Origin: Asterochloris sp. CNOR1
Lineage: Eukaryota; Chlorophyta; Trebouxiophyceae; Trebouxiales; Trebouxiaceae
DNA: 64,000 bases
Assembly (NCBI GenBank): GCA_963969365.1
Contig: OZ017749.1
Coordinates: forward strand, 1,860,001 to 1,924,000
Reading direction: 5' to 3'
The notes beneath the pieces are model-generated. The model saw only the letters and a list, made by a program, of their open reading frames with translations. It ran no database searches and had not been told where the DNA came from. The position numbers and the translations under genes were made by a program. Shown piece after piece: positions 1-64,000 of the stretch. Each line of letters begins with the position of its first letter. Within the stretch, counting starts at the first letter, position 1.

Positions 1-3000
1 TGGCATTGAACATCCTGCTGATGGTCTCTTACCTGGGGCTCAATAGCACCCTCAACCTGATGAACAAGTGAGGCACCTCCTGCCCCTGCCCTGTGAGGCC
101 TGCACGCCACTCAGGCCTCCGATACATCCCCTGCAGGTGGGCTCTGGGCATCTATGGGTTCAGGTTTCCTCTGCTGCTGACCTCATGCCACATGGGGTTT
201 AGCTTCGTGGCCCTGCTGCCCTTCATGCTGCGGGAGCCCTTCCTCAGCAAGCACAAGGACACCCTGTGCAAGCAGTGGAAGGGTCTGGTGGCCATAGGCC
301 TGTACATGGTAGGCCCTGCTTTCAACAGGGGCAACAGTGTGGCCAGGCACTGGCCATGGTAGCTTTTGCCCACACATATCGCTCTCTCTGGCTGTCCAGC
401 CATCCAGCAGCTCATGTGCACATTGCCTGCAGGCCCTCAACATTGCCCTGAACAACCTATCCCTGGTTCTCATCACGCTGTCGCTGAATCAAGTCATCAG
501 GTGCGGGCTGGGGGTCAGGCAGTAGATCAACTTTGCCTGGCTGCCTGAGTGCTAGCCAGCCAGGCTCCACAGAAGCTGCCACGGGCTTGCCAAGGCCCTA
601 GTGTCACCAGCACACAGAGCAGCTGACATCATCCCCCTTTGGCTTTCGTGCAGACCCACCGACAGCCCTGTGTCTCCCACAAACTGCTGATGCTGCAGCC
701 CTTCAATAGGCTGCTGCAGCATGCTGCACTGTGGAAGACCAAGTCCATGCAAGGTGCCGCCCACTGCACCCAGGCTTGCATTGCTGCAGCATGCTGCACT
801 GTACCATGTGCCACTGATCAGAAGCCCAGTGCCAGGCTTGTTTGGCTGCGAGCAATTTTGCCCCAGCAAACTAAGCCATGGCGTGCCAAGGCACAGCACC
901 GGGGAGCTCCCAGCCCCTGCAAGCAGGCTTGCATTGCTTACTGTAGCCCCCTTGCCCAGTCCGCAGATCATATGTTCCTGTGTGCGCGCCATCAGGCCTG
1001 AATGCTGCTCCGCCGCAGCTGCTACACCCTGCCTGCATGGCCAGCAAGCAGGCGCTCAAAAGTCTCTACGACCGGACTCACCTGTGTAAATGGCATGGAG
1101 CATCCACCTGGCCCTTCCTGCAGATCGCCATCCTTGTATGTAAAGCTGACGCCTCTGGCCTGGAGCCCGCACTGAAGCGGAGCTACTGCAGCTTGCACGC
1201 CCTGCCTGCAGGTCTGCCTGCCCCAAATGCTGGTGCATCAGCCTGAAAGACAATCAGGGCAGCCTGCTCAGCCCTGCCTGCAGGTCAGCAATCCCCGTGT
1301 GCACGGCCGTCCTGGCAGTGTTCATTGAGAAGACCACCCCAAGTCAGGAGGAGCTGACAGCCCTCGTTGTGTTGACCCTAGGGGTCATGGTCACGGTGTG
1401 GGAGGGGTCGGCCACTGGCAGCATCACAGGAATCATGCTGGCCATTGGAGCCACCGTTTGCAATGCCGCTATGATGTCCACCTCTGGCAAGGTATGAAGT
1501 GCCGTGATTTTGAGGTGCATGGCAATGCTGTGCATGGCTGCGACACAGCCCTGATATCTGTCCATGGCAAGGTATTGAAGTGCTGTGGTGTATAAACCTT
1601 ATGCATTGCAGTGCGGTGCATGATGCCACCCTTCCGCATGCAGCCATGGTGTTACCTCTGGCAGTGCTGTGGATTTAGGTCTCTGGTCGCACCGCAATGC
1701 TGTGCATGCTGGCCACTTTTCTCCACTGCTGCCATGACTGCCACCTCTGGCACAGGCCCACAAAGGTTGCACTGCCGGGTTTGTAATGGGCAGTGTGCAG
1801 CAGCCCGGCATGGGTCCTGGGCTTAAAACGGATTGCTCTGGTGTGCTTTGCCCTGTATCCCCTCACCCACTTCAGCCACCATGGGCAGGGCGTAGAGTTC
1901 CACTGAGGTGGTGCCATTTGCATCCCTGCAGGACCCGCCCCATGCTCTGTCCGCCTTCGGCAAGGCACTAGCATGCACTGCAGTATCCTGGTCTGCGGCG
2001 TTTCGGGTCCACTCCAGGGTCTGCATGCCAGGCATAAACAACCCCTGCTGTTTGCCTAGCCCAGGTGGGGCTCCCACTAGGGCTCTCGCTAGGACTCAGT
2101 CTTCCACCCAAGGGAGTCCCCAAAGGACAGTCACCTGTGCATGAAGAGTCACCTGTCCATGGTGATGAGCATGGCCAGCCAGTTGGCAGACATACTTGCT
2201 TTGGCACTGCAGGTCTTGTCTGAGAAACTGGACGTGCTGCGTCTGACCTTCTACACTGCGCCCGTTTCTTGCGGTGCGTTACTTCCAGTCTTCTTGCTGC
2301 GCGAGGTGGGTATTTAATTGCCCATGGTGCAGTCTCAGCAAGCAACTCTGCCCCTGCCCTGTTGTCATGGGATAGGCTTGCCCTGCAGCAAGATGCTGCA
2401 CCCCAGCAGTATGGCTACGCCGCTTGGCCCTCTTCCTGCACCTGCATCTCAAGAACGGGTCCAGCCACTGCCAGCAATTCACCTTGCTGAGATTTGGAGC
2501 CATGCTCTTTAGTCTTGAGTAGCTTGCTGAGGGGCCAATGTGCTGGCGCGCACTGTCATCGGCTGCCTGGGCATGCTCAGCAGCCTGCTACGCTTCAGCG
2601 TCATGCATGGCTTTAGCGACACAGCCCGCTGCTTCTGAGCTTTGCCTACCTAAACTTGACAACATGTGGCAAGACTCTGGAGCTGGTGATTGCCCATATA
2701 AGGCACCTGCCTGTGGCTGGCGCCCCAGTACTTGCACTGCTGCATGCTTGCCCATTGCGCCTGCGCTGCAGAGGCAGCAATCTGCCAAGCGCATGGTGGC
2801 TGTCTAGCTGCTGCCTCCAAAAGTGATTCACTTCATGCTCAACATTGCAGCTGCCCTGGGAAAAGGGCAGCATTGCATCAAGTACATGGCTGGCAATGTG
2901 CCCCCCCCCCCCCCCCCCCCCCCAGGTTTGCACCCCTGCATGCTTATGTCCACCCAGCTTCGCTTGTGCATGCCCATATGCTGTGCCTGCCCTGCAGAGG

Positions 3001-3793
3001 CAGCAATTTGAAGAGTACATGGTGGCAAACTCCAACGGCGTGGCTGGCATCCTGTTTGTCAGCAGCAGCGTGGCCTTGGCCTATAATGTGGCGCACTCTC
3101 TAATGATTCAGAAGACCTCAGCTGTCACCACCACCGTCCTTGGTGATTTGGGGCGTGGGGTTTGCCTATCTTGCAACAGGCAAAATCCTGAGTGCCTGAG
3201 ACACTAAACTTGCTGCCAAAGCTGTAGCATGGCTCAGGCGGCAGAGTGCCTCAACACTCACTGAGGCATGCCGTGCATCATTTGTCCACTAAGCATGTTC
3301 ATGAGTCTTTACTCTGCAACACACCTGTCAACCGTTTGCACTGCTGCAGACTGCACACACCCGGCCTTATGCTGAGTACCTTGCCAGCTTGGGCTCACTC
3401 AGGCTATTGCTGCAGGCGAAGTCAAAGTTGTCGGCCTCCTCATCATGTCAGCCCTTTTGTTTGGTGAGCCGCCCTTGCATGCGCTCCTCTGCTGCCTGAG
3501 CTTGAAGTCGCCACGTGCTGGTATGCTGTGTACGTACTGCTTCTGACCCCTATGCAGCTTTGGCAACATTTGTTGTCTGCTGCATACCCTGCTTGGTCAA
3601 AGGCCTCTGCCCTGCTGCAGCCAAGCTTGGCTCAGGCAACTTGTTGTGTGCAGATGAGAAGCGCACTTTCACATTGAAGATGACTGTTGGGATCACCATG
3701 GCCCTCATAGGATGCTGCATGTACTCACACACCAAGATCAGGCAGCCATCAACTGGGCTGCCAGTAAAAGCCCCTGCAGATCCCAATGCATGA
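1..3793 (+). CDS. Drug/metabolite-transporter family protein (sugar-phosphate/nucleotide-sugar translocator type), 5' partial
   Basis: The gene enters from the left edge, so its start is not in the window. Exons I can join in frame: 1-67, 137-308, 433-500, 1284-1491, 2213-2305, 2998-3142, 3416-3463 and 3654-3793 (stop TGA). The product is a chain of hydrophobic helices with the TPT/EamA pattern: an NKWALG-type motif after the first helix, a central helix with IEKTTPSQEE, and a last third with the TSAVTTTVLGEVK motif before the final two helices. That last motif is typical of plant and algal sugar-phosphate or nucleotide-sugar antiporters of the Golgi, ER or plastid. Substrate and compartment cannot be read from the sequence, and the missing N-terminus would decide plastid targeting. 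The C-terminal tail is short and polar, ending in PADPNA. Several introns contain decayed copies of neighbouring exon edges. The family call is secure; the transported molecule is unknown. Confidence 0.85.
1471..1760 (+). repeat. Decayed tandem copies of an exon 3' edge inside the transporter intron
   Basis: The exon edge ending in CTCTGGCAAGGTATG (to about 1495) recurs as TCCATGGCAAGGTATTG near 1561, as TTACCTCTGGCAG near 1652 and as ATGACTGCCACCTCTGGCA near 1737-1755. All lie within one intron, and the last copy also preserves the exon sequence upstream of the junction. Confidence 0.6.
2758..3030 (+). repeat. Acceptor-side exon copy upstream of a transporter exon
   Basis: The real exon starts after GCCCTGCAG at 2998 with AGGCAGCAATTTGAAGAG. 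A copy at about 2760-2806 has the same CTGCAGAGGCAGCAAT start and the later CATGGTGGC segment, but then runs into an in-frame TAG. It looks like a duplicated, decayed exon start that retains a usable acceptor. Confidence 0.7.
2901..2923 (+). repeat. Poly-C tract (C23) in an intron
   Basis: Twenty-three consecutive C on the sense strand of an intron, followed directly by AGG, so it also resembles a very strong polypyrimidine-AG acceptor. Two similar tracts occur in dynein introns. Run length may be unreliable in the assembly. Confidence 0.9.
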
Positions 3794-5737
3794 TCATCTG
3801 ACTGAAAACCTACTGCATGAGCAGCACACAGGAGCACACTGGAAGGATGCCCCTCAGGTTACACGTCAAGCCAATAAGTTAGAGCTTCAGAAGTAGTGCT
3901 GTGAAATGTGCTGTTCACAGTGTTGCCCACCCTCCTTGAAATGTTGGTCTGTTGCCCACCTCATCCAAACCTCTGCAAACTTTCCCAGGCTCCTCATCAA
4001 TTGATGTTCTGCTCAACCGTATGAATGTTATGTTCCACATACCTCCACCTGCTGCCATTGTTGAGGTCCACTGTTGTGGGGTCATTCAGCGTCAGGTCGT
4101 GAAGCTCAGTCTGCAGATATCATCGATGGTGGATCCTTGAAAGATGTTTGCAGGAAAGGCACATCCTCTATGTACACATGCACAGCTGCTTCTATAGAGT
4201 GTGCCACTGCTGCCGGTGGGGCATGTGCCGCTCACAGGAGCAGTGCATGGGGCGCACCAAGTTGCTGGACGGACCATGCCCCAGGCCTGGGGGCATCTGT
4301 GGTGGAGACACAGGGCAGGGGAGTACAGCACCCTGCTGGTGCTGCTGCCAAGCATGTACAACTTGTAGCCTGTAGACAGCAGCCTGTGGCCAGTGGGACC
4401 ACCAGGTGTGCAGCATTATCAAGCCTGCAGCATGACAAAGCCGGCAATATCAGTAGCGCTCCTCAGCCTTTTGTGCTGCCCGCAAGCTTTGCATATCCCC
4501 CTTAAGCTGTCAGCTGGGAGTGCTTGTGTTTGCTGAGAACAATGGGCTGCTCTGCTTGGGCTTCCTGTGCTGCCAGCTGGCACAAGTACAGGGGGGCTGG
4601 GAGCTCCCAGCTTGGGTGACCTGGTAGTTTGCTACGAGCAGTGGGAGGCGGCTCCCTCTGGGGGTCGTTTCACAGTAAGCTGGGCTTGCTTGCACGGCGC
4701 TTTCCAGCAGCTGCTGCCCCAGCTAGGCTCCGCGCAGCTCTCTCCTGCCAAAATTCTCTTTCACTGCATGCTAGATGTGCATGGCCACACCTCTCGACAT
4801 ACATTCAAGTTGCTCCAGGGGTCTTGGACCAGGAGCGTGCGTATGGCCCTAGCATTTAGCCCTTTGTTGAGCATGCTGTCCAGGGCGCCAAGAGCAGCTG
4901 CAAGTAACGAGCGCATGCCTTTTGACCATTGCCAAGTTCTTCCTGCTCAGGAGCCAGGTCCTGGCTCAGCAGTGAGGTGAGCAGCCAGAATCCCTGCCCT
5001 TATTGGCCCTGCCGGACAGTATGTGCAGCTGCCACAGAAGTCATCCAGCCACAGCCTGGACGTGCCAGATGACGCCTTCTCATCTCACATGCTGGGGTCG
5101 GCAAGCCACCAGATGGGTCACAGCTGGAGGTGCACCTTGCATACAGCCGCGGCTTGTAGACGGGATTCTGACAGCTGCCCTGTATGCCTCAGCGTGCACC
5201 TTCTCACAATACTGCCTCTCCGTCAACCAGGCAATGTGCCCCCTCAGGCAGACCGATATGTGCCATGCAGGGAAGTTGGTGCCGCATTGCAATTGACCTC
5301 ATGGAGGCCCATCAACCGCTCGCCGTGGAAAAGCTGCAGGCCAGCCAGTTGGTACCCGTTCGATCAGGCTCAAGGAGAAATTGTACCGCTGATGCTGTCG
5401 CATTCAACATCCTCAAGGGTCGTGCCATGACCAGTCAACATGGCTGCCTTTTACAACCAGTGAATGTGTGCTATATGACTCTGGCATGGTCATCAAGAGA
5501 CGACACGGAAAGAGGGTGTACGGCCGTCAGTTAGGTCAGCTCGCCGGGCGCAGTCTCCCCGCTTGCAGTTCGTCAGGGCTGCACACATTCATCAGGACAG
5601 CTGGCAGGCCATATCTGGGACTGTGCTTGACGCCATACCCAGCCCTCTTTACCTGGGTTGCCCGACCACAGCAAGCCACAATCCAGAAACGGTGTGGGCC
5701 AGAGACAGCTGTTGGGGTCTAAGTTGTGACGAGGGCC
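3794..5737. other. About 1.9 kb without a defensible gene
   Basis: This stretch separates the transporter stop from the first ATG of the GT2-GH9 gene. Short open frames at about 5003-5430 and 5290-5530 have coding-like composition (for example a DAVAFNILKGRAM stretch around 5394-5431), but neighbouring pieces lie in different frames with stops between them, and I could not join them through splice sites or assign a family. It could hold the 3' UTR of the transporter, the promoter of the next gene, and either a decayed gene or a small gene I do not recognise. Confidence 0.4.
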
Positions 5738-16245
<10,508 letters not shown>

Positions 16246-16761
16246 TCTGCTGATCAGGACTGCTGCAAATTTTCAACAAGGCTCAGACTGAAGCTCAATC
16301 TGCCAGTGACAAGATCAGCATGACTGTCTGAATACTCCTCTACTGACCTAGAAACATCAACAGTTGCATGCAATGTCAAAGTGAGACATGGGTATCTGTG
16401 GGAAGCAGAACCCTGTGTATTCGGAGCGTTCTTGCTGCTGCTTCCGTGCTGTGACCAGAGCTGCAAAAAGCCGCTGCAAGCTCTCCCTGTTCAGGGAGTA
16501 AGCATAGCATCTCAGGTGGGCCAGTGTCTGCAACCTGCAAAGGCAATGCTTGCACGTCTGGACAGCCTAATAATCTCCAGTGTACAGGATTGGAAGCTGG
16601 AATCGTCTGGCACTGGCTCAGCACTGCATATTGCTCAGCAGTGGCTTGAGGCCCTCTGCTTCTGCTTGAAATGCACCCTTATATACAGCAGACAGTGTGC
16701 AGGCTGGCGATTGTATAGTACCCCAATCTACTACTCACGCATGCTGGTCATGATCTTACAG
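16246..16761. other. Intergenic region between the GT2-GH9 and BTB genes
   Basis: No coding exon is recognised here. It must hold the 3' UTR of the fusion gene and the promoter and possibly a non-recognised first exon of the BTB gene. Longer open frames here do not match the frame of the exon that follows. Confidence 0.5.
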
Positions 16762-19700
16762 AGCTTTCGCTGCTGCAGTCGTCTGCGGCCGGCTCGCCGC
16801 CCAGGGCTCTGTCGCCATTGGTGGCAGGCACCAAGCGGCGGCGCCTGCTGGCGGACATGGGGGACGAACTGGAGACTGCACACAGCATGCTGGACCCCGC
16901 CGATGTGGCCAGCTTCCCTGTGGGCCCGTCAGGTGCGGTGGAGGAGGGCCTGTGTTGGCCACTGTGACTGCCAGCAAGCTATCTGGAGGAACAACCCATA
17001 TGGTGCTGCAAATGGCTTGCCTGCCTATGCCAAATGCATCAGTTTCCTGCCTTACAGCATGCCGGGCTGTATGGCTGTGGGTGGCTGCCCTGTTCGCCCC
17101 TGTTCGCCCCTCAGATGGGTGAAGAGGGGCCCTGGGCTGGCCAGGGTGTCATCCGCCAGCTTGCTGTTTCGTAGCAGGCTGCGAGATGACTTGGCTGATG
17201 GCAATACAGCGGGAGCAGGCGGGCCCATCCTTTTGCGGCCACTCCTCCCTGTGGCTAGCCGGGCTCTGCTGATGTGCGCTGCTTCCCTGTGTGCACGCCA
17301 GGCGCCTGCAAGCAGCCCACTGGGCTGTCAGCAGCCTGCAGCCATGCAGACACTGTGTGCTCCAGGCCAAGAGATGCTTACAATTCCCCTCATCAGTCCC
17401 TCAAGACTGCAGCAAGTTTGGCAGGCACCTCTCTATTCCCCGCAGCATGGTCATGCACAGTGCTTGTGAGTGCAGGCCCCACAGAGGTGTCCCGCAAGAA
17501 ATTTGAGCTGTGGAATACGAGTGGGGAGAATCGGCTGCTCTGGGACATCACCTTGGTGTCCTCAGACGGGCGACGTTTCCATGCCAACCGATTGGAGCTA
17601 GCCAGCTGGTCCGAGTACTTTTGCAGGATCTTTTGTGGTGGGTGACTGGCTGACATGTGGCTTGTGCAGCAAGTAGAGCTCTGCAAGATCTGCATGGTAC
17701 TGGGGCTGCTTATGCTGTTTGGATGCCTTTGGCTGGGCTTTGCAGGATCTTCTGTGATGGCCAGATGGCTCCAATGCGTCACTGGGGTTGCCTGGGTCAC
17801 AGTGCGGGCCAATATGCCTCGAAGGTGTGCCAACCTGGCGTGAATTTGGGTGTGTTCTAGTGGGCTCTGACAAGTTAGGGTTGCCTGGGCACTCAAGTAT
17901 CAAGTGTGAGTATATGGCCTTTGATCTGCAACTGAGCAGCGCTTCAGCATGACAGACGTGCTCGGAGCCAGCAGGGTGATGCTGCCGCGCACAAGCCCAG
18001 CATCTGGCCTGCAGCTGAGTGGCAGCCTAGGCCATGCAGGCTTGGCTTTCCCTGCAGGTGACTATACAGAGACCAAGCAGAAGACGCTTAAGCTGCCAGA
18101 GGATGTCAGCGCAGATGCCCTGGAGCTGCTCCTGCATGGCATCTATGCTCAGGAGGTGGGCAGCAGCTGCTTGGAAGGCATACACCCATGATGCAGCCAA
18201 GCCCTCTGTATCGCTGGAGCCCTGCACAGCCCACCAGGTTGTGCTGGATGGCACCCTTCATGCTGGGCAGCCTCAGGCCAAAGACGCCTGACCTGGCTGC
18301 ATGATCAGCATGCTCCATATGATCAGCATGCTCTCACCGCACAAAGAGGCCCTGACCACACCAGCAGCACATCAAGCCGCATGGCCGCGCAGTGCTGTCT
18401 TGTTCACCCTGCCCTGCCCTTGCACAGGCGGTCTTGCTGCACGGGGTCTAGGCTGAGCCTGCCTCGCCTGGCCTCCTTGATGGTGGCTGCCCTGCCATGT
18501 CCTGCATCTGTGCGAGCTGCTTGGCTGCATTGCTTGCTTGAGCCTGCCTTTGCCCTCCCCCCCCACCAAGACTGCCCTGCAACATGCTCACCCTGGGGAT
18601 AAGTGATCATGCTCTGCTCAGTGACGTGTTGCACGCAGGCTGTGCAGCAAACACTGGGCTGCACTGTCTTGCATCTCCTCACTTTCCCATTGGCCGCATC
18701 AATACCTGACTTCGTCCTAACCCTGGCCCGCACACATGCTTCCTGGGCTAGTACTGCCCTGCCTGCAAAGCCATTCCACCGATTTGTGTAGACAGTGGCA
18801 GGCCCTGCAGATCCCTCCACGCAGAGCTGCCCTTCTTGACTATCTTCACTGCTCCTGTGGTGGGGCCAACCTGCTGACTATGTGCTGCGTGGCACCTCAG
18901 ATTCCCTTTACGCGGTACAACATTGAGGACATGCTCCGCGTGAGTGACCGCCTGCGGGTGGAGCTGGTCAAGGAGGCCTGCACAGCCTACTTGGAGAGGG
19001 AGATGACCTCATACAATGTCCTTGAAACCCTGTTGCTGTGAGTCACATGCTTGCAGCAGTGAGCCATCTGAACTTGCAGCAGCTGCCTGCTGCAGTGGGC
19101 CCCCAGACTTTGCCCTGTGTGGTGCTGTTATGTGCACTTGGCATTCAGGCGAGCCCTGCACTGCCTATGCAGATGACCTTATTCACTTCTTCGAGACGCT
19201 GCTGCCCTTGGGACTGCCCTGTTTGGCCCTGTGTGTTAGAAGAGATGTGCAAGCTGGAGGATGTAGGCAGCCACTCAGCTCCCGGTGCTATGGCAGGGAG
19301 TTGACTTCAAGCATTGTCTTCAAGATCCTGCTGATGTGAGCTGGGCCCAGAATTACATGCTGCCTCCGTGTCAGTGGTCACTGCAGCTGTGGCCAGGCAG
19401 CAGCCTGCAGGCCTTGGGCAATGTTTCACCTCTTCTGACCATGCAGCTGCCATCCCAATCCAATGCACTGATGCAGGGACGGCACCTGCTGGGTGCCAGA
19501 CACCCATGGCCAACCACGCAGTGCAAAGTAATGCGCCTAAGCCCTTCGTAAGTGAAACCTGCAGGGCAGATAAGTATGCCTGCAAGCACCTCGAGGAGTC
19601 AGCTCGCAGCTACGTCCGCGAGAATTTCGAGAGCGTTGTGCTCTGGGACAATGAGCAGCCCGAGCACGCCGGCATCTGCAGCCTGAGTCAGACCTCGCTG

Positions 19701-22619
19701 CTGCAGATACTCAGCGATGATGAGCTGGTGGGTCTCCCCCTGAGCTGCACTGCTTACATTGCAAAAGTGAGGTGCCAAAGTTAGGCAGCCTTCTGCACTC
19801 TGAAAGGAGCCTTGCAGCCCATTTGCAAAGCATGTGCGGGGGTGCCAGACTTACGCTGGGGGCCCCTGGGCTGCTGTCCTTGCAGTCACATGATGAGTGC
19901 CGGTCTTCTCCACAGGCAGGCTGCAGTCATGTGAAACTGACGCCGCTGCCCCCACAAGCACTGGGGCTGTGGGGAGCTGCTTGCAGATGACACAGCACAA
20001 ATGCTATGCTGAGTGCTATGTGCATTGCAGCAGATGTTCCCCATCAAGGTGGTGGCAGTGCATCTGCAGGTGCTGCAGCCTTGCATCAAACTGTTGGCTC
20101 GTCTGAGGCAACTTCTCGCCTGTTGCCCTTCATCTCTGTTGTGTCCCAAGCGCTGTGGTCTCCCTGCAGGTTGTCAAGTCTGAGATGACAGTCTTCAAGG
20201 CCATCAAGCACTGGATGGCAGACCAGCCGGGCCAGACACCTGGGCTGCTGCTGGAGATGCTGAAGGCAGTCAGGTGAGGGGAACTAGAGGACAATCCCTA
20301 TTTGCAGGGCAGTATTGGTCAAATTCTGCAGAGTCAGCCAGTGACTTTTACAGACAATGCAGGATAGTGCTGAAATCCATGTATTGCCGGCCTTGGCAGA
20401 CAAAACACCGACTTGGTATCTGACATAGTCTCAAGCAAGTTGAATGCCTGGACTGCTCTAGCTTGGCAATGCAATGACCCACTTGTGCAGCGCCCAACTG
20501 TTTGCCCAAGCCGTGCCTGTTGTCATCTGATTGGCAGTTTGCTGTTTGGCTGCCCGCACGATGTGCTCAGATCTCCTCCAGGGGGCTCATTGCAGAGTAT
20601 TCATGTTGTTGTTGTCCAAGCTTTGCGTCAGTCAACATGAGTTGCACTCTGCATGCATATCTTGTGGGGAAGTGTGCCTCATGAGTCATCTTGTCATGAC
20701 TCCAAAGTGCACCAATGCGGTGGGCACTTGGGTGACATCCACTGATGCATGGCTGGTTGCCTTTGCATGTGAATCCCCTGCAGGTTGCAGTAGATGCAGG
20801 ACAACAGAGACAATCCCCTAAGGCAGAGTTCAACTCATCCCCTGCATGTGCTGGCTCTGGGAGCTGTACCAGATGCAGGAAAGCATCCTGCATGCAGTGC
20901 TGCACCAGATCTATGAGCACTATTGCATGAGCTTCTCCCCTGCAGGCTTGAACAGGCACCTAGCACTATGGGCGTCAGCTTTCATGAAGCCCCCGACTCC
21001 AACAACTCTGCCTTCTGCCCCGCAGGCTGGAGCAGATGCAGGGCGACGCCCTGCGCGCTCTGCTGCAGGACGAGCTCATTGCCAGTGATGTCCAGTGCTC
21101 CCAGTTGGTGGCCCACGCAGCCCTTCAGATTGCAGGCGTCTCCACTGACGCCTTCCCTGCGCGCCCTGTACGCAACTTCAGCATGGTCTACGTACAGGTT
21201 CCCGTGCACCCCAACCAGCCACCACAGGTGGGAGGCCTGCCTGGCTGGTGCCCAGCCCCTGCTGTCATGCTGCCCAGCGAAAGGCAGGCACTCGAGGTGC
21301 AGCTGAGACCTGTGCGGACAGCATTGTCCCCAGCAGGGTGGCCCCTGCTCAAGTGTGCGTGCTGTGATCTTCATCTGCTGGGCCTCCTCCTAGGTACTGC
21401 ACCTGTCTGCCTGGTGGTGTTGTGTCCAGCTTGGTGGTCCAGCCAGTGCTGAACTTCCCTGAGAGCTGCAGAGCGTGCTGATGGTGCGCGTGTGGAAGGT
21501 GACGGGGTGGGATGGCCTCCAGACGCGCATGAAGGAGGGGGAGCGCATGTACTCAGACAAGTTCACCATCCCTGGGGTGCCCGGCACCTGGTGAGTGCTC
21601 TGCTGCCGGGGGCCGCGCCTCTCGCCTGCTCTGGGCAGGATGCAGGCTGGCTCAGGTGATGTTGCTTGTGCTGTGAACTGCGTGCCATTTGTGGGGTGCC
21701 AGGCGCCTGATGGTTGCTCAGACTGCCTCTTGTTATGCATGCCACCTATGTTGGGACGATGTCATGCACATGTAATGGTGGTGTTGTTGCTTGTGCCTGA
21801 TGCGCTCCCTGGTGGTCCAGCACTTGCGTTGCCGACTGCGTTTGTGGCAGCAGGCAGCTTGTGTGAGCCTACAGCTGATTTGTGCCTCAGGTAGGCCTCC
21901 AGCCATTGCAGCCAGACCCTGCTGACCTGCTGGGTGCCTGAACCCATGTGTTGTCTGCTTCAGGAAGTTTGATTTCTTTGCTAAGGGCACCACAGGGGCG
22001 GATGGCTGGATGAGCCTGTACTTCAAGTACAGCGACACATTTGCAGATGGGCAGCAGATTGGTTTTGGCTTCAAGCTGCACGTCATCAGCTTTGGGTGCC
22101 CACGTGAGACACTCACAAAAGGTGCGCCTTGCAGCTGCTACAACCCTGTGCCACCATGCCTGTCCTGCCCTCGCCCTTCAAGTGCTCTCCTGCTGTTGCA
22201 GTCTATGAGAAGATGCAGTGTACCTTCAGCTCTGACAGCCCTGGGTGGGGCCATCAGAAGATGGCAGAGATCAGCAAAGTGTCTGACCCCCGCAATGGTG
22301 ACCTAGTTGCTGCTGATTGAATCATTTGCAGACATGCAGAGTGAGGCATACAAGGCGCTCAGGCATTGCCTCGTGTTCGCACTCAGCCATTGTGTCAATT
22401 TGCAGGCTTTTTGATCAATGATGCCATTTACATTGGTGAGCAGCTTGCTACTCATGACTGTTCAGAGGTCTGACTTGCCCTGCAAAGAAGCACATGGTTG
22501 TTTGCTACTGCAGGGATTTCCAAGATTGATATCTGATTTGCTTTCACACCCCCCATCCCATATGCATGCAATCCAGCTGTGTCACCCCCGCTTGCCTTTC
22601 AGTCACTGGACATACCTGA
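16762..22619 (+). CDS. BTB-BACK-MATH domain protein (probable cullin-3 E3 ligase substrate adaptor)
   Basis: Exons join in frame, approximately: 16762-16930 (Ser/Pro-rich with a KRRR basic patch), 17476-17641 and 18058-18156 (BTB: LLWDITLVSSDGRRFHANRLELASWS, given only in part here, then LPEDVSADALELLLHGIY), 18901-19028, 19567-19730, 20170-20276 and 21026-21229 (BACK-like helices with ADKYACKHLEESARSYV and VFKAIKHWM), 21471-21592, 21964-22121, 22201-22297, 22406-22432 and 22602-22619 (MATH/TRAF-like beta domain with WKVTGWDGLQ, DGWMSLYFKY and FLINDAIYI; stop TGA 22617-22619). BTB binds cullin-3 and MATH usually binds the substrate. The first ATG inside the first recognised exon is at 16857; an upstream exon may exist, since that exon follows TTACAG. 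MATH lies C-terminal, opposite to SPOP and plant BPM proteins. Confidence 0.75.
19005..19340 (+). repeat. Three copies of an exon 3' edge in a BTB-gene intron
   Basis: The exon edge encoding YNVLETLLL with donor GTGAGT (about 19011-19033) recurs as CACTTCTTCGAGACGCTGCTG near 19183-19203 and as CATTGTCTTCAAGATCCTGCTG followed by ATGTGAGC near 19313-19340. Confidence 0.55.
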
Positions 22620-22846
22620 AGTGTTCAGATTACCCAAAGCCCTTAGAGTCCTTGCTGCGTGGCACCTTGGACTTCTTCCGTCGCTTTGCAGCTGTGGGGT
22701 CAGGCACCACAAAGCTGTAGAGCAGGACATACTGTTGTCAGCCCTCATGCAACTGTCAGGGCAGCTGAGCATGCTGAGCATCGCACCTGGCCTGCCTCTG
22801 CAGCGGGTTCCGGGATGTGGGGCGGGCCTTCTTCTCCTGTTCACTA

Positions 22847-23373
22847 TCACGCCAGGACGAGAAGGCTAGATAAGCAACCTGCAAGGAGCTGAGGCTCAGT
22901 AGGCTGACTTGTTGCAGCTGTCAGGCAGAAGTAGAGGACACAAAGGCCCACCCCAAGCGTGAGAACTGATAATGTTGCAACGCCAAGGTAGAAGAACACG
23001 GCCACAATGGGATCCTGCAGAAAAGCAGTGCATGCTTGTAAGGTCTGCCATTGCTTGCACATCAGAGAGTTTCCTAGCCACTCACGTATGAGCCAAAGCT
23101 GCCTGGCCTATCTGTGCTTTCTGCAGCTAAAGTCTCAGCCGCCCACGCTGCCTTGTCAGCTAAAAGAAAAGCTGCAGCTGTTTCGAGTGCCAATTGCAAC
23201 TTTTGCTGCTGAGGTTGCCTAGAGCCCGGAGCAGGGCCTAGCTTGCAGTAGCAGGCGCCCCTCTTTGCAACATGCAGAGATCTGGTTACAGGTGGTGAGG
23301 AAAATGACTTGGGTGCCGCATGTGGGCTAGATGGTGATGGAGTGAGATGAATGCGGCATGCCACACTCTGCAT
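22847..23373 (-). CDS. Small predicted plastid-targeted membrane protein
   Basis: Two exons on the minus strand. The first starts at ATG 23373-23371 and runs to a GTGAGT donor near 23085; the second begins after a CTGCAG acceptor near 23012 and ends at the stop 22849-22847. The N-terminal 40 residues are rich in Ser, Ala, Pro and Arg with almost no acidic residues, like a chloroplast transit peptide. A helical middle rich in Ala, Leu and Gln follows, then a GSY-DPIVAVFFYLG motif and a single hydrophobic segment (about 30 residues), ending in a short tail. Small one-helix thylakoid proteins of the green lineage have this shape, but I cannot name the family. It converges with the BTB gene (stop 228 bp away) and diverges from the RING gene. 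Confidence 0.6.
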
Positions 23374-23459
23374 AGTGGCGTTGCGTCTGAGACACCCAGT
23401 CTGATATCGATACCTTGTAAACAACAATTGCAACGGGTTCTGTGACTTTCGGAGCAGCT
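23374..23459. promoter_or_regulatory. Compact divergent intergenic region (bidirectional promoter)
   Basis: Only 86 bp separate the start codons of two divergent genes, so both 5' UTRs and core promoters must overlap here or extend into the opposite gene. The segment includes TGATATCGATACCTTG and an A/T-rich ACAACAATTG stretch; no clear TATA box is seen. Confidence 0.5.
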
Positions 23460-25046
23460 ATGCCCTGGTGGAGACGAGACGAGCACGAGGCCGTGGATGT
23501 GGAGGCAGCACATGCCTTCAGGCATCCCCATCCAGCAGACCCCTGGCCAGCCGGTCCCTTCGGCTTAGCCCCCCAATTTGAGCACCAGCGCAGCCACCTC
23601 TGGGGAGCAGGCAAGTATCATTTCACCTGCTGCCAAATCTCGGGCATCACAGCAACTTCAAAGGGGCGGTGATTCTGCTCTGCAGCCATCCTCATCCTGC
23701 TGGCTCTGGCAGGCATGATTCCTGTTGGCCTGGCCATCCTGTGTCTGTTCGTCCTGTGCGTGCTGAACTTCTGTTCCATGAGCCTCCAGGAGCAGGCTGA
23801 TATTCAGGTGAGTTTGAGCGGGCATCTGCACCTGCTGTCTGTGCAGTGCTGGAAGCTTTGCATGGGTGCCAGGGTGTCAAAGTGGCAACACTCTTTGAGA
23901 GCTCTGCTGCTGCACTCAAGGTAGAGCTTGAGCTCTGACACCTCTCTGCTGGATTCATGCATCCATCAGCAAGTCCAAACGTCACCCCTGGGCACTCTGC
24001 CCGTCCAAGGACACATTTGTGGCCTGATCGAGCATTGGGCACAGCCTGCAGCCGTCTGCTTGAACCTGCACTGCCACTTGCCATTCCGGGCCTGCCTTTC
24101 TCTCGGTCAAAACGGCTACTTTGGCGTCTTCATGCTTGGTAACGATGCAGGGCCGCGCAGCGCCTTCAGCTGGCTACGGCCCTCTGCACCAGCCTGGAGA
24201 CGCTACGCTGCCCCTTGAGCTGATGCAGCTGAACATGGAGTCCCAGCAGCAGCGCGCCTTTTTGCAGAACGTGCTGCAATCGCATGTCCACCATCCCTTT
24301 GGCGTGCACCCCCTGGCAAGGGTGTTGGCTGGGCTCCCTGCAGGTGCAGATGAAAGTCGTTCTCTGGTGCCCGCCTGACAGCTGCACTGCACAGGCTGCA
24401 GCTGTTGCACGGTGCAGGCCTGCACAAGCATACCACTTCTGGCGTCTGCACGCTGCTGCACATGCTCCCTCTTGCTGACAGCTGCATGCCAGTCCTTTGT
24501 GCACGCCCACAGCTCGACTGCCCACATGTGCCAAGGCCGCCTCCTTTCTCCTTAAGCGCCCCTGTCGCCCCTGCGCGCAGACGCTTTGACAACTGACTTC
24601 CACGGTCGTCCTCCTGTCGAGCCTGTGCCAGATGAGCGGCTGGCAGAGCTTCCGTGCTTCCCCCACAAGGCTGCCAAGGTGAGGGCATGTCTTTCCTCAC
24701 CTGGGTGCTGTGCCTCTCCTTGCTTGCCTTCAGCGCTGTGTGGCCATCTCGCGTGCAGTTGCGCCCACACCTGCCCATGCCTGGCCTGAGCATGCTGACT
24801 GGATTGCAGGCCAAGGAGGCTGACGACAGTGCTGATGATGTGGACAACAGCTGCAGCATTTGCTTGGATCCTTTTGAGGAGGGCTTGCAGATCATGCGGC
24901 TCCCCTGCCTACATGTGTTCCACAGGGATTGCATAGCCCCGTGGCTGCAGCAGCAAGGTGTCATGCAGGCCTGCTGTCCCTTGTGCAAGACAAAATGTTT
25001 CAATCATGATGGGCCGCAAAGCACAAGCCAGACCACGCAGGAATGA
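23460..25046 (+). CDS. Membrane-anchored RING-H2 E3 ubiquitin ligase
   Basis: Five exons: ATG at 23460 to 23610, 23687-23808, about 24147-24344, 24582-24679 and 24810-25046 (stop). The first intron uses a GC donor (CAGGCAAGT). The N-terminal exon is Trp/His/Pro-rich (MPWWRRDEHE). The second encodes one strong membrane helix, ILILLALAGMIPVGLAILCL with further hydrophobic residues. The third is Gln/His-rich. The last holds a RING-H2 finger: CSICLDPFEEG, then LPCLHVFHRDC, then CCPLC, matching the C3H2C3 zinc pattern with the Trp (APWL) used for E2 binding. The tail is Ser/Thr/Gln-rich. Inferred role: ubiquitin ligase on an endomembrane or plasma membrane, as in the ATL type. Target unknown. Confidence 0.85.
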
Positions 25047-25160
25047 CGTACATGGCGCTGCTGCTGATGCCTTCTGGTGCACTGAACCAGCACTTGACTG
25101 AATGCATGCAGGCAATTGATCGAAATGAATTTTTGCTGGCTTGTCTCACAGACAAGGGCC

Positions 25161-28100
25161 TCATGATATGGCCTGTGCTGTCGTTTGCTGGTGTGCACCT
25201 GATACATGATTCACAAGTGTGTAGTCCTCCCTGCTGTAAAACTCAGCCAGCAAACGGTATACATAGGAGGGCGTGTGGCCACCAGTGTCTGTCACAAACA
25301 GGCTGATCAGCTCAGGTGGGATGTAGTCCCAGATTGGGTTGGGCACTTGAAAGTTGGGTTCAAGGCCAGGCCTTTGCGCATCCCTGCAGGGCTGGCTATC
25401 TGTGAAGGCTGCTACATCTATGATGTCTGAGGCGTCCTGCACACAGAGAAGGAGCATTGCCGAGAGGCTGCAGGCCGGCAGCCAGCGTGGGAAGACCCAC
25501 ATCGCAGGGTCTGCAGCTCCCTGCTTTGCCATCCCCACCAGTAGCAGTCACCACACACATGACATGCAAGGCCACCTGAAAGGAAGGGCTGCGTGACGCA
25601 TGGCATAACAAGAGCAAGCTGGACCACCATGCAACATGAGCTTCAGGGGGCCGGCGCTCAGTGCATTTGTGCCAGAGCATTGCAGCACCCTGCAGGCTGT
25701 CGCAGCTGTTACAGCCTCACCCCAAAATCGTTAAAAGTGATCGAGGGGTCATGCGGGAACAGGGGGCTGAGTTTATGTAGCCCTGCCACAACCACAATGG
25801 GGATGCGGTGATGTCGCGCTGCCTGTGCCACCATGTGGGTGCCAACTGCTGCCATGACGCCACCGTTGGCCAGCATAATGTGAGCTCCTATCAACACCTG
25901 CAGAGTTACACTCGCAGATGCAACTGCAGGGATGTGATGTGTTACTGGCAGCAACGACATGCATGAAGGTGAGTGACGAGTGCAACAGCTCTAGCTCATC
26001 TGCTCAGCAGACAGCGACTTGAAGGCCTGCATGCTGACGTGCAGGCATCTGCAACACACATGTGACGAGGCGCAGCCTGCCAATGGCAGACGGGTGCACC
26101 TTGTTGACACGCGCCATCATGGCAAAGATGGCAGAGTCTGTGATGGCAGTGGTAGGGATTCCCGCTGCAGCCAGCTGCCGGGCGTGCTCATGCCCCCCAT
26201 ACCGAGGTGCCCCCTCAGCCACCACCACCTGCATGCACACATCAGCTCCGAGTACACGGGGCGCCGTGCAGGCTGCAGTGCAGACCTGCCGTGTGGTTGG
26301 CAAGCTCTCGCAGCCACACGACTGTCTGTCCGACAAGAGCTCATGGTGAGGAGCTGCCAGCAACCCTTTTGCCTGGTCGTTCGGGGTGACAGCTCTCTGG
26401 TTGCTGGGCGGCAAGCACCTGCCATGTAGTGAAGCACCAAGCAGGCAGGCCCGTGCTGCCATGCTTCAGGCAGAATGTTGCTGCCCACCTGAAAGTCCCT
26501 CTTGCGTGCTGCCTCTTGCAGGAACAGGGAGGTGGTCTCGGACATGCCAAAGGTCAGGATCACCTCGTTGGCATGAATGTAGTCATCTGCCTGCTGGAGC
26601 AGACGGGGTCCTGAGGAGGTGAGTCCAGCGAAGGGGGCAGAAAGCCATGCTTGCCACCGCCAGGCATTGCTTGAACCCCTAGCATGTGGCTGCAACACGC
26701 AGCCCCAAGCACATTCATCAAGGCCCTCACGACCAACAACAGGTAGTTGCTCTACTGTGCCTCGAGCCCCTGGCATCGTTTCAATGGGAGCTGGCTGCAC
26801 CTGTTCAGCAAAAGGTCACCTGGCCTGAGTGAGGTTCCATAAAATACCACAATAGGCACCCACCTGGGCTGCAATGTTATCTGCAATGTCATCGAGCTCA
26901 ACCTCCAGCGCTGTGATCTGCTGTAGGATTGCACGCTTGCGGCGCCAGAGAGCGGGGCTGCCGCCACTGTGTGCAGAGGAATCTGGGCTCTGCAGGCTGC
27001 TGGCCACATCTGCAGGTGAGTGGCAAGCAGGTGGTGGATGTTGTTGGTGGCCATGCATGCTGGCATGCCAGTGCATCAGGCAATGGCCGTTGAGGCATGG
27101 CAGGACCCAGCCAGTTTTGACTCCAGGAGGGCCAAGAAACCAGCAGGCTTGCTGAGAAGCTGCATGCACCCAATGGGTGGAGTGGTGCAGCCCAGGCCCT
27201 GGTCCCAGGTGCATCAGCAGGGCAGCAACGATGGCCCCAGCCCCACCCCAGTGGCTCTCTGGCAGCCGTGCAAAGCTTCCCAGGCTGTGTCAGTGGCAGG
27301 TGAGGGAGGTGGTCCACGAGACCCTCACCGGGCGTGACTGCAAGCTGCGGCGAGTCCTCAGGAATGGACTCTGCCCCTGCCAACGCCTGGCTGGCCAGCA
27401 GGGTGTGCTGGCCGCCAGAGCTGCCCGCCTGCTGCAGCTGAAGGGCCTGCAGGCAGAGTTGTCATGTGTGCCCTGCAATCTGGCAGTGGAATGAGTAGTG
27501 GGCAGCAGAAATGGAGCCTCCTCCCTTTTCTCAGGGGGGACAGAGACTTGCTCTCTGTCGCCCCTGTGCTTGCCCACGGGAGGCAACAGATGGTGTACAT
27601 GATGGGTGTCCCTGCGGACCACCGCCTCTGTGCACTGCGTTGCTGACAATTTGCATGCAGAAAGTGCAGGCCGTTGCCAGCAGGCTCTCTGGCCAGAGTG
27701 CATGGTTCACCAGGTGCACCAGGACCATGCAAGCGGTCTCTGCAGAAAATGCTCCAGCAGGTGCGGCGCCCCTGCCACAACTACCGCCACGAGCATGGAC
27801 AAAACCGCCCCTCACCAGCTGGCTCTCCAAGGAGGGCGCCTGGTCCAGCAGGTTGTGCAGGGACACCGCACGCACGCCCAGGGAGGAGCGCAGGGCGCGG
27901 CTCAGCAGGCCCACTGCAGGAGCTGGCGTCAGCAGCTTGCTGCTATTGCGTCGCACCTGCAGGGCACAGATGGGCCAGCCAGCCTCAGACCAGTGCAAGC
28001 CATGCCATGATATACTAATCACTTCAGGTCCTGCGCAGCTGCTGGCAGCGTTCAATCACAGTGCCCACAGACGCTGCAGAGTCCTGGCTACCTCCCGGTG

Positions 28101-28802
28101 CAGACTGCAGCCCTGGTGAGCCCTGCCAGTCAGCCTGAGTTGAGCGCCCTGGCCGACGTCATGCTGCACTCGCTGCCACCCTGCATGAACTGGGCTCTAT
28201 GCAGCCAGTGCCACGGAAGCCATGCAGCTGCCTGCTTAGTCAGCTGGCTTTTAGAGTCGCTTAACATTGATTCACTGCTGTCACCTGCACCACTGCCTCA
28301 AGCTCTTCTTCCACCTCCTGGTCTGACTCACTGCGTATCATGTGCAGGATGCGTCGCACCATGTTGCCCACGGCCAGCTCTGCAGGCAAGAGAGGGTGCA
28401 TGACCCATCAGCAGCTGCAAGACAGGCCGCTACACCAGACCGGTCCGGCAACAAGGTGCCTTTCAGTTGCTGCACGACGCTCTTAAGACTGTGACATACA
28501 GCTTGTGATTTGCTGACCAGGCCTGAGTGCAATGCCGCTTGGTCACTTAGCTTGCATTGCAGCAGGACACAGCTAGCATGAGCATGCTGCACCCTGCACA
28601 GCAGACCTTGGGGTTTTGCAGCTTGCAGCTGCCTGCCCAACTGCCGCACAGCATCCACCAGCTCAATGGCGCTGCTGGGCTGCTGCTCAGCGATAAAGGA
28701 ATGCAGCACACTGGCAGTGCGCTTGGCGCAGGCCAAAGACCCCTGCAGCTTGCGCTGCTTGAGATCCAATCGCAGCTGCTCTGCTGCCTGTTCGGCCACC
28801 AT
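25161..28802 (-). CDS. EIF2B2: Translation initiation factor eIF2B subunit beta
   Basis: Nine exons on the minus strand: 28802-28607, 28379-28285, 27956-27816, 27446-27329, 27009-26864, 26590-26489, 26228-26100, 25897-25721 and 25436-25161. The start is the first in-frame ATG (MVAEQAAEQLRLDL). The product follows eIF2B-beta throughout: helical N-terminus with LKQRKLQGS, ELAVGNMVRRILHMIRSES, SLHNLLDQ, ELDDIADNIAAQ, YIHANEVILTFGMS, EAARKRDFQ, VVVAEGAPRYGGHEHARQL, ITDSAIFAMMARVNK, GAHIMLANGGVMAAVGTHM, GLHKLSPLFPH and the C-terminal NPIWDYIPPELISLFVTD with PSYVYRLLAEFY. With the other subunits it forms the decameric exchange factor that reloads eIF2 with GTP in the cytosol. The 5' end lies 143 bp from the assembly gap, so an upstream exon or the promoter may be missing. 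Confidence 0.92.
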
Positions 28803-28945
28803 GCTGCAGGGGGCTGCTGACTGGCAGTTGTGGGATACACAGAACTGCTCTGCTGCAACAGGAGGTGGAACAGGAGGTGCCAAATCAATCATGAGGCCTC
28901 CAAGGGATCTCCATGATGATTGATCTGGCGTATTTGTGAAGTTTC

Positions 28946-29145
28946 NNNNNNNNNNNNNNNNNNNNNNNNNNNNNNNNNNNNNNNNNNNNNNNNNNNNNNN
29001 NNNNNNNNNNNNNNNNNNNNNNNNNNNNNNNNNNNNNNNNNNNNNNNNNNNNNNNNNNNNNNNNNNNNNNNNNNNNNNNNNNNNNNNNNNNNNNNNNNNN
29101 NNNNNNNNNNNNNNNNNNNNNNNNNNNNNNNNNNNNNNNNNNNNN
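28946..29145. other. Assembly gap (200 N)
   Basis: Exactly 200 undetermined bases, probably a placeholder of unknown true length. It sits between the 5' end of eIF2B-beta (minus) and the first visible dynein exon (plus), and the tail-coding exons of the dynein should lie here. Confidence 0.99.
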
Positions 29146-29418
29146 TGTGTGCTCACTTGACAAGGGGCAGGCACTGTCCATGCCTGTTCAGACTGGTTGT
29201 GCCAGCCCTCGCGCTGTCTGGCTCACCACCAGAGACCCAAGTTTGCTTGATGGATGGGTGCCTCCCATTGGGGGATGCTTCTGTAAGCTGCATGTTTGTT
29301 GATGCAGGTCATCACGAATAAGTGGCTGAGTGTCAGCATGTGTCTGGGCTGCAGAGCACTGCACGCCAGCAGGTGAGCTACAAGTTGCTCTGACAGATAT
29401 CTACATGGCTTGCTGCAG

Positions 29419-31670
29419 GACATTCTGGACGAGTGGCTCAAGTGCCAGCAGGGGTGGCTCTACCTGGAGCCCATCTTCGGTAGCGAGGACATCATGCAGC
29501 AGATGCCAAATGAGGGACGCAAGTTCAAGGCGGTGGACGCCAACTGGCGGCGCATTATGGCGGGGGTGCAGAAGATGCCCGAGGTGTTGGTGGTCACGGC
29601 GGACGATGAGCTGCTGAAGAGCCTTGTGGAGGCCAACAAACTGCTTGATCAGGTACATTATGCTGGCAGCAAGATGCAATGTGGCTGGGCATACGACCAT
29701 GCTGCAGCTCTGCCTTATAGGTCACCGCTGACAGTGAGCTGCTCAAGAGCCCGGAGGTACCAACTAATCACTGGATCAAGTAGGCCTGCGCAGGCCGTGT
29801 TGAGCCCGCTCATTGGCACTGCTGAACTGTGGCATTGCTGTGCCCAAAAGGTGTGCACAACTGGTGTGCTGCCAGCCAGGACCAGATGGGGGTGGCAGCT
29901 GGTGGCAGATATGCTCAGCATAGATTGTCCTTTACATTGCCGGTGCAACTGGGCATGGGCTGGGATGTGTACCTTCCAAACTCCCCTCCCCTGACTGGCG
30001 CCTTTTTTAGGTAGTTCACACCAGCTATATTGTGTGCCTGCTGTATGGATTTGGACCTTTTCTGGAGACTTGCTTTGCGCCTGCAGGTCCAGAAGGGTCT
30101 AAATGATTACCTGGAGACCAAGCGCCTGGCCTTCCCACGCTTCTTTTCTTATCCAACGACGAGCTGCTGGAGATCTTGAGCGAGACCAAGGACCCGCTGC
30201 GTGTGCAGCCCTTCCTGCGCAAGATTTTTGAGGGCATTGACAAGCTGGAGTTCCAGCCAAACCTTGAGGTATGCCAGAAAACCTCTGTTGCCTTCCCAGA
30301 TTGCTCGACTTGCAAGCGTAAAGTGCTCTATTAGCAAGCAGCTAGCAACACAAGCAAACACACCTTCAAGCCTGCTTTCCAAGTTAGCTGTCTATTCCGG
30401 AGGTGGGCCTCCGTTCTGCCCTGTCGGGAAGTTATGTTGCTTGTAAAGGGAAAGCAGGGACCCAGCCTGAAGGTGGAGTGCACTGGCTCTCTGGCTGATT
30501 CGCTCAGCACGTGCAGGTGACAGCGACGTGGTGCAAGGAAGAAGGTGCCTCTCAGGTGGCCCAACTTGTGCTGTCCTTGACATGGCACCACTTGCATGGC
30601 CTCCCGCTCGGCTGCAGGTGACAGCGCTGTACAGTGAGGAGGGGGAGAAGGTACTGCTGAAGACCAGCTTCAACCCTGCCCAGGCTGGGGGCAATGTGGA
30701 GAAGTGGCTGATTGAGTGCGAGGCCGCAATGCGAGATACCATTCGTGACATCACGCGGCGCTCCTTTGATGCCCACGTCACCACCAAGCGCATTGACTGG
30801 GTTCTGCAGTGGCCTGGGCAGGTGAGGGCAGACTGCGTCTTGCTTGCAGCACAAGCAGGGCTCATGCTTGTGATGTTGTGTTGGTAGCAATCAGCCTCCT
30901 GCAAGCACAATTTGTTGCTTGTGCAGTGGCCTGGCCTGGGCAGATGAGGGCATGCTGCCTGCCACGTGTACAGGCAGAGCTTGTGACTTGCATAGTGAGC
31001 TGCTGAAGGACAGGCTCCTGCAGGTTGCAAGTGCTTAAAGATCTTGGCAGCAGCCCAGCCTGCTTCTTGTTTGCCTCTGATTAAACTTTGCCATCCCTCA
31101 GCCACGTGCAGCAGCACATGGCTTCTCTTGCTTGGCTGCCTTGCCATGCTGTGCTGTGGCACCACCCCTGACGGTGAGGAATGGTATGCATATCTCTGAT
31201 CTTATGCTGCAACTGCAGGTCGTCATCTGTGTTGGCAGCATGTTCTGGACCAAGGACATGGCTGACGCCATCCGGACTAACACGGTGGCAGCTTATGGCA
31301 AGCGCTGCACAGATGACCTGCTCGAGGTGAGCGCACGCCTGTGGCTCATGTCAGGTGCCCGGTGTGCATGTGTCTGACACGTCACACAGCTGATGAGGTG
31401 CAGCCCGCCCTCCTGGCAGCCCCCCAATCAACTGAGCCCAAAGAGCTTAGCCGCACAAGATACTGCCTTGCGGCTTGGACTACAACTGCAACTACACAGT
31501 GCAGGTTGTCAACAAGGTTCGGGGCAAGTTGTCCAAACTGGAGCGCAAGACGCTGAGCGCGCTCATTGTGATTGACGTGCATGCCCGTGATGTGGCCGTA
31601 GAGCTGGGGAACAGCAACATCTCCAGCGAGACCGACTTTGAGTGGATGAGCCAGCTGAGGTGTGTGCCCA
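29419..31670 (+). other. Dynein linker (DHC_N2) region
   Basis: Exons at about 29419-29652, 30088-30269, 30619-30821, 31220-31326 and 31505-31660 encode the linker that swings over the AAA ring. Recognisable pieces are [28 protein letters not shown] (only after correcting one base near 30145), [24 protein letters not shown] and [14 protein letters not shown]. Confidence 0.85.
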
Positions 31671-34600
31671 GAATATTGCCTGCGGCACACTGTGCACTGT
31701 AGACTGCTTGCCTCCTGCATCAAACCTCTCATAAAGCATGGCTGATGTTGCGCTTGGGACCAGCTGTCGACATGCGGCACCTGCATCCGCAGTGTTGCTG
31801 CATGGTAAGTTGCAACATACTCTGATGTCAAGTGCTGCGCTTGTTTGCTTGCTTTAGGTCCACACAGACAGGACAGCTGTCTGGCAGCTAAGGAGCAGCA
31901 GCCTATGTACCAGCTGTTGGTCGGGACTAGAACAGGGCTGCTGATCTGACGAGGACAAGGACTGTCTACGCTGCCAATGGCTATGGCTGGGTACCTGTGT
32001 GCCGCTTGGCTGCAGGTACTACTGGGAGGGGCCTGATGTGGTGGTGAAGATCATCAATGCTGTCATTGGCTATGGGTATGAGTACCTGGGCAACTCCTCC
32101 CGGCTGGTCATCACCCCTCTCACAGACAGGTATGCTGTCTGCACTCACATAAGGTCTCTGCAACACTCATGACTTCTGGGTGCCGGGCTTCAAGCAGATG
32201 GCCTTGTGCAGGTGCACCATTGACAGCAGAGTCCCCCTAATGCTGGCAGCCTGCCTGTACCCAGCCTGGCAGGGCGCAACCCCTCAATGTATTGGTTGGC
32301 CTCCTTGAATCACCCACAAGTCTGCTGGTGCAGCTGTCAAGCCAGGAAGCTCTGTTGTCTCTACTGCATGCGGATGGGGCCGTGCAACCTGAATAGCGGG
32401 GTAATTATTCTGAACCAGCAATGCTATACGTCCAATGTTCAATCAAGGATGCGCCGCTGTGTCCACAGGTGCTACCGCACGCTGATGGGGGCCCTGCACC
32501 TGAACCTGGGGGGCGCTCCTGAGGGGCCTGCTGGCACTGGCAAGACAGAGACGACCAAGGACCTGGCCAAGGCCATGGCCATGCAGTGCGTAGTATTCAA
32601 CTGCAGTGACGGCCTGGACTACCTCGCCATGGTAAGGCTGCAGGAGGGTGTGGGGGCACGTGCAGACATTTGGAGTCCCAGTTGTCGCAGTGCCATGGCA
32701 AGGCACCGGAGGAACTGGTTGTTTGCGGGGTACATGTGATGCTCGTCTGCAGTAACGGCCTCAACTACCCTGCCTTGATGAGGCGGGGGATGTCACGGGC
32801 AGGCATCCAGCCTGGTGGCGCCAAGTGAGGCAAGCTGGCGGCACCTGGCCTGCTGCAGCTGCAGCAACATTCTACGTCCTGTGATCACGACCCTGACAGT
32901 TGCGGCGCAGGCTTGGTCAGGCTGCAGGCAGCATAAGCATACAACTGTTTGTCAGGCCAAGGGGCAGCGCTGTTCTGCTATTGAAGGGCAGATTTCGCAA
33001 GCCCTTGGCACTGCAGGCAATCAGGCCTAGCTGCGCGCCATGCCTCTGCTGCCAGCCATGAGATCGTGAGCGCCTGGTATATGCTGGTACCCAAGCCCAG
33101 CTGAGTGCTGTGCTGCTGCTGCAGGGCAAGTTCTTCAAGGGCCTGGCCTCTGCTGGTGCCTGGGCCTGCTTTGATGAGTTCAACCGGATCGACCTGGAGG
33201 TGCTGTCTGTCATTGCGCAGCAGATCTTGACCATACAACGGGCCAAGGCTGCTAAGCTGGCCACCTTTGAGTTTGAGGGAACACGCCTCAGCCTCAGGTG
33301 GGCAGCAGCTACAGCCTTGATACTGCCCCACCTCTGCTGCAAGCTTGATGCTGCCTTGCTGGAGCTCAGTCTTTAGCTCACAACAGGGCAATGCCAGCCA
33401 GCCCAGTTGGCACACTGCATATGTGTGCAGGTGCACTGTGGTACACTCCGGGCAATTAGCAGCTTGCGCATGTGTTGCATGGCAGAGAGGCTGTGGCATG
33501 CAGGCAGTCCGGCTCATATCAGCCTTTGCATGCTGCAGGGTGACTTGCAGCGTGTTCATCACCATGAACCCTGGCTACGCTGGGCGCTCTGAGCTGCCTG
33601 ACAACCTGAAGGCGCTGTTCCGCACTGTTGCCATGATGGTGCCGGACTATGCCCTCATCTCAGAGATCATGCTGTACTCCAGCGGGTAAGAGGAGAGCTT
33701 TGTGGCCATGTTGGCATGGTGCTGAAAAGTCATCCCTTTCGTGCTCGACTTGACTGACTTTGTGATGGCACAGCGGCGCACGTGGTTTCAGCACTGCAGG
33801 AGGCTGCTGCAACGCCAAATCAGCAAGGTCCAGGCATCTGCAGGTCGCGGCCTGCACAGCTCAGCACACCAACGACATGGAGCTTGGCCTGCCAACATGA
33901 CTGTTGTAACCTGCGAGCTGCTGTGCTGCCCTTGTGAAGCTGTCCCGCCCTCCATGCTTGGCAACAGGCAAATGTGCTTGTTGGGGCCAGCTGTGCAGCC
34001 TCTGTTGCTCCGTTTCGGTGCCAAGATTTCTGAGGATGCCCATCGCAGATGCACAGGTCTGGGTGCTAGCTGTTCACACCCGTGGTGCCAGTGTCTGCAC
34101 ACCTCAATGCAGCGAGCAGCTGAGCCTGTTCCTTTCTTTTCTTTGCAGGTACCTGCAGGCGCGAGAGCTTGCCCGCAAGCTGGTGGCCACCTATCGCCTG
34201 TGCAGCGAGCAGCTGTCCAGCCAGTCCCATTATGACTATGGCATGCGGGCAGTCATCAGCGTGCTGCGTGCGGCCGGGGCCAACAAGCAGAAGTGGCCCG
34301 ACATGATGGAGGACCTGCTCATGCTGCGCAGCATCCGCGACGTCAACGCGCCCAAGTTCCTGGCGCCTGACATTCCTCTGTTCGAGGGCATCTTGGCTGA
34401 CCTGTTCCCTGGAGTGAGCACCTTGTCGCTGACATTTGGCTGACAGGGCACGGCATGGGAGCTGCACAGCAACAAGGGTGTCTGGCATGGCTTGCACCCT
34501 GTTGAGGGTGTCCTGGCTTATCTGTTACCTCAGGTGAGCTGCACTGTGGGGCACTGCAAGGGGCACAAAGAAGCTCAGCAGGCCCTGCAGTGCTGCTACC

Positions 34601-37600
34601 CACACTCAGCAACACGGGCCAGCAGACTATGGCTTGACGCCTACCGAGAGGGCCAACCTAGGCGGCCATGATGGCAGTTATGCAGCCAGTGGTTCCCGAC
34701 GGTGCAGCAGTGTGCAGCTTACTTTGTGAGCAGGACAGGCCAGTAGGCATGGCACAGCTGCATTGGGGGCAAGCAGTGTCAGCTTTGCCTGCAGCCCATT
34801 GCCTGTCTGTCATGTGTGAGGTGCAGCCAATTGCTCGCCTGCCACATTAGTTAAAGAAGCATCAATGCAAGAGAGGACCAGTGTCACTTTGCCAGCAGCC
34901 CCCTCCATGACTACAATGTCCAGAGCAGCACCATTGCTAACTGCATGCCTGCCATGTGCTCCTGCAGGTGGCCCTTCCCCAATCCGACTACAAGGCCCTG
35001 GACGCAGCACTTCTGGCTGCCTGCGCGGCTGCAAACCTGCAGGCCCATCCTGTCTTCATTGAGAAGATCCACCAGCTCTATGAGATGATCCTGGTCCGGC
35101 ACGGCCTCATGCTGGTGGGGTACAGCTTTGGCGCCAAGACCAGCATGTACCGCATGCTGGCCACCGCCCTGGGGGAACTCTGCGAGAAGGGCCTCTTAGA
35201 GGAGAACAAGTGAGCAATATGTACCTGTGAGATAGGTCTGCTTGCTGGGCTGAGCATGCAAACCCACTTTCCGACCTGCCTGAGAGCGAACATTGATGGT
35301 AAAATGTATATCTGGCCAGTCAGCTGCATCAACCTGCTTGCTGCTGTTGTCCTGCAGCTCTCAGATGTGCAGAGGCACAGCTGGCTGCCTTTGCTGGCAT
35401 GCGCTGCTTACATCATGTGAACCTCTTGGGTACAGTGTGGGGCAGAAGGGGGGTTGGAGTAGTGATGAGACTCAGAGGGCAGGGATTTTCTGCCTCAGTC
35501 AAGCCTTCAGCTTGTGTGCTAGCTGCATGTTTGTCTGCAATCAATGCAGGGTCAAGATGTGTGTGATGAACCCCAAGAGCATCACAATGGGCCAGCTGTA
35601 TGGCCAGTTCGACCCCATCAGCCATGAGTGGAAGGACGGGGTCTTGGCCAAGCTGTTCAGGGACATGGCCACTGACACCAGCCCTGACAGGAAGTGGGTC
35701 CTGTTTGATGGCCCTGTGGACGCTGTCTGGATAGAAAACATGAACACGGTGAGTCGGCTGGACATGGCTATCACTAAAAATGTTTCTTAGAGCCCTTGGA
35801 GCTGGTGGGCTGAAGAGTAGAGCATGCTGGCATCCTCCTTAGTCACCGTTTTGGTCCTGGATATTGACGCCTGTTGCGTGCAGCTTGCCGTCTACTGAGG
35901 GTAAGCAAGTTGTGGAGTTGTGGTTCTGCCTGCCCTACAGGTGCTGGATGATAACAAGAAACTCTGTCTGAACAGTGGAGAGATCATCCAGATGAGCAAC
36001 TCCATGGTGCGCTGCCCCGGCTGCTTGCTGGCTGAGCTTTCCTGGCCGTTGCTTTGGTCAGGGCATTAGTTGAAGGCTTCACTTTCTACAAACCCTATTA
36101 CTGCTGCTGCCTGTGCAGAACATGATCTTTGAGGTTCAAGACTTAGCAGTGGCCTCACCAGCCACAGTCAGCCGCTGCGGCATGGTCTATGTGGAGCCCA
36201 GCCAACTGGGTTGGCGTCCCCTCAGGGATTCATGGGCCAAGGCAGAGCTCCCGCCCTCACTCCTGCCAGAGCACAGGACCCACGTGAGCTGCTGCATGTT
36301 GTGTCGTGAGTAGCCCCCAGAGCAGGTCTGAGGCAGCAAGCACCAGCCTGTCATGCAGGCTGCAAGTTTGAAGTGGCTCCCCACACCCTAAACGCTGGGC
36401 CTGAACTGAAGTGCCTTGCCATGCATGCCGGGCAGGCACACCTTTCCCTGGCTTGGTCCTCCTCTCAAGCAGTACTTTGAGGTACTTACTGGGCTGCATC
36501 CTGCTTGGTGCAGGTGATGGCACTATTTGAGTGGCTTGTGGACCCCTGCATTGCTTTCATCCGGCGCAACTGCAAGGAAGTGGTGGCCACAGCCGACGTC
36601 AATCTGCCCTGCAGCCTCATGAGGCTGCTCAGCAGCCAGCTGGACGATTTTAAGCAGGCACTTACCACTGTGAGCCTGCATTGCCAGCAGCAGCTTGCAA
36701 AAATTAGCCCTAGTGCCTGGCTGCCTCCAACATAAGACTTATGCGGATTGCTGCACTGCCTCATCTGTGGTGGGGTATAAGCTCTGCGTGTTGTCAGGCT
36801 CTAGACATGTGCCTGCACGTTCCCTACGGCTTCAAGTCCTTGATGGAAAATTCCTGCCTGGTGCGATCTGTCCCTGCTGCTGCAAAGAAATGCATAGGAC
36901 CACCCCTGTCTGCAGGACCTGCCCAAGAACAGCCTGGACCTGCTGGAGGGCATGTTCCTGTTTAGCCTGGTGTGGTCCATTGGCGCGACAGTGGACAAGG
37001 ATGGGCGGGGTGCCTTCAACCGCTTCCTGCGAAAGATGCTGCATAAGGGCGTCAGCATCAACCCTGACAGGACCGATTTTGACCTTGGGCCAGGCCTCAC
37101 CATCCAGGAGCCTGAGTGGTCCATCTCTGTGCCCATGCCTATGGTGGGCCGACAAGGGCTGCAGTGATTTTGAAATGCCAGGGCGTCAGTGATGTGTACC
37201 CTGCTTGCTTCCCAGTCTGCTCTGTGGCACCCTGCAGGCAAGCTGCAGCCACACACAGTACCTTCGTTCCAGCTTATGGGTCTCTTTTCACCTACCGGGG
37301 GCCTCCTGGCTCCACTTGGCTCTGGTCTTTTCAGCACTGGGCCTGGCCATCCTGCAGGAGGGGAGCATTTATGACTATCTGTTTGACAAGGCACAGTGTG
37401 GGTGGCGCCACTGGATGGACACAGTACCTGTCCAGGAGGTGCCCACCAGTGCAGCCTTCCACGAGATCATTGTGCAGACCATCGACACTGTGCGCTACAC
37501 CTACCTACTCAACATGCTGGTCTCCCATGGCTACCACACCCTGTTCACAGGTTGGGTCCCCTGTATCACCCCCAGCACACAGCGCAGTGGTTGCTTGCCA

Positions 37601-40600
37601 GTCTGCATGCCAGTTGTGATGTGGAGCTGTGGTCCGGGAGTTCTGTTACGTCCCTTCTGCAAATATAGTTTACACCCCCTCACAGCCTGACTGCGGTCCT
37701 GCAGGTCTCCTGGATATCTGCACATGAACAGGCCACTGAGCTGCTGCAGGCTCCACGGGTACCGGCAAGACTGTTTATGTGAGGAGCAAAGTGGATGCCC
37801 TGGACAAAGCAGCCTACCAGAACATCCAGACTGCCTTCTCTGCGCAGACCAGTGCAAACCAGATTCAAGACCTGATTGATGCCAAGCTGGACAAGCGCAG
37901 GAAGGTGAGTTGGCAGAGGCTGGGCTGGCCACATCATCTGGGTATGAAGGGCTCTGATGTTCGCATCAGCAGCTCAGGATTCTTGTGGCACAAGGGGCAG
38001 TCGCGTGTGGCTGGGCTGGCAGCTTCCTGGGGTGGCAGCAGCATGCTTGTTTCATGCACTGGCAAACAGAGGTCCTCTGAACGGGAAGCACACAATCCTT
38101 GTGGCACACTGGGCAGCTCTGTTCAGCTGAGCTGACAGCTTCCTGAGCTGGCAGCACCATTCATGGCTTCCTCCCTGGCAAGCTGTATCTTGTTGGGCTG
38201 ACAGCACAGAATGCCCGTGGCGCAGGGGGCAGCTGTGTTCATCTGACTGTACGGAACAAGCTCTCTGTGAATTGAGACGACCTCCATTGCAACTGCCATT
38301 TGCAGCCAGGTGGCAGCTGTGACACCTAGTATTGCCCAGCAGCATCAGAGCTACTTTCCAGCTGGGGCAGCTGCCAGTCTGACACCCCTTCTGCCCTGGG
38401 TGCAGGGCATCTATGGCCCCCCTTTTGGCATGAAGTGCGTGATCTTTGTGGATGACCTCAACATGCCTGCCCTGGAGACCTATGGAGCCCAGCCACCTGT
38501 GGAGCTGCTGCGGCAGTACATGGACCACGGCGGCTGGTATGACAGGTCAGTGCTGCCGCTGAAGGGTGCACAGCCAGCACCAAGCAAGCTGCCCATCCTT
38601 GGTCCCTGATCAGGACCTGGGCTGTGGCTGCCAGTCATGATTTGCTTGGATTTCAGTGTCTTGTGAGCCCTTACTTGTTCAATGGTGCACAGTGCAGCAT
38701 GCCCTTGCTTCTCCTGCTGACAGAGGCCTGGATTGCTATGCTTACGAAAGAGCCTGCAGGCACCCAGAATTCTTCCACATGCGCCCTGCAGGTCAGACAA
38801 TTCCTGGCGAGCAGTAGTTGATGTCATCTTCTGTGCAGCGATGGGGCCCCCAGGCGGCGGCAGGAACCCTGTCACGCCACGCTACCTGCGCCACTTCAAC
38901 CTCATTGCCATTTCCGAGTTTGACGATGCAACATATTCCAGCATCTATGGGGTGAGAAGGGAATGCCTGCTGCAGATGGCTGTAGGCAGCCGCGGGCGGC
39001 TAAGGTGGGGAGGCCTGATGCAAACAATTCTGCAGCAGATTATCAAGAGATGCCTGGTGTGATCCTGCAACAAGTCCTGGCGCTTAAGCTGGGCACACAT
39101 TGAGACAGCCCAGGGGTTTCTTGCAGCATGCAGCAGATGCATGGCTTGCTGTTACATGGCAAGGCAAAAGACCTCCATGGGAGAACCTGCTCCTCAGCCA
39201 CACATCTGTCCCTGGCTGCAGAACATCATCAATTGGTGGCACCGCAAGGCCACGGTTCCCACACAAGTGGCCGACATGGGGTCGGCTGTTGTCACAGCCA
39301 CAGTGGACATCTACAACGCCATCAGACGTGCTCTGTTGCCCACTCCAGCCAAGAGCCACTACACATACAATATGAGGGATTTGAGCAAGGTCTTCCAGGG
39401 CATTGCCATGATTGGCACCCCTGTGGACTCGCCTGAGAAGATGGCACGGTGAGGCAGGCTGCAAGGCGAATGGGTTGAGCAGCGAGCTGTGCGCCTCCTG
39501 GCACCCACTTCTGGGGGTGTTACTTGGCACTCCTGCCTGCTCCACCTGTACGTCAGCACCGAGTCTGATTGTTGACGAGCGCACTGTCAGAGTGACACTG
39601 CTAGAGCGTGTGCTGGCCCATGCTTCCTGATCATACATCTGAGGGTCAGTAGTGGTTGAATTGAGTCTGCTCGTTGCTCAAGACATTGGTCCCCAGTGCC
39701 CAATCATCCCCTCCCCCCCCCCCCCCCCCCAACACCCTGCACGCTGCAATCTCACAAGCTGCTCTGCTGGAAAAAGAGAGCCCCTGCTGGTGCATCCCAA
39801 TGCCCAACACCCTGCAGGCTGCGGTCCCACAAGCTATTTTCTTCACAGTGCTGGCCCCTGACCATGCACCCACCCCCGACGCCTGCAGGCTGTGGTCCCA
39901 CGAGATGCTGCGCGTCTTCCACGACCGCCTGGTCAGCGGCGAGGACCGCGCCTGGTTCTGTCGCTTCATGTCTGACATGGTCGAGCAGCACCTGGGCCTG
40001 CAGCTTGACCAGGTGGCCCAGGTGCCGGCTGATGTGGACCCCTCCGAAGTGCGGGAGGTGGCCGCCCTGCGCAACATCATGTACTGCAGCTTCCTCACCC
40101 AGGTGGGCGGCAACAGCAAGCTGCAACAGCATGGTTGAAGTGCCACATCCCGCAGTCATGAGGGGATGAGGTGGCAGGCAGACCTCACTCAGGACACTGT
40201 GCACTGCAGTTTCACGTGTCAGGTGGGTGTTTTGGTGGGAGCCACAGCTGCATGATATCAGAAGCATCATTGTTCAGCGGGGTAGGGCCACTTCCTGTGC
40301 AGGCCCACTTTCTTGCCACACCCTGTTGCTTTTCTCGATTGTCTGGCACAGCTCGCTGGGGGTACACATGAAATCTGATCCACACGACAACTGCCTATGC
40401 AGGCCAGTGACAGGGAAACATGTGACTATCTGCCGCCCAAGCAGTCTGTACAGCTCACCAGAGCACCCCCTCCTTGTACAGGGTGGGGACAATCAGAAGT
40501 ATGAGGAGGTGACAGACCAGGGGCGCCTGCTGAAGTGCATCGAAGACTACCTGGCGGACTACAATGTGCAGAGCAAGACGCGCATGGACCTGGTGCTGTT

Positions 40601-43600
40601 CCAGTATGCGGCAGAGCATGTCTGCCGCATCATGCGCATCATCAAGCAGCCCTTTGGCAATGCCCTGCTGGTGCGTACAATCTATCTTTTGGGTACATGT
40701 GCTAACAGGTCATGGCCATCTGCGGCCAGTCTGTGGCCCCGCACACAGCACCCAGCAGCCCTGTGTAGTGGCCGAGCACAAGCATGTTGATATCTTGCAC
40801 TGACTAGCCTGTTGCCTCCAGCAATGTGGTCCCAGCAACAACCCTCACAGGTTGGACAGCAGTGTAGCAGGGACCACTGGCTGAACCCTTTCACCTGCTC
40901 TGGCAGTGCTGCAGTAAACATACATGTTGACGACTGCAACTAACACTGCAGGTGGGCGTGGGCGGTAGCGGGCGGCAGAGTCTGACCAGAGTTGCAACCT
41001 TTATGGCAGAGTACTCCCTGTTCACCATCGAGATCAGCCGCAGCTACACCCTTGTGGAGTGGCGGGAAGACCTGCGCTCTGTTCTCAAGCGGGCAGGCGC
41101 ACAGGTGGGGGCTGCAGCTGATGGCGTGTGTCTGCTGATTGGACACAGTGGAGCTCACCAAGCATGATTGCAACCATCACAGCCAAAAAGTGCTGGCCCG
41201 TATTCATATGTAGGCTGATCAGCAGGCTGAGCTGCATGCAACCACGTGACCTCCTCGGTGCAGACAGCAAGGCTGCACGGCAAGCATGATTTAACATCCT
41301 TGGGATGTTCCTGCAGGGCCAGTCCATGGTCTTCCTGATCAGTGATAGCCAGCTCAAGGACGAGAGTTTCCTTGAAGACATCAATAACATCCTCAACACC
41401 GGAGAGGTTTGCCTGCCTCTAGCCTTGCAGAGCGTCTCATCCCGCAGTCAGCCAAGCACTGCCCACAAGTCAGTCGTGCACCCTCACGGTACAGCATTCC
41501 AGCTCAGAAGGGTGCAGCAGTTGGCTACCGGTGTGCAACAGGCTACGTGCCTCACAAAACTGGCTGTGAGCTGCAGCTCGGCACAGAGCCCCAGTGTTCC
41601 TCTGGTGGCTGCCAGAATGCAGCCAGCTGAACGTGACACCGCTAAGCTGCACCTCGAGCGTGCTTGCTGCCTCTCTGGCAGGTGCCCAACTTGTTCCCCA
41701 AGGACGAGCTGATGGGCATCATTGAGACCGTGACCCCCAAGGCCAAGCGTGCAGGGCGGGGCATCACTCCCCCTGAGGTGTACGCCTACTTTGTGGAGCT
41801 GTGCCGCTCCAACCTGCACATGGTCCTGGCCATGTCGCCTGTGGGGGATGCCTTCCGGTGAGGGCGTGGCCTGTTGCCGGGGAGTGCAGTACTGATGACA
41901 TCATTTAGAACATATACAGTGCACTGACAGATTGCTTGTATGACACACACGCTTGACCGTTGCAAGGCACGCTTGCTGCCAATCACCTTTGCAACAGCAC
42001 TTCCTGGGTTGTCTTGCCCCTGTGTGAAGCATGCCCTTGCATCACTGCTGATGGTTCTACTGCTCACTGTGCTGCCGCCTAGGCATGCACCTACCCCTGC
42101 AGGGCGCGGCTGCGCAAGTTCCCCTCCCTTGTCAACTGCTGCACCATTGACTGGTTCAGTGAGTGGCCCAGCGATGCCCTCAAGAGTGTGGCCTCCCAGT
42201 TCCTCAAGGTGTGTGCTGCAATATCTGACCCGTAGATGGCTCACAATGTGCGTGCAACCAAGGCCTGAGGCATGCAGCTCAGCCATTGAGGCTCCTTGCT
42301 AGGGTCACTCTCCATGCATGCGCTCAGGCAACCATGTTCCATGTGTGAGTCCCAGTAGGGACAGCTCTGATCATCAACCCCTAAGCCTGTTGGCGGAGGG
42401 TGTGTGGTGTTTTCATCTCAGGCTGCCATGCCCCTGCCTGCTTGCCTGTGGAGACGCTCTGAGGCCCACAAGGCTCTCCAATGCATGCGCCTACCTGCAG
42501 GATGTGGAGATGCCCAGCCCTGAGGCTCGCGAGGCTGTTGAGCGCATGTGTATGTTGTTTCACCAGAGCGTGCGCACCCTAGCAGCCAACTTCCAGCAGG
42601 AGCTGCAGCGCCACTACTATGCCACGCCCACCTCCTTCCTGGAGCTCATATCCACATACAAGCAGCTGCTGGGGGTCAAGCGCGGCCAGGTGGACACCCT
42701 GAAGAAGAGGTGAGGCAGGGGGCAGCCCTGTGTTGTTGGGCGGGTGGACAGAGTGCTGGAGAGGATAGCGGTGCCGCTGTGCTTGTGCCAGGGTGTTCTG
42801 AGGATGGCGCACAACAATGCATGTTGCACAGACCTCGCTGATTTTGGCAGTCTGCAGAACAGCCAGCAGCCCCCCTTGTCAGTCAGATGGAGGTCTGCCC
42901 GTGGTGGTGGCCAACTTCCTGTTACGATGCCATTGGTCCAGCTGCCTGCTGCATGGCCTGCAGAAGCTGCTGGCTGCTTTGAGGTGCTGCTGTTGGCCTG
43001 CTGCAGGTATGAGGTGGGCCTGCAGAAGCTGCTGGCTGCAGAGTCTGAGGTCAACATCATGAAGGAGGAGCTCATCCAGCTGCAGCCCAAGCTTATTGCC
43101 ACTGGCAAGCAGGTAGGCTGTTGCCTCAATATCAGCGTGCGGATGCTGAAGTGTTGACACCTTCACTCTGCGTGCCCACAGGCTGCATATCACCTGTACA
43201 TGCCTCACTGAGTCAGCCTTTTGCCAAGCTGGGGAGCCTTGTATCGTGTCCTGCTGCATGCAGGTAGAGGAGACTCTGGTGGTGGTCAACAGCCAGACAG
43301 AGGCCGCCACTGCCAAGAAGGCTGTTGTGCAGGCTGAGGAGGCTGCCGCGTCCATCAAGGCTACATCAGCCAAGGCCATCAAGGTGCGCGCCTGCCCAGA
43401 TATGTTGCAGCAACGGCGACTGTGCTGACCCAGATGCCCACCAGCCACTTAGATCACGCTGCAGCCACAAGAGAGCTGCGGCCATCACCTGGTTCATGCA
43501 ACTTTTCTCTGCTCTCCCAGCACTGAGTAATATGGCTGAGTCTGACCTCTGCATGCTTGCTCTGGTAGCCACGTTGACCTGCACTTAGCACTGGGCTGAG

Positions 43601-46600
43601 ATCCTGCTGCTTGGGCACTGTCCACAGTCTCCCTACCAGCAGACGCTTGTGGGTGGCTGCTGCAGGATGAGTGTGAGGGGGAGCTGGCAGTGGCAATGCC
43701 CCTCCTTGAGAAGGCTCTGGCTGCTTTGAACACGCTGACCAAGGGGGACATCACAGAGGTCAAGTCGATGAAGAGCCCACCAGCAGGTGAGGCAGGATGT
43801 CTTTGTGGATGAGGGAGGCCCAGGTCAGGCTGCTGGCATGCAATGGTGGTCACAAGGGGCATGTGCTGCTGCTCAACTCTGATCGTGCTGGCATCAGTTG
43901 GCTTTACAGTCACCTGAGCTGAGAGGCAAGGGCAGTGGGGATGCTGACTTGGGGGCCTGCTGCTGAGGCTGCAGGCTGACCAGCTCTGCTCGTGGCTGCA
44001 GTTGTGAAGCTTGTCATGGAGGCGGTGTGCCAGATGCTGGGCATCAAGCCAAAGAAGGTGCAGGACCCTGCCAACCCTGCCAAGAAGATCGATGACTACT
44101 GGGATCCGGCACAGAAACTGCTGGGCGAGGCAGGTGTGCGCCCTCAGCGCCTCTCCACTCCTGAGTACAGACTGCTGTCTGGCAGTGCTGTGCACAGTAT
44201 TGGCTCGGCCGGCATGTATGGTCGGGGGTCCATGCAGTGTCTCTGTGGCATGCAGGGTTCCTGCAGAAGCTGCAGACATATGACAAGGACAACATCCCAG
44301 TGGAGACCATCACTCGCATCAAGCCCTACATTGACAACCCTCAGTTCGACCCTGATGTGGTGGCCAAGGCCTCCAAAGCTGCCTATGGCCTTGTTTGCTG
44401 GGTCAGAGCCATGGAGGCATATGACAGGTCAGCTGCAGGTTGGGCTCTGACTTTGGCTTTGGCCTGGGTCTGCCCACTGAATAAATGTGCAGGGATAATT
44501 TTTGTGGGCCCTGTGTAAACCTCCACTGGCGCCGTGCCTCCCCAGCAGATGGCATAGTTGATGGGGCGCCTCCTTGCCCTGCTGCACCGTGTCACTTGTG
44601 CAGGCCGCACACTGCGCCCAAAAAAAATCCTCCCAGCCACAAGCCAGTGTTAAGCCTTCACTATGTGACATGACACGCGAGGGTGTCTGCAATGGTGCTG
44701 CAGGGCGACTTTCAACACGCTCTCAGCCTGCTCTGCCTATAGGTCACAGGCTGTGCAGGTTGCAACTGTGAGCTGCATTTTGGACCTGCACGTGCTGCCA
44801 GTGAAGGGGAGTCGCAGATCCTGCCGTGCACTCTGTGCTGTACACTGAGCCTTTGCAGGGTGGCTAAGGTGGTGGCCCCAAAGAAGGAGAAGCTGGCTGC
44901 AGCAGAGGCTGAATACAGTGAGCTCATGGCGGGCCTGAACCAGAAGAAGGCTGAGCTGGCAGAAGTGGAAGCCAACCTGGCAGCCCTCAACGCCAAGCTC
45001 AAGGAGATGCAGGTCAGCACAACTGGTCTGTCTTGTGACCCTGTCGTGTCAAGCCTCCGTCTGCTGCGATGCCCACACCGGACCAGATACGCTCAGTGCA
45101 GTAATGGCAAAGCACCCAACTCTGCCAGGCTTCTGGTCCCCCACGCCAAAGCAGAGCTGCAGAGAGGTGTTGACCTGGGCAGCAAACCACTCATAGTCTG
45201 TAGATGCTTTGCCTGGCGCGCCTGACCCAGAGCCAGCAGGAGCAGCTGGAGCGCAACTTGTACCTGTGCAGCAGACGCACAGCAAGATACTGCACCTACA
45301 TTGCTTAGCACTTGTTGTTGCAGAACCATAAGCGGGAGCTTGAGCACAGTGCAGATTCTGCTGCAATGTGTATGCTATAAGCTTGCCAGGCACCCTGCAG
45401 GACCAGAAGCAGCAGCTAGAATATGACGTGGACCTCTGCAGCAAGAAGCTGACGCGAGCAACCCAGCTCATTGGTGGCCTGGGTGGCGAGAAGTCGCGGT
45501 GGACAGAGGTGGCCAAGAAGCTGGGCGGCGACTACATCAACCTGACAGGAGATGTGCTGCTGTCCTCAGGCTTCATCGCCTACCTGGGTGAGTAGCTGTG
45601 CCCTGAGAAATGATGGCAGGGGCTTAGGGCAGGATGGGGCAACCACCAGATAACACAATCTGGGATGTGCTGCTGTTCTCCTGCCTCGGCGCCGAACTGC
45701 GTGAAGCTGCAAATGAGGGCTATGCCGCCTGTCCCTGAGACCATCAGATGAACCTCTCGCTGAGTGTGCCTTGCTTGAAAGCGGCCATACTCAGGCCTGG
45801 ACTGCAATGAAGCAGGCAGCCTGACCGCTTCGCTGGCAGGCCAGCTCCTGCAGCACGCGGCTGTCTAGTGCCAAGCAAGATGCATGCTTGAGCTGGAAAA
45901 TATATACAGAGGCTCCACACGACCATTGTCTTCCGCATTCGGCAGTGCTTTCAGCTCCACCTACCAGGAGAGGGCTATTCGAATTGCACTTGCCAGTCTG
46001 GTCAGCCAAATTTCTTGAGTGTCTTGTGTTGTGGCAGGTGCCTTCACATCCAGCTACAGGGAGCAGGCCATTGGGCAGTGGATGGCAGCCTGCGAGGCCA
46101 ACCAGATCCCCTGCACCAGCGACTTCAAGATGGTCAATGTTCTCGGGGAGCCAGTCAAGATCAGGAGCTGGGTCATTGACGGCCTGCCCAATGATGGTTT
46201 CTCCATTGACAATGCCATCGTAGTCAGCAAGGCGCGGCGGTGGCCACTGCTTATTGACCCCCAGGTGAGGCCTCGCTGCAGAAATGCCTCTGGGCCGGTG
46301 CAAAGCAGGGCATGCCATAATGGCTTACTGCCGCCAATCTCCTGCTGCCTTGTGCAAAACAGCACTTCTGCTGTCCAGCACCCTCGTCAAGCTGCCTACA
46401 CGCTGGGGGCATGTCTGCCTGCCTATGCTTGCAATGTACACCTCAGCTCTCTTGCAGACTTCCTCAGCACAAGCCCGCCATACCAGAGTGGCAAGAGCCG
46501 CCTCGTGAACAACTATTTGGCTGGTACCTCTGTGCGCATCCTACCATGTAGCAGTCAGCTCTTGCGTGGCTCATGGCCTCCTTTTCCTGCAGGGCCAGGC

Positions 46601-49600
46601 CAAGAAATGGATCAAGAATATGGAGCGCCACTCCCAGTTGGAGGTGCTCAAGCTCAGCGACGGGGACTACGTGCGCAAGCTGGAAAATTGCATCCAGTTT
46701 GGGTACCCTGTCCTGCTGGAAAATGTGGGAGAAGAGCTGGATGCCACGCTGGAGCCTTTGCTGCTCAAATCCACCTTCAAGCAGGTGCGCTCGCCTGTGC
46801 TGGGCACATCTGAGGTATTGTCTTGGCTGAGTGGCACCCGAGAGGGCTTGCCCTCAGAAGTCAAGCCCTGGGGTGTGAGTATGGAGCCCCTGCTGCTCAG
46901 TCTACCTCAAGCAGGCAAACCACAATCTCTAATGCTAATTGGGACTTTGAGGACAGAGAGAGGCTTCTGCCAATTGCGCCCACCTTCAGGCAGGCAGGCA
47001 GGCACCATCTTCATGCTGTCGCTTAGGCCAAAGGCATTGCAAACGAAAAAAGGGGATGTACTACCAGCATGGCCAGTCCTGGGAATACAGGGCTGTGATG
47101 TGAGGTTAGAGTTTCTGCTTTTTTGATCTGCCTATCCCCCCCCCCCCCCCCCCCCCCCCACTACTGCCTATGTTGGCATGGCTGCCTTGGACCAGACAGC
47201 GCCTCACTAAGCTGTCCAGACATGCTGAGGCTTGAGTAAAGTAGGCAGTGCTGCATTGGTTGGCGGCAGGCTGACTGCCTCTGGGACCTGGTTGCCTCAA
47301 AGCTTCATGGGGAATGGACGCTACATTACGTGAATGCGCTGACTGTGCTTGTGCAGGGAGGCTCCCTGTGCATCCGTCTGGGGGACAGTACTGTGGAGTA
47401 CAGCGACAACTTCCGCTTCTACATCACCACTGCCCTGCGAAACCCCCACTACCTGCCAGAGGTTGCTGTGAAGGTGGGTGGATGCGTGAGGAAGATGGTG
47501 ACCATTGTTCAGATTGCAGGTTGTGTTCTGGGCACATGCAATTATCTGGCAATGGCGTGCATCTGTTGGTGGCATCAGCAGCGTGGCACCCATGCCAAAG
47601 CAGGAAATTGCTGCACACAGAGGCAGAGAGGCACACTACAAAGTGTTGAAGGCTTACAGCAAGCAGCACAGCAGCAGCTTTACAGACACAGCCAGACCTG
47701 CTTTCTGACCAGCTGGCTTGGCTGCGAGGCAGAAGACTCTGTCAAGCTTATACGTCTCCCTGATCAGCACCTGGGCAATGCAAAGTGCTGAGCGACTGCT
47801 GCACATGGCGTGCAGGTCACCCTGCTGAACTGTATGATCACCCCTGAGGGCCTGGAGGACCAGCTGCTGGGCATTGTGGTGCAGCGGGAGCGCCCTGAGT
47901 TGGAGGAGGAGAAAACAAAGCTGGTGCTTCAGGTGGGGCTGTTGGGGGTCCTGTCGCTGTGACAAGACTGGACTGTGGGGTCCTGCCACTGGCCTGGCAG
48001 GGGTGTTTCTGTCCAGGGCAATGTTGACTGTTTGCAGATTTGTGTGCAGACGGCATACGCTCATGGCAGCAGCTCAGAGCTTTGAATTCTATCTGTAACC
48101 ACTGCTTGCGGAAGTTAGCAAAGACACCTTTTGCAGCAGCCTCTGTGCCTGCTTCTTTCAGGGTCTTTATCCCATGCAGTGCTGCACACACCAGTGCCAC
48201 TTGGCAGTTCCATGTCATGCCAGTGCTGCAGGGCGCTGAGAATGCCAGGCAGCTGGCAGAGGTGGAAGACAAGATCATTGAGGTGCTCTCAGGGGCAGAG
48301 GGCAACATCCTAGAGAATGAGACAGCCATCACAGTCATCACAGCCTCCAAGACGCTGTCCAATGAGATCAACCAGAAGCAGGCCATTGCGCAGCGCACAG
48401 AGAAGAAGGTGCCGCGCTCATCATAAGTGCTTGCGCTCAAGGATGCCACTTGTATGCATGTGCAAAGGCATTGAGGGCCTTGTATGGAGGCCTCTGTGAT
48501 ACGCAGCAGGAGTCTTGTATGCAGTTGCGGCAGGTCTCAGTGCTGCAATTCAACGCCTGCCCGCCATCCTTGTGTCACAACCGGCCTCTGAGACTCAGCT
48601 TTCTGGGGCCACCCTGCAGATTCAACTGATGAACATGCCTGACCTGTCAATTGCCCTGCAGTGCCATAATCAAGGACCTTTCAGATACTATGATGCTGCT
48701 GCCTGAGTCGATGTGACGTTGCATGTTAGTAAGGCCAGCAAGGGCTGCAGGCAGCTTTGCAGTGCTCATTGCCCTGCACCCATATGCAGTGCCTTGACAG
48801 CGAGCCTGTGTTGCACTGCAGATTGATGAGGCCCGTCTCGGCTACAAGGATGTGGCACGCCATGTCTCGGTGCTCTTCTTTGCCATCAGTGGACTGGCCA
48901 ATGTGGAGCCCATGTACCAGTACTCCCTTGCCTGGTTTGTCAATCTCTTTGAGGACGCCATCAAAATGGTGCGGGGCACTGCCAGCTGCCTGCTTGCTGC
49001 TGTACTGCAGCGGGCAGGCGCCTGTGTGCCAATACTATTTCACCACCGGTCTGACCCTGGTGCTGCAGGGTGTGGGCTGCATTTTGGTAACACTCTTGCC
49101 CACAGCAGTCTGTGCCTGGCTGCCAACCATTGCTGTGTATATGGAGAAGGACAGAGCATCCATTTTTGTATGATGCTACACAGTGCTGGTATCCTTGGCT
49201 GGGTTAGGGACAGATCCAGGGTCTGTGTGCATTACGGCAGCTGTGAGCGTCTGTGCCCTTGGGCTGTTCATATTGGCTGCAGCCCATCTGACCGTATCTC
49301 ATGGTGCTGTCCCTGTGCCTTTGCTGCCCAACAATGCTGGCGGAAGGTCTTACTTGGACGGTGCGCTGCTTGGGCTGCTGCTGCATGAGGCTTTGGCGGC
49401 CTGCATGCCTGTCCTGCTGTTGCACGACATTGCCCAGGGCTGCACTGGGACACTGGATTGCGTCAGCTACTGCAGGCACCTCAAGGAGAGAATCTGGAGG
49501 CTCGTATTCAGGCCCTGACCTCCCACTTCACCTATTCCCTGTACTGCAACGTGTGCCGCAGCCTCTTTGAGAAGGACAAGCTCCTCTTCAGCTTCACGCT

Positions 49601-52600
49601 GTGCACGGCTTTGAAGGTGGGCTGCCTTCAGCTTCTGTCAGCCTTAGCTGATGATGCAGCTGCTGACTTGCACACGCTCTTTCCTGCTGCTATCTGTATC
49701 TGCATGGTTGCTGCAGGCTGGCTTTGCTGTTCTGGTGGACTATCCCCTTCAACATGACAATGCATCAAGAATGGAACTGGTTATGTGTGCAGGAGCACAT
49801 CACTAAGTCCTTGGAGATGCCTGAGCTGCGTTTCCTTCTAACTGGCGGCATCGGCGCTGGTGAGGTGCCCCCCAATCCCTCCAAGTGGCTTGCAGACAGG
49901 CTGTGGACCGAGATGCACCGCCTGTCCGGCAGCTTCCCAGCATTTGAGGGTTTCTCAGAGGCCTTCAGGAGGGAAGAGGTGGGCAGGCTGTTTGACAGCC
50001 AGACATGCATATTGCTGGCTCAGGAAGCCCAGGCCGCTTATCTTGCTCTCAACGGTGTGCATGTGTGATCTCCATTCTTGGCAGTGTCGTCTGTGAATGT
50101 GGTGCATCAATGGCACAGCTGCCACTCTGCAGCAGGCAGGTAGCATGTGCGCTCCCCAGCTTTGTGTGCCTGTAGACAGGCTCCGTGACAACACAGGGCC
50201 GGCCCTGGTCCACGCTGTGGACTACCCAGCTGACCTCTAGGACTGCCTGCTCGTTATGAACACTATGGTCCGCCGTCCTCGCAAACATGGTTGTGTGTCG
50301 TCATGGTTGACGTTGCTGGCAGCTGCTGCGCTGCAGGCCCCACATCACAGAATTTGACAATGCAGGCTGGCCCTTCTCCTGCCCTGGGCTGTCAAGCTGA
50401 CCTCTGTGACTGCCTGCTCCGCAGGGATCACACTGCTGCACTGCGCTCTGCAGGTCAGGTGTGTAGCGGTCAGCCAGCAGCTGCTGCTCTGCAGGCTCCC
50501 TGGAAGGTGATCTCTGACAGTGCTGACCCAGCCAGCATGGCCCTCCCGCAGCCCTGGGCCGACAAGCTGACGTCCTTCCAGAAGCTGCTGGTCCTGCGGG
50601 TGCTGCGCCCTGACAAGATGGTGGTGGCCCTGCGCCACTTTGTGCGCTCCGAGATGGGCACAGAATATGTGGAGCCGCCGCCGTTTGACCTGAACAGGTC
50701 TGCCCTGCCTATATGGCTGGGCATCAGCTCAGCACCCTGCATGCTCTGGCCTGCCTGCTTACACTCGACTGCCTGCATGTTGGTGGCCCTGCGTCACTCT
50801 GCATGTGCTGAGGCAGGGGCAGAGCAGCAATGGCCGCCAGCCTGTGACCAGAGTAGGTATGACCTGCCTGCTGGAAGTGGCAGCTGCTCGTCTTCCCAAA
50901 TTTGGACTGGAGGCGCTCACCTGCAGCTTCCATCGCCCTCACCAGAAACCTGGTTTGCGGTCTAGACAGGCTGTGCGCAGTTTGCTTGCAGGCATGCAGC
51001 TCACTTGACGCCACAGCATGCTCTCCTGCAGGTGCTACCAGGACAGCACCTGTTTGACGCCCCTCATTTTCGTGCTGTCCCCAGGGTCAGACCCCATGGC
51101 GGGGCTGCTGAAGTATGCGGAGTCACTGAGGGCACAGGTTGACTCCATCTCCCTTGGGCAGGGCCAGGGCCCAAAGGTAGGCACTTCTGGCAGGTCATCA
51201 GCTGCTTGCACAATATCGACTGTCTTTGAGCTGACTTGCGGCACACACAGAGGTTGGCCAGCAGCCTAACTGCACTGCGCCCAACAAGTGCCTGGCTGCC
51301 ATCTGCCACTGGTGGACAATGGCCCCTTTCCTGCCTGGTCCAGCCGCTGCGCTGCCTTGGTGTCTCAGAGGCTGCTTCTCTAGGCATGGCTGTGCCTGCC
51401 ACGGCTTCAAGGCCCGCTCAGCTGTGTCTGCTGGTCTAGTCATCTCAGAGCTGCGCCTGCAAGTGTGGCTGTGCCTGCTGGCCTGCAGGCCGAGAAGCTC
51501 ATCCAGTCCGCAGCGGCCCAGGGCGGCTGGGTGGTCCTGCAGAACTGCCACCTGGCAGTCAGCTGGATGCCCTCCCTGGAGCGACTGTGCGAGGGGCTGC
51601 TGGCAGAGAGCACCCACCCTAGCTTCCGCCTGTGGCTGACCTCCTACCCCTCACCCCACTTCCCGGTGCCAGTGCTGCAGAATGGCATCAAGATGACCAA
51701 CGAGCCCCCAGCAGTAAGTCTGGTAGCTAGAGTGCTGAAGGGCATGTGAATTGCAAGCATGCCCGCTTGATTGCCAACATGCCCATTGCGATGTGCAGCA
51801 GGAGCGTCGACGTCTGCACAACATTTAAGCCTCAGCTTGCCTCAGATCCATGTCCAGCAAAGTTCCAGCAGCTCTTTCCAGCTCCGCATTGGCTCAATTT
51901 CACCTCCTGCTTGAAAGGCTGCCTTATTGCATGCCAATCAGCCCAAGACATGGGTGCTTTGTGTGCTGCAGGGCCTGAAGGCTAATCTGATGCAGAGCTA
52001 CCTGAATGATCCTGTCAGGGACCCTCACTTCTTTGATGGGTCCCAGAAGCCCTTCCAGTTCAGGAAGCTGCTTTTTGGCCTGTGCTTCTTCCACGCTTTT
52101 GTTCAGGTCTGCACAAGTCAAGCTCTGCCTGCTGTCTCAAGCCGATCCATGAAGGCCACATCTGCACTCCACGCCTAAAGCTGCTCTCAGTGGCTGTCCA
52201 GCTCCGCGTGACTGATGCTCTGTAAAGTACCCTTGCACAACACTATCTGATGACTTTCAGTCCTGCTATCACACATGCCCAGCGCTGTGCTGGTGCAGCT
52301 CTTTGATCTTCAAGCCCCTGTCCTGCAGGAGCGCCTCAAGTTTGGACCTCTGGGTTGGAACGTCCCCTACCAGTTCAGCCTGCCCGATTTTGTGATCAGC
52401 GTGCGCCAGCTGCAGATGTTCCTCAATGAGTTTGAGGACACCCCCCTCACTGTAAGCAGCAGCACAAGCCCATCATGCTGTGCTCAGCCTGCTCAGCTTG
52501 CGCCCACTTGCACCTGGCATCTCAACAAATACTGCTTGACAACTGGTGCCTACACTGTCCTGACAGGCTTGGTCTTGCACAGCAGGTATTCTGTGTGCTG

Positions 52601-55600
52601 CGATTGCTGCATGGCTTGCTGCTTGCGGCGGGTTCCATGGCTTGCATGCCACTGTGTAGAGCCAGACTGTGACCATCCATGCGGCAAGGGCTTTTGCATT
52701 GGCCTGGCTTGCCCATCAGCTGAGTCTGCTCTACACAGCAGTGGTGCGTACATGTGAAAGGAGGCCAGCAGGCCTTGTCCTGTTTGACATGGAAGCATCC
52801 ACTGCCTGTAGTGTGCCATTCTCCTTGGCCAAAGTCAGGCCCTATACAACCGGCAGTGCAACTGCGATGTCAAGTTCCCATGCCTGTGACCTGACGGGGA
52901 TCTTTTCAGTGCTGCAGGCCCTGTCCTGCCTGATGCAAGGGTGCAACTGCTGCTGGCACTGCTGTGTCTGCCCATTGCAAGGTCATGGAACCTCTTTCCC
53001 TTGCTGCAGGCCCTGTCCTACCTGACAGGGGAGTGCAACTATGGCGGCCGTGTGACCGACGCCCATGACCGACGCACCCTCTCATCCATCCTCTCCATCT
53101 TCTACACCCCCCAGATCTTTGAGCCCAACTATAGATTCAGCCCCTCAGGGCTATACTGTCCCCCGCCCAACACAGACTACCAGGGCTACTTGGATGCCAT
53201 CAAGCAGCTTCCATCAGCTGCTGAGCCTGAGGTGTTTGGCCTGCACGCAAACGCCGACATCACCAAGGACCAGCAGGAGGCTGATCTCGTGCTCAGCTCG
53301 TGCCTGGCCATGCAAGGTGCGCAGCAGCAGAGGCGACTTTGTTGTGAGGCACGGCTGCATACCCCCTTGCTGGAGACGGTCAGCTAGGCTGGCGGAGTGT
53401 CTTGAGACACCTGCGTGGACCGTGTGCTGAAGTGCCTGACTATGCAAGGTGGGTCGGGCTGAGGTGCAGCCTGGCAGAGCTTGGGCATGGCACAGGCCCT
53501 GCAGTCAGCTTGCGCCTGTTGAGCATGAGCTGCTGGGCGGTGATGGCTGGGGCGCCCCAGAGACACCCCTGTGGCTGGCTGTAGCCTCTGCTGCAGGGGC
53601 TGCATTAGGGTCCTCAGGGTAGTGCTGCAACCGTGTGGTCAGCTCCAGCATTGGCCCTGCATGGCCAGCGGGGTACTCTATCGCTGCATTTTAGGTGCTT
53701 GGCCCACAGGCTCTCACCCAACAGCGAGAGCAACAGCATCTCATGTGCCTGGGTTCTGCCTGCAGGCAGTGCTACTGCAGCAGGTGGCAAGAGTCGGGAC
53801 GCAGTGCTGTCTGAGCTGGCAGCTGATGTCGATGAGCGCCTGACAGGCGTGTTTGACATTGAGGCTGTGCGGTACAAGTACCCTGTGGACTACAATGAGA
53901 GCATGAACACTGGTGAGCAGGGGTGGTGCCTGCTGGGGCAATCTGACCTTGAGGGTGTACAGTCAGCATTACATGGTGGCTTGCATTGAGAGCAGAGCAG
54001 TGGTGTGAGGAGTGGTGGTGCAGGAGCAGCTTGGTAGCACTAGGCAATGATGGGCCAGTCAGCCTCCTTCCGGAGTCCACTTCCCACAAACAATCAGCAT
54101 TGATGCCACCAGATGTGCTAGCTGTGCAACGATCCAGTGCCAATGAGTCCTGCAGCCATACAAAGGCACATGGGCTATCAGTCATAGCCAGGCAGCAGGC
54201 GTCAGGTGCAGACTTCTGACACAAGCACTCGTTTCATGAAGCATGGGGCCACCAACGCATGTGCCTGCCATGTTTGGCCTGCCTGCACAGCCAGGGACGT
54301 TCTCTTCCCAGCCTTTTGCCCCACACCAAAGCTGCCTGGCTGCTGCCTGACAGCTTTTGACCAGCGTCTGCAGCCAGCAAAGGCCTGCGTCCATTCTCCA
54401 CCCCCACGCTGAGGTTGCTTGCCACCTGCAGTGCTCTGTCAGGAGCTGGTGCGCTTCAACAGGCTGGTGCAGGTCATCCACTCCAGCTTGAAGAGCCTCC
54501 AGAAGGCACTCAAGGGAGAGGTGAGTCAATGTACCTTACTGAGCTAGCAGCCTACCAGAAGGGCCCCTGATGCCCTGGGCCGTCAGCAAGCGTCTAGGCA
54601 ACTCATGCTGGTAGTGCACATGGGAGCTACACAGCCGCCTCATCTTCAGAGATTGGCCCAGCAGAGTCCACTTCATCCATTGTGCTGCGCAATTGCGCTC
54701 CCAGCAGTCTGAGCCACCACAATACAAGTGGTGTCCCTTGCCTTGCCCTGCTGCAGGTAGTCATGTTGCAAAAGTTGGTGCTTATGTCGGCGTTGCCTCA
54801 CTGAAACTGGCATGCACCTTGGCTAATCTGGGGCTCTTGCACAGCCTCTCATGTGCCCCGCCCTGCCGCAGGTGGTCATGTCGGGCGACCTGGAGCAGGT
54901 TGGCAATGCCATGTACGATGGACGTGTGCCTGCCCTGTGGAAGGCACAGTCCTATCCCAGCATGAAGCCCCTGGGCAGCTACGTGAACGACCTCATTGAG
55001 CGCCTCAACATGCTGTCCCGCTGGATTGAACATGGCCCGCCACCTGTCTTCTGGATCAGTGGCTTCTACTTCACCCACGCCTTCCTCACAGGTGCGCAAG
55101 CAGGATCATAAATGCATCAGGACTGTGGCCATTGCCAGAGGGCATCCTTTGTCAACCAATGCGTTGTGCCAGAGGCACCCGTCTCTGGAGGACCTGTGAC
55201 TGTTACCTGAGACTTCTCGAACATCTGGATGTGCTGCCTGGCTGCAGGGGTGAAGCAGAATTTTGCGCGTAAGCACAAGGTCCCCATCGATGCTGTCATT
55301 TTTGACTACGTGTGCTTGCCAGCGGTGAGTGTGTCAGCCTGAAGCTCCGCAAGTTACTGAGGGCGCAGCCTGGCTGCAGTTGAGCAGATAAGCACATTCC
55401 CCCGTCCCAGCAGAACTCAAGATGGCACTTGCACAGCTGCCCCTGCAGCCTGCCGCCATTGAATGATCCGGGCCTCTCTGCGTGGCATTGTGGGATGGCT
55501 GTGACATCGTGCAGTGCCATGGAAGGAGTTGCTGCCTTCTCATGTAGTCCCAGCATATGCAGGGCGAGTATACACTGGCTCCTCCAGATGGCGCCTATGT

Positions 55601-56152
55601 GAATGGCATGTTTGTTGAGGGTGCCAGATGGGACGCAGACGCCATGACCCTGGCAGAGTCGCTGCCAAAGGTGCGCCTGCCTGGCCCCTCAGCGCTGCTC
55701 TCCCTGCATGCTGCACAGAGGCCCTGCACAGGCTGCAGCTCCCAGGTTCTGAGGTAAATGCTGTGGAAGCCAGCGCCTTGCATTGCTGACCAAACCTCAA
55801 CTCACAGGGGTAACAGAGCTGCTTGTGTCTTTAGCCGGCCATGCTGGGATGCTAATGAACAGCAGCAATGCCTGGTTTGTCCTGCAGGATGCGTTGCTGA
55901 ACGGGTTTTGCACTCCTGCAGGTGTTGTACTCGCCTGCCCCAGTCATCCACTTGGTTCCCTGCGAGCAGTCCACGCTGCGCAGCTTCCCCCACTATGAGT
56001 GCCCCCTATACTGCACACCTGAGCGCCGCGGAGTGCTGGCCACCACTGGGCACTCAACCAACTTTGTGATGGACCTCATGATACCCTCAGACCAGCCGCA
56101 GCACCACTGGATCAGACGTGGCGTCGCCTTCCTTCTTGGTCTTGCAGATTAG
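29419..56152 (+). CDS. Axonemal (inner-arm, single-headed type) dynein heavy chain, 5' partial, with one apparent frameshift
   Basis: About 45 exons read as one dynein heavy chain from the linker to the C-terminus, ending at TAG 56150-56152. Landmarks: linker [20 protein letters not shown] (29419); AAA1 Walker [10 protein letters not shown] (about 32526) and Walker B CFDEFNR; AAA2 [12 protein letters not shown]3 [11 protein letters not shown]4 GVGGSGRQS; stalk coiled coils around a microtubule-binding domain; AAA5 with LLIDPQ; AAA6; and a C-terminal domain with [10 protein letters not shown] and TTGHSTNFV. The motif versions match monomeric inner-arm axonemal chains (DNAH1/3/7/12-like), not cytoplasmic dynein or outer-arm chains. 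It hydrolyses ATP to slide axonemal doublets. The N-terminal tail (roughly the first quarter) is absent. A one-base shortfall in a T/C run near 30141-30150 breaks the [15 protein letters not shown] motif. Possible poly(A) signal TGTAA at 56162. Confidence 0.93.
32017..34413 (+). other. Dynein AAA1 (main ATPase site)
   Basis: Exons carry [34 protein letters not shown], Walker [33 protein letters not shown], Walker [17 protein letters not shown], sensor [20 protein letters not shown] and the following helices to [12 protein letters not shown]. All catalytic signatures are intact, so this module should hydrolyse ATP. Confidence 0.92.
32601..32786 (+). repeat. Copy of an AAA1 exon 3' edge inside the next intron
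   Basis: The exon edge CTGCAGTGACGGCCTGGACT (32601) continuing ACCTCGCCATGGTAAGG recurs at 32747 as CTGCAGTAACGGCCTCAACT continuing ACCCTGCCTTGATGAGG. Agreement is about 80 percent over some 35 bases, with the donor-like end lost. Confidence 0.7.
34377..34540 (+). repeat. Copy of an exon 3' edge with donor in a dynein intron
   Basis: CTGTTCGAGGGCATCTTGGC, continuing TGACCTGTTCCCTGGAGTGAGC (34378-34419), recurs at about 34499-34538 as CTGTTGAGGGTGTCCTGGCT, continuing TATCTGTTACCTCAGGTGAGC. The copy has a better donor (CAGGTGAGC) than the annotated one. Confidence 0.7.
34969..36285 (+). other. Dynein AAA2
   Basis: The P-loop reads [12 protein letters not shown], with Ala before the Lys where many chains have Gly. 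The Walker-B-like segment [20 protein letters not shown] and the sensor [16 protein letters not shown] are normal. AAA2 normally binds ATP structurally without hydrolysis. Confidence 0.88.
36514..39451 (+). other. Dynein AAA3
   Basis: Pieces in order: [51 protein letters not shown], Walker [16 protein letters not shown] (37752 onward), [37 protein letters not shown] and [14 protein letters not shown]. Signatures for regulatory nucleotide binding are intact. Confidence 0.9.
37982..38290 (+). repeat. Three-copy minisatellite, period about 116 bp, in an AAA3 intron
   Basis: CTTGTGGCACAAGGGGCAG (37982), CTTGTGGCACACTGGGCAG (38098) and CCCGTGGCGCAGGGGGCAG (38214) mark three successive units. GGCTGGCAGCTTCCTGGGG-like text in unit 1 matches GCTGACAGCTTCCTGAGCTG in unit 2. 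The copies are diverged. Confidence 0.75.
39713..39730 (+). repeat. Poly-C tract (C18) in a dynein intron
   Basis: Eighteen consecutive C on the sense strand, about 160 bp upstream of the acceptor of the exon encoding LWSHEML. It lies just before the first of the duplicated acceptor-side copies listed at 39731-39905. Confidence 0.9.
39731..39905 (+). repeat. Triplicated acceptor-side exon start in a dynein intron
   Basis: The real exon start reads CCTGCAGGCTGTGGTCCCAC (39884 onward). Upstream copies read CCTGCAGGCTGCGGTCCCAC (about 39812) and CCTGCACGCTGCAATCTCAC (about 39736). Each includes the AG and the first 13 exon bases. The nearest copy retains a usable CTGCAG acceptor. Confidence 0.8.
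39888..42209 (+). other. Dynein AAA4
   Basis: Pieces: [32 protein letters not shown]-loop [14 protein letters not shown] (about 40950), [63 protein letters not shown] and [26 protein letters not shown] is the usual AAA4 form in axonemal chains. Confidence 0.9.
40079..40235 (+). repeat. Copy of an exon 3' edge with donor in a dynein intron
   Basis: ATGTACTGCAGCTTCCTCAC, continuing CCAGGTGGGC (40079-40108), recurs near 40197 as CTGTGCACTGCAGTTTCACG, continuing TGTCAGGTGGGTG. Both retain a GTGGG donor. Confidence 0.65.
42954..43050 (+). repeat. Acceptor-side copy of a stalk exon
   Basis: The stalk exon contains GGCCTGCAGAAGCTGCTGGC (about 43017-43036). The identical 20 bases occur at about 42955-42974 in the intron immediately upstream, 62 bp away, followed by TGCTTTGAGG instead of TGCAGAGTCTGAGG. 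Confidence 0.85.
45222..45455 (+). repeat. Exon start present three times before the stalk return-helix exon
   Basis: The exon (from 45401) encodes [17 protein letters not shown] copy at about 45317-45365 would read [14 protein letters not shown] after TTGCAG, and another at about 45223-45277 would read [19 protein letters not shown]. Similarity is visible at both base and residue level, so these are ancient tandem copies of the whole exon start. Confidence 0.75.
46751..47000 (+). repeat. Three copies of an AAA5 exon 3' edge
   Basis: GGAGCCTTTGCTGCTCAAAT, continuing CCACCTTCAAGCAGGTG (46751-46787), recurs near 46883 as GGAGCCCCTGCTGCTCAGTC, continuing TACCTCAAGCAGGCA. A weaker copy near 46961-47000 includes CCACCTTCAGGCAGGCAGG. 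Confidence 0.75.
47136..47159 (+). repeat. Poly-C tract (C24) in a dynein intron
   Basis: Twenty-four consecutive C on the sense strand inside the intron after the LLLKSTFKQ exon. It is the longest of three such tracts, all in introns and all C-rich on the coding strand. Confidence 0.9.
50390..50870 (+). repeat. Copies of both edges of one AAA6 exon in its flanking introns
   Basis: Upstream, GCCCTGGGCTGTCAAGCTGA (about 50380-50399) resembles the exon text GCCCTGGGCCGACAAGCTGA (50551-50570). Downstream, GTTGGTGGCCCTGCGTCACT (about 50779) resembles the exon text GTGGTGGCCCTGCGCCACTT (50621), and the likeness continues to the donor region with CAGAGTAGGTATGACCTGCC against AACAGGTCTGCCCTGCC. Confidence 0.7.
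52916..53045 (+). repeat. Acceptor-side exon copy before the dynein C-terminal domain
   Basis: The exon start GCAGGCCCTGTCCTACCTGA (about 53006) has an upstream copy GCAGGCCCTGTCCTGCCTGA at about 52915. Both continue to GGGGAGTGCAACT or AAGGGTGCAACT. The copy retains CTGCAG as a potential acceptor. Confidence 0.8.
53296..53455 (+). repeat. Donor-side exon copy in a C-terminal-domain intron
   Basis: GTGCCTGGCCATGCAAGGTG (about 53300-53320) recurs as GTGCCTGACTATGCAAGGTG at about 53431-53450, with a usable GTGGGT donor in the copy. Confidence 0.75.
54752..54905 (+). repeat. Acceptor-side exon copy in a C-terminal-domain intron
   Basis: The exon start CCGCAGGTGGTCATGTCGGG (about 54867) is mirrored upstream by CTGCAGGTAGTCATGTTGCA (about 54752). 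Both keep CAG followed by the same GTxGTCATGT sequence. Confidence 0.65.
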
Positions 56153-56941
56153 AGCAGCTCCTGTAAATTGTTGGATTTTCATTTGAAAGCCCACGACGCA
56201 CTCATTCAGGCTTGCTCTTCCACTGCGACTGCGATGTGTCCAGGCAGCCACAGTGTGTCAGGCAACTGTCTCCTTTGAAAGCACATGGCCCACACCTATA
56301 GGCAGCCACAACCTGGCCAGATGTGGGGAAAACAAGCCATGCACCCCAGACTGAACAAAACTGTGCTCTCATGACAGCTTAGAACGCATGCCTCATCATA
56401 CATGCAGGCATGTTTGTGACACCACATCCTATAACCCACTGGCACTGCGGTCTGCACTGAGCATGTGCATCTCAGCGCACCTGCCAACTGCTCTCCTTTC
56501 TTTGACATCTGCTGATCACTGTTAAACCCTTGCTGGCATGTTACAGCCCTCCTAGCTTTTCACAAATCTGCTAAAACAGCGATGCGGCATGACATGGCAA
56601 GCTTTGCACAATACAATGCATGCAGTGGAGCAACAGACTCCATGCTCAGCCCAGACTGTACTGCAAGCTTCCAGCTTCTCAAGGGCACATACCCATGATT
56701 AAGTGCTCGAGGCTCAGACATAAAATAATGTTAGCGTTCTCGATGACCTCACGATCTTTGTTTGTAGGCCACCAGCATAGCATGAATGTTCTGACAGTGC
56801 CCTGCCGACAAACAACCATGAAAATCGACCTTGATGGGACTGTGCCAAGAGAATGTTGCAGCTGCTTGCTGCCCCTCTGTCAACTGCAGCCTGAAAGGGC
56901 TGCACTGAAAGATTGCTTCCACAGGGCACCATTCAGAGTGC
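56153..56941. other. Intergenic region between dynein and the DUF3431-like gene
   Basis: Holds the dynein 3' end (TGTAA at 56162, about 10 bp past the stop) and presumably the promoter of the next gene. It is A/T-richer than the exons around it. No conserved coding segment is seen. Confidence 0.5.
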
Positions 56942-59900
56942 ATGACTCTGTCTGCCATTCTGCTGGCTGCCCTCCTGAGTTCTTGGGCAACCGCACAGAT
57001 CAAGCTGCAGCTGGCGCCTGGAAACAGCTGTCTGGTGAAATCTACTGCCTGCATGGCAGAGCAATTAATGTGTGCTCTGTTTGTGATGTCACGCTCCACC
57101 AAGCTTTCTGCTTGCAGGAGCCCTCACTGGTGAAGGGCTAATTTCACATTGTGATAGCAGGCTACAGATACGACACCTGCTTTGACACCTGGCTGTGGGA
57201 CCTGGGCACCACCAACGCCGATGTGAGTCATGAGATACTGGCCATCGTCACGCTCCAGCCATGCCGGCATCAGGTGCATCAGGCAGTGCTTTGGGCCAGT
57301 GCACAAAGGGTGCGGGCAGGGCTAGAATGCAGCAGCCTATGGATGCCTCGGAGGACTGTGCCCTGGTATGCTCCTGCAGGTCACACTCTATCGCCGAATG
57401 CAGCCTGATCTGCCAGAGAGGAGCTGGGCTGGCCCGTGCGGCATGTCTGTGATGGAGAGGCTGCTTGTCCCCAACCATGGCAAGGACGGGGCAGTTTTCT
57501 ATGTGAGCACCTTGCTACCCCACCAAGTCCAGCAGGCCTGGCAGAGCTGCCCTGCCTCTTGGCGGTTGTGCTGCCTGCTGGAGTAGCAAACATGCCTCTG
57601 ATCAGCCCCTCTCTTTGCCACCTGGCTGCCGGACAGCATCTCATGTAAGTGGACTGCCTCACAGAATGCGGCAGCAAGGCAGATGCGCCCTGCAGCATTG
57701 ATCTGCCTGCGCTTGCTTGTAACAAACCGCCCTGCCTTACGCTGTCTGCTGGGCTGGGCAGGACCCTTCAAGCTCTGCCACAATTGGCAGCCCCTGACCT
57801 TGTGCCATGTGTCTCACCCTGCAGGACTTTATCTTGGAACATTATGATAACATGCCATCGTACATTATGTTTGTGCATGGTGAGCAGCACTCATCCCTGC
57901 CGTGCTGGCTACCCTGCAGTGCTGCACCTGCTGCCCGACTGCCTGTACTCACAGCTTTGGAAGAGGAAGGGCTTTGCCCTGCGTGTCACCCTCCCCAACA
58001 GTGGTCCGTCGCCCCTGCAGGGCTGCACTTGGGGCACATGCTGCCCCACTGCCTGCAGCCTTACGCTTGCACTGGCACCTGCGGCCTGGACTGGCCACTG
58101 CAGCCCACCCCTGCCCTGTCGCAGGTCCTGCAGCCCACTGCCGCCCTGGCAAGCTGCTGGCTCCAGCCTCCCCTTGCAGCCCCACTGGCAGAATGTCCAG
58201 ATCTGCATACCCTCTCCTGCATGATAACCACCGTGCTGCCCCTGCTGCCTGCAGGTCATGGACCTTCTGGGCGTCGTGCCTGGCACACCAGCTGCGAGTC
58301 CACCATCAGTCGCACTCGTCTGTGAGTGCCAGCTCCCATGAGTGCCTGGTGGTCAGCGTGCCATTTTCCAACCAGGGCTCCACTGCAAGCCATGCTGGCG
58401 GCAAAGCACACGACAGCCCTCAGGGGAACTAGGAGCGCCCTCATGCAAGATTTCTGCTGTTTGATTTCTCGTTAAAGTCTGCAGGTACTATAGCCTCCTT
58501 GCCACACCCGTGCTTGGGTTCAAAGATGGAGAAACTGAGCTGGTACATCGTGGCATCACGCTGTCCAGTCAGCGCAATGGGTCAGGTCAGTGCTGAGCAT
58601 TCCCCAGTCTCTGCTGGTGCAGAGCGCTGCTGGCCTGGTAACAAGACCTCATGCTTTCCAGCCAGTGCAACGGGTCTGATCGGTGCGGGGCGAATCACAT
58701 CAGTCCCCGTAGGTGAGTCCTGGGCAGACCACTGCTGGTTGGAGTGGCCTTGCTGGGCAGTCTTCAGCAGTTGCCGCTGAAGAGGTCACAGCCTTTGCTG
58801 CCCCATGTGCTGCAATGTCCCAGTGGTAGGCAGGAAAGCATTGGCTCTGCAGCATGTCTCTGGTCTGCTCACCGACTTCAGATTAGTCGTATCAAGTCGA
58901 CCGTCAAAAGGACACAGAACATGGGGCCTTCAGGCCTGCTGGCTGCATCTGCCTCAAGTGGAGGCAGCACAGGGCAGTGGCGGTGCTTCTCCATGTTCCT
59001 GAAGGGTGGACACCCCCACCGCACTACTTCAGGCTGTTCAACAAGAACCAGCTGCGGGCCTGCAGGCATCAATGAAGAGGGGCAAGACCTGGTGCCTCAC
59101 GTTGTGCACCAGAGGCCCATGCAGACTTCCAGCAGGGAAGCAGGTGCTTTCAGCACCAGGGGCCTCCTTCTGTCAGACATCAGGGACCTGCCAGCAGAGC
59201 ATCAGGTCTCCGCGCAGGAGGAAAACACACGCGCCACCACGCTATGCGATAGCATCTTCTACAAGTGGGTCCCCCACCAGCTTGAAACTGTTTGCAAACT
59301 GGTCCAGTTGGCAGCTGTGGCAGGCCCTGATCGGCTCCTGCGATTGTGCCAGGATCACAGTGCCTGCTGGCAAAACCAATGAGGTCAGGACCACGGTCTC
59401 TGCTGCAGTGTACCAGCCAGATTGCTATCCTCCGAGAACCACGTCGGCTAGGGTTCCAGATGCCAGCCACTGCTTGATGGACCAGACCGGGCCCCTGTAC
59501 CTAGGCAATGCTGGCTTCTGCTGCTGTTCGGTCAAATTGCTGCTGGGTGCTCTGGCAGGCCGGTTTCGCTGCAGGCTGGGAGGCATGCCATAGTGCACAG
59601 CAAAGCTGCACAAGAGTTCGCTGCCATGCTGCCGGTGCTCCAAGCGCATTGTGACGTGGAATCATTGGTCTTCAGGTCCTTACAACTGCCTCCCAACAGC
59701 GTGCTGCAGCCCTGCACAGCTGGGCACCTGACAACGATCTGCTCTGCCGATCCCTTTGCCCCACCAGCCCAACTGCCTGCAGGTACAATGTCATGAGGAT
59801 AACCGTCAACTGGCACAGCGGGTTCCACAGCTGCTGCGCCAGTTTTGTGGCCCCCACTGCCAACCTTCTACGCCTGCCCAAGCTCTTCTTTAAGGATGTA

Positions 59901-60580
59901 AGTGTGCTGGCCTCGCAGTGATGTGCAGGAGGCCTTCACTCTGTGCAAGGGTGAACACGTCTGCAGGATCGGTGTTTCTGTGTACCAGCTCTCCTTGCCT
60001 CCTGCACCAGTGCCCCTGCTGAGATACTTGATAACCTTTTTCTCTCTTCGCATGCAGATGCGAGACATCGCGCTTGCGCTTGACAATGAGTTCATCACAA
60101 CCAGAGATTGTTTTGAGTTCAAGGTGTGTAGCTGCAGCACAGCAGATCCAAGCCTGCTGGCAGCTTACTCATGTTGGCACTCCAGCTTGTGGCGCCCAGC
60201 AGTAGGACTCGTCATGCCAGATCAATGGGTTGCACTGCCTCTATCCTTGATCAAAAGCTCTGCTGAAGCCATATCCTCACCATTTCCAAGACTCACAGCA
60301 TCCTCCTGAAATTGCCAACAGCCAAAGTGCGCACCTGCAGATTTGGAGGCTCTTTGATGAGCCGCCAATGAACAACGCGACACGATGGTTCTACAGGTGT
60401 GACCCAGGCGTAGCTGTTGCGGCCTGCACCGAGGAACAACAGCCATGGCCTGTCACTCAGGCTGCGCGCGTGCTGCACCTGCTTCCTGCTGCACCCAGCC
60501 TGCCCTTTGAGATGCCCGCAGGGTTTCCTGGGGGCTGTGAGCTGACACTTCTCTGTGGTGACTTGCAGGACTGCGGCTGA
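56942..60580 (+). CDS. DUF3431-like secreted or Golgi protein
   Basis: The ATG at 56942 opens a signal peptide (MTLSAILLAALLSSWATA). Exons I can support follow at about 57168-57221 (YRYDTCFDTWLWDLGTTNAD), 57381-57501 (LLVPNHGKDGAVFY), 57825-57880 (DFILEHYDNMPSYIMFVHG), 58255-58321 (AWHTSCESTISRTRL), 58486-58585 (YYSLLATPVLGFKDGETEL), 59784-59897 (WHSGFHSCCASFVAPTANLL), 60058-60122 and about 60342-60580 (IWRLFDEPPMNNATRWFY; stop). The PNHGKDGAVFYDFI-EHYD-MFVHG block, the later AWH and the CCASF segment match DUF3431 proteins of plants and fungi, which look like glycosyltransferase relatives but lack an assigned reaction. Phases do not match between the exons ending at 58585 (phase 1) and starting at 59784 (needs phase 2), so an exon is missing from my model. 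Confidence 0.7.
58556..58690 (+). repeat. Donor-side exon copy in the DUF3431-like gene
   Basis: The exon edge CACGCTGTCCAGTCAGCGCA, continuing ATGGGTCAGGTCAGTG (about 58557-58592), recurs as CATGCTTTCCAGCCAGTGCA, continuing ACGGGTCTGATCGGTG (about 58650-58685). Confidence 0.8.
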
Positions 60581-61065
60581 TCAAGCACGGAACTTGAATC
60601 TGGATAGATGCAGAGAAAACAAGTGCGAAGTGGGGGACACAGAATGAAGCAATTCTAGAATGAATGGCAGTACTACCATCCGGGCCCTGTATGTGGTGAC
60701 CTGCTGATTGCCAGCATGAGCCTCATATGGCCTGTGCTGCCAGCTGTCCGTTGCCAACCTCTCAGCCGAGAAATTGAAGCACATCAGGGCGTCTGACACT
60801 TGCTTCACCTCACATGCTCGTGTCAAAACTGCTGGCGTTTGCCCAAGCGGGCCCTGCTGCTGAATGCTCACATACTACAACTAGACAGATTGATGATACA
60901 TATATGTACTATACTATATAGTCGTCAGTCAGATAGTGTCATACGACCTGTCTCATAGACAGTTCAGTCTGCACTTAGAACTCCCCATCTCAATATAACG
61001 TATCCCAAAAAGCTCCCACCCTGCAGACAAGCGATGCAGGAGCAGGGGGTGATCCCACGTTGACA
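60581..61065. other. Intergenic region, A/T-rich centre
   Basis: Between the DUF3431-like stop and the next ATG. A locally A/T-rich segment at about 60891-60921 (ACATATATGTACTATACTA) is the only TATA-like text in the neighbourhood and could be part of the promoter of the 61066 gene, about 150 bp upstream. No coding exon recognised. Confidence 0.45.
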
Positions 61066-63373
61066 ATGACCTCGCCCCAGCCAGAGGAGCTGGTGGAAGC
61101 ACAGCTTTCCAAGAAGCAACACTTCCTGCGCAGCTGCACAAAGGCCCAGGGTTACAAGGCTGCAGGAATCCTGGGCTTTGCAGTTATGGCAGGCGCACCC
61201 GTTGCCCTGCTGGGCGCAGAGCTGACCAGAGCGGGCAAGATTTACAAGACCATGTGTGAGTGCAGAGGCTTTGCCAGGGCCATGCTCACAGGCAGTGCAA
61301 GCTGCATGCATCTGCTTGCTGAGGCTATGTCACACCATCTCTTCATGATTCCAGAGGAAAGCTGTTTGCTGATTATAGGGCGGGACATGGGTGGCCAGAG
61401 GGAGGCAATCGATCTGGACTGCGAGGCGTGTGCAAGCAGGTGGGACTGGTGGCTCGTGCATACCTGCATGCATGAGGGACCTCCTGCGCAGCAGGCAATC
61501 AATCAGACAGCAGCAAGCAACCCCAGGACCTCCTTGCCTCCTGTCACAGGCTTGTGCAGCTTAATCCATATCAGAGTGTGCTTCTTTCTACATGGGGGCA
61601 CTCCCCACTGCTGACATGACTCGCCCCTCCCCTCACCGCAGGGAGTTCTCTGAGGAGACCCTTGGGATGTTTGGGGACTGCTCAGTGTCAAAAGCTAGTG
61701 TGGAGGCCTCCTGCCAGCGCATGGAGCAACAGCTGCGCAGCCAAACCAACACTGTGAAAGTGGTTCACCAGCTGCGCCAGGTGCACTTGCACAGCCTGCC
61801 ATGCATGGAGCAGCGTGGATGCACCAACACTGCGGCAGCGTTTTCGTCTGTGTTAAGCAGCGCTCTGCCTCATTCTGTATGGAGCAGTGGCCCACCAGCC
61901 TGTTGAGGTGGGGTTTGGGGTTGCTTCAGGATACAAATGCAATTGTGGAAATGGGTGTCAGCTCAGCCAGGTAGGCTGTGCACTGCACAGTATGCATGGA
62001 AGCGCTCATCTTGTGCAGCTTCAGCAGCAGTGGTCCACCAGCTGCCACGGAAGGGCCTTGCACATGTCTTACTCAAATAGCCCAGCCAACATTGTCATAC
62101 TGATTCCAAAGTGGGCCCTGCATCTCAACAGCTGCCTGCCAGGCCTGCACAGCTGCTGGCTGGGCAGCAGCTGCCAGCTCCAAGTGCAGGCCTGGCAGGC
62201 AGCTGTTGAGATGCAGGGCCCACTTTGGAATCAGTATGACAATGTTGGCTGGGCTATTTGAGTAAGACATGTGCAAGGCCCTTCCGTGGCAGCTGGTGGA
62301 CCACTGCTGCTGAAGCTGCACAAGATGAGCGCTTCCATGCATACTGTGCAGTGCACAGCCTACCTGGCTGAGCTGTGCAGGCCCGACGCAATGGTTGCTC
62401 TGCATACGCCTGGTGAGGGCATGTCCTAGAGCTGTCAGCTAATACTGGCAGCTGCCATCAGGCCAATTCACATCACCTCCTCTGCTGTCTACAGGGCCAA
62501 TATGTCATGTTCTGTGCCTTGCTACCCTACATGGATCCAGTCTTGTTTCAGTGTGCACTCAACTTGAATGCTGAGTCGCAAACTGTGGATGGCGCAGAGA
62601 AGACTGCATTTGCATGGTGAGCTGCCCGTCCATTCTGCATGCTGGTGTTGTATGCAGCAAAGTCAAGCAGTGCAAAAGACGGTCTCCCCTCTGGTCTCCA
62701 GGATATCCTTTCAGGATCTTTTGGATGCCACATCACAGCCCAGCAAACGCTACTTTGTAACAACCAGAGCTCACATGACAGCAGGACGGCGCGGCAGCGC
62801 CTTCCATGGCTTGAGGAGCCTGCAGCTTCATCCCTGCTTTGCCAGCAGCCTTCGATTGGCCCAGGTGCGAGCCCTGCCCCTGCATGTGCCATGAGCTGCT
62901 GGGCAAACTGGGCGCTGTCAGGCAAGGGCTCCAACGATGTCATGCAAGGGAGCCTGCACCAGTGCTTTTCCCCTGTTCTGATTTTGAGCTGCTTTCAACG
63001 TGCCGGCACAGGTATGATGCCATGCAGGTGTCAGCTGCCACCTTGCTTCATCGAACCTGTAGTGCAGTACTCTTTGTGAGCTATTGGGACAATTGTCTTT
63101 TGTCTGCATGCACTAGTGATAAGGAGCCGTCAGCCCTTGACTCTGCAGGAGGCAGGCCTGGGCGCTCTTCTGAGCTCAGCCTGCACGGCTGCAACGCACT
63201 GCCCTCCCAGCTTACAGCCCAAGACGACCACACTATGTGATGTTGAATCAGAGCTGCAGCCAGAGCACATGCTGTATTGGGTTCAGCAAGTTGCCCTGGC
63301 CAAGGGAGACCAAAACGCCAATGCTGAGCTGGAGGCTGGCATGGCACAGCAGGTGAAGCGGCAGAAGATATGA
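61066..63373 (+). CDS. Unidentified protein with one hydrophobic segment
   Basis: Exons: ATG 61066 to about 61254, about 61642-61780, 62495-62618, about 62701-62862, about 63012-63080 and about 63151-63373 (stop). I do not recognise the family. The N-terminus (MTSPQPEELVEAQL) is followed by a basic helix and a hydrophobic Gly/Ala-rich stretch (AAGILGFAVMAGAPVALLGA). A helical exon with FSEETLGMFGDCSVSKASVE comes next, then a segment QYVMFCALLPYMDPVLFQCA, a basic segment SKRYFVTTRAHMTAGRRGS and a C-terminus with Glu/Gln-rich helix ending KRQKI. The phase from exon 1 to exon 2 works only with an AT|GTGTGAG donor. The second intron carries a large palindrome. Convergent with the gene at the right edge. 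Confidence 0.5.
61960..62374. repeat. 415-bp palindrome: 191-bp perfect inverted repeats with a 33-nt spacer
   Basis: Left arm 61960-62150 and right arm 62184-62374 are exact reverse complements as far as I can check base by base, centred at 62167. The arms begin AGCTCAGCCAGGTAGGCTGT and end CTGCCTGCCAGGCCTGCAC at the spacer. The spacer itself holds AGCTGCT (62151-62157) facing AGCAGCT (62166-62172). It lies inside the intron between exons ending 61780 and starting 62495. Transcribed, it would form one long hairpin. No terminal transposon features or obvious target-site duplication are visible. Confidence 0.95.
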
Positions 63374-63526
63374 TGCAAATCCCGTGACATATATATATGT
63401 GCCCTCTTTGTACGCTGCCACACCTTCCTATTTGCTGAGCTGCCACAGCATCTTCCCAAACTGCATGAAGTCTGGCCCAACAATGTTGCAGCTCCCACGA
63501 TTTTTGGAAAAAGTCTGCAAGTCACT

Positions 63527-64000
63527 TCAGAGGTCAGCGCTTCGGTGTGATGCCTTCTGTCCAGCTAGGTCACTATCAGGCTTGGCCTTGCTGGTCCAGA
63601 CTGCTAGCACAGTCATCACTAGCAGATAGAGGATGATCATAGCCAACCACCTGTTGCGTTGCGATAGCTTTAGCCCCTGCACATCAGCAGCAAACTTTGC
63701 GCAGCTGCTCAGGTCTGTAAGGGCCTTGCCTTTTGCAGGGGAATGCTCAATGCCAGAGTAAAGATGCTGCAGGCAGCTGCAGAATCTCTCCTTTGCAAAC
63801 CAGGAAAGATTTCAATTCGATAGCAGAAGCTCTCGATGCCAGAGCGCAGTGGCAGACTACTGCAGGCAGCCAGCTTACTGGGACGTCGATGTCGCATTCA
63901 GCGCTGTTGCCATCATCTTTAGAGGCTGGCTGAGTGCTGTCCTCAACTTCAGATGGTGCCTTTGGCTGACTTGTGGCAACTGGTCCCTTATCCTTATTTT
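63527..64000 (-). CDS. C-terminal part of a membrane-anchored protein (5' beyond the window)
   Basis: The terminal exon runs from 63714 (after a CTTACAG acceptor) to TGA at 63529-63527 and encodes DLSSCAKFAADVQGLKLSQ, then a single membrane helix WLAMIILYLLVMTVLAVW flanked by Arg/Asn before and Lys after, then a short tail ending HRSADL. An upstream exon at about 63891-64000 encodes an acidic stretch (DGNSAECDIDVP) with donor GTAAGC, and at least one exon between them is unresolved because phases do not match directly. The layout suggests a tail-anchored or single-pass protein. Family unknown. Its stop is 153 bp from the stop of the convergent 61066 gene. Confidence 0.5.

Follow-up and report, generated by a model that had tools for sequence, protein, structure and literature searches.

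Do the introns of the green alga Asterochloris sp. CNOR1 carry copies of the exon edges that adjoin them, and by what process might such copies have arisen? The question is raised by a 64,000-nucleotide stretch of its genome (the window), for which an original prediction held that introns are filled with decayed copies of the neighbouring exon edge and splice site. We report that about one intron in eight in the stretches examined holds a decayed copy of its own exon edge, and that these copies are probably the remains of recurrent short tandem duplications across exon-intron junctions.

Methods

The sample covered 304 kb of the 56 Mb genome, namely the window, 200 kb of contig C1 and 40 kb of a third contig, C10. 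The genome resembles that of Asterochloris glomerata, for which PMC6652019 gives a size of 56 Mb, a GC content of 56-62% across 98% of the sequence, 9 introns per gene and flagellar proteins; here the total is 56.4 Mb, the C1 sample has 58.0% GC and an axonemal dynein is present. Gene models were produced by our own HMM, built without RNA evidence. Of 637 modelled introns 587 were tested, the other 50 lying outside 60-700 bp or containing N. The last or first 40 nt of each exon were matched to the exon's own intron, a score of at least 80 being taken as a strong match. Three sets of controls were used: edges located on a different contig or more than 3 kb away, adjacent edges within one gene model, and reverse-complemented sequence. 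A looser earlier gene model (270 + 886 introns, many tiny exons), whose introns were too easily called, was superseded by the stricter one; it had given upstream-edge scores of at least 80 in 19/502 introns versus 0.16%. Local repeats were counted as ungapped matches scoring at least 60 at lags of 15-300, compared with lags of 2015-2300. Rows of low dinucleotide entropy were removed from the copy list; counts of extent and of the exon:intronic ratio also omitted lags below 60 or above 260 and scores below 62, and the copy-extent table omitted echoes with a lag below 45.

Results

Upstream exon edges matched their own intron with a score of at least 80 in 25 of 441 cases (5.7%), as compared to 0.26% for distant edges, 0.33% for same-gene neighbours and 0.2% for the reverse complement. 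Downstream edges did so in 17 of 435 cases (3.9%; corresponding controls 0.29%, 0.43% and 0.2%). Within C10, donors displayed the same trend (5/47) and acceptors added little support (1/48). The original prediction had proposed a comparison with unrelated exons, and on this sample own-exon matches were well above that level, indicating that the echoes of own exon edges are real. Among the 333 introns with both edges of at least 40 nt, 53 scored at least 70 (controls 4.0%) and 33 at least 80 (controls 0.4%); 13 held at least two copies, against 0 in the matched control. Copies were approximately 75% identical to the source exon edge. The excess of introns with an own-edge copy amounted to 9.5-13.1% of these 333 across thresholds 80 to 60, and "filled" is therefore too strong a word.

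Matches in direct orientation were concentrated at short lags, with local versus distant counts of 44 versus 3 in the window, 149 versus 3 in C1 and 57 versus 0 in C10 (250 versus 6 over the three samples). Duplication was thus both direct and local in each sample. Inverted matches at distances up to 300 bp, for which the counting procedure differed somewhat, numbered 1, 19 and 1, respectively. The lag was 60-250 bp in 42 of 46 copies (median approximately 128), in agreement with the predicted spacing and orientation. An origin by inverted repeats was rejected, as reverse complements were at background, and so were dispersed elements or introners, given that exon edges used as query matched introns more than 3 kb away in only 0.26-0.29% of sampled pairs.

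The copies of the window and their surroundings are as follows.

1284..1491, + strand: source exon; a unit of ~87-98 bp, made up of its last ~42 nt plus ~45 nt from the start of the adjoining intron, recurs within that intron
1538..1752, + strand: degenerate donor-side array, copies ~1538-1571 (seen solely when the paralogue's exon is the query), 1625-1663 and 1712-1752
2686..2981, + strand: 296 bp segment, 16 bp in the C3 paralogue, within which lie the two copies of the next line
2772-2800 (part of 2756-2800) and 2866-2896, + strand: acceptor-side copies of exon 2998
8770..8822, + strand: acceptor-side copy, source 9011-9063 (lag 241; 53 nt at 83% identity), newly listed
19169..19205, + strand: donor-side copy of exon end 19037 (exon-only 1/464)
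29419..56117, + strand: gene for an axonemal dynein heavy chain, in which most examples of the dynein region lie
29720..29781 (from source plus lag), + strand: donor-side copy of exon end 29652 (lag 128, 49/66), newly listed
30902..30987 (derived), + strand: donor-side copy across junction 30821 (source -37..+49, lag 117), newly listed
32361..32393 (derived), + strand: acceptor-side copy of exon 32469 (lag 111), newly listed
32743..32777, + strand: donor-side copy of exon end 32631 (exon-only 0/464)
34497..34530, + strand: donor-side copy of exon end 34413, GT kept (exon-only 0/464)
39797..39835, + strand: acceptor-side copy across junction 39889 (junction-spanning 0/383, exon-only 31/469)
42955..42977, + strand: acceptor-side copy of exon 43007, 23/23 (exon-only 0/469)
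45233..45270, + strand: acceptor-side copy of exon 45401 (exon-only 0/469)
45588..46037, + strand: intron with donor-side (lag 113) and acceptor-side (lag 93) copies
46882..46914, + strand: donor-side copy of exon end 46784, GT lost (exon-only 0/464)
52918..52957, + strand: acceptor-side copy of exon 53010 (exon-only 0/469)
53432..53466, + strand: donor-side copy across junction 53316 (junction-spanning 1/383)
54739..54768, + strand: acceptor-side copy across junction 54872 (junction-spanning 0/383, exon-only 28/469)
58645..58678, + strand: donor-side copy, source exon end 58585; the homology (-51..+48) spans roughly the whole lag of 93 bp (exon-only 0/464)

Fifteen example junctions had been named beforehand. 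All were tested with the exon sequence only, and the five left over with junction-spanning sequence. In the exon-only test, control counts were 0/464 for each of the donors 1491, 32632, 34413, 46785 and 58585, 1/464 for donor 19029 (exon end modelled at 19037), and 0/469 for each of the acceptors 2998, 43008, 45401 and 53010; for 2998 and 19029 the intron was taken across predicted micro-exons judged to be copies. Acceptors 39888 and 54871 passed when the junction was spanned (0/383 each; exon-only 31/469 and 28/469), as did donor 53316 (1/383), whose exon-only count of 5/464 came from another copy at 53624-53663. Thirteen of the 15 examples thus hold by one test or the other. Donor 40102 is weak (exon-only 120/464, junction-spanning 23/383), and single weak cases of this sort may be due to chance. 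Donor 8456 is unsupported (41/464 and 317/383, respectively), its intron having been extended through two predicted exons as far as 9003, before the exon start predicted at 9018; with the acceptor set at 9004 and not at the modelled exon start, 9018, the count was 14/384. The same intron carries an acceptor-side copy absent from the earlier list (8770-8822 versus 9011-9063), and a genome search with window positions 9000-12300 reported no further copy. For the dynein gene, a 1754-aa part was searched and matched Chlamydomonas 8glv_JG over its whole length.

The intron at 1492-2212 contains a donor-side array with a step of 87-98 bp and no reverse-complement hits, and the paralogue of this transporter gene on C3 carries the same array in better preserved form. 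Alignment of the pair (window 1-3700) revealed 296 bp at 2686-2981 facing 16 bp in the paralogue; this 280 bp difference contains two acceptor-side units, and both flanks align. Presence versus absence of whole units between homologues was found at this one locus, and the difference is presumably a gain rather than a loss. The pair diverges by 24.2% in introns and 11.5% in exons, with an indel/substitution ratio of 0.13. Two long alignments of low identity between the paralogue's preceding intron and its acceptor region (84/144 and 122/222) were treated, without control, as background. Genome searches with window 4900-7400, 9000-12300 and 13000-16300 returned no paralogue; paralogue evidence is limited to one gene pair, since only the transporter pair was usable.

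Tandem duplication is favoured by the direct orientation, the local lags, the 87-98 bp array, homology that about fills the lag in the best-preserved pairs, and the paralogue lacking two units. Homology approximately fills the lag in well-preserved pairs, as at C1 68395 (69/77, lag 71), C1 37493, C1 15958, C1 154337 and window 58585, and in the array at 1491; over donor-side cases the visible fraction of the lag had a median of 0.47, and same-lag homology just beyond the 40 nt exon edge was weak on average. Real exon-touching matches had a median of 36.5 nt and an identity of 0.83, while simulation at an indel/substitution ratio of 0.12 yielded longer, slightly less identical ones (51 nt, 0.81); length and identity agreed only at a ratio of 0.3, compared with the 0.13 measured on the paralogues. 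The exon part exceeded 60 nt in 8 of 46 copies versus 31-44% in the donor-side simulation (KS p 0.009-0.034). Scores of at least 140 were reached by 5% of 60 exon-touching and 8% of 25 intronic matches, versus 52-53% under constant-rate duplication. Young copies are scarce and exon parts too short, two misfits to the tandem simulation.

An alternative that we consider unlikely is non-tandem, spaced copying of exon edges of ~35-50 nt through, for example, repair from a template or template switching during replication, in which the lag would differ from the unit length. It would suit the size of the visible copies, most of them 30-80 nt, and their median lag of ~128, the fall in homology outside 40 nt of exon, and exon extents below those of the tandem simulation. 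Template switching should yield reverse-complement copies too, yet these are at background, and neither the lag-filling homology of several well-preserved pairs nor the donor-side array and the whole-unit paralogue difference fit spaced copying. The observed shortness of ungapped matches would also follow from a higher indel rate, although the measured rate is lower. It is improbable that a process linked to the splice junction preferentially copies ~35-50 nt exon edges into the adjoining intron, as spaced copies later seeding arrays; nascent unspliced RNA, for instance, or transcription stalled at the junction might then template the repair.

Exon-touching and intronic matches numbered 60 and 25. 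Untargeted tandem simulation gave ratios of 1.5 for all ages, 1.8 for t of at least 0.10 and 2.3 for t of at least 0.15, and a second untargeted run (indel 0.12, t 0.1-0.7) gave 2.4; the simulated median age at detection was 0.146 versus 0.108. The observed ratio exceeds 1.5 (one-sided p 0.028) and is compatible with 1.8-2.3, where young events are omitted (p 0.15 and 0.46). Exon edges would be caught without special targeting, the ratio fitting the untargeted model only if young events are omitted. Recurrent junction-spanning tandem duplication, as originally proposed, is the best-supported reading, and special targeting of exon edges is unsupported.

Copied splice sites had been expected to serve as spares. 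Among the 27 of 46 copies that extend to the dinucleotide, GT was kept in 9 of 18 and AG in 6 of 9, as compared to 9.9 and 5.5 expected under decay; upkeep of these sites as working spares is not supported. It is very unlikely that the copies are functional duplicate exon ends, serving either as alternative exons or as sites of regulated alternative splicing: three were exon-like enough to be called as exons by our gene finder (2772-2795, 8777-8833 and 19297-19335), but the dinucleotides decay at the expected rate, many copies contain indels, and the outer sites join conserved protein (dynein alignment to near residue 945).

Chance matches arising from a CTGCAG-rich splice consensus and low-complexity words have very little to recommend them as a general explanation. 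CTGCAG is the most frequent hexamer (258 copies) and is part of the learned acceptor consensus, and weak matches (score of at least 60) occur in ~10% of unrelated pairs. At scores of at least 80, however, own edges stand ~9-25 fold above each of the three controls (distant, same-gene and reverse-complement), and the local excess over distant lags recurs in all three samples. Signal also drops with distance from the edge, to 7/335 (upstream) and 4/326 (downstream) for the exon segment at 41-80 nt and to 2/237 and 0/228 at 81-120 nt. Since own edges exceed the controls and the signal declines in this way, such composition is not the cause, and for strong matches the own-edge controls rule the artefact out.

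Intron gain by the Rogers model, in which an AGGT-containing exon segment is tandemly duplicated and introns are themselves the duplicates, is of the same mutation class (direct local duplication) and is described as shown in vivo in a passage of a review (PMC3443670), but is hardly tenable here: intron 3' ends matched the upstream exon end at a score of at least 60 in 0/333 introns (control 0.36%) and 5' ends the downstream exon start in 2/333 (control 0.63%), no intron of the 333 had both ends at 55 or above in the AGGT-type signature, and lags are generally much below intron length. The proposal that the same duplications create new introns is not borne out, neither count being above control.

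Discussion

Under recurrent tandem duplication, a short duplication (lag mostly 60-250 bp) would by chance span an exon-intron junction. With a donor-spanning unit, the original upstream donor would stay in use and a second exon end with its GT would fall inside a longer intron; with an acceptor-spanning unit, the last acceptor would be used, leaving the earlier AG and exon start within the intron. Judged from the sequence, the original outer sites are presumably those spliced. The protein would be unaffected, and the intronic copy would decay through neutral substitutions and indels. Some units would multiply into arrays, introns would grow, and most copied splice sites would simply decay. 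Since purifying selection holds the real exon, the exon half should still be detectable when an ordinary intronic duplicate has become unrecognisable. Replication slippage or unequal exchange would be the likely molecular cause.

The mechanism belongs to a known kind. Tandem genomic duplication creating introns (Rogers 1989; Hellsten 2011; potato RdRp, PMC4974935), as presented in the passages cited, shares the local direct duplication of exon and intron sequence; here, in contrast, no gain of an intron is observed, and the copy sits in a pre-existing intron and decays. Exon sequence is likewise duplicated around splice sites at novel Drosophila intron positions, ascribed to sliding or tandem duplication; the part of that study cited mentions numerous small duplications including some exonic sequence, but deals with moved or new intron positions and not with decayed copies within introns (PMC2891723). 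Introners, as described in the cited part of PMC9860276, are also a genome-wide source of repeated intronic sequence but copy themselves into many genes, whereas the copies in this alga match the exon next to them. A further parallel is the tandem duplication of exons that yields alternative exons, again a local duplication of exon sequence; the present copies derive from an exon edge, and no intact second exon can be seen. Among these intron-gain and exon-duplication works we found no genome-wide account of exon-edge copies inside introns.

If general, junction-spanning duplications would form a readable fossil record, and with the conserved exon as ruler a single genome would suffice to measure how old and how frequent small duplications are. 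They would also account for part of intron lengthening. Gene finders may mistake decayed exon edges for extra exons, as our own did in three cases.

Copies of exon edges in adjoining introns exceed chance

The original prediction held that introns carry decayed direct copies of the adjoining exon edges, and named as its refuting check a comparison of own-exon with unrelated-exon matches. Of 637 introns, the 587 that were 60-700 bp long and free of N entered this check, in which exonic edge 40-mers were compared with the intron that they flank. At score ≥80, matches to the own intron were found for 25/441 upstream edges (before the intron) and 17/435 downstream edges (after it). Controls were lower: edges taken over 3 kb away gave 0.26% and 0.29%, neighbouring edges belonging to the same gene model gave 0.33% and 0.43%, and reverse complements gave 0.2%. 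The signal dropped with distance into the exon (41-80 nt, 7/335 upstream and 4/326 downstream; 81-120 nt, 2/237 and 0/228). The dynein gene by itself gave 6/55 upstream and 5/53 downstream. With identical thresholds, a fresh 40 kb of contig C10 of the same genome yielded 5/47 and 1/48, and is thus a replicate for donors, though not on its own for acceptors. Among introns with both edges ≥40 nt, a match on either edge was present in 53/333 at score ≥70 (controls 4.0%) and in 33/333 at score ≥80 (controls 0.4%); across thresholds 80 to 60, the excess of copy-bearing introns over controls was 9.5-13.1%. At least two copies were carried by 13/333 introns (control, 0). Ungapped direct matches at a lag of 15-300 bp numbered 44 in the window, 149 in contig C1 and 57 in C10, against 3, 3 and 0 at a control lag of 2015-2300; inverted matches within 300 bp, counted by a slightly different method, numbered 1, 19 and 1. 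Local exon-edge copies therefore exceed chance.

Thirteen of the 15 individual junctions first proposed stand: ten passed the exon-only test (each at ≤1/464 or 0/469) and three of the remaining five a junction-spanning test (≤1/383), while 40102 is weak and 8456 fails. Further copies, beyond those first proposed, include:

junction 29652, exon-edge copy
junction 30821, exon-edge copy
junction 32469, exon-edge copy
junction 45587, exon-edge copy
junction 46038, exon-edge copy
8770-8822, exon-edge copy

Anatomy of the copies

Median identity was 0.74 for the 26 donor-side and 0.78 for the 20 acceptor-side strong cases; over all 46 the median lag was 127.5, with 42/46 at 60-250. Homology length approximated the lag in well-preserved pairs, which thus appear to be tandem duplications; many other pairs showed only 25-60 nt.

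Window positions 1-3700, holding a transporter gene, form a segmental paralogue pair with G000:C3:3456864-3460273 on another contig; the introns are alignable (~76% identity), and the pair is a possible internal clock. Paralogous introns showed 24.2% divergence with 0.13 indels per substitution, and exons 11.5% with 0 gaps. In intron 1492-2212 the exon end and intron start are repeated with a step of 87-98 bp, one of the three window copies being detected only when the query was the exon of the paralogue. The paralogue carries the same array (its first copy 37/42 identical to its own exon), which probably makes the array older than the split between the two paralogues. At exon 2998, 296 bp in the window correspond to 16 bp in the paralogue, with flanks aligning on both sides, and the extra DNA contains two further copies of the acceptor region. 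This difference reflects either gain or loss of junction-spanning units. When the intron preceding this exon in the paralogue was aligned to its acceptor region, the matches were long but of low identity (84/144 and 122/222) and were taken, without a control, as background. The extra DNA also holds a run of ~22-23 C at ~2901-2923 that has no counterpart in the 16 bp.

Origin of the copies

Independent duplicates at a lag of 60-260 numbered 88 (60 exon-touching, 25 intron-intron, 2 intergenic, 1 exon-exon), an exon-touching to intronic ratio of 2.4. When random units overlapping introns were duplicated in simulation, with exons mutating at 0.3 times the intron rate, the ratio was 1.5 over all ages and rose to 1.8, 2.3 and 3.3 when simulated age t was at least 0.10, 0.15 and 0.20, respectively. 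The observed ratio exceeded the all-ages value (one-sided p 0.028) but was not higher than simulated values of 1.83 (p 0.15) or 2.27 (p 0.46). Because young events are scarce in the data, exon conservation by itself can explain how visible exon-touching copies are; a modest bias towards exon edges may also exist.

Constant-rate tandem duplication fits incompletely. It predicted that 52-53% of detected loci would be long and strong (score ≥140), compared with 5% of 60 and 8% of 25 observed. Young full-length local duplicates were few relative to old ones in the window and C1 sample, both within introns and at exon edges. We infer that either the duplication rate fell, or tandem copies that are still nearly identical tend to be unstable and disappear before diverging. 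Exon parts were also shorter than simulated, exceeding 60 nt in 8/46 copies against 31-44% in the donor-side simulation (KS p 0.009-0.034); a possible reason is that a unit whose exon part is long competes too strongly for splicing and is purged. Homology flanking the copies at the same lag was weak on average, and match lengths fitted the simulation only with an indel rate about twice that measured. A rival explanation is that some copies were never tandem.

Functional consequences

The splice dinucleotide was reached by 27/46 copies and was intact in 9/18 donors and 6/9 acceptors, where exonic identity predicts 9.9 and 5.5. These counts match decay, so nothing indicates that the copies are maintained as spare splice sites, as had been proposed. 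Nor did the suggestion that duplication could create introns find backing: the AGGT-duplication signature of intron gain was looked for in the introns and was absent. The likeliest account is intron lengthening, in which a tolerated duplication would extend the intron and its copy would then decay. Tandem duplication that overlaps both exon and intron is a known route to new introns (PMC4974935, PMC3443670 and PMC2891723). Among the entries listed by searches of open-licence literature, none described decayed copies of exon edges as something that existing introns commonly contain; the own-edge test covered this one genome.

Gene models and window content

The genome is eukaryotic (21 contigs, 56.4 Mb); the window covers 1860001-1924000 of contig C4, and its G+C is 54-60% in 4-kb steps. 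Gene models came from a purpose-written two-strand hidden Markov gene finder, seeded with peptides from the ORF list (11/12 match the window; 744 residues); its training set was the window plus 200 kb from C1. The start matrices gave it no more than a loose consensus for donors and YAG|G-like preferences for acceptors, and from these it learned CAG|GTG donors and CTGCAG|G acceptors. At about YTGCAG|G, with 93% G at position -4, the acceptor consensus looks unusually strict; CTGCAG is the window's most frequent hexamer (258 copies). An axonemal dynein heavy chain gene is present, a 1754-aa part of which matches Chlamydomonas 8glv_JG end to end (residue-level alignment viewed to near residue 945). 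A 200-N gap (28946-29145), a scaffold join, lies shortly before it. Other predicted genes gave Pfam matches to triose-phosphate-transporter-type, glycosyl hydrolase family 9, BTB, IF-2B family and DUF3431 proteins; a sixth predicted protein queried had no Pfam match. Copies at 2772-2795, 8777-8833 and 19297-19335 were exon-like enough for the gene finder to call them exons, and automated annotation of this genome may contain false micro-exons derived from decayed exon-edge copies.
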